From Dacryopinax spathularia (lineage: Eukaryota; Basidiomycota; Dacrymycetes; Dacrymycetales; Dacrymycetaceae): DNA of 64,000 bases. Within the stretch, counting starts at the first letter, position 1; every line of letters begins with the position of its first letter. The notes beneath the pieces are model-generated. The model did no database searches. It saw only the letters and a list, made by a program, of their open reading frames with translations, and was not told the origin of the DNA. This document shows, piece after piece, positions 1 through 64,000 of the stretch. The position numbers and the translations under genes were made by a program. Where the stretch lies: assembly GCA_037974965.1 (NCBI GenBank), contig JBBPFI010000010.1, positions 62,001-126,000 on the forward strand, in the 5' to 3' direction.

Positions 1-1954
1 GTCCTCCCTGTCCTCCTTGTCCTCCCTGTCCTTCCTGCTGCTGCTGCTGCTGTTGGAGCTGTGCTTGCTGCTGCTGGAGCTGTACTTGGGTGTGGGCGAA
101 CGGACTGGTGGATAGGGCGAAGGGAGATGTGGATGGTTGTTGGGCGAATGGGCTGGAGGGTTGGGCGAATGGGCTGGAGGGTTGGGCGAACGGGCTTGTG
201 GAGGGTGCGAATGGGCTTGTTGGGTGCGCAAATGGACTCGCGGGTTGCGCAAAGGGAGAAGCTTGTGGTTGCGCAAAGGGACTTGCTTGAGGTTGGGCGT
301 ACTGCATTTGCTGGAACGGCGCACTCGAAGGCTGGAAAGGAGACGTCCCCGGCTGGGTATACTGCCCAAACGGAGACGTCCCCCCCGCCGCCGCAGGTCC
401 ATAAGCCTGCCCGAAGGCTGATGTCCCTCCTCCTCCTTGCTGCTGCTGCTGCTGCTGTTGTTGTTGTTGCAAGTAGCCACTAGACGGAGAAGGAGAGAGA
501 AAAGACTGAGCGGAGGGAGAGGGGGAGGGGGAGGGGTTGAAGTACCCCGTCCCCGTCCCGGTCTGCTGCTGCTGCGGGAGGGGGATAGGGATATTGATGG
601 GCGTTACGCTGGCGGGTGAGGTAGCTTGTAGGAACGCGCTCTGCTGTTGTTGCTGTTGTTGTGGGGCAAAGAAAGGGTTCATCCCTGTCGCCTGAACGGT
701 CAGCGCTGGCGTCCCGGCTTGACCCGCTAGGGGAAGCGACACGCTCCTGGACGGACTTCTTGCCAGCCCCGCGAATGTCGAGGGATAGTTGGGGGTTTGG
801 AACGCCTGGAAAGGGTTCCCCGGACTTGGAGGTGGGAGCGAGGGGGGTTGGTGTGGGGCTAGTGGGGTACCGGTTTGGAGTGCCATCAGCTCCCCGTACA
901 CTGGGCTAGCTGGGTGGAGCGCGGACGGAGTAGGCGGCTGCATAGGGCGTTGCGGTGGTGGAAGTTGGGGCGGGAGCTGGAGCTGGATCGGCGGTTGTTG
1001 TTGTTGTTGTTGTTGTTGTTGCTGAGGCGGGAACTGAGCTGGGCGTGGTGACGGAGCCGGGCGAGGCGGCGGTTGTTGTTGGGAGAACGGCGGTCCCCTT
1101 GCGGGACTCTCATTGGCGGGTATAGGCGGCGGACTCGGTTTGTTCGCCAGCATAGCGGGCAGCGGAGCCGTGCGACTCCTCACTACTCTCTCCCCTCTCT
1201 CACTCCCGCTCCCACTCCCGCTCACATGCCCGTACGTGTCCTTAGGCGGCGGCACCGGCAGCAGCCCATTCGCCCTCTTTTCCTGCTGCGCCGCCGCCCC
1301 CGAACTCGAGGCAGAGGAAGCGGAAGGGGGAGCGACGAATTTCTTATACTCGTATTTTGCCCTGATGTATTTCTCGAGCTCGCTGTCCCGCTCAGAGTCT
1401 TCCATATTTGTTGGAGGAGGGTTGCGCCGCTCGTCGGGGTTGTAGTACGCGTTGGACTTGATGTTGCCCATGTTTTTCATGCTCTGCGTGCTGGACATCA
1501 GCGAAGGCTCTTGAACATGAAAGCAGAGCAGAGCAGAGCGGGGGAGAGAAGAGCAGAGGAGGGTGGGGAGCGCACCTCGACCTGCTCGCGTGTCCAACTA
1601 TCGAGCGTCAAGCTCTTCCTGCGCATACACTCAGCCCCTCCCTTCCCCTTCCTTCCAGCAGCACTAGAAAAGCGCAAGGACGTACACCTTCGTAATATGC
1701 GTCCCGATCTTCCGATGCACGCTCGCGCACTGCACGCAGAGAAATATCCCTAGGTTCCAGCTGGCCCAGCGGGGAAGGCGGGCTTTACAGTCCGCGCATA
1801 CGTCTACCCAGTGCCATGCGTGAGCCAAGACGGTAAGAAAGCGCGGGGAAGCGGGGAAGGGAAAGGAAAGGGGCATACCGTTCCCTGGCTGCTGGGCGAG
1901 TTCGAGCAGCATACGCTGATGTCGCTCCGCTGTTACTTTACTTATCCCGCTCAT
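1..1954 (-). CDS. ArfGAP domain protein (SMAP/Age2-like), C-terminus cut by window edge
   Basis: Exons 1954-1879, 1803-1686, 1618-1576 and 1507 to the window edge give about 581 residues with no stop yet. Residues 28-51 form the ArfGAP zinc finger CX2CX16CX2C (C28, C31, C48, C51), followed four residues later by the catalytic arginine-finger candidate R56 in the HRKIGTHI motif. A conserved ELEKYIRAKYEYKKF-type segment follows, as in the Age2/SMAP group. ArfGAPs stimulate GTP hydrolysis by Arf GTPases during vesicle budding at the Golgi and endosomes. The rest is low-complexity: polyglutamine tracts, Pro-rich stretches and about ten SPFA-type repeats, which is usual for coat- or adaptor-binding tails. 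The start is the only ATG leading into the zinc finger and lies within 500 bases of a divergent gene. The family is clear; the exact ortholog is inferred. Confidence 0.93.
96..345 (-). repeat. SPFA-type peptide repeats in the ArfGAP tail
   Basis: The frame encodes around ten copies of Ser-Pro-Phe, mostly as SPFAQP, SPFAHP or SPFAQQ, spaced 6-9 residues apart. On the + strand this appears as a repeated gggcgaatgggct-like unit. It is a degenerate tandem repeat inside the coding sequence. Phe-containing short linear motifs of this kind resemble adaptor-binding motifs, but the partner is unknown. Confidence 0.85.
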
Positions 1955-2449
1955 CTTTTGGGTATTATCCTGCTTCAGGAGGGGTAACGAAGACAGTCCA
2001 GAAGACAGAGGGAGAGGAAGGAAGGAAGGAAGGAAGGAAGGAAGAAGGCGAACGATTGTAAGCAGGCGGAGGATAGGGAGACGACAGCGAGCGACCGTGC
2101 GCCCCCTTACGCGGCTCACGGTGCGTCTTTCTCGGAGAAGCGCGCCGGATCGTCCGCGCGACTCAATCAGGGACCCTGACAGCAGTGCCACCCGGAAACG
2201 ACCCATTCTCCGGGAGCCGAAGGAAGATGGAGTGAGTGAGCCGGCAGGACTCACGTCGTCATCGTCCGGATCCCCCGATCCCCACATCCGAGTCGTCGCA
2301 TACCCTCCGCTCAACAGATCGTGTAGGCGCGGGCTAGGACGCTCACATCTTCACCCAACGCTTAACCCGTCACATACCCCTCGGGCGCGTAATGCGGTAG
2401 TCTTTTGCTCCTTCTCTTCCTCTTCTTCGCTTCTTCTTCTTTGTTGGTC
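1955..2449. other. Divergent promoter between ArfGAP and MCP2-like gene
   Basis: There is no gene here. This 495-base spacer separates two head-to-head starts and must carry both promoters and 5' leaders. It contains a (GGAA)n run at about 2015-2045 and is rich in purine/pyrimidine blocks. I see no clear TATA box. Confidence 0.6.
2015..2045 (+). repeat. (GGAA)n microsatellite
   Basis: About seven tandem GGAA units lie in the leader region of the ArfGAP gene, roughly 60-90 bases upstream of its start codon. On the ArfGAP strand it reads as a TTCC pyrimidine tract. Confidence 0.85.
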
Positions 2450-4763
2450 ATGAATCCCTTCTCTGCCCTGAAGGGACCGGCATTCAGAGGTTTCTTTTCT
2501 TCCGCACGGAGAGGTGCTGGTCCGAGGATACAGCAGCGATATGCATCCACTTCTACACCGGGACGAACACGGCGACGGGTCTTGTACGCTCTTGGCGGGA
2601 TAGGAGCCGTAGCGGGCACGGTCGTAGCGGTCGACAACATCTGGTACGAGCAGAGTCTCGGCCGAACAGGGCGTGCGTTCTTCTACGGGTGCGCCCCTCT
2701 CCCCCCGCATACATCCACACATACAGCAGTACTGACGAGAAGCGGGGCAGAGCGCTCATCGCCCTCGACTACAAACTCAACTTCAACCCGTCCAACGTGG
2801 ACCACATCGAGCAGCTCCACTCACGCGTCGCCCGCCGCCTCCACCACGTCTGCACCACAAACGGAGGAGGGTTCATCAAGCTCGGCCAGTCACTCGCGAT
2901 CCAAGCTGCCGTCCTGCCCCGTCCGTACCGAGAGGCATTCGCGAACATCTTCGACGCGGCGCCGCAGATCCCGTACGAGGACGTTGTTCGGGTGTTTAGG
3001 AAGGAGTTTGGCGTGCGCCCGGAGGAGGCGTTCGAGGTGTTTGAGAGGAGGGCGATTGCGAGCGCGAGTATTGCCCAGGTGCATAAGGCCAAGCTGAGGG
3101 GGACGGGCGAGTGGGTGGCGGTTAAGGTGCGTGCGGCGTGCGGGCGGGCGCCCTGATGTCGTGTGAATTCTGTTCATCCTGGTGCACAGGTCCAGAAACC
3201 GGCGATCCCGGTCCAGATCGAGTGGGATCTGTTCTCTTATCGGTCGTTGCTCTACGTCTACGAGAAACTCTTCGACATCCCGTGCTACTTCATCGCCGAC
3301 TGTACGTGCCCCTGTCCTACTGTACCACAAGACCTTCTGACCTGCGGCAGACGTAACCGACCAAATCCGAAAAGAGACCGACTTCGCAAACGAAGCCCAG
3401 AACGCCGAGCGCACGCGGGCGTTCATCGCCTCCGAGCCCAGCCTACGGGGGAAAGTGATCGTCCCCCGCGTAATACCCGAATGGACAAGCAAGCGGGTCA
3501 TGACGGCTGAATATGTGGACGGGGCGCGGTTGACCGATCGGGCTAAGCTGGCGGAGTGGGGCGTGCAGGTCAAGGAGGCGATGGATATTGCGCTGAATAC
3601 GTTTTCGGCGATGATCTTTGCTTGGGGTTGGGTGCAGTGAGTCCTACCCGACCACCTGCCTCGCGCCTATCTGGTATAACCCGATTCGTTTATCAGCTGC
3701 GATCCACACCCTGGGAACGTCCTGGTCCGAAAAGACCCAGCACACCCCACCCACCCACAAGTAGTATGCCCCGCTCCCTCCGCACCCTCTCCTCCCGCGC
3801 TGTGGATCCATGAACTCACAACCCCCGCAGATCCTGCTCGACCACGGCCTATACATCCACCTCCCCGAGCCCTTCCGACATCAATACAGCCTCCTCTGGC
3901 GGTCCCTGTTCGCAATGGACACGGAAACGATCGACCAGATCGCCCGGTCTTGGGGGATCGGGAATTCCGACATGTTTGGTGCGTCCCCCTCACTCCCATT
4001 TCCCCTCCTCACCTAGTGCCTTCCCCTCACTCCTACCTGCCTGCCCTTAACGAGCTCAGGTTGCTGACGAAAACATGTGTATGTAGCATCCGCCACCCTC
4101 CTTCGGCCTACGAGGCTAAAACGGAAGCAACCCACGCTCAAGGCAGACGAGCAGCGGGACCAGCTCTCCCGGTTCGAGCAAGAACGGAGCGTCAAGCTCC
4201 TGCTCAAGACTCTGCTGGAAAATGAGAAGGTTCGTCCTCCCCCTCCTGCCTCCCCCTCCTGCCTCCTCCCTTTCCCCTCCGTCCTCCCTCCTCCCTCCTC
4301 CAGCTTCCGGCCTCCTCCGGCCTCCGGCCTCCGGCATACGCACCCTTTCTAACGCGCAAACCAGCTAATACCGCGAGAAATCATCTTCCTAACCCGGACA
4401 ATGCGCATGATGCAAGCGAACAACCAAGCCCTCGGCTCGCCCTCCAACCGGATAAACATCCTTGCCCATTGGGCCGTTACGGGGCTCGCTACCAACCCTC
4501 TTCCCTCCTCCTCCTCCTCGTCGCTCCTGCTCTCGAGGTCGATATTCAGTCCGAGCGCAGTAGTGGGGTGGGTGAAGAGGACCCTGCAAGTCTGGGCGTT
4601 TCGCTTGACGTTGGTGTTGATTGATCTCACGTTCATGCTCAGCAAGGTTAGACAGTGGTTTGTGAGGGATCAGGGGTTTGAGGAGATGTTGCAGAGGCAG
4701 TTGACGGGGATGGCGAGGGACGAGTTGGGGATCGAGTTGGATCAGGATGCCTTTTCGGGCTGA
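2450..4763 (+). CDS. Mitochondrial UbiB/ABC1-family atypical kinase, MCP2/ADCK1 (Cqd2) type
   Basis: Exons 2450-2688, 2730-3126 (or from 2727), 3190-3301, 3351-3636, 3697-3760, 3831-3978, 4087-4229 and 4365-4763 encode about 595 residues. The N-terminus is basic, Ser/Arg-rich and lacks acids, followed by a Gly/Ala hydrophobic segment at about 44-60, as expected for an inner-membrane mitochondrial protein. UbiB hallmarks are in order: the KLGQ motif (FIKLGQ, about residue 129), the Ala-rich ASIAQVHKA loop, VAVKV, the catalytic HCDPHPGN at about 345-352, and LLDHGLY at about 368-374 in place of DFG. The DHGLY variant is typical of ADCK1/yeast Mcp2 rather than COQ8. In yeast, Cqd1/Cqd2 proteins influence coenzyme Q distribution and mitochondrial lipid homeostasis; that role is inferred here. 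Confidence 0.93.
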
Positions 4764-5034
4764 GGGGGGGCGTGTGCAGCGCATATACAGTATGCTAGAT
4801 GTGCGATGCCTTTTCTTGAGTGACGGGTGTGTGTGTGTAAGAGGGTACTGTACGAACATAATGCGACCGTTGTTGTACAGCTCAGAAGTGAGGTATATGC
4901 GTGTCGAAAGTGCGCATTTAGTATGCTACATATATGTAAAGTGCTACGAGTGTACTGATACTGTACTGTTACATCCCTCTCTGATCCTACATCACCAGCG
5001 AGCAAACGAACTCCAATCCACTACTACAGCTACA

Positions 5035-5594
5035 CTAAAGAGCAAGCGGCGAGCAATTAACACCAATCAACCCGCTCTTCATCTCCTGCGAACCCTTACA
5101 GCACACCTGCTCCGTCGAACACTGCCCGCCAGCCTGTAAGATACTCGCAAGCGGCGAACACGCCAAGCCCATACTAGCCCCACCCTCGGGGCCGAGCAGC
5201 GAGAGAGGCAGCCCAAGCAGCCCAGTGAGCGCGGACGCGGAGGCGGAAGAGTGGGAGAGGGTAGAGTCGCAGCAGTATTGCCCTGTGACGTTACAGTCGC
5301 CGATGGTGTCGTCTTGTCTTGCTGCTAGGGCTATAGCGCTGGAAGGGGACGGGGAGGGGGCTGCGGGGGAGGGGAAGAGGGGAGGGGCGCATATAGTTAG
5401 CTTTTTCGGGGGGTGAGAGGGAGAGGGAGAGGAGGCTTACTGGGCAGGCCGAGCGTTGGGAGGGTCGTGGGCGTCGCGTAGTCAGACGTTGTGCTCGTGC
5501 TGCTCGTGGTCGTGATCGTGGTAGTGGTCGTGGTAGTGGTAGGGAGCGCAAAAGCGCCGGCGATGAGGAGAGCGAAGGCGTAAAAAGAGTGCAT
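5035..5594 (-). CDS. Class I hydrophobin
   Basis: Two exons (5594-5441 and 5360-5035) give 159 residues. Residues 1-18 are a typical signal peptide (MHSFYAFALLIAGAFALP), followed by a Thr-rich stretch. The mature part has the eight-cysteine hydrophobin pattern: C-X6-CC, about 36 residues, C, X12, C-X5-CC, X14, C, with five residues after the last cysteine. Spacing and the long CC-to-C loop fit class I. Hydrophobins are secreted and self-assemble into amphipathic layers on hyphae, spores or fruit bodies. The intron follows a donor GTAAGC and removes in-frame stops; the next acceptor downstream would give a stop, so this splice choice is forced. A TATA-like CATATAA lies about 100 bases upstream. 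The Thr-rich linker before the first Cys is unusual in length and purity. Confidence 0.88.
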
Positions 5595-5693
5595 GATTGG
5601 ATTAGATGAGTGATACGGTAGGAGAAAGTGCTATGAAGTGGTGGTGGGCGTGACGAAAGCTGTGGGGGAGCGCGTGCTCGCAGAGAGCCTTCC

Positions 5694-5700
5694 TTATATG
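5694..5700 (-). promoter_or_regulatory. TATA-like box of the hydrophobin gene
   Basis: The minus strand reads CATATAAGG about 100 bases upstream of the hydrophobin start codon. Position and sequence suit a core TATA element for a strongly induced gene. This rests on motif and spacing only. Confidence 0.45.
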
Positions 5701-6377
5701 CGGGCACGATCGGGTGGTCTGGACGCACGGACCAGAGAGACGCGCCGAGGTAAGGATCGGAAGGTCTCAGCGGGGAATGTTGCAGAAGTTTGCGGGCGCG
5801 AACCTCGAGAGCGAAGAGCGTCGATCGATGTTCGCGGTCGTGCTTTATCAGGCGGAGCCCCTCCTCGTCTGTCAGCTCTTGAACCTCAGAATCTGCTTAG
5901 TCAGCTTCTTCTCAACTAATGAAATAGACAGAGGCATCAGGATCGCGCAAAGCAGGAAGTTTTCCACCGCGAGTCATCGAGCGGTACAGCATCCCACCTC
6001 AACACACAAGGTCCGTGCCCCCCGCGGGGAGAAGCATCCCCCCAATCCCGCCAGTCACGTGCGGAATCAATTCATTCCTCCCTCTCGCGTCCATCAGGAA
6101 ACCCTGGGCGAGACCACGATGGCTCATGTAAGCACCTGCGACGCCCCAGCGAGTCCATCAGGTTTCCCGCTGAGGCCCATGGAGAGTTGGGTTTCGTAAT
6201 TTGTTCCTAAAGACCGGTGATGTACGGAGGTTGAGGATGGAGGGGAGGGTTGGTCAGCTCTTTGGAGGAGAGGGTCGGTCAGCAATGTCGTGATCCTGCG
6301 TTGAGTTGAAAGTGCGGCGAAGAGGAAGATGCTGACGATGAGGGGAGCTGTAAGCCGTCGGCGAGGATGTCGTGAGG

Positions 6378-6384
6378 TATAAAG
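6378..6384 (+). promoter_or_regulatory. TATA box of GST copy 1
   Basis: The sequence TATAAAG lies 90 bases upstream of the start codon at 6474, a typical distance for a fungal TATA-driven gene. This is a motif-based call. Confidence 0.5.
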
Positions 6385-6473
6385 GCCGGCTTGCGAGCCG
6401 CTCTCCGGTTCACAACAACCAACTTCGAAGCCAACTCTCCCAAGCCCAGCACGATCAGCAGTACATACCAGCC

Positions 6474-7648
6474 ATGTCCAGCACGACCAACCCGACCACC
6501 ACCAGCACTCCCAGCGGGGACAACCTCAACCGACCCGGCTCGACCTGGGCAGACAAAGACGGCGTCTACCGCCGAGCCGTCTCCTCCTTCCGGTCCAGCA
6601 TCTCCACTGAGCCCGGCTCGACCCACCCACCCGAAGCAGGCCGGTACCACCTGTACGTCTGCCTCGGCTGTCCCTGGGCGCACCGGACGCTCGTCGTTCG
6701 CGCGCTTAAGGGCTTGGAGGACCTGATCAGCATTAGTATTGTCAGCCCGCATATGAGCGAGGATAGGAGGTGGGTGTTCGCTACGCAGGACGACTTTCCG
6801 GGGGCGACGGAGGACCATATTTTTGGGAAGAAAGATTTGGGCGAGGTGTATCTCGCGGCAGAGGCGAACTATGATGGCCGGTGCGCACTCACTCCTACCT
6901 CTCGCTCTCTGTTGGAGTGAGACTGATGAGGAGACAGGTACACCGTGCCAGTGCTGTTCGACAAGAAGCTGGGCAAGATCGTGAATAACGAGAGCGCCGA
7001 GATTATCCGCATGCTGTACCATAACTTCGACGCGCTCCTACCTGAGGGCAGCGCGGAGCGCGAGCTCGACTTGCTGCCGCAGGACCTAGAGAAGGAGATC
7101 GACGAGATGAATGCGTGGGTGTACGACACGCTGAACAGTGCGCACATGCCTCCTTTCTCCTCAAAGACCCCATACTGATCGCATCCCAGACGGAGTGTAC
7201 AAAGCCGGCTTCGCCACGACCCAAGAAGCGTACGAATCCGCCCTCCACCCCGTCTTCGCCTCCCTCGACCGACTCGAGTCCCTCCTCTCCCGCCCGAACG
7301 CCGGCGGCCCGTACCTCTTCGGCCCCCGCCTGACCGAAGCGGACGTCCGCCTCTACACCACTCTCATCCGGTTCGACACCGCCTACTACGAGGCGTTCAA
7401 GCTGAACCTCAAGCTGATCCGACACGATTACCCCGCGCTGAATAGGTGGATGAAGAACCTTTATTGGAATAATGGGGCGTTTGGGGGGACGACGAACTTT
7501 GAGCATATTAAGCATATGTATCATTGGTCTAGGATGCTGGTGAGTCCGATGCACTTGGCCTCTCAGAGGGATAGCAGGCTGACCAGAGAACTAGAACCCG
7601 AATAGGATCATCCCCGTTGGACCCGAGCCGCCTATCGAGCCTCTGTAA
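6474..7648 (+). CDS. Glutathionyl-hydroquinone reductase-type GST (Xi/ECM4-like), copy 1
   Basis: Exons 6474-6880, 6938-7137, 7190-7539 and 7595-7648 encode 336 residues. The family signature GCPWAHRT carries the catalytic Cys66. Further conserved blocks are YTVPVLFDKK, IVNNESAEIIRM, GVYKAGFATTQEAYE, LTEADVRLYTT and a C-terminal NPNRIIPVGP. These cysteine-type GSTs use glutathione to reduce glutathionyl-quinones and take part in quinone detoxification and redox defence, normally in the cytosol. There is no targeting signal. Copies 2 (44273-45586) and 3 (51058-52312) share its splice positions at the NGVYK block and before the C-terminal NP block. Exon starts are rich in C-ending codons and exon ends in G/T-ending codons. 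Confidence 0.93.
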
Positions 7649-10648
7649 TCACTCTACATACAGTACATACTGTACTACACTGCCCAGGCCAACGGGGGCG
7701 GGGCGGGTGGGGAGGGAGAAAGCAGATTAGAACCTAGTGTATGCAGCTTGTAGACTGGACTTCCGAATGCGATCTATCTGTTCGGGAGACGAGCTGAAAG
7801 ATCACTAGTACTCGACCAGCCACTCTCCGACTCCGAATCAGACTACAGATTCTACAGCCTCCAAATCTAGCGCCCGAACCACTACTAGCTTTCCTTCTAT
7901 CGCTTCTACGGTAATCACTGTCAGCCGCTACTGACCCAGCAGAACACCGCACTCCGAACAGAGAACACTTTAGACCAACGGCTTGCGACGTCAGATCCAC
8001 TCTTCTGGTCCATACAGAGCCCGACCCGACCGCGACCGGGCCGATCGAATCCAACGCCCAGGGATTATTAAGGGTACTTTAATCCTGATGCTCCGAACGG
8101 CATTTGAGGTACTCTACCAGTCTACCAGCCCGAACAGAAAAAAAGGGTATAAGGGTACTAGTAAGAAGGTGTCAATAAAGACTAGAAGAAGGGCGGAGTG
8201 AGGTCATCCCACCGCCTCATTACCAAAAGACCAGCGCAAGACCAGAGCTAGACGAGCACCGGAGCACAGGCGTACAGCCTGGCCAGGAAAGACCAAGCTG
8301 TGCGCCCAGTGCAACTTACCAGAAGACTGGAGCCGTCAGGCTCTGTGTGACCATAAATGTGGTAGCGATCTGCGCGGGAAAGAAGCTTGGACATCGATGA
8401 GGTGGAGTGGGGGCGATGGAGGGCGGTGCGGGAGTTGCAATGAAGCTGCTGTGCAGAATTCTAACTTTCTAACTTTTGATCATCCGAAGGCACGGAGCAG
8501 AACCGTAGAACTGCAGATCCCAGCAGTCCATGGATAAGCTTGGGACGCGGAATAAGGCCCGAGTCATCCGCCAGCAACTGAAGATCGTCCATCGCCCCTC
8601 CTCTCAGGCTTCCTCTCACCTGGTCAACCCGGTGTACATACCCACTCAGCCTCAGCTCCAACAATCGAATCAAACTCTTCTCCCAGCTTTTCACAGATGA
8701 CAGTTGAGAAACACCGCCTCTCCTGTACTGTACAGTACGCTCCACAGCAGCCCGGTCCAGGATCAGTACTGCAGTGTCGGATCTAAGAACAGCACCACTG
8801 TCCACACAACCTACAGGAAAGGAAAGGCAAGACAACTTCCAAACTTGTTCGGCGTTTAACACCCCCCCCTCCCCTCCGCCATCCCGCATTCCGAGTCGTC
8901 CTTGAGCCTTCGCCCTTCGGCCGCGGCCGGTTCTCTAACTGGCGACTGCTGGAAGTAGGTAGAAGCAGGGAGAGTTGCAGGAACTCCACCTGCACGTGCA
9001 CAGAACGGGCGCTTGAGTCGATTCTGAGTCGGACGAGGTCTGGGTCTTATGCATCAGGTCTGAATCCGAGTGAGACTCCTGGCATTCAAGAGATACCGCT
9101 GAAGAGGCCTGGCAGGATGAAGCATGCCAGCTACGTACTGTATACGGCCTTGACGGTCCTCGTGTCCGCTACTGTATCCAGTCCGCCAGCGAGCCTGATA
9201 AGTAAGTCACAAGTGTCGAAGGATCGAGATGCCAGCAGCGGGGCGGCTCTTGTAGAAGCTATCTCCCTCCAACAAAAGCCCTGAGAGCAGACGGCAGCGG
9301 GAGCGATAGAACGTATAGCGTAGAAGATATGACAGCTCCCCCTGGTCAGGGCCAGGTACGACAAAACCCATGGCCAGTCCGGTCCGAGACACCTTGCACC
9401 TTAACGGATGTCTAACGGATGTAAGCAGCCAGAAAACCCTGTTCCGTAAGCCCTAAGCCGTCCGTAAGCTCGTAAGCTCGCGAGCAATACATTCCCCCGC
9501 ACTCCGGCGCCTTCCATTCCCGGCGGCTTTTACTGCTTCTTGTTTCCCTTTTCTCGCGCGGTCGGCTTCGCGGGGTTCGCGGGGCGCGGCAGGGTCTTGG
9601 GATTTTTCATTGGGGTTCTGGATCGGCAGTGCTCTACCTCCGGCCCATCGTCAACTGGCAGATCATCTTCGATTCGGCGGAGAGCTGTCATCCGTTCTGC
9701 CGGTGCCGTCTCCTTTTTGCACGCACGCAGAGTCACGGCAGCTCAGCACCCTCCGGCAGGACGCACCGATCTTCCTTCCCTCCCAAAACAGGCACAGCAC
9801 CATCCTCGCCATGCCTATTTCACGAGGCCTCGTGCGCTGGTACGACAGAGGGACAGAAGGGGAATGTCGTGCGGCCGCTAGTCCATATCCGTCCCTCTGC
9901 TAGACTAGACTAGTATACTATAGCCTGCGGTCTCACCTCATCCCACCCCCTCCCACCTCGTCCTCCCTCCATACCTCCCTTATTCGACACGCGCCTATTC
10001 GCTCCCCTCCCGTACTAGTCTAGTACTTCCTACTTCGCTCGCTCTCCTCGTCTGGCGTTCGGCAGCTTTGGAAGCCTCGTTGGTCTGGCATTCGGTGGGT
10101 GCCGAACGAGCGAGCGGCAGACCCCTCCAGCTTCGTGTGAGTGTTCCCCCGGTAGAAGAGGAGAGGAGAGATCGTCGAGCGCTCCTCTCCCTCGGCCCAC
10201 GGGCTCTCGGCAGCACTTGACGCTGACGCTGACAATTGTTCTATAGATGGACACGGGCTGTATTTATGTGAGACGATTGCGCACGCGCTGAGACCTACCG
10301 ACCTGTCGCTGGTTAACGTTTATTTCCCTCGCTCATCGTTCGACCTGCAAAAACGTCGTGCTGGTGGCGTGTACTCCTGAGTCGGCCGTCGAATCCTACT
10401 GCTGCTGAGCTGGGCGACGTGCTCCTCGCTGTCCGCCTTCAACCGCCTTTCGTATACCACTACTCGACCAGCTTGTGACGACAGACTCACTACTGACGAC
10501 TCGACGACAACAACAGGCGGCCTTCATCGCCAAGCGTCTTGGCACGCTGCCAGCGCCGAGTCACCCTCAACCGACCGTCCAACACCTTGTGTCTCGGACA
10601 TCAACCTCGCTCCCCCTCTTTCTTCCCCCAAAACAAAAGTAGGACCCA
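7649..10648. other. 3-kb gene-free region
   Basis: I see no gene here. Frames are short, on both strands, with no recognisable motif and no exon-like codon pattern. Base composition is more balanced than in the flanking genes up to about 9.4 kb. It then becomes pyrimidine-rich towards 10.6 kb, where the promoter and leader of the DUF6534-like gene must lie. Small palindromic CTAGACTAG-type sequences occur near 9901-9915 and 10013-10025. It could hold decayed sequence or a noncoding transcript, but nothing in the sequence requires that. Confidence 0.5.
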
Positions 10649-12484
10649 ATGGCCATCGGTCCACCGCTCGACGACTCATGGGGCGCCGTCCTAATCGGGG
10701 TGTTCCTCGCCATCTTGTGCGTCTTCCTTCTTTCCCCTGCCAGCCGTCGACCGCCTGGAGGTGGCCTGAGGAGGAGGAAGAACGTTGGCTAACGAGGATG
10801 TTCTACATAGCTTGTACGGTCTTCTTACTCTGCAAGTATACGTTTATCAGGAGATGTTCCCCCGAGATGCTTGGTGGCAGAAGGTGATCGTCGCTACCGT
10901 CTGGTCCGTCCCTCCCCCTCCTCTCCTCTCCCATCCAACCCCCTTGCCATCCCACCCCCCTCCCATCCCCATCCGAGAAGCGGCTGCTAACCCCACCCCC
11001 CCGCGGTCGCAGGATCCTCGACACCCTCCACACCATAGCGATATCCCACATGATCTACACGAACCTCATAACCAACTTCGGCGACTACGTCGCCGTAGGA
11101 CACAACACCTGGTCCTTCAACGTCAATGTGCTCATAACGACCATCGTCGCCGCTATCTCCCAGGTGTTCTTCATTCATCGGTGTTGGCGATGTGCGTCTC
11201 TTCTCTCTTCTTTCTTCCTTCTTCCTTCCTCGGTTTTCCTTTTTTTCTCTTTGATCGGGCTGGGGGGCTGATGATTTTGTGGGGTGGTAGTTGATAAGAG
11301 CGTGTTTAATACTGTTGCGAGCGGGATTATATTGGGTTTCGCGGGCGTGCAGTTCGCTTTTGGTTCACGTACGTCCTTCCATCCTTTTCCTCCCCGAGCT
11401 CGCCCTGACGCCCTCGCTGGCAGTATGCACCCACCTCACCTTCATGCTCTCCCAATACGCCCAGTTCCTCGACTACAAATGGGCCGTCGACACCTGGCTC
11501 GGCAGCGCAGCAGTGACGGACATACTCGTCTCGTGTGCGTTGGTCAGGAGCTTGCTGATGAAGAGGAACGAGGTGCAGCGGACGAGGAATTTGATTGAGC
11601 AGCTTATTAGGTGGACTGTGACGACGGGGTTGATCACTAGGTTCGTCTTTTTTCTTCTCCCCTCTGCTCTCCTCTCCTCCCCTACTCCTCCCATCTCCGT
11701 GTCCCTTCTCGTCTGCTTTTCCCCTCTCTTCCCCATTCTATCTTTTGCGTAGAAGAAAGAAACATGCTAACCCGCCGTTCCCAGTGTCTGGGCCCTCCTA
11801 GACCTAGCCGTCTTCACAGGCAGCGAAACGACCCTCATCCACCTCTTCTTCAACATAATGCTCGCCAAACTATACGCAAACACGCTCCTCGCATCCCTGA
11901 ACCACCGTTCGCCCAACAGACCCGAGAGGGATTCCCTCCCTCCTCCAAACCGGACGCGGACGCAGAGCACGCAGGCGAACTCGCGGTCGAGCATCTCCCT
12001 CGGGGGGCTGGGGAGGTCGAGGGCTAGTCGGACGCTCACGTTGACTACGACGACGACGATGAACTCTGCCGCTGCAGGGGGGAGGAGGGGGACAGGGACG
12101 GGGAGACAGAGTGTGAGCTTTGCGCTGGACTCGCAGGTCTCCTCCGGCGGAGCTGGAGCAGGGGGAGGTGGGTATGAATACGACTTCGACCTCCTAGAGC
12201 GAGGCGGAGTTCGAGTGGACGTGCAGACTAGTACGACCCTCTCCAGCAGCGGGAGGCGGTGTGAGAGCCCCACTGAGCTGAAGCTGGGGAGCGGGAGCGG
12301 GAGCCAAGGGAGCTTGAGCGAGAGCATGGAAATGGAAATGGACGAGAAGGATGTTGATGGTGGGGGAGAAGGGTCGCCCGGGGGGACAAGCCCGAGCGAG
12401 ATGCTGCCTACGCCCGTGTCGGTGATGCAGCTGCCGAGGGAGCCGGAGAAGGCGCTTTGTCTGCTTGAGGAGGAGGGTCGTTAA
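10649..12484 (+). CDS. DUF6534-like multi-pass membrane protein
   Basis: Exons 10649-10716, 10811-10903, 11013-11191, 11291-11368, 11424-11640 and 11785-12484 give 444 residues. The N-terminal 230 or so residues contain about seven hydrophobic segments with the signatures of a mushroom-expanded family: LDDSWGAVLIGVF, FLYGLLTLQVYVY, WILDTLHT, IYTNLITNFGD, and a final LYANTLLASLN. The remaining 200 residues are a hydrophilic, Ser/Gly/Glu-rich cytoplasmic tail with acidic patches. The topology resembles a seven-helix receptor, but no ligand or function is established for the family. All six exons agree in phase and the family motifs span every junction, which supports the model. The family name is given from memory of its motifs. 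Confidence 0.85.
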
Positions 12485-13402
12485 CCCGTTTTTCGCTTTG
12501 CCGCTTTTCCGCTTTCCTGCGGCTTGTGGAGAGGCAGAGGGGGGATGGTGTGTTTCTGAGCCTGGGAGGGGAGGGGAGGGCGCCGCGTCGCGCTGTCATG
12601 TTATGACGACTACTTTATACTTTTCTGTTCCTTTTTTCTCGGTTGTGAGACTGTGAGACTGTGCAAGTATAATCCCCGCCTGTGACTCTGACTGTCCTGT
12701 GGCTATGACTGTGAGTTATGAATTGTTTATGTGCCCCTGTCTGTATGAATCTCATCCTTGGATGATTGTTGACTTTTCCCGGTTCCGCTGAGTTCGTAGT
12801 TATTGTACTTCCAGATTAGGGGGAGGGTAATAAGAATGAGTGTACGTACCAGAGACCAACTCGCGCGACCACCTCAGCGCACCAGCACGTCTAGTGCGCA
12901 GTTGCGAACTTGCTTGGGCCTCGCAGGACGGGACGGGAATATGACTGAACTACTCTTGTGTACATGATCCGCTTTAGGAATGGGCATGCAGTGGAGCACA
13001 GACTCCGTATGCTCTGGCAGCTTTTTGCGAAGAAGGGGAGGTTACGGGACTTCGCAGACGCACGCTGCGGTCCGCGCTGTTTGGTCCGGGGTGGGTGTCA
13101 CGTGCTGTTTTCAGCCGTGAGGTCGTCCACACTCAGTGCAACCCCACTTCTGAACTATGTCCCCGCTTGCTTCGTCTAGCAGTGCCTGGAGGACATAGGT
13201 CAATGTGCTGCAGGGCGTGTGCATGGGTCGGGAGGCGTGGTATGGGAAGAAGCTGAAGATCACTCTGCTCCATGGCTACGAAGTTCTGGGATGTCAAACC
13301 GATACTTCCAAATCTCCGTCTCACTAGCATACAAATAGGACCGCAAACCATCTGACAAACTTCATACCCACTATCTCTATCAAACCCCCGCTCGTGTCCC
13401 AA
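12485..13402. other. Intergenic region
   Basis: This region holds the 3' flank of the membrane-protein gene and the promoter of the reductase. Its first third is T-rich and resembles a 3' UTR. No gene or structured RNA was recognised. Confidence 0.55.
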
Positions 13403-14629
13403 ATGGCTCCCATCCCGAACCCCCGCCTCATATTCACCCACTACCCCTCCGGCTACCCTTCCGTCAAGCAACACTTCCAATACTCCACCACCCCCACCCT
13501 CGACCCAGACACCCTGGAACTGAACGGCGGCTTCCTAACGAAAACGCTCTACCTAAGCGCAGACTCCTACATGCGGAAACTTATGGCCCCCCACGCGCCC
13601 TTCGGGTGGGCTGAGGGACAGGTAGTGGAGGGGTTTGGAGTGGGGGAAGTGGTGAGGAGCGAGATGGGGGGTTTTGGGGTGGGGGAAAGGGTGGTTGGGA
13701 TGTTTAGTTCGTCTGCTTTTCTTTTCTCCCCTCTCCCTCCTTGTTCCTTTATCCTTGCTCCGCTTACGGCTTCGCGCCGAGCTTGGGGCGGGCGATGCTG
13801 ATGAGGGACAGAGTTCCAGGCCTACGAGCTCCACACGCCCGAATCCCTCGCCGCAACCCCGTTCAAAATGCGCCTGATCAGGGACACCGAGCAGATCCCG
13901 CTCTCCGCCTACCTAGGCATAGCAGGCATGCCAGGCAAAACAGCCTTCTACGGCCTACGCGAGATCGCCCGCCCTCAACCGGGTGAGTCGATCTTCGTCT
14001 CCACCGCCGCCAGGGGCGTAGGGCAGCTCGTCTGCCAGCTATGTAAGCTCTGGGGGCTGAGGGTACTGGCGTGTGCGGGGAGTGGGGAGAAGGTGAGGTT
14101 CTTGCAGGATGTTTTGGGGGTTGAGAGGGCTTTTGATTATAAGACGCGGGATGTGGGGAGTGAGTTGGAGGCTTTTGGGGGGGTGGATGTGTATTGGGAT
14201 AATGTCGGTGGGGAGATGCTGGACGCCACTTTGTTGGCGTTGAGACATGGGGGCCGGGTGGTGGTGTGTGGCCAGACGGGGGTGCATAACCTTGAGAGCA
14301 AGGAAGAGCGATATGGAATCAAGGTTCGTCCCCTTCCCTCTCCCCCCAACCTTTGCGCACCTGCCCGTCTTCCGAGAAGAGGAAGCTGAGAGAAAGACCA
14401 GAACATAGACCAAATGATCTTCAAAGAGCTCACGATGCGTGGATTCGCCTTTAACACCTACGACGCCAAGTACAGCGACGAGTTTTATGCCACTATCCCC
14501 CCGCTTGTGAGGGAGGGGAAGATCAGGTATGGCGAGGAGGTTGTTGAGGGGCTTGAGAGGGCTGCGCAGGGGATTGTGAGGGTTATTCGGGGGGAGAATG
14601 TGGGGAAGGTGGTGGTGAGGGTCGCCTAG
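13403..14629 (+). CDS. Medium-chain NADP-dependent reductase (alkenal/one oxidoreductase, PTGR-like)
   Basis: Exons 13403-13706, 13812-14323 and 14402-14629 give 347 residues, the usual length for this family. The N-terminal catalytic fold has the FLTKTLYLSADSYMRKLM segment in place of a zinc site. The Rossmann part has GESIFVSTAARGVGQLV (nucleotide-binding AxxGxxG-type loop), then DVYWDNVGGEML, VVVCGQTG and the C-terminal YGEEVVEGLE typical of zinc-independent medium-chain reductases. Such enzymes reduce the C=C bond of alpha,beta-unsaturated aldehydes and ketones with NADPH and act in the cytosol in detoxification or secondary metabolism. The start is the first ATG; exon phases agree. The substrate cannot be read from sequence. 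Confidence 0.92.
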
Positions 14630-15239
14630 CAAGTAACACCTGTTTTGCGCCCAGGAGGTTGCACACAGAGGTGTAGACAGACAGTCCTTTGTCACAGAAA
14701 TCAGTTTGAGCAAGTTCCAGAAACAGTAGAGCATAGTGCGGTAGAGCCTCGGTGCAGTTAGCCCCGATACAATAAGCCAGATCAAGGAGATAGTAGTGGT
14801 CGAAACAAACAATTCCGAACACCCCGCTGACATCCCGCCGGTCCCGCCGCTTACCTGAGTCGGTATTTGAATGTTTGCTTACCTCATCAAGGGTTCCCCC
14901 ACTCCGGCGCGTCATCGGGCCCCTCCAAAAGAAGCGCGTCCTGGTGGCTGTTTGGCCGGTGTCCCCGTCCCTTGATCAATCCATGGACGCCGGGGTATGT
15001 CACTGGAGAAATATATATGTATGTATGGGGGAAGTTCCACGCTTGCTCACTTTCCTGGACGACGAGCTCGACTTTCTGCTGTCGGACGTGCAGGCTGTTT
15101 GCTCTCCGGGGATAACTGGACGGCGATCGGAGACCTTGCTTGACTTAACTTGAGCTGATCGTGTCTCTCGCTCTTGGGCTGGACCGTGAGACACTCAACA
15201 ACCAACATCCACACCTACCGCCAACAAACAGCATCCAAC
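14630..15239. other. Intergenic region
   Basis: The 610 bases between the reductase and the FUSC-like transporter contain no recognised gene. An AT-rich ATATATATGTATGTATG run lies around 15010-15027. Confidence 0.55.
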
Positions 15240-18200
15240 ATGTCCACAACCGCAGCCCCAACAACGACCCCATCCACCTCGCCCCCAAGTCCCTCCAAGC
15301 CCGTCCGCACCACCACCGACTCCTCCCAACAACCAACCACCAGGCAAGAGAAGCTCAAAACGTGGCTCTCCGCCCATCTCCCGGACTACCTCGCCCACGC
15401 CCTTGTCACCCGCAGGACATGGAAGACCTTTGTCAGGTGTCTGGTAGCTTTTGTGGTGATGATGATCATGCTCGTCGACGACGTCACACTGCGCGTACTG
15501 GGGCAAGCGGGGTTCTTCGGGTTGATTATCAGTTTGATGTTGCCCCCTAATGTGCGTTTTCGGCTCTTGCTTAAGTGGAAGGAGGAGGTGCTGATGTTGA
15601 GGTCTGCGGGGGCGTAGATGGCGGTTGCGCTGTTCTTTATGGCTGTGCTTACGCTTGTGGTGGGGATGTGCCTGGGTTGGGCATGGGGCTGCGCAGCGAT
15701 GGCCGCCTCCCTAGCCGGTACGCCCATCTCCCCGTCCTCTAAATGTCCCACTGACACGTCCGGCATACAGCCCGCTCCCAAACCCTCCTAGCATCCCAAT
15801 ACACCCTCGCCCAATCCCACCTCCTCCCCGGCATCGCCCCCGACGCCCAATTTCAAGCCTTCGTCTTCCAAGGCCTCTTCCTCGACCCGCGCAGCTCGGC
15901 CGTCTTTGGCGCTTTTTTCTTTTTGGGCACGTTTGGGTTTGGGTTGATTAGGGCTTATGCACCGAGGATGGCGTTGTTGGCTATTTTTGGGACTATCGTG
16001 CTTGGTACGCTTACTTTTTTCTTATGCGCTCCCTTCCCCTGGGAGATGGTAGAGGGAGACGCTGACGAGTTAATTGATAGATGTGATGTGCTCGTACGGC
16101 CCGCTCTTCCCCTCAGCGCAATACACGCTCGCGGTGAGCAGCTCCTATCACGACGAGATAGGCGTGGAACTCAAAGAGTCGGTTCCCGCAGACCCTCTTC
16201 CTTCTCCCCGTATCGATCTACATTGCCGTTGCGCTCGCGAGCATACTGTTGATCTTCCCGGAGAGTATGAACCATGTTTGGCTGTACGTCCTCCTCCTCC
16301 CCACTCCCCCTCTCCTCCTTCCCTGGTCATCACCCCTGACCTATCTGACATCCCGCTCCAGATCAACCCTCACCGACCAAATCCTCACCCCAGCACACCA
16401 AATCCTAACCTCCCAACGCACACTCCTCTCCCTCCCCCCCACCTCCACAGCCCGCTGGTCCGCCCTACGCGACGAGCACAGCGCCACAGGCCGAAAAATG
16501 ATCGAAGCTACTCAAGCGCTCTTAGGCCAGACAGGGATGGTCGAGCTGGAGTTGTCGAGGGGACGGCTGGGGCCGGGGGACTTGAAGGGCTTGGGGGGGA
16601 GGTTGATGGGGTTGGCTAGTCGGACTATGTACGTCTGCTTTCTGTCGTTTATCCTCTCATGCTCGCGCATATATGCGCATATATCTGAGGGAACCGTGTT
16701 TGTGGGGAGATGAGAGCTGACGGGCGTCTGTCAGGGGGTTGATGAGCTTTATGATCCTCGTTGATGAGAAGAACAAGGCGGATCAAGTGCTCGACACTCC
16801 TCCGGACGGAGAAACCAAGGACCGCAACAACAACAACAACAACAACGATAACAACGCGAACGGCACCAACCCCACCACGAAGGAGAAACCTCACACTCCC
16901 AGCGGTATCCTCACTCCCACTCCACATTCAGGACCAGGAACAGGCACCGCCACCCCTAACCCTCAAGCGCAGCGATTTGACGCCCTCCGCGCCCGCGTCC
17001 GGCAGAGAGAACAGGAACATGGACATGATCTGGACAACCTTGTCCCGCTTTTGCTGGACGGGACGGGGCCGTTGTTGGAGGCTTGTGAGGTTGCGCTGAA
17101 GGGGAGGATTGATTGGCTTACGTGCGTTCTACTATCCCGCCTGTAAGCAGGATGAGCTGATGAGGTTGGAAGGTACGTCAACTCGACCCGCTGGCGAGGC
17201 TCCAAGAGCGAGAAAGAAGCCGAGAGCATGTACCAAGAAGCGAAAGCGCAAGCCGATGCCGTCCGCACCGCACTCGCTCAACTGCGCACCGATACGCGTC
17301 TACGCGTCCTCGCCCCGTTTGAGAAGTACTTCGATCCCAATACTGGCGAGCTCCTACCCGAGATCAGGAGGAACGTACCCGGCGGGAATCGGATGTTTGC
17401 TGCCAACTCTCTCTTTCTCTGTTTCGTTTTTGGTACGACGCTGAAGTCGTATGCGGAAACCTTGCTTGATTTGCTCGACGCTACCGTTGAGTTGCAGAGG
17501 AAGAGGGTGAGGAATAGGATCTGGTTCCCGAGCGGGTTTGGCAAGATCTGGAGGAAGATCATCGCTCGTCACGGAGCTGAGGGGACAGGGCTGGAGATTG
17601 GCGTCTCGGCTGCTGTGGCGAGCGCGGAGCAAGACCCGGAAGAAGTGGCGGAGACGAACGAGGACGACATGGACGAGGACGACGAGGAGCTTTTGCATGA
17701 GGTTAAGCCTACTACTCGGGATCCCGACAGCAGCCCGCCACGAACATGGTTGGGGCGGAGTTATGTCCGCCTTACGGCCTTGTTTCGCTGGTTCATGCGC
17801 CCCGAAGCGCTCTTCGCCCTCCGTTACAGCGGCGTCTCCATTTGTCTCTTTGCGTTCACTGTGCATCCCAATACGGCCTACTTCAACTATGCCAACCGCG
17901 GTCTCTGGGCACTCATCATGGCCCAAACGGGAATGGGCGTCTACGCCGGCGAGCAGATCGCCAACTTCCTCGTCCGTCTCTCCGGCACGCTCATCGGCCT
18001 CGTCCTAGGCATGCTAGCGTGGTACATCGGCGCCGCGAAGGGGAACGGCAACCCCTACGGAATCGTCATCATCACCACTGTCATCACCGCGCCCTTCCTG
18101 TTCATCCGCGTCTGCGGGCCACAGCAGTCAATCGTGATCTTCCTCATGACGGGGACGATGATCATCTTTGTCGTCGGCTACAGCTGGGTCGACTCGCACA

Positions 18201-19380
18201 TCCAGACGATCCAGAATGCCGGCGTCGGGGTCTTCCTCGCCTGGCGGCGCGCGCTCCTCGTAATAATCGGCTTTGGATGCGCGTTCGTATTCATGGTTCT
18301 GCCCTACCCGACCTCGGCGCGCCAAGTAGTCCGCAAAACGCTCGCATCGACGATGGAGGAGTTGGGGAATATCCTTGCGATTGAGTTGGATGCGTGTATC
18401 CAGAGCACGCATGATACACAGGCGCGGTGGAAGAAGATGAAGCAGAAGGGGATCAAGTTGATCGGGGGGAGGATGTTGACTGTCTCTCAGCAGCTGCAGC
18501 AGATCATGCCGAGTATGATGACGGCCAAGTTTGAGCCGACGTTCAAGTGCGCATCGCTGCCATTTGCGTTCCGGTAAATGTTGACAAATTCTTCAGGGGT
18601 CCCTGGCCGGCGGAAACGTACCACAGGCTGTTTCAGGCTCAGTGAGTTTGTCGTTCTTGGAGATCAATGCTCTGCTGAACGTTTGCTGCAGATGGAGGAT
18701 CATCCAATCCCTCGCCCTGTTGAATGCCTCTCTTGCCGACCTCGACGCGCTCTGGTTACACACGCTTATCCACAGCACGCCGTTCTTCAACCCTAATTTC
18801 GTGGGTCCTTGTCATCCTCGGCGGTGCAGTCGCTGATCGTACTGCTCAGTTGTCGGATATCAGCTCTACGATCTATGTCGTGGCCCGCTGTCTGCGGCAT
18901 GGATACCCCGTCCCGGCCACTCTGACACCATTACGAGAACGTCTGATCTATCATGATCGACATGCTGCTGCCTTTGGCGGGTTTGGCGGGGCGCAGGAGG
19001 AGGCGCTCCGCGAAGAGCTTGAAGTAGGGCCTGAGCGTATTGAGGGCGCTAGCATTGGATTGAGATCTATGACTCTTGGGACGCTCAAGGCACGTCATCT
19101 GGCTGCATTTTCTACCATTGTCTCTGATGTACGGGGGCAGGATGAGCAACTCGTATTCCACTCGACTGCTATCGTTGGACTAGCACATCTGCTCCGAACG
19201 GTGGACGATATCACGGAGATCGCGAGGGAGCTTTGCGGGACTACTCAGTCCTATCCGGGGCTGGACGTAATGCGGGATGGTGCGTCCGCTCTCTAACCTC
19301 GCTTCGGACGAGACTGACGAGCTGCAGAGTATCTCGGGATGGAGGAAGCTGCCATACGGCGCATGGAGAAGCGGACATGA
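15240..19380 (+). CDS. FUSC-like / DUF2421 (Bre4-related) membrane transporter
   Basis: Twelve exons (15240-15551, 15618-15717, 15771-16004, 16081-16133, 16192-16283, 16362-16628, 16735-17121, 17173-18546, 18597-18641, 18692-18800, 18850-19279, 19328-19380) encode 1151 residues. Two blocks of hydrophobic helices, one in exons 1-5 and one in exon 8, flank a long cytoplasmic part, the layout of aromatic-acid exporter/FUSC-like proteins. Family motifs include RTWKTFVRC, LMLPPN, LLIFPESMNHVW, RTDTRLRVLAPFEKY, the ALRYSGVSICLFAF helix and the C-terminal DUF2421 block (KGPWPAETYHRLFQAQWRII, HSTPFFNPNF). An Asn-repeat/Thr-rich insert follows exon 6. Yeast Bre4 relates to brefeldin A sensitivity; a substrate is not established. 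The 18801-18849 intron was preferred over a 25-base alternative because it restores the conserved LSDISSTIY block. Confidence 0.92.
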
Positions 19381-22300
19381 AGCCATACCCGTATCTCACG
19401 GAACTATCAGCAGCCTGTACAATACCTTTACACCCTATCACGACATGTCTTACCTCTTTCAAGACGAAGTGCGTCCGGCTTTACCGAGGACCTGCTAATC
19501 CCCGCGGTGGCCCCATTGTCTAGACCGTCGACCAATTGCAGTGCTCCCACCTTTGCTCGCCTACCTAAGAAGATGAGACGCATCGCCCCGCGGTGCAGAA
19601 AGGACAATGGCGCCATTGTGCCTCGAAATGATTGTCATTCATCAAACACCAAACACGGTGCATCGGCATATTCGGACCCCGTCCTGGGAGCGTCGGTCTA
19701 TGAACTGTTTCGTCCCAAGTAATGCTCCATATCAAATTGCCGAGATTGCTTGAGGTTGGCCGTTGGTACGATCAATTTCCAGGCCCAGGGAAGGAGAAGT
19801 GGTGCCAGCGCAGTCCGTTCGCTCAAGGTCTAGGCCATTGGTGTCGGATCCCAAGATGAACACCGTGGTTTCGGACTTGGTGTGTACATAGCGAAAATGC
19901 ACATCAACCATTTGCGCCGCGGTCCGTGAAGTACATCGCCTCAGCGCACACAACAGTGATGTCCTCCGTGCCGGCTTGACAAAAGCAGGATAGGAGGAGG
20001 GCAGCCTGCAGCTTTTGTGTACCGCTTAGGTGGCGGACTTTTCTCGGTCGTACGGGTCGAGCGATTGTCTTGATCGTCTCCCGTAAAGATTGTATCAAAG
20101 CGCAGATATGGGTATGTCTTGGATGCCATCGGTCGCATCGACGGTGCTTCGTAGCAGAACGAAAAACAGAGTTTGCTGTCAATAACCCTCATCACCGAAA
20201 TTTCGCCTTCATCAGCGGAGCCGGTCCGAGCGCGCCAATGAAAGCTGTTCGGCGGCAGTAGGATGTAGCGCCCCACTGCGCAGGACGGAACACGAGGCGC
20301 GACGTGCTCGACGCTGTCCAGCTGACATTCAGTCAGGAATAGGAGTACGGATGCATTCCCCTTATAGGCAGGTGATACGGATCTGGCTGGCAGCTTTTTT
20401 ACGACATCAGGACAGAATCAGTAGTGATTGGCGAGTTGTTGCGCTACGCCAGCCACGGCGTTTGAGCAGAAACCCGAACCCGACACCTTGGATCGCGGAG
20501 AGTCATGTGCCAACCTATTGGGAGAATAACCCCGAGACCCGGAGAATCTTGTCTTAAAATGGAAAGTTGGTCCGATGAAGGACTATCAGATTTTCTTTCG
20601 TTCCTCTTTCGTTTGAAGTCGGTACATGCAGCGCCATTCAGCTTCAAGTTCGTCACTCGTGCTCTGAAAACAGATCTAATCATTTGCCAGCTCGTCTGGA
20701 TTTCCATGATGCCGCTGAGAAAGGACGAAAACCTGCCTCTAGACAGAAATCTTTTACCGCCGAAGTCGGTCGCTTTCCCGACTTCTCTGCAGATGATAAC
20801 CGCTTGTTGGGCGGAGCATTCGTACGAGTCCGTTCATCTCGCAAGCCTTCGAAAGAGGTTACAGTCAGCTGATTTTCAATCGTGCAACGGCTGAGACTAG
20901 CAAATCGCGTCATTAAGAAGACGGTTACTAAGGATGCTCCACTCTTTGGGAAGCAGCCGATCCGCCATATCACCCGCGATGGGCAGAATAGCCAGTCTCA
21001 CCCCAGACATTGGTAAACAAATTCGCCGCTTTGATGAGAAGGTTGTACGGCGAGCATGGTCTCAGAGGCAATTAGGCAAACAGCACGGGCCGAGGGGGTT
21101 TCGCGATGGTCCCGATCAAGATTCCCTTGCTCTGGGCACCACCATCAGCTCGTGAATCATTTTGGTTGAGGCACCGGATATCAAGGAATTTAAGATGGAA
21201 GAGAGAAGGAGCGGGTATCAAACAAGAACGGACAATGAACGTTCTACGCTCGTTATTCCGTGCCCCTCATTCGGGACCCGCCTTTCTGCTCCGAGCTGTT
21301 TTTTGCCATCAGCTGAGGTTTGCAGTAGGTGCTGTTTCCCGGCTTGGGACACTAGCGCGAGTCCTTACCAAAGCTGAACAATGGGAAAATGGCAAGCCCG
21401 GCGATCAAAGGTAGCCGGTCTGCGCGGTCCGACCGTGCCGCAGGCCGAATGGCGGATCAGTGACATAAACGCGATGTTTCGGCAACGTCGTAGATAGTCG
21501 ATACAGACACCGTCTTTCTATTTTCCATTTGACTGCTGCCTTCCACACGGTTCAACGTCCCATCTGCGGGCATAGAAGCACCTGACGAGATCAGGGGAGA
21601 CCCGTATCTGTCAGCGGTTGCTGTCAGCCGGATGTTGCCGAGACCCCAGAAGCGACAAAAAAGCGTTTCTTCGCTTGTTTCTACAGGACCGCTGTCGCAC
21701 GTACCCCGTTTTCAGCGTATGTAGACGTGCTGATTTCACCGTTCCAGTGAGTTCATGATTTGCCTTGCAGACAGATTGTCGGCCGCCGTCCATCCTTGCT
21801 GCTGACAGCTCCTGACCGAAGCTTACCACGCGCTCATGGCCGTCATGGCCGACGAACCGTCCGTGGTCGTAAAAGTTGAGTGAGCGAGTCGCTGAAATTG
21901 TCCACTCGTCTCCTTAAGTCCAGTGACGCAATGCTGCAAAAGTGAAGAGCGAGCGAGTACGGTATGTACACTGAGACTTCCTATGTCTCAGGATACGCTG
22001 TGATACGCATACTTCTAGGCGTCGACCCATCAGCGACCCCCTCCCGCAAAGGGGAAACCACCAAGAAAGGTAGGCAGGTTCCAACAGTCTGGCTATCGAA
22101 AGATCGGTACCGTCGCGATGTTGCCCCTTGCTTGGGGTCGCTGCTCAAGTAGCGCACAGTCCTGTAGTCCTAGTGCTCCTCATGGAGCAACCAGCAGGGG
22201 TATGTTCTGTCTTCCGCTGCTGGAGTCCTGCGCTGTCTGTTCGTTCGCATGTGTTTGGTGCAAACAAGACGAGTGCACGCCGAGTCGGACGAAGGGCATT

Positions 22301-23650
22301 ACGCGTTATTGATACCCCTTGTACCGTATATGAGAACAGCCAGGATGGGGAGAGGAGGTGCTCCTAGGAGATTGTGGATCATCAGTATTGGGCGGTGTGA
22401 GCTCATCGACAAATAAGCAGATTGAGCAGAAGAAGCAATCTCATACCGCAGAAGAGGCAAGAACGCCCGCTTTTGACACGCATACGTCAACCACATCATT
22501 CTTGCCTCAAAGAACCATGGTAACGCTACTACGAGAAGCAGTCCCTCATCTGTCTCTTTCGCCTCTTCCATATCGGGATCACACCGCTCAAATCAAACCC
22601 GCCGGCCAGGCCTCCCTTGCTTCCCACAATCCAGGTCGAGCACATCTCCATGCGTAATCGTGCGATAACGATCTGGACCACCAATAGTGTGGAGGTTCTT
22701 GGGCCGAGGTCAGGGTGCTCGCTTGGCCAGTCCTTGATGCGCTGGCTCTGGACCGCTGGGTTGACAGGGTCAATAGCAAAAGGAGAATGGTTTAGTCAGT
22801 GCCGTATATAGGTTGTACGTATTGACGGTCATAACATTTGCGTGCAGGGTGACAACCGGAAAGAGCTTGTCAAACCTCGTAAGCAGCCTGTCCGCTCAAC
22901 TGAATGCGCCGCACACATACGCCCACACTAAGGAGCTCAGAGACAACCGCCTCGGCTCCCAGCGCCTCACCGCGCTGCCTCCGTTTTCTGTCCACAATCC
23001 GCCGCTCGGAAGGCGCGAGCTACGTGGGCCGGATCGAGATCAGGGACGGGACCGTGTCTTGCTTGATATTGAAACGGTCGAAGGACCCCGGGGAGCGTAA
23101 TGTACACGCATGGCGAGATAATGAATGTGTCCTCGATCAATGTATGTCTCAGCAGATTAGTCCGACCACGGTAAGATGTGTGATTGTAGTTGCTTGGAAG
23201 CTTGGTCGCCAAGATGGTGGTCTTCTGTCGCAAGAATGCAAGAATGACGATCCTTCTGGCCCATGAGTGTTTCTAGTTCAGAAGAAACAGAGCAATCCAT
23301 TACAGCTCTTCCTCCAGCCACACGAAGCCGTCCATTGGAAGTTCGCCATTGCTGCCAACAATGTCTTGCGCTTATGTCCAGCTCATTAAAAGGCACGAAG
23401 AGGTTCCTGCGCGCCGCATGCGTTGTAGGCACAGAGGCAATAAACGGACAAGGCCGTGACGTAAACTCCGATCATTGTGCCGCTCGGCGCCGGAGATGCC
23501 GCCTTTGTCCTGCGCCGTCGCCGCTGAGTGTATTTGTAACAGACTCGGTGAGATAAACATGTCAGGAGTGATGGATGTCAAGCAACGGCAACCGTGGTGC
23601 AATATTGACAGAGGCGATGGCGAATGATTTGGGTCTGACCCATCATTTAG
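19381..23650. other. 4.3-kb gene-poor region
   Basis: No convincing gene. Sequence composition is closer to 50% GC and lacks the synonymous-codon pattern of neighbouring exons. Frames are short on both strands. The only stretch that looks faintly protein-like is on the minus strand at about 22580-22790, where a frame reads IDPVNPAVQSQRIKDWPSEH before running on for some 50 residues; I do not recognise it and both ends lack clean splice sites. The block could be decayed genes or a decayed element. No terminal repeats were seen. Confidence 0.5.
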
Positions 23651-26239
23651 GCTAGCGGCTTTTGACGGAAGGAGGGATGTGACCCAATCGGGCAGACCCG
23701 AGGTCGGAGACCACTGACCATGCGGGTCGCCGAAACACGAGGCCCGACAGGTTGGACGGTGTTCGCTTCCCTCGCGCGACCCATCCCGCCGTTCTGTTCG
23801 CCTTCGCTTCCTTTGCTCGACGTTCTGCCCCCCTTCGCCCCCCTTTGCCTGACAACACCCAAATCAGCACAGAATTGCGGTCGGCGGTCTTAGCCGCATA
23901 TCTCCGCTCGGCGTGGTCCGTGGCGCGCCCTTTCGACCCTCCCTTCACTCCCCTCGCGAGGCTCCTCCCTGCCACACGCGGCACGCCGCGCTACAGTAAC
24001 GGAACACGCGCCATGCTCGTGTCGCGTCCTCCTCCCCCCTGCATTTGGGGTCCTGCTCGCCGTCCATGAATGTCGTCGATTAGGGGCTTCCTCCTAGCTC
24101 GGCGATACAATCTGTCTATCCGCAGCAATAGTTGCACACCATTCCAGCGCTATACGCCATGCACCGGCCTCCACGCTAGAGCACGCGCTAGCTCCCGACC
24201 GTTCCCACCCCGCCCGGGCTCCGCCCCTCTCTCCTCTCTGATTCGCCAACAACCCACGCTTCTCGCACCGCCAGGGCCGCACACCCCGGCTTCGCACATC
24301 AGACGAACCAAAACAACCCCGGACGGAGCTTCCCCCTGGCCCGAGGCATTCCCGCCAGAAAAAAGCGAGGCCCAATCTGCGCTATCTCTCCCGCTATCGC
24401 TCGGCTCGAAACTGCATTGTCTCCCAGGCAAAGGTCAACGACGTGTCGATTCACCACCGAATTCCCCAATCATTTCCCAATCGAGCCAAACCCCTGTCAT
24501 CCTGTTCCCGTTCTCGGGTCCCGCAGATCCCGCGGCCTAAACGACTGAACAGGTCGCGCCTTCCGCCCAGCGAGAATTGCGTCTACACGGAAGAAGGTCA
24601 GAAAGGGAAGGAGGGGTAGTCCAGCCACTGAATCCGGCGCATTGTCATCATTCATTCCAGTTCCCCCAATCCTGTTCCGCCCGAGCGGTCGCCCCTGCCA
24701 ACCTGTCCCCCGAAAGAGGCCCGCTGTCACAAGTCCTCGTTTCTCCCGTCGCCCGATCGGCAGACACCATCGCGAACCCCTATCTTCCTGTCGTTTGTGG
24801 TCCTCCGACTCCCCCTTTCCATCACCCACCCAACCCCTTGCGGTCCCAGGAAAGGAAGGGTCGGCGCCGCATATAGCCTAACCCGACGAGTCTATCTCCG
24901 ATCGTATCAGCGGTGCACCGCGCCTTTTGCCAGCACGGCCCGGTTCACGCAGACCCTTTTGCCCAGCCCAGCCCATTCTTCCTGGTTGGGTCGACAGGCG
25001 GGCCAACCAGCGTTGGAGGTGTGAAAGGGAAACATTCCCTCGCTCCCGATCTTGATTCAGCGTGAAAAGGACGGGCTTGCCCGAAGTGCCGAGCGGGTGC
25101 TAAGTTGCGATCCGAAGCCGCCTTGATTTGGACTAGCCTCTGGGCGAGAAGGAGAGAGAAGCAAGGGGGAGAAGACGGGAGAAGGGACAAGCGACAGACC
25201 TCACCCTTGTCCAGGAGAGGCAGGTGGACCACACGGCCCGCATTCGAAGAGGAACGGTGCACACGGGCTGTTGGGACCCATCTTCACCCGCACGGGACGG
25301 AACACGCGCGACGCCGTCAGCCCGCGAAGCCCGCTAACCGCCGCTCGCTCGCCCTCCCTCGGCCTCCCCTCACCACAACACGTGTCACGCCTTGCTCCCT
25401 CCTTTTCTCCCCACTCCTCTTTTGCTCACAAACCACCATCTCATCCCCCCGAATTCCCACCTCCTCCCTTTTAAACCGTCTGCCCCAATCGCCCCCCTCC
25501 ACTCCACCTCTTTCCCCCCTTTCCCCCTCCTCCTCCCCCTGCTCCCTCTGCTGCTCCTCCCCCTGCTCCTCGACGTCTGTCCCCTGCTCCTCCCCCTCGC
25601 CATCTCCTTACCCCTGCCTATCAGACCGTCTTCAGGTATCTTCGGCGACCGATCGAGATCCGCACATCCTCCGAGCGGACGTCCGAAGCATATCAGAAAC
25701 AAACCGCACATACGACCCCTCGTCAGCCTCTCGAGGTGTACACGTCTAGCCGACCCATTGTACGAGCACTGCAAGACTAGTCAATATCACGGACTAGCGT
25801 GACGTGGCTGTTGTGCAAATACATTCCAGTCCCTAGCCAAACACCAGTCGGCTCCGTCCTCCGTAATCTCGGTCCAGGCAAAGCAAGTCCGAGAAGCAGG
25901 AGAGAAGCAGGAGCTCTCGCGGGAGAAACAGAAAAGCAGAAGCGGTAGCCGCAGGGATATAAAGGGCATCAGGGCCTAACGCATTTCGCACCCCAGCACC
26001 CCGGTACACGTTCCCCGCCCCTCCCCCCTCTCAGTCCGACGATCCCCTCTTTGTGCGCACGCGCTCGCCGCCGGACCGCCTCCATCCCTGAGCATACCGA
26101 CCGCGTAGCCGCAGTTGAGCCCCGTGTCGCCGCGAGGAGTTGTCAGGTGGGTATAAAGCGGGCTTAGTGTACGCGCTTGCTCACCCTGGTTACAGAATCC
26201 CCTATCGCGTGCTTCTGCATATACTCCGTCAAGAACACC
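23651..26239. other. Pyrimidine-rich upstream region of the Zn2Cys6 gene
   Basis: These 2.6 kb have no recognised gene but are markedly C/T-rich on the plus strand, especially 25370-25630. This suits a long promoter and 5' leader of the regulator that starts at 26240. A TATAAAG lies at 25958-25964. Longer frames here (for example 24070-24540) are low-complexity Pro/Ser/Arg sequence without family motifs. Confidence 0.5.
25958..25964 (+). promoter_or_regulatory. TATA-like box upstream of the Zn2Cys6 gene
   Basis: The sequence TATAAAG lies 276 bases before the start codon. If used, it implies a 5' leader of about 240 bases. This is a motif-only call. Confidence 0.4.
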
Positions 26240-27506
26240 ATGTCACAGTCATACCGACCTTCGTCGTCCCACTCCCATCCTCTGCCCGTTCGTTCTGGAC
26301 AACCGCATCCGTCAAGCATGCCGTCGCCCCCAGCAACGAGCTATTCGTACTCTCGACCGTCGTCCCATCCGGGTGGTCCAGGTCACCCGCCTTCGCGAGC
26401 ACCGCAAAGCGGTACCGTGCTACCAGGCATTGACGAGCTGATACGAGGCATGCCACGAGATCAAGTACCGCCTGGATCGTCCGTCTCACACTCCCACCCT
26501 CATCCGTCTCATCATTCGCAAGAGCCGGATTACAGCCGCATCCCTGGTCCGCCCAGCCCGCCTTGGCCGAACCCGCCGCCGCGAAGGACAGACTCGCCGG
26601 CATACGCGACATATAGCCCTGGCGTACCAGGACAGGGACCGCCGAGACCTCCAACAAGTGCACAAGGTGGACCGATGTACACTCCACCCAACAGTGGCGG
26701 CTCGCGTCCGCCGACGGGTGCGCCGCACCCACCTCAACCTGGAATGCAGCCAACTATGGCGCATATAGTTCCTCATGGTGGGCCCATTCCTACCGGCACA
26801 AACCCACTGCCATATCCGAGCGTGACGTACGCAACGCCCATGCCGGCGTCACCGAACGGATCCCCTGGAGCTCCCATGGGCGTACCGCCCGGTGTGCAAG
26901 TCCTGCCTAATGGAGTCCCGCTCGATGGGCCCTACTACCTCACTTCGCATCCTTACACGACGATTTACTTCGCGCCGCCAAACCAGTTTGGACCTGCCCG
27001 AAACGCACGAGCATGCAAGAAATGTCGTCAGCGGAAAGTACGGTGCTCGGCTGCAGGCGGATTGGGTTTCGCTCCCGGCGAGCCGGGCATGAAGTGCGAA
27101 CGATGTGAACGATCTGGCGAGGAATGCGTTTTCGAAGAGCGCCAAGTTAGCAGGCGCAGAACGCAGGGTAGCACCGGCAGTGGCGGAAGTGGGAGAGCCA
27201 GTGGCAGCAGTGGGAGGAGTGTCACCGCTGATGACGATGAGGAGGATGACGATGAGAGGTTTGTCCTCTACCATAGTGCATATATGCGCTTACTTACGAC
27301 TTTATCGTAGCGTATCTACCCCAACGGCAACCACATCGACGCTGCGTACTCCAGCGAGCAGCATTGCTAGCCCGGTAGCTCGTGGATCGACCAAGGGGCA
27401 AGGACCGCCGCCTGCACCTTCTTCAGGAGCTGCCCGCGGGCAAGTGCACAGTTCACCCCAGAGCCAGCAAGGCTACGGTCGAGCGCAATCCATGCCGCCG
27501 AAATAA
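26240..27506 (+). CDS. Zn2Cys6 (Gal4-type) transcription factor with central zinc cluster
   Basis: Two exons (26240-27258 and 27311-27506) encode 404 residues. The zinc cluster lies at about 259-292: ACKKCRQRKVRC, then a 16-residue loop, then CERCERSGEEC, i.e. CX2CX6CX16CX2CX6C. The basic residues between cysteines 2 and 3 (RQRKVR) are the usual DNA-contact region. Everything before it is disordered, rich in Ser, Pro, His, Tyr and Gly. After it come a Ser/Gly linker, an acidic patch (DDDEEDDDE) and a Ser/Thr/Pro tail. There is no fungal-specific transcription factor (MHR) domain. Most family members carry the cluster at the N-terminus with a shorter third loop, so both position and loop are atypical. 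Target genes are unknown; a nuclear role is inferred from the domain. Confidence 0.88.
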
Positions 27507-29684
27507 TCGGCATGTATGCGAACGACCGGTTATCTGTCTCAGCCAGAATGGCTCGGGAATATCTACCTCTTCGAAGGATTCGTCGTAATTCTATGATCGT
27601 GGACCTTCTTTTCCGTCAATCCGCTCTCGTTTCCATAACAAGGAGCGGAAGAAGCGGAAATGGTGCTCCAGCGGTTTGTACAATCACCCAAGTCTATCGA
27701 TCTTTCGCCCACGTTTTCCACAACCTTCCCACTCCATCCGCCACGAAGTCACGCACCGTACGTACACGATTACGCCGCAATGACAAAACGACGTCTTTGC
27801 TGGCACGTTTCGCCAGCCCTAGGCCACCCCACAATTCCGATTCACACCCTGTTTGATTTCCTAACTCGTCCAATCTTTCCGCTCACGTCTGCCCTCGTTC
27901 TCGACTTTCCACCGCCTTCTTTCCCTCGGTCTCCTCCTCTGGCTCGCTCGGCTCACAAAGTCCTCCGATGAACCGCTCGAAGGATTCTGGTATACTCCAT
28001 CAAACTCTGTTATTCCCGTCTCATCCGTCGCCGTCTCGTTCGCCATGTCTCAGTGTCTCCACACTGGAAGGCGAACAAGATCAGCATGGGCCACAGACGA
28101 TGTAAAAATCAAGATACCCATTCAACGCTGGGCGTTTCTGGGCGTCATCTTCCGTTTCCTTTCTCTCGGTCTTCGTTCTCCTCATTCCCCATTCCAATTC
28201 CCCTCCTCCGCTCCACCCCTCGACAGACTCTATTCCCCCTCCTTTTTCTAAAGGTATATGAATTATCACACCGGAGCTGAAGTGTCTTATTGTACGTATC
28301 TGTGCTGCTGAGAAGAGGTGAGGGTCAGCTCCTGAGGAGAAGGAGTGGTGAGTGGTACCGTACGATAGTTTATGCCTTGTTGTAGCGAATACGTTGCAGA
28401 GGGAGTTACAGTGGAATATAGATCGTCTACCTACCTACGCACCTATCCTATCGTATCCGGCCTCCTACGGTCCTTGGTGCGAGTTTTCTTCAGACCTTGC
28501 TCGCCAAATACCCAAGGTGCCGCTTGCTCTCGTATCGCCTTTGCTCTGGATACTGCACGGATTCCTGCGGAAGTGTGACAAGCGACGGCACGGTCCCATA
28601 CGAGCTACGTTACCACCTGAGTACGTACTCGTCTGGGCTTCGTCGAGAGTCGAGAGATTTCGGTGTCGGATGACGGTGACGGTTGGTTGACGGACGAGTG
28701 CGTTTTTATGTACTGTAGTTTAGTTATTGATGATGCGACGTCTGAGCTGCTGAACTTTTCATGCTTTGATTCGTTCAGCCCACTTCCGTCATAAGACGCC
28801 GACGTGGAGCAGCAAATCAAGTGCATGCGCCTGTCGTTCACCCCGACTCGGAGGGAGACGATCCGACTCTGAGCATGAGTCGGCGCTGAAGGCTGAGCGG
28901 AGTGCAAGGCTGGCGGGTTAGGACGGCCTCTTCGGGAAGTCTTGTGAGCTATGGAAATGGATTGAGACAACGCGATAAAAGATCGTACAACACGACACGA
29001 CGAACGACTGAGAGGTTGGAAAGGTTGAGGGCTTGAGGGTTTGATGGGTACAATGCAGAATATTATAGGAGAAGAAAAGATGGAGCGGGAAAGAATGAGT
29101 AAGCAGGAAATGGACAAGGAAAGGCTGAGGGTGTGAGGGAAGGAAGGCATGGACAGAGAGAGGCGAGAGAAGGCGGGAACGAGTAGCGAAGGAGAGATGG
29201 AGAGAGCGGAGAGAGAAGAGGGAGTGGGGGATCTGTACCGGACGGAAGAGGGGACGGCTGAACATATAGGACGCAAAGCGAGGAAATTGGCGAGTGAGAC
29301 GTTGGCCGAGGACGGTTGATTCAGACGTTCGGAGTTCATGCTGGAAAAGACCGGTAATGGCGAAATTCGAGGTGCACACCCAGGGTGAGCAGGATCGATC
29401 GTAGGGATAAATTGAGGTGACCCATCGCCAGATAGTGAAATTTGGTTGAAGGACGATTTTGGCGCTGCTCGTCCCACAGCCCGCTGAGAATATGCCGTCC
29501 CGATAGAGTCGAGGTGACCATACATGTTCAGCCGCAGTTTTCAGGCATTCCACTCCCGTATGTCCACTCATCGCCTTCCACTCCCCCACTCCCCTTCCGT
29601 CTGCCCACCATCTCCCACATCCCGCTTGCCTTCCTCGCACCCCTCTCTCCAACTAGCACCCCGCCCCGAAAGTCCCTTTCGCCT
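27507..29684. other. Intergenic region
   Basis: About 2.2 kb between convergent genes. The first part is C/T-rich and could be 3' UTR of the Zn2Cys6 gene. A long open frame on the minus strand (28605-29525) is Ser/Leu/Pro low-complexity sequence with no motif and no exon-like codon bias, so I do not call it. Confidence 0.5.
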
Positions 29685-30440
29685 CTACTTCTCCGCCTCA
29701 GCAACCGGCACCTGCCCGTCCATCCAGCTCTCCTCGACCGTCGCTTTTACTCGGCGGACGTATTCTTTCATGTTCTCGCGGTAGAGCTGGGCTGCTTCGG
29801 CGTTTGCGGGGCTGCGCGCGAGAAGTCAGTAAGATGTTCAGAATGGACGGAATCGAGAGGACAGGCAAGGAAGTGAAGCATAGGAGAGGCGGAAAGGAGG
29901 AGCCGGAAATAAGGAAAGAAAGGGGAAGGCGATGAGGGGCAGAGTATGGGTACCGCATAGGCGGTGTCCGTCTTACGCCCGCACCGCCCACAAACAGTAA
30001 AACCAGGGAAGAGACTCACCTATTCGGATTCGGATCATGCAGCAAACTCTGGACGCTCGTCAAGATCGCCGCCACATCATACGTCGGACTCCACCGATTC
30101 TGCAGAATATCCAAACACAGCTCCCCCGTCGCATACACGTTCGGATGAAACATCCTGCTGAGGAACTTGACCGTCGGCGGTTTGTTCGGATAGGACTCGT
30201 CGAACGTGAGCGTGAGCTTGAACGTGCCGTCTTCGAAGGGCGTGTCCGCTGGGCCGAAGATGACCGCGTTCCAGACCATGATGTTGTCTGGGCAGGGCGA
30301 GCCGGAGACGCCTTGAGGCGGGTCGGAGGAGAGGCGCTTGAAGTCCCTGATGAGGCGGCGGCGGCAGGCGGTGGACTAGGCGTGCACATAGGATGTCAGT
30401 GTATGTTGTTAGGAGAGGGATAAGAGAGGAGACGTACCAT
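29685..30440 (-). CDS. RAD6: Ubiquitin-conjugating enzyme E2, RAD6/UBC2
   Basis: Exons 30440-30438 (the ATG alone), 30375-30020 and 29811-29685 encode 161 residues. The sequence follows Rad6 closely: [55 protein letters not shown] with the catalytic Cys88 at the same position as in yeast, and a C-terminal [14 protein letters not shown] helix. Rad6 works with RING E3 partners such as Bre1 and Rad18 to monoubiquitinate histone H2B and PCNA, and with Ubr1 in N-degron turnover. The tail after the UBC fold is short and only mildly acidic; the long acidic tail of budding yeast is absent. The first coding exon is just the start codon, followed by GTACGT. Confidence 0.97.
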
Positions 30441-31099
30441 TGTGGTGTTGTTTGAGCTTGGAGGAAGGGGGTCTTAGTCAGACGAGGCAAGCTTTAAAGG
30501 CGAGATGTATGCGTTTGCGATGGGGTTATTGCACGATAGCAGCGAGCTGAATAGTCCACTGATGCAGCGTATAGCAGGTACTCGACAGTAGAGAGTAAGT
30601 AGGAGGTAGCAGTCAGAGAGTAAAAGGAGCGAGGTCGATGTATGCGGTCGTAGAAGAAGGAGAAGAGGACAAAGCGCGGTGAGAGTACTTGCCTGTCGCC
30701 GAGCGGCTGGCGGTAAGCTCGAGGCTTCACCGCCAAGCGAAGGGCTGATGGCTAGGCTACGGCGATTGCTCCCGCTCTGATTGGTCGGGCGAGGCGTAAT
30801 TTGTGAGTGGCGTAGGGGATCGGGCTGGACAGTGAGGGTGGGGAGAGGCATTCTGCATGCTTGCCTCGTACATTTCTGGCGCATACACGCAAGACCTGAG
30901 CCTCCTTAAAATCGATAATATCTAGTGCTGTCCACTATAAACTTCAACCACAACGAGAGAGGAACAGACAAGAGCGGTCAACCAGCATCCTGCTAGACGA
31001 CAAGCAACAGCCCTACATAAACAACGGTCGCCAACGAGCGGGCCTACTTCAACTTCAACCCCCTTTCAACCTGTGACTCGGCCCTCGCAGTGAGAGAAG
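30441..31099. promoter_or_regulatory. Divergent promoter between RAD6 and the Whi5/Nrm1-like gene
   Basis: The two start codons lie 659 bases apart and point away from each other, so the spacer must serve both. No gene lies within it. I see no clear TATA box for either direction. A long open frame on the minus strand here is a by-product of composition. Confidence 0.5.
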
Positions 31100-32666
31100 A
31101 TGGCAACCCCCCACACCTCCCCTGACCGACCTCAGTCCCACCACCGACGTCTAGACAGGACGTCCGACCGAGCGAGATATCATCACGTACGCCTCCTCTG
31201 CTCTCCATTTCCTCAGAGTCACAGCTGACTGTGTTGGTTGCATGTGTAGTTAACAAGAACACTACGAACGAGGTTGCAGTACGCAAGGCTAAAAGTGGAT
31301 CATGGGTGGGTACGTCAGGTCCCTCCTCTCCTCCTTTCCCTGGCATTCTCGCCTTCTTCCCCTTTCTTCACTCCTTCTCCCCGGCCCCCTTCTACCCTCG
31401 CCGCCTATAACCCCCGAAAGACGAGATTAATCAGAAAGACAGACAAAACAAACCCTGAACGAAGTCGAAAACCTCTACTTCCACCACTCCCGTTCCCGCC
31501 AGCCCTCTCAAGCCTCGCTAGCCGCTCAAGCGGCACGTACGAAGGCCGACCCCGCTGGTACAGCTGGGGAGGCGAGTCCGAATATGGCGGATCTTGTTTC
31601 CTTGGTACAAGTGGCTGCGGGAGGGGTAGGAGGGGGAGGGTCGAGGACGTCAACGATGCAGAGTGTCACCCTCGTGGGATCTCAGCCGTCGACGCAGGCA
31701 TCTGCTCCTTCTTCCCAGTCGCAAGCGCCCACCGGTACGACACAGCCAGAACCAGCGGGGACGGGCCCGACACTCGACCTCTCCGCGCTTAACCTCCCTC
31801 CTGAGATCTGGCAGTCCCTCCAAGGCGCCATCCAGTCCGGCGCATTTGGTCCTCTGCCCGCCGCAACCTCCGCAACATCCACCATCCCATCCATCTCGTC
31901 CACTTCTGCACCCTCCGCCAACCTCGCTACTGACGGGACCGCCCCGGCCAGTGATGGTGCAGCAGCACAAACAGGAGCAGATCAATCAACACCCACACTC
32001 ATCCCTCGCCAGTCTCCTAATTTCCTCTCGCCTCCTTCTACTTCCCACCCTTCGGCACCTACGACCCCAGTCCGACCCTCCACATCCACTTTCTCACACA
32101 CTCGAACCGGCTCGCTCCTAGGGTCAGGAAGTAAACATACGACCAGTACACCACCGCGCTCGACCCGCTCCTCCCATGCCTATGCTGCTGCTACCGGAGC
32201 AGGAGGAGGAGGAGGAAGCTCAGCAGGCTCAGGCTCAGGCGCCTCGCTGGCAAGTTATCTAGGTCCGATGGGATCTCCCACTTTTTTGAGGAGTACGCCG
32301 GGCGCGGGGATGGGTTTGGGAGGAACTGGCGGAGGAGGAGGAGCAGCAGGAGGGGGAGGAGGAAGTGGGGCAGGAGGGGGAGGGGGAGGAACAGGAGCAG
32401 GAGGGGGAGGGTGGTCGTTGACGTATGATTTGTTTTGGAGTTCGTTGGGGAGTTCGGCTGCTTTGGTTGGTGGGGGCGGGGGTGGCGGTGGAGGAGGGGG
32501 GCCTGGAGGAGGCACAAGGAGTACTGCTACTGCCACCAATGCGGGAGGAGCGACGGGGGATGGGCTTGTAGGCCTCGGGATAGGCCTAACACCAACCCCC
32601 AACATACCAGCGCCCACCTCCGCCTCCAACTCAATGCACGGGCAGCAAGCAAGGACGAGCAGCTGA
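31100..32666 (+). CDS. Gly-rich protein with a Whi5/Nrm1-like (GTB) motif
   Basis: Exons 31100-31186, 31250-31309 and 31443-32666 encode 456 residues. Residues 30-57, spread over exon 2 and the start of exon 3, read as LTRTLRTRLQYARLKVDHGW followed by TKQTLNEVENLYF. From memory this resembles the short motif by which Whi5/Nrm1-type repressors bind the SBF/MBF G1/S transcription factors, in the longer form seen in basidiomycetes. The rest is disordered: Ser/Thr/Pro-rich with many SP/TP sites (candidate CDK sites, which suit a Whi5-like protein), then long polyglycine and Gly-Ala runs. The acceptor at 31442 was chosen because it alone joins GW to the EVE block. The function is a hypothesis; an unknown nuclear protein is the alternative. 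Confidence 0.65.
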
Positions 32667-35600
32667 GCCGCCGTTCGAGAGCTGGCGGCTTTTCGCTCTC
32701 TATCCGGATATCCGGTGGATGAGCGGGCGCTTGATGGGTTTTATTTCGTGTGATTTTTTTCTGGGCATATGGACGATCTTACGATGTGTGATACGATAAT
32801 ACGACACTACGATACGACACCAGTTTATATCGGGTATACGATCCCACACCGCAGTACTCATCGGATTGGTATTCACTGCTAAAACTCTCTCAACGATCTT
32901 CCAGCGCTGGTAAGTTGGCCGACAGTACGGACTGTTAAGGGTCATATCGGGATGCTGCTGGTGTTGTGGGTGGGTGGGCGGATCCGTCGATCGTCTCGGT
33001 TTCACCTGGCGGCGTTGAGAAGGGGCAAGCGGGGACAGGGAGTGATTTGGTGTGGAAGGCTGGTTACGCTGCGGAAGTGGACGGGAGCGATACGATACGA
33101 TACAGAGCAAGCTGCTCCCTTGCTCTAACTGACAGAGTGTGACATGCCCAACTCAAGCAGGGCCATGCCAGTAGAGTACGTACATGCGTGTTCGGGCGGG
33201 CCTGACATTGCCGGTTCTTCCACCAGGGGTAAGAGCCGACGAAGAGGATATTGCTCGTAGCCGAACAGAAAGGTGGATGAGGTGCGTTACACCGAGTGTC
33301 TGTGCTGACTTTTGGTTTCCTTTTTCGCAGGCCTCGGGTTTAGTTAAGCTTTGTATGAGTTCAAGAGCGAGGCGGTCAGAGAAGTGCATCCCGCTTCCAG
33401 ACGACTTGACGCGAGGTGAGCGCATGGTGTGCCGAGCAGTGGAAGAACGGGTCGACACGTGGAGTGTGCATGTAGCGTATCCGTTGCTCGTCGTCCTACT
33501 TCTTCGACCACTGGTGCCGATAAAGCGCGTGCAGCCGAGCAGATTGCTATCACTATAGGCACTACTTGTCGCTGGTGAGTGGATGGGCAAGAAATCAAGC
33601 TTTCTTCTTTCGCCGCGAAGACGCGCGAGGGATGGGACCAACAGCCGTCGCCCCTTCGAAGCCAATCCTCGTTCAGTATCCGAATGAGAAGATGAGCAAG
33701 CGCAACTCCTGCTGAATATCCCTCTTGCTGATGCTGAACAGTCATCGGCGGTAGAAGCGATCACGCAGATCCTCCGTACGACAAGGAGGACGGGAGAGTC
33801 CCGAACTGCACAGCGAGTCGGGAAACTAAGACTAGCAGACCGGTTTGCCCGCGTCCGAGCCAAAAGGAGCCGGTGAAGCAGTGATCAAAGATAAGGATAG
33901 CACGTCCTCGAAGCGCGACCTTTTTGATCCAGATGCTGGGTACTCGGCGGGAAAGTTTGAACCAGTTTGGATTAGAATCAGCCGTGGATAGACCAGCGCG
34001 TGTACCCGAGACGGATGGATCTCGGGCAAGTCACCGCACAGGGACAGAGCGAGAGTCAGCATCTTATTCTTGTCGATCAGGTACGAAGGGATCCGGTTTG
34101 TTACGCGTCAACGAACGCAGTGAGCCAGCGCGTCCAGAAGTCGTGCAAATCCGGATGACTGGACCGCGAGTATCGGTATTCGCTACAGCACCGCGCCTGA
34201 GCCAGAATGTTGCCAGAGCCTAGGCACAGTCGGCGAACACATAGCAAACGCCCAACCCGGGAGAACGGATACTCAGGACGGTACAGCGTTATTATAGGCA
34301 GCAGAAGGTAGCATGACGGCGGTGCACGTTTGAACAGAGTTCGGGCTCAGCACCGACCGGTTTTGATTGCGGCAAAGAAGCTCGGCGAAGGCGCGTTGCT
34401 GGCAGGTCCGGGAGAACTTCGAAGATCAGATAGCGGCGGAAGAGATTCCCGATCGGTACTAGAGGTGTTTGAACCTATGCATGTTTCGCACAGGGCAGCT
34501 CGAAGATAACAGTCAGCACAGAGAAAGGTTGAGCATGCCGATGTTGAAGTTCCCTTGTTTGGTTACGCAGTTGCCTTGTACGCACTCAGGGATCGCAATA
34601 GGCACCGGATTCCGGAGGATTCCAACAACATCAGGTGGTCGAACGCATGTGCAAGGCGAGGCACAAAGTCGTGCCGGCCGCGATTCAATTACTTCCCACT
34701 TCCGCTCACCTATTCAATCAGTGTGCATCTGCGGCGAAGCCTTTCGCAGTGCTGCGAACCACAGGTGGGCCCTGGAAGAAGCAGAAGCATTCGATGTCCC
34801 TGCCAAGTATGGGTTCAACCACTGATCCGGCGCCCGGTGCTATACACGAAACAACCGGAAACAGCGTGTAGAGTTGTGTTTGTTTACACCGTCAAGTGGG
34901 GAGAACAGGTCAGGCGACTAGCGCCATGGACTTGTGTACTCAAAGCTGTAAGAATGCGATCCTCACGCCGCACAACATCTGTCTCTTCTTGTGAAAGTGG
35001 CTGAGTCGAGGCACACTCGGCTTGACAGTCTTCCTCTGGGCCATGTGGAGCGAAGAAGACACTGTATAAGGGCGCGATTGACTGGGCAAATCCGAATAAG
35101 TGAATTATTGTCTTGATCATCTCGTTGTTGACAGCTGTTCGGTTTACGCCTCCTTCAGGCACATGATGGTACGACACCTTGCAGGCAGCATCATGGCTGA
35201 ACATCGGGTTTGTCGCCCCACGAAGCCGGAGTCCACCGTCTGCCCTGCGGTAGACAGCAACCGACATACTGGCTGACACCCGCCGAACCCTTAAAACGTG
35301 AAGAGGACCCCATTCCTGATACGGAGGCAATCGTGCCGTTTGTGCCGACCAATCGAATCGCCCTCCTTCCCTGTCAAGTCGATCTCCGGAGATCGCAATC
35401 GCTTCCCCGAGTGCAACCTTCGGTCTCAAGATGCTACAAGAGGCTGGTCTTGCGTCCTCTTGTCCTTGTGTAGCCTGAAACAGATGGGCATGGAGCAAGC
35501 CGCAATGCTTGGGGGTCCATAGCGACGAAGATCTGGAGTCTGACCAGCCATCTTGACTCACACCAAAACAAAGACCTCGAGCAATTTGTGGAATGCTGAC

Positions 35601-36418
35601 AAGCTTTGGGCGGTGCTGGGCGAAGTTACGAAAGAATTCGAGAGTAACGTCGTCAGAGAGTTTTCGCTATCGGCATTGGCTTTTTCGGAAGGTCTTCCGT
35701 TCTTCAGGAATGTTATCGATAGACCTTTCGATAAGAAGATCCATAAGGCTATGATGCGCTTGCTGGCCGGCGTTATGCTGCGGCGCCGAGCGCCTTTTGC
35801 GTCACCTGTAAACCGGGATGGATGGCGGCGAGAGACCGACTGGCATTCGAGGTATGGTGTGAGGTATGGTGGGGCCGAGGGAAAGTTCGGGTAAAAAGTG
35901 CTTGGGATGGGCTGTAGGGCGATGGGATCAAAGCACTGAGGCGCGGGATCAAGAGAAGGAATGAAGAAATGCTGTGCTGGACGGTCTGGCTCGGCATGAG
36001 TTTGTGACTCTCTTGGCTTACGCGGACCGAAATTTACGGGGATCTCTCAAGGCACGTCCCCCGTCCCTTTGGCCATGCCTTCTGTTTGGGCGCCTTTGGG
36101 GGACCCGTGGATCAAAGGCTGAAGACATGTCCGTCCCACGCGAGTCAACCCGATATGCCGTGGTTGGCTGCCGCAAATAGGTGGGCGCCCTTTTCGCCTT
36201 ATTCCACCTCCCGCAGTGCTCGGCCCTTATAATAAAAATGGGGTGTATAGCAAAGGCCTCACCCCTTGCACCCTGCCACCCCATATCGTTTCCCCGTCCA
36301 CCCATATAACTCCACCGCCGGCGCGGTAAGATACACGCTTTCGCCCTTCAAGCAACTCGGGATCGACGTCCACCTTCTCTCATCCTTCTAATACATCGTC
36401 TCGCTCCCTCTGTCTATC
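32667..36418. other. 3.7-kb gene-poor region
   Basis: No convincing gene. Like 19.4-23.6 kb, this stretch has more balanced composition than the genes and only short motif-free frames. One plus-strand frame at about 33184-33558 crosses an intron-like GTGCGT...TTTTTCGCAG, but splicing it creates an immediate stop. The last 200 bases contain AT-rich TTATAATAAAAAT and CATATAAC (36301-36308), probably core promoter of the next gene. Confidence 0.5.
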
Positions 36419-37449
36419 ATGGCTGCTGCTTCCAACATGGCGACTAGCTCGTCCACGCCTGCCCAGGTTCCGACCGTATCAGAGTGGGGTCTTCTCAGCG
36501 AGAAGCCCTACGCGCGCCCGCGCTCCTCTCGCTCGGAAACCGTAAGTTGGCCGTCTTGCAGCATCCTTCGTTGCCTAACATGCTGTATGAACAGGCTCCT
36601 GCCGTTCCATCCCACCCGCGCCAGCCGCGTCAACCATCTCCCCTTCGGACCCGACCTCGCTCCGCGTCGCCGCAATCAAGTCTCCCGCCTCCGTCGCCTT
36701 CTTCTGAGCTCGTCCGGCCTATGATCGCATATCTGCCGCCTTCCATGCCTACCCAGTCGCTCGACGCTGCGATGTTCCACGACATGCGCGCTGCGCACAA
36801 GGGCAGCGCTCCTCGCAGGTCGAGTCCGCTGGCCAAAGGCGTCTACACGATCTACGAAGCGCCGATAACGCCGCCAGAGTCTCCGGAACCTTCGATTGCC
36901 GACGCGATTGAGCAAGAAGCGGAGGAGAAGGCGAACGCGAAGGGCGCGCTGGCAAAAAGGCTGAAACTGCTTGGGCGTGGTCATTCTACGGCTTCTCTTC
37001 CAACGGCTTCCAGCTCGAAACAACCTGTCGAAAGCCGGAAGTCCAACAGCGCACCACCGTCCCTTCGCCGACGAACTTCAGCCAACTCGCTCGCTACTAC
37101 CGCCAGCGCTCGGCCCGGTCCGCCTCAGGAGGCAAAATGGCTCACCGAAGTGGCTGCCCCTACCTTCTCTCGCTATCAGATGGGCCCGAACGTTGTTCTG
37201 CCTAAACCTGCCACCGAGAGCCGCCGTGTTTCGGTAGTTCTGGAAGAAGCCAAGCCTGCTCCTCTTCCCAAGGCACGAAAGGTCGAGCCAGAGGCCCAAC
37301 ACGAGAAGAAGCCAAAAGAGCACGCCCACGTCAACATCGGTGCGAGCCTAAAGCCCGTCGCATCACTCGCCGCCCACCTGCCGTTAAAGAAGCGCTCGAG
37401 TCTGTTCTTCGGAAAAGCCGGGAAGCAGACTGCTGTTGCTGCTGCTTGA
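36419..37449 (+). CDS. Unrecognised basic, Pro/Ser-rich protein
   Basis: Two exons (36419-36541 and 36595-37449) give 325 residues. I do not recognise the family. Visible features: a disordered N-terminus with many Pro-Ser pairs, a patch YTIYEAPITPPESPEPS, a helical Glu/Ala/Lys stretch (DAIEQEAEEKANAKGALAKR), Ser/Arg-rich sequence that could be phosphorylated, the segment KWLTEVAAPTFSRYQMGPNV, and a basic C-terminus. There is no signal peptide or membrane segment. Codon use looks like that of a real, reasonably expressed gene, and a TATA-like CATATAA lies about 110 bases upstream. The intron donor GTAAGT is strong. Possible regulatory or scaffold protein; no function is claimed. Confidence 0.75.
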
Positions 37450-38062
37450 CGGTAGTGCCCCTTTCTCGAAGGACTCATTTTTCTTGGTTTTGAAGGTTCA
37501 TATGTTTCCTGTCCGCCCGAACACTGTATTATCCCCCTCACTTCACGATTCCCTGGACACTGTATCTGTCTCCCGCCTTATCTTTCAAGGACTTTTATCC
37601 AAAGCAGTAGACTAGCTAAGTAAATGAATTGTGTGCATAAAGTTATTCGTGCGTGTGTGTGGAATGTGCATGACAGCAGCTTGTTTGTTGACAGTACGTA
37701 GTCGGACCCAACCTTGCTTGCCTCGAGCGCGATTTACGGGAACGCGATAACTTCAGTCGCCCGATCGGAGAGATTCCCGGGGATTGAGTTTCGGACCGAC
37801 CCCTTTTGGGGGTTCTTCCCAATCCGTGGCTCTCGGACACACGCGTATAATAACTCCGCTGCACAGCTTCATTGCTCCAATTCTCCCGTTCTGCGGAATC
37901 GAATCGCTTCGTACTGTATTCCGCAGCGACCGCGCATTGTCAGAAATGGACCATGCGAATCTCAATCGCAAGAACTACGCCGCAACTCGGCGAAACTCCA
38001 CCATCGAATGGATGAGGTACAATTCATTACACGAATAAACTGAGCAAGTCGCCCGAACATTA
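37450..38062. other. Intergenic region between convergent genes
   Basis: This 613-base stretch separates the stop codons of the unrecognised protein (+) and CLF1 (-). T-rich sequence after 37450 resembles a 3' UTR. Nothing else was recognised. Confidence 0.55.
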
Positions 38063-40630
38063 TTATTGATCGCTATCGCTCTGCTCATCGTCTGACCGTG
38101 ATTGGCGGCGACGTTCATCATCATCAGTCTGCCGCGCGTCGTCCGACCTCCCATCCCGATCGCGATCTTCCCCGTGCCCGTCCTCGTCGTCTTCTTCTTC
38201 CTCGTCTTCGTCTTCGTCGGAATCTTCGCGGACCGGGAGAACGGGCGCGTTTTGTTTTTGCTTGGCCCAAGCGTGTGCCATCTGGAGGAACTTGAAGCTC
38301 GCAGGGTGCGCTTCCCGCTCGTCGTCGGCGAAGACCATGTCCCAATCTGCCGGACAATATACATCAGCATCGCTTTCGGTGATAAGCACAGGCGGGGACA
38401 TACATTCTTCTTGTGTGCCAGACTCGTCCACTTTCCGCCATCGCTTGGTGACCTGAGGGAACATATTCTGGACCTTTTCCTGCTGCTCTGGCGTGCCATT
38501 CTCAGCCTCGAATGACTTCCACGCTTCGAGCAATACGACCCGCTATACGCGTATGAGCACCTGGGAGAGATACACTGAAAGCGAATACGCACCTCCTCCT
38601 TGAGACCCTTTTCCTTGAGGTTCTTATACCCTCTCTCAAAGATCGCCCTAGCCTTCTCCGGGTCCCCATTCGCGTCCTCCCCCTCGGCATTATCCATGCT
38701 CGCAGCCTCAAACAGCGCATACGCAACCCAGACCTTCACATGCCCCGTCTTCTCCAACAACCTTTCATACAGCGCCCTCGTCCGCTCGCGCTCGCCTTCC
38801 TCAAACTCAAAGTCGATGTACGCTTTCCAGAGGACTTCGGGCATGTTGAGTGCTGGTTGGGAGGTGGCGAGCTCGAAGATCGCTCGGGTACGGTCGTAGT
38901 CGCCGAGCGTGCTTTCCAGTTCGGCGAACTTGATCCACGCTGCGCAGTTTGAGGGGTCGAACTGTATCGTCCTCTTTGTCAATCTCTTGTTCATGCAGAT
39001 CAAAGCCGCGGGGCACGCACCTCAAGATACTTCTCATACAGCGTCCTCACCCTGTCAAACTCCCTCAGCTCAAGCTCGAGCTGGATATACCCCTTGAACA
39101 GCGCCTCCTTCGGACACATCCCAATAGCCGCCCCGAGCGTCTTCCGGGCAGTCTGTAGGTCCAGCTGCCGGATCTCGAACCGCGCGTATTGTAGCCAGAG
39201 CTTGGCGAATGTGAACTGCTTGTGTGGGACGAGCTGGATGGCGGTTTTGTATATTTGTCGGGCGCGGGCGATGTCCTGCCGGACGCGTCAGCCGGAGATT
39301 AGTAGTGAGAGGAGGAGCGTGGAACGTACCTTTGTCTCGATCTCCTCGAATAGGGCGTAGTCTAGCCATAAGAAAATATATCGCCTCCAATGCCGTTTCT
39401 CCCCACCCGGCGGGACCTGCGCGACCGCTCGTTCATACACGTCTCTCACCTTCTCCGGCGAGTAGCTCGGATCCTCCTCGATCTCCGCGCGGTATGCGTC
39501 CTCCTCCAGGCGGGCATAGTCGAACCAGGTATCGTAGTTCCTCGGATCGGCCGCAAGCTCTTCTTCATACTGGATCCTCCTCTTCCCCAGTACGGTAGCC
39601 TCGACGCCCGACCGATCACCGTGTTGTTTCTCGAACCGGGTGTAGGCGGTGTACAGCGACTGGGACTTTGACCTCGGCAGCCTCGAGAGCGCAAACTTGT
39701 AGATCACCCTCGCGCGCTCGTACTCCTTCTGCCTCGTCTCCATCCTCGCAAACGCCGCAAACACCGCTTGAGCCTTCTCGACCTGAGCCTCGTCGTCGCC
39801 AAAGAACTCGAGCGCAGTCTGGAAGACCTCTCGGGCCTTATCGACTTTCCCGCGTTCTTCCTCGAACTTGCCCCATTTTACCCACACGCGCGGCTCGGGC
39901 CGGACGGCAACCCACCGCTCGTAGATCGCACTCGCCCGGTCGAGCTCCTCGTACCGCTCCTCAAACTTGATGTACGCCTGCCAGGCCTTATCGTCCGGCT
40001 CCCACTTCATCCATCGCTCAAACACCTGCCGCGCACCAGGGATATTCTGGAGCAGCTCCTCGAGGTAGACGTACTTGTACCAGAGCTGGTCGATCCGCGG
40101 GAGAAGGGTGACGGCGCGGTCGTATAAGTTCCGCGCGTGCTGGACGTTGCGCGCTTTCAGCTCCATCTCGGTGTATCGTAGCCAGAGGTTGATGTCCGTC
40201 GGGTCGACATCGAGCGCGCGCTCGAACACGGACCTCGAGCGCGCGAACTCGTTCTGGCTCGCTTCCCACGTTGCGTACTGCACCCATTCTTTCATCTGCT
40301 CAAAGCATCAGCAACCCGACTCACCATGGCCGCGCTGAGTGAATGGGGAGGACGTACACTACTCCGGTTCCTCCGTATCCGATCCTCAAACTCCTTCCTC
40401 TTCCTCCCCTGATACTCATGCAGCTCCTCATAGTCCTCCACGCGCTGCTTAGGCGCCTTGAACGCAGTCTCCTGTCTCTCCTGCGCCTCGCGAAGAAGTT
40501 GCTCGGCGGTGATCTACGCCAGCTCGCATCAGCGTCTGCCATCCTCAAAGGACGTGGATTTGTGCCGAACCTGGATAGCCGCGGGCGCGCGGTTCTTCAC
40601 CCGCGGGGCTCGCGATTCTTGGGCGCTCAT
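38063..40630 (-). CDS. CLF1: Pre-mRNA splicing factor CLF1/Crooked neck (HAT-repeat protein)
   Basis: Seven exons (40630-40571, 40513-40358, 40295-39330, 39275-39021, 38961-38593, 38542-38404, 38346-38063) encode 742 residues. The N-terminus [18 protein letters not shown] and the block FEDRIRRNR are diagnostic. From about residue 73 a continuous array of HAT (half-a-TPR) repeats follows with W..YA.FE/ARA.FERAL periodicity, ending in [10 protein letters not shown] and [10 protein letters not shown]. The last 60 residues are Asp/Glu/Ser/Arg-rich and disordered. CLF1 is a scaffold of the Prp19 (NTC) complex, needed to activate the spliceosome. Given the intron and microexon load of this region, it is a core part of the machinery that reads these genes. 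Confidence 0.97.
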
Positions 40631-41397
40631 TATGAGGTGTGTGGGCGGGAGGGGGGGATAGTGGGTTGGGATGGTGTGCCGCCTGGTAAGTAGGACGGTT
40701 GAGAGTCACCTCAGTACTTTGTACAAGGGTCTACGCGGAGCCAATCCTCGAAGTCTCCTGCTGCTGAACGACCGTCTCCTAAGCGTGTGCCCCTCGTGAA
40801 TGGAACTCAAGACTGGATCGGCATATAAGCCCCGCTGCTGGCTACTGTAAAGCACTCTATCGAACACTATCATGTCAATCTTGGTCACCTCCCCACCTAT
40901 CCATGCATCACCAGGGTGACACCGACTCTGCAGAGTCTTCCTCCCAGCCCGCCGTTGTACGGTCTCTTGAAGAGTCAACCAACCCGTAAATCCAACCGAT
41001 CGCTACCCTCTGTCGTTCATGCAGACCGCGACTCCTCACGCGGAAGGCCAGGTAACCACTGACGTTTTCTAGCCGAGTATTTCACAAAAGTGGATAAACT
41101 TAGGCGTACCTTTGGAGGTATGTGCGAGATACTCCGTACGCTCTGGCAAGAAGACCTCACCCAATGCATGGGTTGATTCAGCAAGCGAAGAAGTTTGGCC
41201 CGAGCGCCTCAGCACGGTACTACTCCCGGGACATGACGACATTAGAAGGACAGTATGATAATCATGATGATGATGTACAACATAGTCTAGTCGTCTACTG
41301 TACAATGCAATACAATGCCAGTAGCTGGCACCTTACCACGACCCAAGCCTACTTACACACTAAATTACAGCATCCAACTCGCATCAACACATCCATC
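40631..41397. other. Intergenic region
   Basis: This region holds the promoter of CLF1 and the 3' flank of the F-box gene. Repeated GATAC/ATGATGATG-like bits near 41255-41275 are the only structure seen. No gene was recognised. Confidence 0.5.
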
Positions 41398-43065
41398 TTA
41401 CTTCAACCCCACCCTCCCCCCTTCCAGCGGCCACCGTCCCCTCAGCTCCCCCACCCCCCCAAACCCCTCCTCGCCCTCCAGAGAGGGGAGGGTGATCCTC
41501 CCCCCAGCCGAGTCCACCACGTCTACCCCCTCAGCCTCGCATAACGTGAGGACCTTGCGCAGGAGCTTGTGGTAGTATGCTTGTTCGCGCGTTTGACGTT
41601 CGGTTGTTGTTGGGCTTATAGGGCTCGTGGGGCTCGTGGGGCTTGCCGGACTGGCGACCGAGCCGGCCGGGCCAGGAGCGGAAGAGGAGGAGGAGGAGGT
41701 CAAGCCGGGAGCAGGGGTAGCCCGAGGAGGGAGTACGTCCGCCAGCCTGAGCCTCTCCAGCTTTGGGAACCTCCTCCCGCCTCTCCCACTCCCTCCCTCT
41801 TCTCCCAGCTCGTCGCCCCCGACCCTCCCCACCAACCCCCCCACAACGCCAACAACACTCCGCCAATGATCCATCTCCCTTAGCACATTCCCCCTCTCGC
41901 CCGCAAGCCCCAAAAAGTTGCCCAGCGCCACCTCCCTCATCCTCATCCCTCCCGCCAAGCCCTTCCCCGCCGCCCAACCCCCAACAGCTTCCCTCGTATG
42001 CTCGCACGCTGGGATCGCCAACTTCTTCAGATTCGGACAGAGCGACACCACGCGACATAAATGCCCATGCCCGTGTCCTTCTGCGAGCCAGAAACGGAGG
42101 ACGTCCAGCTTTGCGCCGTGTTTTGCGAAAAAGGGCTCGACTGCTCGGGGCGAGAAGGGCAGTACTGGCCTGAGGGAAGAGGAGGGGAGTCGGTAGGGCG
42201 TTTCGGGTGTTGTTAGTGTTAACTCTTTTAGGCGGGGGAGGGCGGAAGCGGGGAGGAGGGAGAGGAGGAGAGATGATGCGCGGGAGAGGACGGGAAGGTC
42301 TATACGGAGGCTTGTTATATTGCTGCCAAACGGAAGGGTGGAGGGGGAGGAGAGGGAGAGCGCGTCCAGCAGAGGTGGGATAGAGGAAGAGGGATGAGAA
42401 TCCTTCTCGGCCCCGATGGAGAGTTGTTCCAGTCCTTCAAGGGAGGCGAGCAAAGGCAGGCATTCCACCGGCATCTCCCGCTTTGGGAACCCGACACTTC
42501 GCAGCCTTGGCCCGGCAGCCCCAACCGCCGCTTGGAGGAGCTTGACGGGTATGTCGACCGAAAGGTAGTTATTGAGCTGATTAAACCTCAGCTGTTCCAA
42601 CCCCGTGCACTGGGCCAGAAACCCCTCGAGCAGCTCGTTAGGGAAGGACTCTTCGTAGTGCACGTCCAACCTCTCGATCCCCATGCTCTCCACCGGAATT
42701 GGTCGCGAGCGGAGGAAAGCGCGTACTTGCCCCGGAGAGCGGAAGAGGACCCAGCGGTCGAGCGAGGGCCGGAGCTCGGCGTACCACCCGCTGTTTACGC
42801 TCAGCGCTGCCTGCATGGTGCGGAGCCAAGCCCGGTACTGGAGCTCGATGAACCTGTTCTCGGCTTGGAACGCGCTCCTCAGTTCCCTTGCGCCTGGCGC
42901 GTCGGGTGAAGGGGGGTGGAAGGCGTCGTCGTATGAGAGGTTGGGGGAGGTGTAGGGGTGGATATGCGGGATGTGGGAGAGGATGATGAGCCAGAGTTCG
43001 TCGGGCAGTTTGTACATTGCTGGGAGGGGGAGGGACGGGTCGCCTGCGTAGAGAGGGGCGAGCAT
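41398..43065 (-). CDS. F-box protein with leucine-rich C-terminal region
   Basis: Single exon, 555 residues from the ATG at 43065. Residues 20-35 (LPDELWLIILSHIPHI) match the start of an F-box, which binds Skp1 in SCF ubiquitin ligases. Downstream there are irregular Leu-rich blocks such as GLEQLRFNQLNNYL, GLEQLSIGAE, RLKELTLTTPE, LDVLRFWLAEG and LERLRLADVL, as in divergent LRR substrate-recognition domains of mushroom F-box proteins. A Ser/Pro/Thr-rich insert (about 460-500) precedes the C-terminus. An in-frame ATG at 43185 lies directly beside a TATATAA box, so the ATG at 43065 is preferred. The substrate is unknown. Confidence 0.78.
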   Translation of the reverse strand: MLAPLYAGDPSLPLPAMYKLPDELWLIILSHIPHIHPYTSPNLSYDDAFHPPSPDAPGARELRSAFQAENRFIELQYRAWLRTMQAALSVNSGWYAELRPSLDRWVLFRSPGQVRAFLRSRPIPVESMGIERLDVHYEESFPNELLEGFLAQCTGLEQLRFNQLNNYLSVDIPVKLLQAAVGAAGPRLRSVGFPKREMPVECLPLLASLEGLEQLSIGAEKDSHPSSSIPPLLDALSLSSPSTLPFGSNITSLRIDLPVLSRASSLLLSLLPASALPRLKELTLTTPETPYRLPSSSLRPVLPFSPRAVEPFFAKHGAKLDVLRFWLAEGHGHGHLCRVVSLCPNLKKLAIPACEHTREAVGGWAAGKGLAGGMRMREVALGNFLGLAGERGNVLREMDHWRSVVGVVGGLVGRVGGDELGEEGGSGRGGRRFPKLERLRLADVLPPRATPAPGLTSSSSSSAPGPAGSVASPASPTSPTSPISPTTTERQTREQAYYHKLLRKVLTLCEAEGVDVVDSAGGRITLPSLEGEEGFGGVGELRGRWPLEGGRVGLK

Positions 43066-44272
43066 GTTGAGCGGTGGTGGTGGCGAGGGCGAATACAGCG
43101 AGCCCGCTGTCGGAATGAAGGTGTGAGAGAGGGGTGAAGAGGTGGATGTATGCGCCTCAGAGCGGACATCGATCCCACCCAACATTATATACCCTCCCAC
43201 CCAATCCCAAATGTGACAGCAGATACGCAACGAGCAAGCAGTGCAGTGCAAAGATAAAGATAAGCCGCCCGCCTACTAGCCCAAGAGGACGCGGGTCCCG
43301 CCTCCTCCTCCTCCGCTATGAAAAGCGCGTCATACGCGTCCGCGTCCGAGCGCGTTTCATACGCCGTAAGTATTATTAATAAATAATAATGTCTCTTCCC
43401 GTCCAGCTCTTTCCTCCTCGCTCGCTGCGAGAGTTGACTGGTCCGGGGGAGTCGGCATACTTAGTATGAGCGAGTTGGCTGTGTATATGCGCGTGAAAAT
43501 GCGTCGATTTTCGTAGGTAACTTATACAGAGGCAGGAAGTATGTTGGACTGTCTCGTTGTCTCTCGTTTCCCCATCCCCTCCCGCGGACCACGTCGTGTC
43601 TGGGCCGGCGAGTTTCAGTACTGTGTTTCGTGTCTCGGCCGTTCACCGATCCTAGGTAAGCAAGCAAACGAGTGATTCATGTTCCACTTGCTCCACGACT
43701 CTATCAGTACTAGTACTGGAAGGCTCTCCTTCGGCAATTTGGGACTGGCATGCAGGCTGACCGGCGCAAGTGAAACCCGCTAGCTCCGAACAGGCAGTAT
43801 GGCGCACATATATATATGGCAATCCACCCGCTCGTCTTTCTGCAAACTACCTTTTTGTGAACGGCCTCGGGCGGTCTTCTTGGCCGCTTGTTACGAGGTC
43901 GGGGAAAACCGTGCTCGTATTCTCTGGTGCGTTTGGCTTTGCATTGTACTGTACTGTAGTTGGAGGATGTGGACCGCAGCTTTATTGGCGAGGAGGCGCG
44001 CCGCATGCAGTCTGGCAGCCAGACCCAAGGAAGGAGGGGCTGCCAGGCTAAACATTCCATACCGGATAGGCTTATACTACTGTATACCTATGAATCCTGT
44101 ATTGTACATACTGTACGGCCAGACCGCGGGCGATTGTTCAAGCTCCTTCCCTCTTCCTGGCCCCTTCGGCATTGTGGATAATCGGCCTCCTCCAGTTCGC
44201 GTACGGTTCCGTCCTGCCCATCATTGATTCTTGCGTCAGCGCCTTTGCTGTGCGGCAGAGGAATGGAAGGGC
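43066..44272. other. Intergenic region
   Basis: This region contains the F-box promoter (TATATAA at 43185-43191), an AT-rich pocket TATTATTAATAAATAATAAT at about 43370-43389, and the 3' flank of GST copy 2. No gene was recognised. Confidence 0.5.
43185..43191 (-). promoter_or_regulatory. TATA box of the F-box gene
   Basis: The minus strand reads TATATAA, 120 bases upstream of the chosen start at 43065. It directly abuts the earlier in-frame ATG, which is why that ATG is unlikely to be in the mRNA. Confidence 0.45.
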
Positions 44273-45586
44273 TTACGGAGGCTCGATATCCGGTTTTGGG
44301 CCGAGGGGGATGATGACGTTCCCGTTCTGTCCTTTCCGTCAGCCACACACTCACCTACCAAGCGTTACAAAGGAGAACAAAGAACGAGAAAGGGGCGCGG
44401 AAACGCAGAGCAGAAGGCAAGAGCAGAACGCACCCGATTGCCAATCCCATAATACCCCCTCTTAATATGCTCAAACCGCGTCGTCCCCCCAAACGCCCTC
44501 TTCCACTCTCCCCAATAGAGCCTCCTGAGCCAGCTATGCAGCACGGGATACCCATGCCGGATCGTCCGGATGTTGCACTTGAACGCACCGACATAAGCGA
44601 CGTCGAACCGGATTAGGGTGGTGTAGAGGCGGACGTCGGCTTCTGTTAGGTTGGGGCCGAGGAGGTAGGGGCCGCCTGTGTGCGGCGAGGAGGAGGCGTG
44701 GGTGGGAGGGGTGGTGAGGTGGGATTCGAGTCGGTCGAGCGAGGCGAACAGCGGGTAGAGCGCGGATTCGTACGCTTCTTGGGTGGTGGCGAAGCCGGTC
44801 TTGTACACCCCGTCTGCACGAACAAACATAAGCACAACTATCCTACGGGAGTCACGGAGAAGAAAGTACGTACTGTTCACAGTCTCGTACACCCATTCGT
44901 TCATCTCGTCGATCTCTTTCTCCAGCTCCTTGGGTAGCGGGTTTAGTTCCCTCTCTTTGCTGCCGGGCGGGAGGAGATGGTCGAACTCGTGGTAGAACAT
45001 CCGGATTATCTCGCTGCTTTCGTTGTTGACTATTGTGTGGGTTTGGGTGTCGTAGAGGACGGGGACGGTGAACCTGGTGCACTAGCATCAGCTGGCTGCG
45101 TTCTTCGCGGTGAGCCTCAGCAGGAGAGGAGACGCGGGACCGGTGGGGGAAAGAAGAGAAGTGGCACGCTGGGGAACACGCAACGAACCTCCCCGTATAC
45201 CCCGGCTCCACACTCAAATACACCTCCCCCATATCCGCCTTCCCACCCACCAAATCCCTCGTACATCCCTCAAACTCCCTCCCTTCCCCCCTTGCCTCCC
45301 GCTCCTCCGTCAAGAACGGCCACCTCCTCCCCTCCCCGAGCCAAGGAAGGGTCACGCTCATCCCTATTACCCCCTCCAGCCCCTTGAGCGCACGGACGAT
45401 GAGGGTGCGGTGCGCCCAGGGACAGCCGTAGGATACGTAGAGGTGATATCTGCCTGCTTCGGGGGGGTAGCGGGAGCCTGGGGCAGAGGAAATCTGGGAG
45501 CGGAATGAGGAGACTGGGCGACGGAATGTGCCGTCTGGGTCGGCGAAGTTTGGGATGGTGGGGTTCGTTTCTTGATTGTTTGACAT
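44273..45586 (-). CDS. Glutathionyl-hydroquinone reductase-type GST (Xi/ECM4-like), copy 2
   Basis: Exons 45586-45189, 45073-44874, 44813-44434 and 44326-44273 give 343 residues. The active-site block YGCPWAHRTLIVRALKGLEG holds Cys55. The conserved FTVPVLYDTQ, IVNNESSEIIRMFYHEF, GVYKTGFATTQEAYE and LTEADVRLYTTLIRFD blocks follow. All three intron positions match copy 1. It differs by a Glu/Arg/Gly-rich insert between the thioredoxin-fold strands (around 90-110), an extra Thr/Pro/Ser/His insert near 235-250, and a C-terminal junction where GYYGIGNR replaces the usual HYHWS-type sequence. It is cytosolic by lack of signals. Role as for copy 1; the inserts suggest a different substrate preference, which is inference. 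Confidence 0.92.
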
Positions 45587-45953
45587 GGTTGCGGTTGCCT
45601 ATGCCTGCTCAAGGTGGGAAAGGCGGGCGAAGTGGTTGTTGACTGTGAGGAGAGAGGGTTATAAACCCATCGCGATGAGTCGCATCATCCCCCTCCATCG
45701 CTGGCGAACCAGAATGCGACTCACAATCACGCGCATCGGCGCGATCGCTCCAAATGCGGGGAAGGGATGCTGACGCGCGAAATATGAGTCAGCTGACTGA
45801 GCCGTCTTAACATTCCACCCACTTGTCGTGCGGTACGGTTGGTTGTGTAGTAATCGTACAAGGTAGTACAAGTCCGCTGACGGTCTAAACAGGAATACAA
45901 GAGACAAAGCGGCTACATCTTCACCGCTCTAAATGATGCGTGACGTAACCGCC
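45587..45953. other. Intergenic region with GST copy 2 promoter
   Basis: This region is 367 bases long. A TTTATAA element (minus strand, 45659-45665) lies about 75 bases upstream of the GST copy 2 start. The rest is the 3' flank of the exonuclease gene. No gene. Confidence 0.55.
45659..45665 (-). promoter_or_regulatory. TATA-like box of GST copy 2
   Basis: The minus strand reads TTTATAA about 75 bases before the start codon. GST copy 1 has a TATA box at a similar distance, which supports both calls. Confidence 0.45.
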
Positions 45954-48534
45954 TCAGCCCTCGAGGATGTCCCTCCCCCACTCCAACACCCACCGCTCAC
46001 ATTCCCCACTCAAGCTCAACCCCCCATCCCTGACTAACAGCTCCCTCATCCTCCCTCTATCCCACTTCAACCCCGGGTCGGCCATAAGAGCCCGGATGAC
46101 ATATTCGACCGCTTTGCTCGCTTCGAGCGGGGCGGACGTGGGTGTTGGACGCAAGGCGCGCTGGAGGTCGGGGAGGGAGGGGGAGGGGGAGGCGTGCCAG
46201 AGGAGGTAGGCGCGGAGGTGGATGGACTGGATAGGGGTGGTCGAGCTGGCCGGTGCGGTGGGTTTGGGGGTTGGTTCTCTTGCAGGCTTCGGGTTGGAAG
46301 GTGTTGCTTTCGGGTGGGTTGTGGAATTCGCCTGGGCCGTAGTGGTACCGTTTGTAGTATGCGTGGGTATCGTAGCTTTGGTATACTTGTTTGCAGGCTT
46401 CGGTTTCGATTGGTCGGAAGCAGCATCCTCGATGACCGAATCATCCTTCGCAGGGTCTACTTTCGCGGTAGTGCCGGGATCGTGCTCTGCGCCAGCAGTC
46501 TCAGAAGCAGCGTCCGGCAGCTCCGGCTCGGTCGTAGCAGGTGTATCGGGTACGAGACTCGTCGTACTCGTCGTAGGCGAAGTAGTGGATGTCGTACTCC
46601 CAGCAGCAGTGGTCGTAGTAGCGGTCGTCTCGGCCGTGCTCTCCGTCTCCACTTCCACCTCCGCCACAGCAACGGCTGCTTCCACCGTCTCTTCAGTCTC
46701 AGCAGCCTCATCCACTACCTCACCAGGAGCAGCAGCGTCAACTACGTCAGAGGTCGAGCTGCTCTCCTCCTTCGCGGCGAGCTTCTGAGCACTGTCCTTA
46801 ATCACACCCGTCTTCCCCCCAGCCGCCCAATCCTCATCGACCACCCACCCGTCCTTCCCCTTCCCCTTCCCTTCCCCAGCAGCACCATCCATCATGCCCC
46901 AAAGCACCCTCCCAACAGCCCAACAAGCATGCACATCATTAGCCGCATACTCGACCTGTTCCTCCCCCAGTCCCTGTTTACTCCAATCCGAGCACCTGAC
47001 CCCCGTGTCCTTCGCCAGCGTGCGGTGCAGGTAGCGAGCGGTGAGACGGGCGAGGGAGACGAGCTTTCGGTTTTGGGGAAGGGAGGGGTCGGCGTGTTTG
47101 GCGAGGAAGGAGAGCTCGACTATGTTACGGGGGTGGAGGCCGGGGAAGTCGCGGACGAGTTTGCGCATGTCCACTGGGTGCGGAGCGTTAGCGCGTGTGC
47201 CTCTCGGTTACTATACGAGGAAGATCGAAAGAGGGAGTATCATGAACGGGAAGGAGGTGTGAGAGTATATGAAGGAGAGGAACAATAAAGCGGGAGAGGG
47301 GACGTCGGACGCACTCCGTATATTAACGCCCATCTTCGCCACCCCCTCATCCTCAATAACCCTCCTCACCTCCCTCGGCAGCTCCCTCATCCCCCCGACC
47401 TGCAAGATCAAGCACCACCTCTCATCCCCCATCTGGATCACGCCCGTCCTGCCCTCCCACTTCCGTGCCGCAGCCGAGCCAGGCGCGCGGGTAAAGCCGA
47501 ACTTCCATTCCATGTCGAAGCCTATGGGGCTGCGGAGGAGGGGGAGGAGGTCGTTCATTTCTGATGGGGAGCGGGTGAGGACGCGTGTCGGGGAGGGGGT
47601 GGCATGGAGGTAGGAGTAGAGCGGGAGGGCGGAGTCAGCGTCGGCGTCGGCGTCGCCCTCGAGGTCGGCATCGGGGTCAGCATCGGCAGGCTTGGAAGCA
47701 GCGCGAGAACTACTAGCGGGCTTAGGGGCGGGCTTTGCTCGGGTTCTTGACGGCTTGGCCTTCACTGCTCCTGCTCCTGCATCTGCTGCTCCTGTACCCG
47801 CACTCGCACCCGCCGCTGAGGACGTGCCAGCACCTAATATATTCACCAACTCAGCATCTGTCGGTGTACTCGCAGCAGCCGTCTGTAGCCCCCTTCGTTG
47901 GCTTCCTGCAGCCTTTGGCTTGGCGGGCCTCGACTTCGGCCTGGCGGGTTGCAGCCCACTAACGGCTCCAGCTGTAGGTTGAGCGACGGTAGAGATCGCA
48001 CGAGCCTGGGGCGGAGGTACGAACGCTGGCGGCCTTGGGTTGAAGAAGGGATGTATCCTTCCCCACAAAATGAGCATATATGCACCCAAATCCATCATTA
48101 ATCACTCACGGCAACGACGGCTTCTCCTTCTCCTTCCCCTTCCCCCTGCTCCTAGGCGAAGGAGGGAGCCCATCCCCCGCATCTATACCCATCTTCTCGA
48201 GGGCACGGCGGAGCGAGTCCATACTCCTATCCCCCTCCTCGTCCCCCATTCCCTTGCCCCCGCGTTTTTCGTTGTTCGCCTGCTTCACAGCAGGTGTATG
48301 CGCCTTGTTGTTGCCCATGCCGAGGAAAACGATATCGTCCGACGAAGTTGATCCCAGACTGGAAGAGGACACCGACCTCTGCTGCTGTTGATGGTTGTTC
48401 ATGCTGGGTTTCCGAATGTGAAATGCCGGGGGCCGGGCAGGTGATATGGGAGGCATAGGGGAAGGAGCCGCTGTGGGCTTTATCCGCGCCGGACTGGAAG
48501 CTAGCCAGGTGCGTATAGTCGCTTGGCGCTGCAT
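45954..48534 (-). CDS. DEDDy-type 3'-5' exonuclease domain protein
   Basis: Exons 48534-48110, 48057-47315 and 47173-45954 encode 795 residues. The exonuclease domain spans about 310-490: motif I IGFDMEWKF (D323, E325), motif II GVNIRMDMRKLVRDF (D391) and motif III YAANDVHACWAVGRVL (Y465, D469), a full DEDDy set as in the WRN-exonuclease/Rrp6 superfamily (PF01612). VRCSDWSKQGL precedes motif III as in WRN-type domains. There is no HRDC domain. The N-terminal 300 residues are disordered (Pro/Ala/Ser/Lys-rich) and include DDIVFLG, which resembles a SUMO-interacting motif. After the domain come about 200 Thr/Ser/Ala/Glu-rich residues and a C-terminal helical region. It likely trims DNA or RNA 3' ends in the nucleus; the substrate is open. 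Confidence 0.9.
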
Positions 48535-48896
48535 CCGCTTCTACTACTCTCCCTTCCAACTTCTTCCAGTCAACCACCTCCGGGAGATAAGACCAGTCAC
48601 CAACCGATTCAAGTGGGGCGATCGACAAGTCAGGAGGAAGTCGACGATCGGGCACAGTCAGGTCCTTGTCCTCTGTTCAAAGGGGAGGGGAGTTGGCGCG
48701 TCGCTGGGTGGGCGTTCACGTGCATTGAGCGGGAGCTGTAGAATCTAGTGGCTGTGCTCATTCAGCAGCCCGGATTTGCGCGGTTTCGCGAGGAATGCAG
48801 GATGACGATGAGCCTGATGCGAGTTACCGGCCGTCTCCTGAAGCCCCAGGAGAAGTATAGAAGGTGTCTGTTAGGGTGATAGGACTGATCGACCCC

Positions 48897-48939
48897 GATC
48901 AGCTCGATCAGTCTCGATCAGTCTCGATCAGCTCGATCA
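48897..48939 (+). repeat. GATCAG-core tandem repeat
   Basis: Five GATCA cores are spaced 9-10 bases apart (CTCGATCAG / TCTCGATCAG), a near-helical period. It is located in a divergent promoter. GATC is its own reverse complement, so the array looks similar on both strands. Confidence 0.85.
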
Positions 48940-49050
48940 CCTGAAGTGGTCTTTTCGTCCCCTCTCCCCGTCCCCGGCTTTCTGCGCACGCTCGGGTTTC
49001 TCCGTGTTCCCTCTTACCACATTCCCAACCTCAGGGATCACGCGCGCCCG

Positions 49051-49071
49051 CACACGCACACACACACACAC
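49051..49071 (+). repeat. (CA)n microsatellite
   Basis: About ten CA dinucleotides with one interruption, in the leader region of the gene starting at 49332. Confidence 0.85.
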
Positions 49072-49331
49072 GGAGCACGAAGAATATTTCCACTTTTCTG
49101 GTTTACTCAGAGAGAAAGGGGGACAAAAGACTCGCTCTGACTCGCTCGTCGTGGAACGTGCGACAGTCAGCGTTCGAGTCACATCAATCTCCCCCTTCAT
49201 TTTCACCTATATTCAAGTAGGAAACCGTCGCCGCTGCCCTTCAGCTCTCGTTCATACCCATACCCTGCCTCAGGAGCCATTCCCACCACCCACAAAGCAA
49301 AAGAGAAAGAAAGTAGCAAAAGAGGAGGAGG

Positions 49332-50732
49332 ATGTCACACGACCGCACCAGCCGGCATACCTCCCCACCCTCCTCTTCCCACCCCCGTTCCCCCCTCTCA
49401 CCCACAATACCCGGTACAGGCCAACCGATCCCCCGTATCCCTCGTCAGTCAACACACACACCCCACCCCGCTTCCCCACTGCCTTCCTCCTCTTCGTCCG
49501 GGCTAGCCGGCGCAGGAGCAGCAGGAGGCCGAGCAGGAGCGGGAGGAGGCGAGGCGAGTCGCAATGCCTTTGGGGAGCCGACACTAGAAAGCTTGGCAGC
49601 TCAGTTGATAGGGGATCGGGGGGCGCAGGAAGCGGTCGAGAGAGGTGCGAGGGGGTATGAGCATGTCGCTTCCCCTCTCTCTGGGCTCGCTGGCCTGGGA
49701 GGAGCAGGCGTAGGAGGGGGAGTGCTGATGGGAGGGATGGGAGGATACACAAGCTGGGGAGAGAGGGCTGCACGTACTGGCGGTGGGATTGGAGGGTCAG
49801 GAGCCGGGGGAGGGGGAGGAGGAGGGGAATTGGAAGCTCTCGCTGCGAGGTTGACGGCTAGTGCTAGCCTGCGACCTGGCGCAGCAGGAGCCGGGGGAAG
49901 CAGCACAGACGAGGAAGAAGAAGAATACGCCTGGCCTGAATATCCTCCTGTGCGTACCGCTTCCACCATCGCTCTCTCTCCTCTTCATCGGGGTCGTAGG
50001 GCTAACGTTTGCTCCGTATATGCGCGTATATGCGCCTAGTACCCGCCATACCCCGCCTACCCACCCCGCTCCGAGCTCCCAGAGAATCTGAGGCATCTGC
50101 CATACCCCCCGTACCCTGCATATCCGTACGTCTTCCCCCTCCCCTTCTTCCCTTCTCCCTTCCGCTCCTCCCTGCACGCCCGGTCTAACATCCCGTAAAA
50201 CAATAGTGCCTACCCACCCTACCCCGCTCAGTCAGCTCTCCCGCCCCAACCCCCAATCCCGATGCACGCCCCGCTCCAACGTCCCCCGCTCGCACACGCC
50301 TCCAGCTCATGGGGTCAACGTTCTCAGTCCCGCACCGGATCAAGCGGGGCGATGCCCTCTCCTACCGGTGGCCCAGGCTCGGGAGGAGGGGGAGGGGTGT
50401 TCGGACCTCAGAGTCCTCCTCCCGGCACCAGCACCGGTGTCGGAGGAGGTGCAGGAGGAGGAGGCGCAGGAGGCGGGGGAGGAAACTACTGGCAACCCCC
50501 CTCGCTCACATCCTCCTCTTCCGTCGGTCAGACCTCCCCTCCGCCCGCAACGCCAAGTACGACGGCTGCTTCTCCTCCGCTTGGATCTGCGCCTGTTCCT
50601 GTACCGGGCGTGAGACGGGGTAGGGAGAGGAGGGGGAGTGGGAGGGATGGCGTGTTTGGGAGTTTTGGGGGTGGGGGAGGGGTGGGGAGTCCGAGTAAGG
50701 GTAGGAGAGGGGATAGGGTGCAGCAGGAGTGA
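49332..50732 (+). CDS. Unrecognised Gly/Pro/Tyr-rich low-complexity protein
   Basis: Exons 49332-49949, 50040-50125 and 50207-50732 give 409 residues. I do not recognise a domain. The first third is Ser/Pro-rich, then Gly/Ala-rich with two short Leu-containing patches (PTLESLAAQLIGDRG and LEALAARLTASASL) that may form helices. An acidic run EEEEEYAWPEYPP leads into a Tyr-Pro region with YPPYPAYP repeated across the exon 2/3 junction. The C-terminus is Gly-rich and ends basic. The repeated YPPYPAYP crossing both introns in frame is the main evidence that the splicing is right. Tyr/Pro/Gly-rich chains of this sort often phase-separate or bind SH3/WW-type partners; that is inference. Confidence 0.7.
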
Positions 50733-51057
50733 TGTGTGGTGCATTTTGTCTGGGAGGTGTATGCGAGCGAGGACTGCCAAACAGTGTGCGGCAGGACTCA
50801 GGACGCAGGACGGTAACAACGAAGGAAATACCCGAAGAAGGACGTGATGGGTAGGTGCAGTATTGTTTTACATACGACACGAAAAGCCTCTGATTGAGGC
50901 GAGAAATTCCCATAAAGCTCATTGATTCCCTGCTTGCACGCCTAACTACCTTGATCTTTGATGCTCTTCATTCTTTACTCTGTCTTGGTTAATGCTACAA
51001 CGTAACCCTTCCTGCATGCACGGCTTGCATAGGTTGACTGCCTCGGAGAGTGACCGA
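50733..51057. other. Intergenic region between convergent genes
   Basis: The 325 bases between the Tyr/Pro-rich gene and GST copy 3 appear to be 3' flanks of both. No gene was recognised. Confidence 0.55.
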
Positions 51058-52312
51058 CTAGAGCGGCTCGACGTTGGGCTCTGGGCCGACGGGGACGATC
51101 CTGTGCGGGTTGATCTGCACATGCATCGTCAGTCTTCCAGTAGTAAGGAGAGAAGGTGGGGCTAACGAACCTGCGTATGACTCCAATAATAATGCACCTT
51201 AATATGCTCAAAGTTCGTCGTCTCCTTAAACGCCTTCTCATTCCAATACAAGTTCTTCAGCCACCTATTCAAATGCGGATAATCATGGCGAATCGTGCCG
51301 ATGTTGCACTTGAAGTGTCCGACGTAGACAGGGTCGAACCGGACTATGGTCGTGTACAGGCGGATGTCGGCTTCCGTCAGGCGGTTGCCGATTAGGTAGG
51401 GCGAGTTGGAGGAGGAGAGGAGGGACTCGAGGCGGTCGAGAGAGGCGAAGAGGGGACGGACGTTGGATTCGTACGCTTCTTGCGTGGTCGCGAAGCCGGT
51501 TTTGTACACGCCATCTATCCGTCGAGGTCAGTTACGACTATGGAACGATGGGAGGGTGAGGACGGGGAGCGAGACGCACTGTTGACGGTATTGTACACCC
51601 AATCATTCAGCTCGTCAATCTCCTTCCTCAGTTCCTCAGGATAGAAATGCAGCTCGGCCTTCTCCTTCGGCAAGAACTCGTTGAACGCCTCATTGAATAT
51701 CCTGATAATCTCGCTGCTCTCGTTATTCACGATCGTCCGCAGCTTCTTGTCCCACAGAACGGGGACGGTGTACCGCGCGCTATAGTCCTTCTGGGCGGTG
51801 AAGTACAGGTCTTTGATGTGCTTGGCGCCTTCGTTCGGGTCGCTGTCCGCGCCGGGGAAGGCGTCGGCAGAGGCGAACGGCCAGCCGTCTTGTCCCATGT
51901 GGGGGGAGACGACCGAGACGGGGATGAGCTCCTCGAGGCCCTTGAGCTTGCGTACGATGAGCGTGCGGTGCGCCCACGGGCAGGCATAGGAGACGTAGAG
52001 GTGGTACCGGTCTACGTAGCGCATCAACTATGCTCGTCAGATACTGGGCGAGCGATGCGCACCCTTCTCAGGCTCGAACTTGCCCCCTTTCTTGATCACG
52101 TCCCGGAAAGACGATTCCTGCCGCTTGAACTGGCCGTCCTTCCCCGCCCAAGCAGTAATATCCTTCTTCTCAGTAGACATCGCGTATGTTCTCCTAGGCG
52201 TTTGCGTACGAACGGGTGTGCGAGAAAGCGTAACAAACGAGCGGGCAGCAGGAGAACGAAGATAACGAGGAGCTGAGCGGGTCAGTTGGTGGTTAAGTAC
52301 CAACAGACGCAT
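51058..52312 (-). CDS. Glutathionyl-hydroquinone reductase-type GST, copy 3, with mitochondrial-type leader
   Basis: Exons 52312-52063, 52011-51580, 51514-51171 and 51114-51058 give 360 residues. Residues 1-44 are rich in Arg, Ser, Thr and Leu with no acidic residue, like a mitochondrial presequence. Met45 (MSTEKKD) starts the part that aligns with copies 1 and 2, so a second, cytosolic form from this ATG is plausible. The active site is YACPWAHRTLIVRKLKGLEE with Cys94, followed by YTVPVLWDKK, IVNNESSEII, GVYKTGFATTQEAYE, LTEADIRLYTT and NPHRIVPVGP. It shares the NGVYK and C-terminal intron positions with the other copies, lacks the intron before YTVP and has its own intron before RYHLY. Confidence 0.93.
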
Positions 52313-53002
52313 AAGGCGGTCGGCGGGTGTTGAGAACGGGCCTGAGAAGCCGCGTTCTCAATGTGATCCTTATGACGCCTTCCCGATTTGGGAGTATGCT
52401 CCCCATTGCTGATCTAAGCCGTCACTCAGCATTCCGATCTCTTGGCGCATCTTCGATCTCACACCAACTTCCGTTTGTCATCGACGTCAACGGGGGCAAC
52501 ATCGGCTCGCTGCTGCTGCTCAGCAGCCCTCAACAACCCTCGGCGCTATTTTCCCGGTCGGAAGGTGTCTGATTTGGGGAAAGATCATCACGTGATTGTA
52601 TACGTTGTGCTTGTTACAACCACTCAACCGCTCCCGGGCTCCTTCTTCCTTCGCGACTGTGAACTTGCTTCACTCCCAGATGCTTTCTAAAGGTCAGCTA
52701 ACCTTTCCAATAGAGCATCAGCCCGAGCCCTTGAGGGGTAAGATGAGCAGAGTCCTCCCTTATTTCTCTGCTGCAGATAAGGCGCCAGGCATGCTTAGAC
52801 GCCGATTGGTTACCGTCTTCCTGACTCGTCACCCGAAGAGCCAGATATAGTAACCTCTAGTGCTTGCATGTGAGGCAGTTCCGTGCACATAGACGCCGTG
52901 GGATACATATATCCGCTGGATGTAGGCCCCTCCGTTGGTCGCGTACGTGGCTCTTCACTTTCTCTTGATACCTCAACCAACATTATTGTTTACACCGTCG
53001 TC
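52313..53002. other. Divergent intergenic region
   Basis: This region holds promoters for GST copy 3 and the first tandem membrane protein. Composition is balanced, with no gene recognised. Confidence 0.55.
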
Positions 53003-54045
53003 ATGGCTGACTGTGTTTCTCCCAGCAACGCCAACTTCAGTATTGACGGTGAGCCGAATTATCTGGACAATCAGATTCGGCCTTCTTATAACCACCAGGG
53101 CTCGGCGTCCGCTACGCAACGTACGCCAACACGGCTATGTGCCTCGTGACGATTGTCATCGCAGCTTGGGCGCGGCACTCGCCCAACATGCGTCTCTTCA
53201 AACGGACCGAAGACGACATCAAGATGAACGCAGCCAACATCTTCATTGGCGGCTGTGGCCTCCTCATAGCCTGCTTCTACGTCTGGACGCGCAAGGACGT
53301 CATCAGCCTGTACGACGCCATCATCGTGCTCTTCATTAGCTGGCTCAACATCCTCACCGCGGGGTTCTCGACGCTCCTCCGAACGCGGCGCGAGCTGCAG
53401 ACGTCCACCAATGATATCAAATTCTGGGTCCTCAAGACAGGCCTGTACGAAATTTACACGGTCTTCGCCGGCATTTTCGGTATCGCCCTCTTCTGGGATA
53501 TAGGCGCCTGGGCACCAGGTTGCGCGGAGCAGTACAAGCTTGTTATCCTCAACTCCACGTTCTACGCTATGGGCCGCGGCGTCAAAATTGGCGTCCTTAC
53601 GCTTTCTGCATTCACATGCGCGCCCGTCCTCAACGTCTTCGTCCCGTACACCCTCATCCGCTATCTCTCCATTCTCGAATTCAAGATCCGCCGCTGCGAC
53701 CAGCAGTCCACGCCCTGGTTCGCCCTCTGCTTATATGCAGCACCGACCTGCTTCCTCTTCTACGCAATGGAGGCATTCGTCGCGCAGAACTCGCACGTCA
53801 TCGGCTCCAACGCAGACTATCAGTTCACATTCGCCACCGTACTCGCCTTCTTCCCAGTCTTCAACTCGGGGTGGAAGGCGATTGATAGGGTGCTCAGGCT
53901 GACATATGGCAGTTCGCGTGACTCGTTGGGGTTCGACGATCTGGCTCTTCCTATAGGCATGGCGAAACACAGTACGGCTGGCTCGAGACAGTCGAGCTAC
54001 TCTTCCGTGGGAGGAGAACAACGCTATAGTCGTGTGTCGACTTGA
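53003..54045 (+). CDS. Seven-helix-like fungal membrane protein, tandem copy A
   Basis: Exons 53003-53048 and 53099-54045 give 330 residues. It begins MADCVSPSNANFSIDG and then GLGVRYATYANTAM, matching the D-I-x-G-[IL]-G-[IV]-R start of a poorly characterised mushroom membrane family. About seven hydrophobic segments lie near 26-42, 62-80, 88-111, 131-150, 183-206, 226-247 and 263-280, followed by a Ser-rich cytoplasmic tail. The paired PGCAEQY loop and SLYDAIIVLFISWLN helix are also found in the neighbour at 54857. No catalytic residues are visible. It could be a receptor or transporter, but function is unknown. The same-strand neighbour is a paralog with the same intron position. Confidence 0.82.
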
Positions 54046-54856
54046 TCTGCGCTGGCAAATGGTGCCTCCGCTGCGTCTGTGTCGTACGGAGTCCCCAGGA
54101 CACGGACTTCTTTTTTTCTGGGTAAGAACGGGACAAGTTTCGATGAGCTTAGATATGTGTATGAACACCGTAATGACGCGCGGTGTATATCTTTGCGTCT
54201 CTTCAAGTTCTGACTCCCATCCTTGAAGTCGTGGCTTCGATGCCAGCCAACCGACTCGCTGCCGTCGGGCTTACGGGCCAGACTTTGAGTCGCGGCGTCT
54301 AAGTGCATATCCGGACTTCCAGCACCTGATTTGCCTCACGGCGCGTCTTACCTACATGTATACCCCATACCTTGAAACATGAACACCTCACCCCTACCTG
54401 TCAGGTTTCACTCCTTCGACCAGGTTCTGCAACTCGAGAGTTATTACTGTATCTTCTAGATTACGTTGCGCGTTCACCGTTCGGAAGCGCGGTTAGTGCA
54501 CCGTCAGGGTCATCATGGGGCGGTGCGCATGGTCGAGGTCCAACCGTCCAGGAGGCGCGGCTCCCCTTCCTTCTCTCCAACCGTCTTCTGATGATCAACC
54601 CTGAGCGATCGATAGATTGTGATCTCCAGCCAATCGCATCTCTACCCGTTGGCGGAATGGGAGGGGCGATGTATGAAAGGGCACGGACCAAGCTGTGACC
54701 TCGCGGGGTCATGTGCAAACCCGGACGGCGTCATCACCCGGCTGTGCCTCTCGGCGTCTTTACCCACTGCCGTTTGTCACTGAATAAAAGCGACCTTATC
54801 GCAGCGTCTATAATGCATCTTCGACCCTCAGCTGTCAGCTCTCAACCCATTCGACC
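54046..54856. other. Spacer between tandem membrane-protein genes
   Basis: This region is 811 bases long. It should hold the 3' end of copy A and the promoter of copy B; TGAATAAAAG at about 54780-54789 could be a weak TATA element. No gene was recognised. Confidence 0.5.
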
Positions 54857-55892
54857 ATGTCCTGTAATTCCCTGAGTGTGGCCAACTCAGACATTGATGG
54901 TACGATACCCATCCGGGCGCTAAACAACACGAACTGAAATTAGGCGCCTAGGCATCGGCATCCGTGCCTCAATGTATGCGCAAGCATTTCTGGCGCTCCT
55001 TCCAATTGGCATCGCTCTCTTCGCGGGAGACTACGACGTAGACAACTTTCAGAAACATCTGGCCGACGACATCAAGCTGAATGCTACCGCGGTACTCGCA
55101 ACCGGCTGCGCCCTGCTCGTCGCCTCCTTCATCCAGGCGGGGCGTGGCTCGCTCGACCTCTACGATGCGCTTATCGTGCTGCAGCTGAGCTGGCTTAACA
55201 ACCTCACTTCCGCCTTTCCAACCCTCCTCCGCGCAGTTATGGACGACAGCGACGGTGCCGTCAAGGAACAATCTTTTTGGCGCAAGGTCTTTCTCTATAT
55301 GCTGCACTGCACCGCAACGGGCGCCTTCGGTATCTGGGTATTTCACGACATAAACGCCTGGACGCCGGGATGCGCAAGCGAGTACTACCTCATGGTCTGC
55401 GGCCAACCCCTGCAAGCGAACGGCCCCGCTGTCCGTATTGCCGTCCTCGTCGTATCCGCCATCGCCGTCGCGCCCGTCATCAACGTCCTAGCAATGTTCG
55501 GCGTCATCGTCCTGATCTGCAACATTGAAGGTTTCCTGTGCCGCTGTAATGCAGGCCATACACCCGTGCTGGCTCTCCTAGCATGGGCAACGCCGAGCGT
55601 GCTCATCATCCTCGGCACAGAGCAGTTCATTACGAAGAACAGCGACGTCATCGTGGGCGCGTCCGACCAGAGCGCATGGACCTTCGGCCAGATCCTGGCG
55701 CTGCTGCTTGTCTTCCTCCCGCTCTGGACAGCGCTAGATCGGACGATAACGCTCTGGCGAAGCCCGGCACAGCCTTTGAACCCGCAGATTGGTGTACCAA
55801 GAGACGAGGAGGAAGGAGCGGAAAATATACCCCTGAATCAGTATAAACCGCCAAGCCCGATGAGGGGTCCGCCCAGCTACAGGTCATCATAA
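54857..55892 (+). CDS. Seven-helix-like fungal membrane protein, tandem copy B
   Basis: Exons 54857-54899 and 54952-55892 give 327 residues. It starts MSCNSLSVANSDIDG, then GIGIRASMYAQAFLALL, aligning with copy A across the same phase-1 intron after the DG codon. Shared features are the basic-to-acidic DDIKLNA loop (DDIKMNA in A), the SLDLYDALIVLQLSWLNNL helix, the INAWTPGCASEY loop and a hydrophilic tail, here PQIGVPRDEEEGAENIPLNQ and Pro/Ser-rich. An earlier acceptor 10 bases upstream would give a stop at once, so the second TAG is the acceptor. Sequence divergence from A is large, so the duplication is old. Function unknown. Confidence 0.82.
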
Positions 55893-56721
55893 CCTCATCA
55901 CGCGAATTGGTGGAAGACTTGCCCAGCGCGCCAGAATCGTAGGGGGACGAGACTGGAAGACATCGAGCGTCGAGAGGCGTTTGGATAGATGGATACCCTA
56001 CGACCAGCGCCCTTCGCCGTAGATGCTTGTGATGGACGTCCCTGTGATTCGCTGGAGAGGCCCCATCCTTATACAGTATATCACACACCAACGCCTGTCG
56101 AGGAAAGGAGCCAGTCTCGATGCATGGCCTCTCCGAACCACTTGTAGTGCTGTGTGTTTTGTGCTATATTGTACACTAGATCTTCGTATGATCGTACCAT
56201 GCTTTCAGGCGCGGTAACCCCATGCCCGTAGCTACACAAGCCAGTCCAAACTCGAGGTCAACAGACCGCACAGCTGGCACAAGGTTGCCTAGCTCGCACA
56301 GAATTGTCTAGCATGCAATCTGTATTTCTGTATACGCTGTATACACCAAATCTTCCCCACCGACTCTCAGCTCATAGCTTCATGGGTATAAAGAAAGAAG
56401 AAATAAAAGAGAAAATTAACAATGAAACGTCGCCCCCCTCTCCATTTACACCGAAGACCACAGCGGCTGGTTGAGGGGAGGAGGGCTGTTAAGCTATTAT
56501 TACAATCCTGCTGCCGTAAGGTGGGTGGCAGGAACGGGTGTGTGGGGTGTAAGGTTGCCACTGGTATGTGGCGCGGTTGAAGGAGTCGGGGCGGATGTCG
56601 AGCTTTCACGTCCGCTCACATGCGCAGAGCCCGCACAGGGGATCGAAGGGGTGACGACGGATGCGGATGCAGAGACGATGGAAGGAGGAGAGGAAAGGAG
56701 GAAAGGTAAGGAAGAGAGCGT
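55893..56721. other. Intergenic region between convergent genes
   Basis: 3' flanks of membrane copy B and LCB2. An A-rich stretch AAGAAATAAAAGAGAAAATT lies around 56398-56417. No gene was recognised. Confidence 0.5.
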
Positions 56722-58938
56722 TCAGTCCATATGCACGAGCTCAACAGCCCGCTCCACAACCTCATCCACCGTCCACCTCTCCGAGCGCGGAATCCCATGC
56801 TTCAAATCCAACAAATCCCCCACCCTGTCCACCGACCTCAAAAGGCGATCCACATCCGCCTTCGTATGACTCGCAGACATGCAGAACCTCACCCGGCTCG
56901 TGATGAGCGGCGTTGCTGGGTAAGCGACGATAACTACTACGAACGGCACGGCGTTCGGGTGCGTGTTCGCGCTGAGCATGAGGCGGGAGAAGACGGGCAT
57001 CTTTCCGGGGTTGAACAGGAGGAGAGGGACGATAGGGCTGTCGCGGTGGCCGTAGATGATGAACCCGAGCTTGCGCAGGCCTTGGGAGAGGTAGCGCGAG
57101 TTGAAGGCGAGTCGGCGGAGGCGGGTGTTGCCCTCGGAGCCGGAGAGGAGCGCGGGCGGGAGATGCATCCACGAGGGCAGGATGTGCGCTGGGGCGGGGC
57201 CGGGGTGGGCATAGGGGACGAGTTGGCCGGGTTGGGCTTTGGTTCCTGCGGCGGCGACGTCTGCGGGGATGGGGAGGGGAGGCGCGACGCCCATGATGGA
57301 TGCCATGGCTGCGATCAGCTGGGTCATCACTGGCGGGGAGATCGCCTCCGCGTACGCGAACGCATGGTTGATCATGCGCAACTTGTCGATAAGCACCTTC
57401 TTGCCCGAGATATACCCGCCAGCAGCGCCAAAGGACTTTGTGAATGTGCCCATGAGGATGTCCACTTCCCTCGGGTCGATGCCAAAGTAGTCGCAGACAC
57501 CACGGCCGTGCGGGCCGATCGCGCCGATCGAGTGGGCCTCGTCGACGTAGAGGTAGAACTTGTACCGTTTCTTGAGCGCCATGAGCGCGGGCAGGTCGAC
57601 AAAGGTGCCTTCCATGCTGTAGAGACCTTCGACGACGACGAGGATCTTCTTCCAGGGACGGTGGGTACGCGGCTGGCCCTGGGAAATGCTCTCGCGCAGA
57701 ATTTGCTCGAGCGAATCCATGTCGTTGTGCTTGAAGAGGCGGACGGACGCGCCGGAGAGACGGACACCGGTGCGGATTGAGGCGTGATTGTATTCGTCGG
57801 AAAGTACGAGCGACCCGCGAGAGACCAAAGCGGGGAGGGTAGTGCTGTTCGTCGCAAAGCCCATCGAGACGACCATGGCGTCCTCAACACCGAGGAAGCG
57901 AGCAACGAGGGCCTCAGCAGCCGTATGCAAATCCTGCGTGCCAGCCTCGAGACGTGGGCCAAGGGCAGAAAGACCGTACCGGCGGATCGACTCTTCCGCA
58001 GCATCCGCCACACCACCGGTAGCCTGAGCGAAACCCAGGTAGTTGTACGAGCTAACATTGAGGGCGCGAGTGAGTTGACCGGTGAGCTTGAAGCTGACGT
58101 TGAAGTCAGGCGACTCGCGGTTATACATTAGGATCGTCCTGCCTGGAACACCAGTAACAGGGCGGGAAAAACAGTCGTCGATACGGAGCTTGAGCCGACG
58201 CGTGTAGAACGAGTCAAAGTCGCTGTTGAGCGCGGCGTAGCCCTACGACAATTTATCAACAACAGGTCATGAGGTTGTCAAGCAGAGAAGACTCACATCG
58301 GCCGGCATGAGATGCCTGTAATAGGCAGGCCAGAACCTCTTGCCGAAGAAGTCGCGCATATGTCCGATAGCGATCAAGAACAGATAAGAGACGTACGTCG
58401 CCAATAAGATCGTCATGGGCGGGTCCTGGTGCTGCGGCAACAAGCTCGTGCCAGGCCGATAAGAAGAGGTATAGCGGTACTCCTCGTTGTTGCAGTACCC
58501 GAACTCGCTGTGCAGGGCTGTGGGCGGGGGGTCGTTCGAGGTGGGCGGGTTGTCGGGATACATCAGTGGGTCGTCTTCCTCCTCCAGTGGTTGGCCGGCA
58601 TAGGTCGGCGTGGAGAGCGTGGACGCGGCGCTGCTCGCGAATGAGAGCGCGGGGGTGCTAGCGATGCTAGGCGCGTAGTTGACGTTCAGCGCGGACGAGT
58701 GGCCATGAGAATAGGAATGGCTCGTCTCCCTCGTATGCGGCGGAGTAGGCGAGTGGGAACGCGCCTGCTCGCGTGCGAGCGCATCGTCGTCCGCTGCTTT
58801 GAGGGAAGCGAGGTACTCTGCTGCGGACGAAGGGGTGAGCGTGCGCTGGGATGATTTTTTGCTCAGTTTGAAGAGGCCTCCTCCGCTGCTGGTTGACGAG
58901 GTCGAGGAGGAGAGGGGGAGCGCCATGGGTGACGGCAT
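56722..58938 (-). CDS. LCB2: Serine palmitoyltransferase subunit 2 (LCB2)
   Basis: Exons 58938-58297 and 58242-56722 give 720 residues. A disordered Ser/Pro-rich N-terminus (about 150 residues) is followed by a membrane segment MTILLATYVSYLFLIAIGH and then the PLP-dependent transferase fold: NYLGFA, DEYNHASIRTGVRLSG, YVDEAHSIGAIGPHGRGVCD, and GTFTKSFGAAGG with the PLP-binding Lys483. With Lcb1 it condenses serine and palmitoyl-CoA to 3-ketosphinganine, the first step of sphingolipid synthesis, at the ER. The N-terminal extension is longer than in budding yeast. An insert with Pro/Ala-rich sequence (PPLPIPADVAAAGTKAQP) precedes the C-terminal domain. The start is the first ATG of the exon; an upstream in-frame extension has no ATG. 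Confidence 0.97.
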
Positions 58939-60233
58939 GGTTGTGCTGTTGTGCCCTCGCTGCAGGTCGCGCGACTTCAAGAAGACTCGATCAATCGACG
59001 GTGAGGAGGACGGCGAGGACGGCGGCGAAGGGGGGCGGACGGTGAGGGGGTGGTGGTGGAAGAGAGCCAAGTGACGACGGGGACTGATACGCCCGTCTGC
59101 GCGCCGAGAGCACCCAACACTGCGCGGTCAAAAACGGAGGGGAGGGAAGGGGGAATGAGAGAAGGGTGCGAAGGACGGAAGGGAAGCGCGGGTTCGGTTC
59201 GCGCTGAGAAAGGCAACCGCTCACAACCGCTCACACCGCTCAGAGCGAGCCAACTCCCGGCGGGCGGCTGACACGCACAGTTTGACTGATCAAGGGAGAT
59301 TAAGTAAGCAGCACGGCACCAACCGGAACTTTTTTCTCTTCCCTTCATCGCCGATCCCCATTCCTTCCGCTGCACAGCCTCAAAGCACGGGTGACATAAC
59401 AACCTCTCTGACGCGCTGATTATTTTTCTCTTGCTTGCTTTTGCTCGCTTGTTGCTGACTCCAGCTGGTGGGCGCTTGTCTCGCTTATGCATACTAGCTA
59501 GTCCGGCATTCTTGATGGATTATCACGGGCCAGATGCGTCATTATTCATAAATCCTCATTGTCGGTATTTGGGCTTGAGTGGATTTGCGAGGTTGTGAGG
59601 ATGACGCGCGGCCGCTGAGAAGGAACGGGAATACGCCGCCGCGGGTTTTCTCCTTCCCCGCTCTCACGAGTGCTCACGCTTCCCACGCTCGCATACTCGC
59701 AGATTTCTCCGAAAACACATCAACGGCAAAGAACAATGACCTTTCAGCGTTTTCAAACGGACGATCCCCCGTCAGAGGGAAGTGATAATTGATGGCGAGA
59801 TATGGAGGGAGGTTGGATTCCCTTATCCAGTAATCACTTCCGCCGCTCTCGTCCTACCCCGCACTCGTGTATGCAATTAATCATTAATGTTGCACCCTTT
59901 TCGGCCCGCTTCCCCCGCCGGTGCCGGGAGGACGCGTCCCTTACATTCTCCTCCTGGTGCCTGTTCATGCTCTTGGTGCATCGAAGCCACTTGCCTAGGC
60001 AAATTGGGCGAATGGAAGCTAGGTCATGCATTACTATCCTAGAGGCGAAGGCGCCCATAGGAGCAGGGCTTCCACCACAGGCGCACGCTTCACTCCTTGC
60101 AAATAACACGAATTGACCACTCCGATTCGCTCCTGTTTCTCCAAAGTCCAACGATGTCATATCCATAAATAAGAGTCGTCACAGGCCGCAGAATCCACGC
60201 TCCTCTGATCCTTCTTACGAATTGCGAGAACAT
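58939..60233. other. Intergenic region
   Basis: This region holds the LCB2 promoter and the 3' flank of the calpain gene. No gene or TATA box was recognised. Confidence 0.5.
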
Positions 60234-63200
60234 CTAAAGCCTCGTCTCAGGCATGATCTTCGTTGCCGCATCCTTCGAGTACACCCGAAAGAGGAGGAAC
60301 ACGGAGTCCGCCACCTGTTTCGCATCGCATCAGCGACTACCACACAGCAGGAAGCTACTGGGGAAGACTTACAGCGCGCTCCTGCTCCTTTGCCCGTTTT
60401 TCTTCTTCTTTCTCTGCCTCGTCCTGGCCATTGTCCTCCACGTTGCTAGGGACATCAACCGCATCGGCTTTCTTGTCTGCGTTCGCTTTGCCGGCAGCGT
60501 CACTCTCCTCTTCCGAGCTCTTCGCCGGTTCGGGGGAGGAAGTTAGGATGACGTCCAAGTCTGCTCGCTCTTCTGCGGGCTTTGCGTCCGAATCTGCTGG
60601 TTGGGCTTTTCCGACTTCAGGCTGTGCGTCGGTTTGTGTGGTCTTATCCGTGCCTTCAGCATCAGCCTGCACGGCGGCATTTTCTTTCTTGCTGTCCTCC
60701 GGCTTGGTTCCATTTCCATTGCCGAGCTTCGCAATGTCCTTGGATGGCTCATCAAGGCCAATTGCAGCCGGCTTCGGGCTGTCGCTGAACGTGACCATCT
60801 TCTCGTTCGGCTTCTCGACCTCCTTCTTCGTCTCTCCAGCACTGGCACGCCGGCCAGCCTCTTCCATCACCTTCTCCACGATGTCCACACGGGGGATCTT
60901 GCTCAAGGGCCTGCCGTCGTATACATCCGACGGCGGGCTCAGCCACTCCGCCCTGACCTCTTTCCTGTCGTAGTTGCTTGCCAGGGAACGGGATTCCATC
61001 AGCTTGGCTTGGACCCGGCAGAGCTTGGCTACGGGAGAGTCGGTAATGTGGTCCATGTAGTCTTTGTCCCGGAAGGCGTAGCGATCCAGCCTAGGGCAGT
61101 AAGTGTCAGCTCAGAAATCCATTGCCGATTACAATAACCTGGCGCACCTGACATGAACCTGAATCTTTTGGTCAGCAATGGCTGGAGGTGACTCGCAGGA
61201 TGGAGGACTCACAATGTACTCGCCGGGCTCAAGTCCCTTGAACTCCACGTTCACAGATCGCTTATCAAATGACCCCTTCTCGGATCGCGCAAGATAATCT
61301 TTCTCGTCGGCTTTGAAAACCTGGATACCGAGTTAGACATATCTTGCTGGCCGCGAATAAGGAGATGGACAAGGCGCACCCTGAATTCGAGGCTCCACCA
61401 GAGATAGCCTTCGAGCCCCTTCCAGTAGCGCGAGTCATGTTGGGAGAGAACAAAGATGGCCGGCGAGGTTTCGGTGAGTGTTACAGTAACTGCTCCAGTC
61501 GTTAGTCTCGAAGATTTGTTTACTGGAAAAGAAGTGCTCACAGCAAACGTCTCCGAAGGATGGGGCGGCTGGCCAGGGGCGAAGTTTGGTCTGCAAAGCA
61601 CGAAGGTAAGACGTCCTTTAAGAAGTTGTGCTACGATGGCTAACCTCGACGTGGGCAGAACTGACGTGCCATGCATCATCGAATAGAAGGCATCTGTCCA
61701 CCGTTTGCCAGACCTATGTTGGAGGTCAGTCCGTATCTAGAGGTGGAGCTGGAACGCCGATATACACCTTGAGAAAGTCCGTGTATTCTTCAGATGCCAT
61801 AGTCAGTACAAACAGACTCAATACGAGCGTAAACTCACCCATGACAAAGCGACCGTCATTGCCGAACTTGTGATTCAGCGCCTGCATCCATTCCGGAGTC
61901 CACAGCTCGGAACCGTCGGACCAGGCACCTGGAGAACATCATTACACGGACGAAGAAGGGTGCGCAACGCATAGACGTACCCTGCCATTCCCCGCTCTGA
62001 CCCCACCTGAATCATGCACGGGTCAATATTACCTCACTCCCCAGGAAGGTTCGCCGACTTACGGGTTTCGAATAACGACAAATCGGCGACCGTTCACCTC
62101 CTTCGCCTATAGAACCGGCATGAGTTCTCAGCCTTCCCCAGTATGCCGGGACCTACCTCTAGAATCGAATATGCGTGATTGGCGACCAGGCCAGTCAAGT
62201 CGCCGGCTGATACAGATCATCAGAGAGCAGCTTCGCGGCTGGGATAGACAGATACTCACGGTAATCGAGCTGGATATAGCACGCAAACAGGCGATCCTTG
62301 TTTGCATGTAAGAGTTCGTCGTGCCAAAAGATATCAACATCCAAGATGTCCTGACGATCCGTTAACGTTTGTTTCAACATGGTATTTGGTTGCAAACCTT
62401 TACGGTGAAAAGCGTTGAAACGCCTCCCTGGACCAGCAATCAATGTCGAATTAGCACGAGCGCTTGCATTTATGCTCACGGTCAAGTCTTCAATAGCCTC
62501 CCTGGGACGCCGTCAGTAAGGTCGGTGATATTATATGAGAATGCCATGTTCACCCAGTAAATCCTCCGCTCATGCTCTCATAATCTCCATCTAGTTCCCA
62601 TCAGCGGACGGTTAGGCGTGGAGGAGGTGGAACTAACGAGCTTTCGCATAAGCTGCAGAGCAAGTCAGCCTTGATCCAAGTAGCAGAGCGGAATATACCT
62701 TTCTCATAGAGCGGAACCCATGTCTCATTTGGATTCGAGGATGCGGAAAAATATAAGGCGCGACTTCCGCGCAAGCTGCGGAACCACATGCGAGTTAGTA
62801 AGATGAACTCGGAACTGAGCGACCTCATACTTCGTATCTTCGTATAATTTGCGGTTTTTATGCCATCGCTCTTTCTCCTCATCGTTGAGCTCATCATATT
62901 GCTTGTTGGCGATGAACAGTTGACTGACAGGGTGTTAGCCGCCATGATATACCTCGACTACTGCGAACGCACTCGTCTATGACTAGATGACTGGTCAGCT
63001 GCAAATCACCAGGGATCACCAGGATAACTCACATGTAGTGACCCACTGCCGGATACACCGTTCTGTGAGAAGAGCTTCTTTCCAATGAAATTACAAGTAA
63101 CGCACGTGCCCATCCCTGTCAGACGGTCATTGTATGCGTGACTTCCGTGCGGGGCAGACTCACCTGAAGAACATGAAGCCATACACTCCTACTTGAGCAT

Positions 63201-64000
63201 CATAGGCCACGCATAGCCGCTCGAGGAGGTGCGGTAGATTGGATACCACAGAAAGAGCGGAGACGAACCTGACGGAGCAGTCAGGTTTGCACTCGGTGAT
63301 GCGTGTTGAAGGGGGAAATCTCACCAACAATCGCCAATAGTCTAGTTGACGGTGAGCTTGATACCTGACTATCAACATTGACTCACAGCGCCCTGTTGTA
63401 TGTCGTCCGCATTTACGCCATCCACGAAGAGCTTGGGCGCCTCAAAGATCTGCCCACACTGTTGAGTCACGCTTTCGTTACAAGCGTGGGGGTTGATGCA
63501 CCTCATTAACTCTGCCCACCGACGCGGGAGAAAACACTTCATCCGCGGGAGGATCGAGCAAGCCTTGGAGACAGAGGCTCTTGTCATTGGCGATCTGTTC
63601 AACATCAGCTCCCTGGCAATTCTGATGATTAGACATCACTTACATCCCAGCTCTCGTCACGGAAGCGCTTGTTCGCCCGGCGACAGTCTCGCGCGATGCG
63701 AGCTACCAGAATCCTGCACTTTTCCTGTACAATAGCAAACTCTGCTGTGGCCAGAAGAGTGACAGGTGTAGAGGCCGTCTCGAAAGCCTGAATAGCGCGA
63801 TATGTGATCGTATCCTGCCGGCGAAGCGCCGGTCGCGTCTTCAAGACGTCCCTTAGAGTGAGACCGACCCGTGCGAGTTGCGAGTCTCCGCTGTCCACCT
63901 TCAATGGAAGGTCGTTTTCCGCGTGGTCCTCCCGCCAAGGACTGGCACCTCCATGACTCTCGACCGCACTCTCTGGTCCGGCCTGCATCGCAGGTATCTG
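60234..64000 (-). CDS. Calpain-family cysteine protease (peptidase C2), microexon-rich, 5' end possibly beyond window
   Basis: 27 exons are inferred: 63988(or beyond)-63644, 63594-63502, 63458-63387, 63341-63325, 63268-63164, 63115-63106, 63045-63033, 62981-62972, 62923-62831, 62775-62699, 62652-62638, 62590-62554, 62501-62480, 62427-62398, 62350-62260, 62206-62157, 62106-62063, 62006-61981, 61928-61839, 61787-61768, 61713-61645, 61590-61542, 61489-61380, 61320-61213, 61158-61148, 61090-60373, 60314-60234. They give 757 residues from the ATG at 63988. The catalytic triad is intact: C175 in GDCW, H310 in VANHAYS, N330 in RNPWG. Also seen: FFRDGHW, FIDDQLF, ALYFSASSNPNETWVPLYEKAYAKAH, GGFTGEAIEDLT, WSDGSELWTPEW. 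A calpain-type beta domain (WWSLEFRVFKADEKDYL) and an acidic Lys/Glu/Asp-rich tail follow. Calpains make limited cuts in the cytosol, often Ca-dependent. The frame stays open upstream of 63988. Confidence 0.92.

What the first reader, a model, noticed from the sequence alone, without database searches (positions are those of the whole stretch)
2450..55892. Exon-scale switch in synonymous codon choice: C-ending at exon 5' ends, G/T-ending at exon 3' ends
In many exons, codons near the exon start end mostly in C (CTC, GCC, ATC, TAC, CCC). Codons nearer the exon end switch to G or T (TTG, GAG, GGG, GTG, TAT, CAT, AAT). Examples on both strands: 3351-3636, 7190-7539, 11424-11640, 15771-16004, 16362-16628, and minus-strand 51514-51171 and 30375-30020. 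The pattern resets after each intron, so it is a sawtooth tied to exons, not a gene-wide gradient or a chromosomal strand skew. It is weak or absent in the microexon calpain gene, CLF1 and LCB2. It could mark exons for splicing, reflect transcription-linked mutation, or position nucleosomes. I know of no description at this scale, but I cannot search.
Basis: seen in the sequence. Interest (0 to 1): 0.72.

Follow-up and report, generated by a model that had tools for sequence, protein, structure and literature searches.

The report
Exon sawtooth in fungal base composition
In many genes of this fungus the silent letters of longer exons run from mostly C/A at the start to mostly G/T at the end and reset at the next intron, a very strong version of a known weak exon-edge effect whose cause is still open.

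Summary
In all 7 named exons third-position G+T (K) rises from 0-23% in the first third to 87-94% in the last. Self-trained gene models on 314 kb extend it: exons of 150-700 nt have K slope 0.396 against 0.052 +- 0.010 for synonymous shuffles; 32 of 36 window exons and 171 of 208 others slope upward. No gene-wide trend; both strands agree. It is gene-dependent: 58 of 94 genes exceed +2 s.e., none is below -2; in 17 further gene models only 2 are clearly positive.

New here: it reaches amino acids and UTRs; it is weak or absent in exons under about 140 nt; introns of sawtooth genes are pyrimidine-rich; in one window paralog set the reset moves with the intron; some intronless genes cycle too. 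Not seen: global RNA-fold stabilisation, CpG context, intergenic blocks.

Best reading: pre-mRNA splicing/exon-recognition composition, A/C after the 3'ss, C/U in the intron, G/U before the 5'ss (0.42). Main rival: strand-asymmetric mutation around splice sites and gene ends (0.3). Weaker exon-edge biases are known; polarity, reach and size differ. Relatives could not be examined.

The parts
3351..3636 (+). named exon; third-position K 23% to 83% by halves
7190..7539 (+). named exon of the glutathione S-transferase-like gene 6474-7648; K 16% to 66% by halves
11424..11640 (+). named exon; K 9% to 88% by halves, steepest slope (1.27) of the 36 window exons of 150-700 nt
15771..16004 (+). named exon; K 3% to 76% by halves
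16362..16628 (+). named exon; K 2% to 71% by halves
30020..30375 (-). named exon, ubiquitin-conjugating enzyme domain; K 21% to 81% by halves
51171..51514 (-). named exon of the third GST-like paralog; K 23% to 71% by halves
6474..7648 (+). paralog g3 (exons 407/200/350/54 nt); intron at alignment column 146
44138..45586 (-). paralog g13 (exons 398/200/380/50/76 nt); shares the column-146 intron
51058..52180 (-). paralog g16 (exons 118/432/344/57 nt); lacks the column-146 intron, has one at column 58; its M/K zones follow its own introns
38063..40630 (-).
41398..43185 (-). intronless gene model with about three M-to-K cycles (by eye)
60234..63988 (-).

Best explanation
Most likely a composition-level splicing (exon/intron recognition) signal in the pre-mRNA, kept by weak selection in a subset of genes. 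After a 3' splice site (or the transcript start) about 120-150 nt of exon avoid G and T; before a 5' splice site (or the transcript end) about 120-150 nt avoid A and C; the intron between donor and branch point avoids A and G. Each zone thus uses two letters that cannot Watson-Crick pair with each other, so RNA around an intron stays locally unfolded and the splice sites lie at compositional steps (G-rich to C-rich at the 5'ss; C/A-rich and T-poor from the 3'ss on). In short exons the two demands cancel; in longer ones they meet near the middle. Shown: the pattern, its splice-site registration, its movement with introns in one paralog set, its covariance with intron pyrimidine content, and the lower local folding. 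Inferred: that selection rather than mutation is the cause, that splicing is the selected step, and which factor reads it (unknown).
For: In 30 strong genes K is .63-.77 over the last 72 nt before the donor and .19-.36 over the first 72 nt after the acceptor, while the intron starts G-poor and pyrimidine-rich. Gene slope against intron pyrimidine content rho 0.59 (80 genes), 0.42 after GC3; against intron GC 0.31. Paralogs: columns 1-57 K 9/53, 6/43, 27/37 and columns 96-145 K 29/40, 43/48, 10/39 in g3, g13, g16, opposite as their introns predict; of class-differing codons with a clear prediction 29 of 33 (g3/g16) and 35 of 42 (g13/g16) agree. The K step across introns is positive in 115 of 139 and grows with intron length, rho 0.36, 0.27 without genes 98 and 99. 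Folding with pairs limited to 50 nt: native is 8.8 +- 1.3 kcal/mol less stable than synonymous shuffles in 45 introns of sawtooth genes, 1.5 +- 0.7 in 45 of weak genes; 10.7 +- 1.9 less stable than reversed polarity. Additive 3'ss and 5'ss effects reproduce the nearly flat short exons.
Against: First exons are A/C-rich from the start codon and last exons G/T-rich to the stop, where no splice site lies. Intronless genes and interiors of long exons are blocky. The two halves are near mirror complements (C .64 A .19 G .14 T .03 against G .58 T .25 C .13 A .03), which a strand-switching mutation process would give naturally. Splice-site accessibility changes little: donor +.034 +- .016, branch region +.021 +- .009, acceptor none; none in the unrestricted fold. 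The intron-length trend vanishes within genes (rank r -0.05). Within genes there is no link with donor score (r 0.06) and a weak one with branch score (r -0.20). Amino acids shift too, which needs appreciable selection. Paralog pair g98/g99 disagrees (17 of 40), though one gene model there looks wrong.
Confidence: 0.42

Rival explanations
1. Strand-asymmetric mutation. DNA next to splice sites and gene ends (for example polymerase pause or break sites) is repeatedly single-stranded on the strand whose 3' end faces the site; loss of amino bases there (C and A to T and G) makes the coding strand G/T-rich upstream of each intron and A/C-rich downstream.
For: The shift is along the amino/keto axis with mirror-complement halves and nearly constant GC; it affects codon positions 1 and 2, amino acids and UTRs; gene ends behave like splice sites; intronless cycles could mark other pause or break sites.
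Against: Intergenic DNA shows no such blocks; introns, even those of 90-400 nt (31 in sawtooth genes), follow a pyrimidine axis and have reversed GC skew from 6 bases after the donor; no CpG or other strong neighbour context at two-fold sites; strength follows intron pyrimidine content (rho 0.59) more than intron or flank GC (0.31, 0.29).
Confidence: 0.3
2. Nucleosome-linked composition: introns, promoters and terminators act as linkers, the first nucleosome after each is A/C-rich on the coding strand and the last before each G/T-rich.
For: Plateau of about 120-150 nt and sign change at about 150-200 nt; damped rebound in exons of 700 nt and more; little or no pattern in exons under about 140 nt; gene ends act as boundaries. 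A weak nucleosome effect on codons is described in yeast (PMC2570795, abstract read).
Against: One cycle covers exons of 230-300 and of 400-550 nt alike, so cycle length does not follow nucleosome number; intergenic DNA lacks it; no nucleosome data were available.
Confidence: 0.12
3. Exon hairpins: A/C-rich starts pair with G/T-rich ends of the same exon, or across the intron.
For: The arms are complementary in composition; cross-intron pairs rise by 6.4 +- 2.9 against synonymous shuffles.
Against: Exon fold energy equals that of synonymous shuffles (mean z -0.19) and of class-preserving shuffles (z 0.03) in 37 of 117 exons; across 40 of 110 introns no energy gain and no tuning beyond class.
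Confidence: 0.05
4. Artefact of gene prediction, chance or reader selection.
For: Gene models are ab initio, without transcripts; some look wrong.
Against: Seven reader-named exons recovered exactly; observed slope about 35 sd above shuffles; none of 94 genes below -2 s.e..
Confidence: 0.02

Closest known systems
Exon-end amino-acid and codon trends linked to exonic splicing regulation (Warnecke, Parmley and Hurst 2008, PMC2374712; includes the basidiomycete Cryptococcus neoformans)
   Same: Composition, including amino acids, changes towards exon-intron boundaries in an intron-rich fungus and is read as splicing constraint (passages and section 9 read).
   Different: That work followed up to 34 codons from each end and found same-direction 5' and 3' trends in vertebrates and no 5'-3' correlation in Cryptococcus (rho 0.02). 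Here the two ends are mirror opposites, the switch lies near mid-exon, and third positions swing from 17% to 84% K in the 40 strongest of 117 exons.
Exonic splicing signals strengthening with intron length in vertebrates (Dewey, Rogozin and Koonin 2006, PMC1713244)
   Same: Longer introns have stronger compositional flanks (abstract read; here).
   Different: There A-rich enhancer motifs; here broad two-letter zones, and the within-gene trend is absent.
Selection against spurious splice signals shaping intron pyrimidine tracts (PMC10946897)
   Same: Strand-asymmetric composition near splice sites explained by selection (abstract read).
   Different: That is intronic, at the 3' pyrimidine tract, mainly in Drosophila; here the pyrimidine zone runs from donor to near the branch point and is tied to exon composition.
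Nucleosome constraint on yeast codons (PMC2570795)
   Same: DNA-level constraint on codons and amino acids (abstract read).
   Different: The abstract reports a 5-6% rate difference, not a polar switch.
Replication or deamination strand skew (bacterial leading strands, mitochondria; recalled, no call)
   Same: The amino/keto axis and, from recall, comparable size.
   Different: Those run over kilobases to megabases with one switch; here a few hundred bases, reset at introns.

Membership tests
Splicing-related exon-end composition bias | Composition departs systematically near exon-intron boundaries | tested here: met
   115 of 139 introns with a positive K step; slope far above synonymous shuffles
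Splicing-related exon-end composition bias | Bias follows the introns, not the protein position | tested here: met
   One paralog set: g16 against g3 and g13, zones opposite as introns predict; g98/g99 does not agree (17 of 40)
Splicing-related exon-end composition bias | Effect absent away from splice sites (intronless genes, transcript ends) | tested here: not met
   Transcript ends behave like splice sites; some intronless genes cycle
Splicing-related exon-end composition bias | Local to each splice site also in short exons | tested here: not met
   Exons under about 140 nt show little or no A/C-to-G/T slope
Splicing-related exon-end composition bias | Discrete enhancer motifs bound by SR-type proteins | not tested
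   No motif-enrichment search was run
Splicing-related exon-end composition bias | Changing it alters splicing | not testable with these tools
   Needs experiment
Strand-asymmetric mutation | Acts on all DNA in the affected stretch, introns included | tested here: not met
   Introns follow a pyrimidine axis and have reversed GC skew just after the donor
Strand-asymmetric mutation | Amino/keto shift with mirror-complement halves | tested here: met
   Base and codon tables by part of exon
Strand-asymmetric mutation | Direct mutation spectra show the asymmetry | not testable with these tools
   No population or relative genomes available
Nucleosome code | Phase with mapped nucleosomes | not testable with these tools
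   No maps
Translational codon bias | Strongest in genes with the strongest C-ending bias | tested here: not met
   Genes with C3 of .58.65.62 (L034 first gene, L035, L038) have slopes 0.00, -0.04, -0.03; over 94 genes slope against C3 r 0.23, against GC3 r 0.59
Long-range exon hairpin | Native fold more stable than synonymous shuffles | tested here: not met
   Mean z -0.19 and 0.03 in 37 of 117 exons

The most novel reading that the evidence does not exclude
A transcript-segment polarity field: every long enough stretch between boundaries (transcript start, splice sites, transcript end, and unseen boundaries inside intronless genes) acquires an A/C-rich first half and G/T-rich second half on each DNA strand, strong enough to set codons and amino acids, and it is rewritten when an intron moves. 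This would be a genome-shaping process (mutational or selective) not described before, of which exon-edge codon bias elsewhere is a faint trace.
Probability: 0.3. Interest if true: 0.88.

Novelty: new variant of a known kind. Interest (0 to 1): 0.68.

Why it matters
If general in intron-rich fungi, it means silent sites and even amino-acid content are written by gene architecture at exon scale. That would matter for codon-usage and selection tests (dN/dS, codon optimisation, phylogenies), would give gene finders a strong extra signal (the sharpest in-exon drop lies within 15 nt of a donor-like GTGCGT that the finder read through), and offers a clean system for separating splicing selection from strand-specific mutation: in the paralogs with differing introns the composition follows the intron.

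Tried and rejected
Gene-wide gradient: exon mean K against exon order r = 0.00, n = 175. Strand of the chromosome: + genes slope 0.352 (141 exons), - genes 0.456 (103 exons). Intra-exon and cross-intron hairpins: not supported. CpG deamination: fraction T at C/T sites in the G/T zone is .66.48.60.54 before A, C, G, T. Regional (isochore-like) effect: neighbour correlation of gene slopes 0.18 (p 0.04), 0.11 (p 0.12) after GC3, so weak at most. Compensation of weak donors: within-gene r 0.06, n = 218; branch score against downstream K within genes r -0.20, n = 234. Nucleotide blocks in intergenic DNA: none like those of coding DNA. Hidden introns as the cause of in-exon resets: 22 drops against 5.35 expected under within-exon shuffling (rises 42 against 4.45); 5 of the 22 come from one tandem-repeat gene (g109), and at least one, in g97, looks like a missed donor, so resets in intronless genes remain unexplained. 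Paralog pairs with little or no support: g3/g13 6 of 10 (shared introns), g35/g36 2 of 5, g17/g18 0 of 1, g98/g99 17 of 40; supporting: g21/g22 13 of 19, g95/g96 16 of 21. g3 and g13 share the intron, so the differing-intron case is one comparison, not two. The second-intron terms were not pursued. Rfam gave no hit in the window. Other basidiomycetes could not be examined: the output says G000 has no relatives here, and by their descriptions the other collections hold prokaryotes, phages, plasmids, viruses and metagenomes (no metagenome scan was allowed). The species was not identified.

Unused runs: one search failed (library error); one search gave no genes (the compiled program did not start, seen); one search gave degenerate gene models. 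The gene models of the 314 kb come, those of L001-L008 and L034-L039. Gene models scoring under 20 were dropped before counting: 507 exons contributed third-position sites out of 563 predicted; 94 genes had at least 60 usable sites. Fold tests used subsets: 37 of 117 exons (25 strongest, 12 middle), the 40 strongest of 110 introns, the first 45 strong and first 45 weak introns in gene order out of 132.


Full report
SETTING. The window is G000:C10:62001-126000 of a 29.2 Mb, 24-contig genome. I added 200 kb of C1 and 50 kb of C2, and wrote a self-training gene finder with one homogeneous codon model, so that it could not impose a trend along exons.

THE OBSERVATION. In the named exons third bases are mostly C or A in the first third (T 0-5%) and mostly G or T in the last third (A 0-4%). 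Write M for A/C and K for G/T. In internal exons of 150-600 nt (147) K by decile is .34 .35 .34 .39 .46 .54 .63 .67 .65 .64. Over 244 exons of 150-700 nt the slope is 0.396; 1000 within-gene synonymous shuffles give 0.052 +- 0.010, maximum 0.082. Upward slopes: 32 of 36 window exons, 171 of 208 others. By gene: 82 of 94 positive, 58 beyond +2 s.e., none below -2. There is no trend over exon order (r 0.00, n = 175) and both strands show it.

SHAPE. The switch (K = 0.5) lies near the exon middle: at about 125 nt in exons of 200-300 nt, 195 in 300-450 and 225 in 450-700. Exons under about 140 nt show little or no M-to-K slope. An additive model with M for about 120-150 nt after the 3' splice site and K for about 120-150 nt before the 5' splice site roughly reproduces this, short exons included, because the two effects cancel. 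First exons are M from the start codon and last exons K up to the stop; M reaches back about 120 nt upstream of the start codon and K about 80 nt past the stop. Intergenic DNA lacks the blocks.

DEPTH. In the 40 strongest of 117 exons of 230-450 nt, GAG goes 16 to 122, TTT 0 to 41, TAT 0 to 38, TCC 110 to 3 from first to last third, and amino acids move too: Ser, Pro, His, Thr, Ile fall; Glu, Trp, Gly, Val rise. Codon positions 1 and 2 shift mainly between C and G. The ends are near mirror complements: C .64 A .19 G .14 T .03 in the first sixth against G .58 T .25 C .13 A .03 in the last.

GENES DIFFER. Slope correlates with GC3 (r 0.59). Among 17 further gene models from kinase, sugar-transporter and aldehyde-dehydrogenase loci, only L039 (0.52 +- 0.06) and L005 (0.19 +- 0.04) are clearly positive, with L002 (0.10 +- 0.05) and L036 (0.13 +- 0.07) borderline; genes with extreme C-ending bias are flat. 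So it is not the usual translational optimum, and my 314 kb may not represent all gene classes. CLF1 is strong, the LCB2-like gene intermediate and the microexon gene flat.

INTRONS ARE PART OF IT. In sawtooth genes the intron from donor to near the branch point is pyrimidine-rich (C .42 T .30 G .12 A .14 at +6 to +11 in 100 short introns; C .45 T .31 G .16 A .08 in 31 long ones), in weak genes much less (C .32 T .29 G .19 A .19 in 160 short introns). Across 80 genes slope and intron pyrimidine content correlate at rho 0.59, 0.42 after GC3. GC skew therefore flips sharply at the donor, from G-rich exon end to C-rich intron, and T gives way to C and A at the 3' splice site. A regional mutation bias blind to splice sites would not do this; a splicing-related constraint would.

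MOVED INTRONS. Three related glutathione S-transferase-like genes lie in the window (52-64% identity; Pfam support above cut-off in g16 only, below it in g3, none in the g13 exon tested; the ECM4 name is recalled). g3 and g13 share an intron at alignment column 146; g16 lacks it and has its own at column 58. In columns 1-57 K is 9 of 53, 6 of 43 and 27 of 37 (g3, g13, g16); in columns 96-145 it is 29 of 40, 43 of 48 and 10 of 39. At same-amino-acid codons whose class differs and where the intron model predicts a clear difference, 29 of 33 (g3/g16) and 35 of 42 (g13/g16) go the predicted way. The composition follows the intron, not the protein. This is one comparison; another pair, g98/g99, does not fit (17 of 40), probably because one terminal exon model includes an intron (inference from its third-position string).

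RNA FOLDING. Whole-exon and cross-intron folds are no more stable than synonymous shuffles and show no tuning beyond M/K class. With pairs limited to 50 nt, native sequences around introns of sawtooth genes are 8.8 +- 1.3 kcal/mol less stable than synonymous shuffles (weak genes 1.5 +- 0.7) and 10.7 +- 1.9 less stable than the same codons in reversed polarity. Each zone uses two letters that cannot Watson-Crick pair with each other. Splice-site accessibility itself gains little (donor +.034 +- .016; branch region +.021 +- .009; acceptor none), so low local structure may be the target or a by-product.

UNEXPLAINED. Gene model 101 (C2) and window 41398-43185 are intronless yet show about three M-to-K cycles (by eye); interiors of exons of 700 nt or more are blockier than shuffles (sd .153 against .106). 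These, the transcript ends and the mirror-complement composition are the strongest points for a DNA-level process. Lost introns could explain the intronless cycles but could not be tested without relatives.

JUDGEMENT. Observation confirmed. I favour a pre-mRNA-level splicing/exon-recognition composition kept by weak selection (0.42) over strand-asymmetric mutation radiating from splice sites and gene ends (0.3) and nucleosome-linked composition (0.12). It belongs beside the exon-end biases known from animals and Cryptococcus (PMC2374712), but fails two features expected of that family (no effect away from splice sites; local in short exons) and differs in opposite polarity of the two ends, reach and size. 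Ten full-text searches showed, among the rows listed (title and start of abstract; some listings were cut, for example 10 of 290), no paper describing an exon-scale M-to-K sawtooth; most subscription journals are not held, so this is weak evidence of absence.

Noticed in passing
window 6474-7648 (+), 45586-44138 (-), 52180-51058 (-): Three glutathione S-transferase-like paralogs within 46 kb with differing intron positions, useful for dating intron gain or loss.
   Followed up: partly
L029, gene model 97 (C2:1000001 onward, minus strand): The sharpest in-exon K-to-M drop lies within 15 nt of a donor-like GTGCGT that the gene finder read through, so the sawtooth may flag wrong gene models.
   Followed up: partly
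window 19501-26197: About 6.7 kb without a predicted gene, upstream of a Zn(2)-Cys(6) domain gene at 26318; only four ORFs of 150 aa or more overlap 19400-26300, two of them at the downstream gene.
   Followed up: no
about C2:1037000-1039500 (L032), gene model 109: A protein with roughly 102-nt tandem coding repeats whose third-position pattern repeats with the unit; it contributes 5 of the 22 in-exon drops.
   Followed up: no
L034 (C3:2552001-2557500): Tandem aldehyde dehydrogenase genes with nearly the same exon structure; the first is strongly C-ending (GC3 .82), the second less (.65), and neither shows the sawtooth.
   Followed up: partly
introns of sawtooth genes, e.g. L039 and gene models 98 and 99: Pyrimidine-rich stretch from donor to near the branch point, 100% C/T over the 32 nt measured in L039.
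   Followed up: yes
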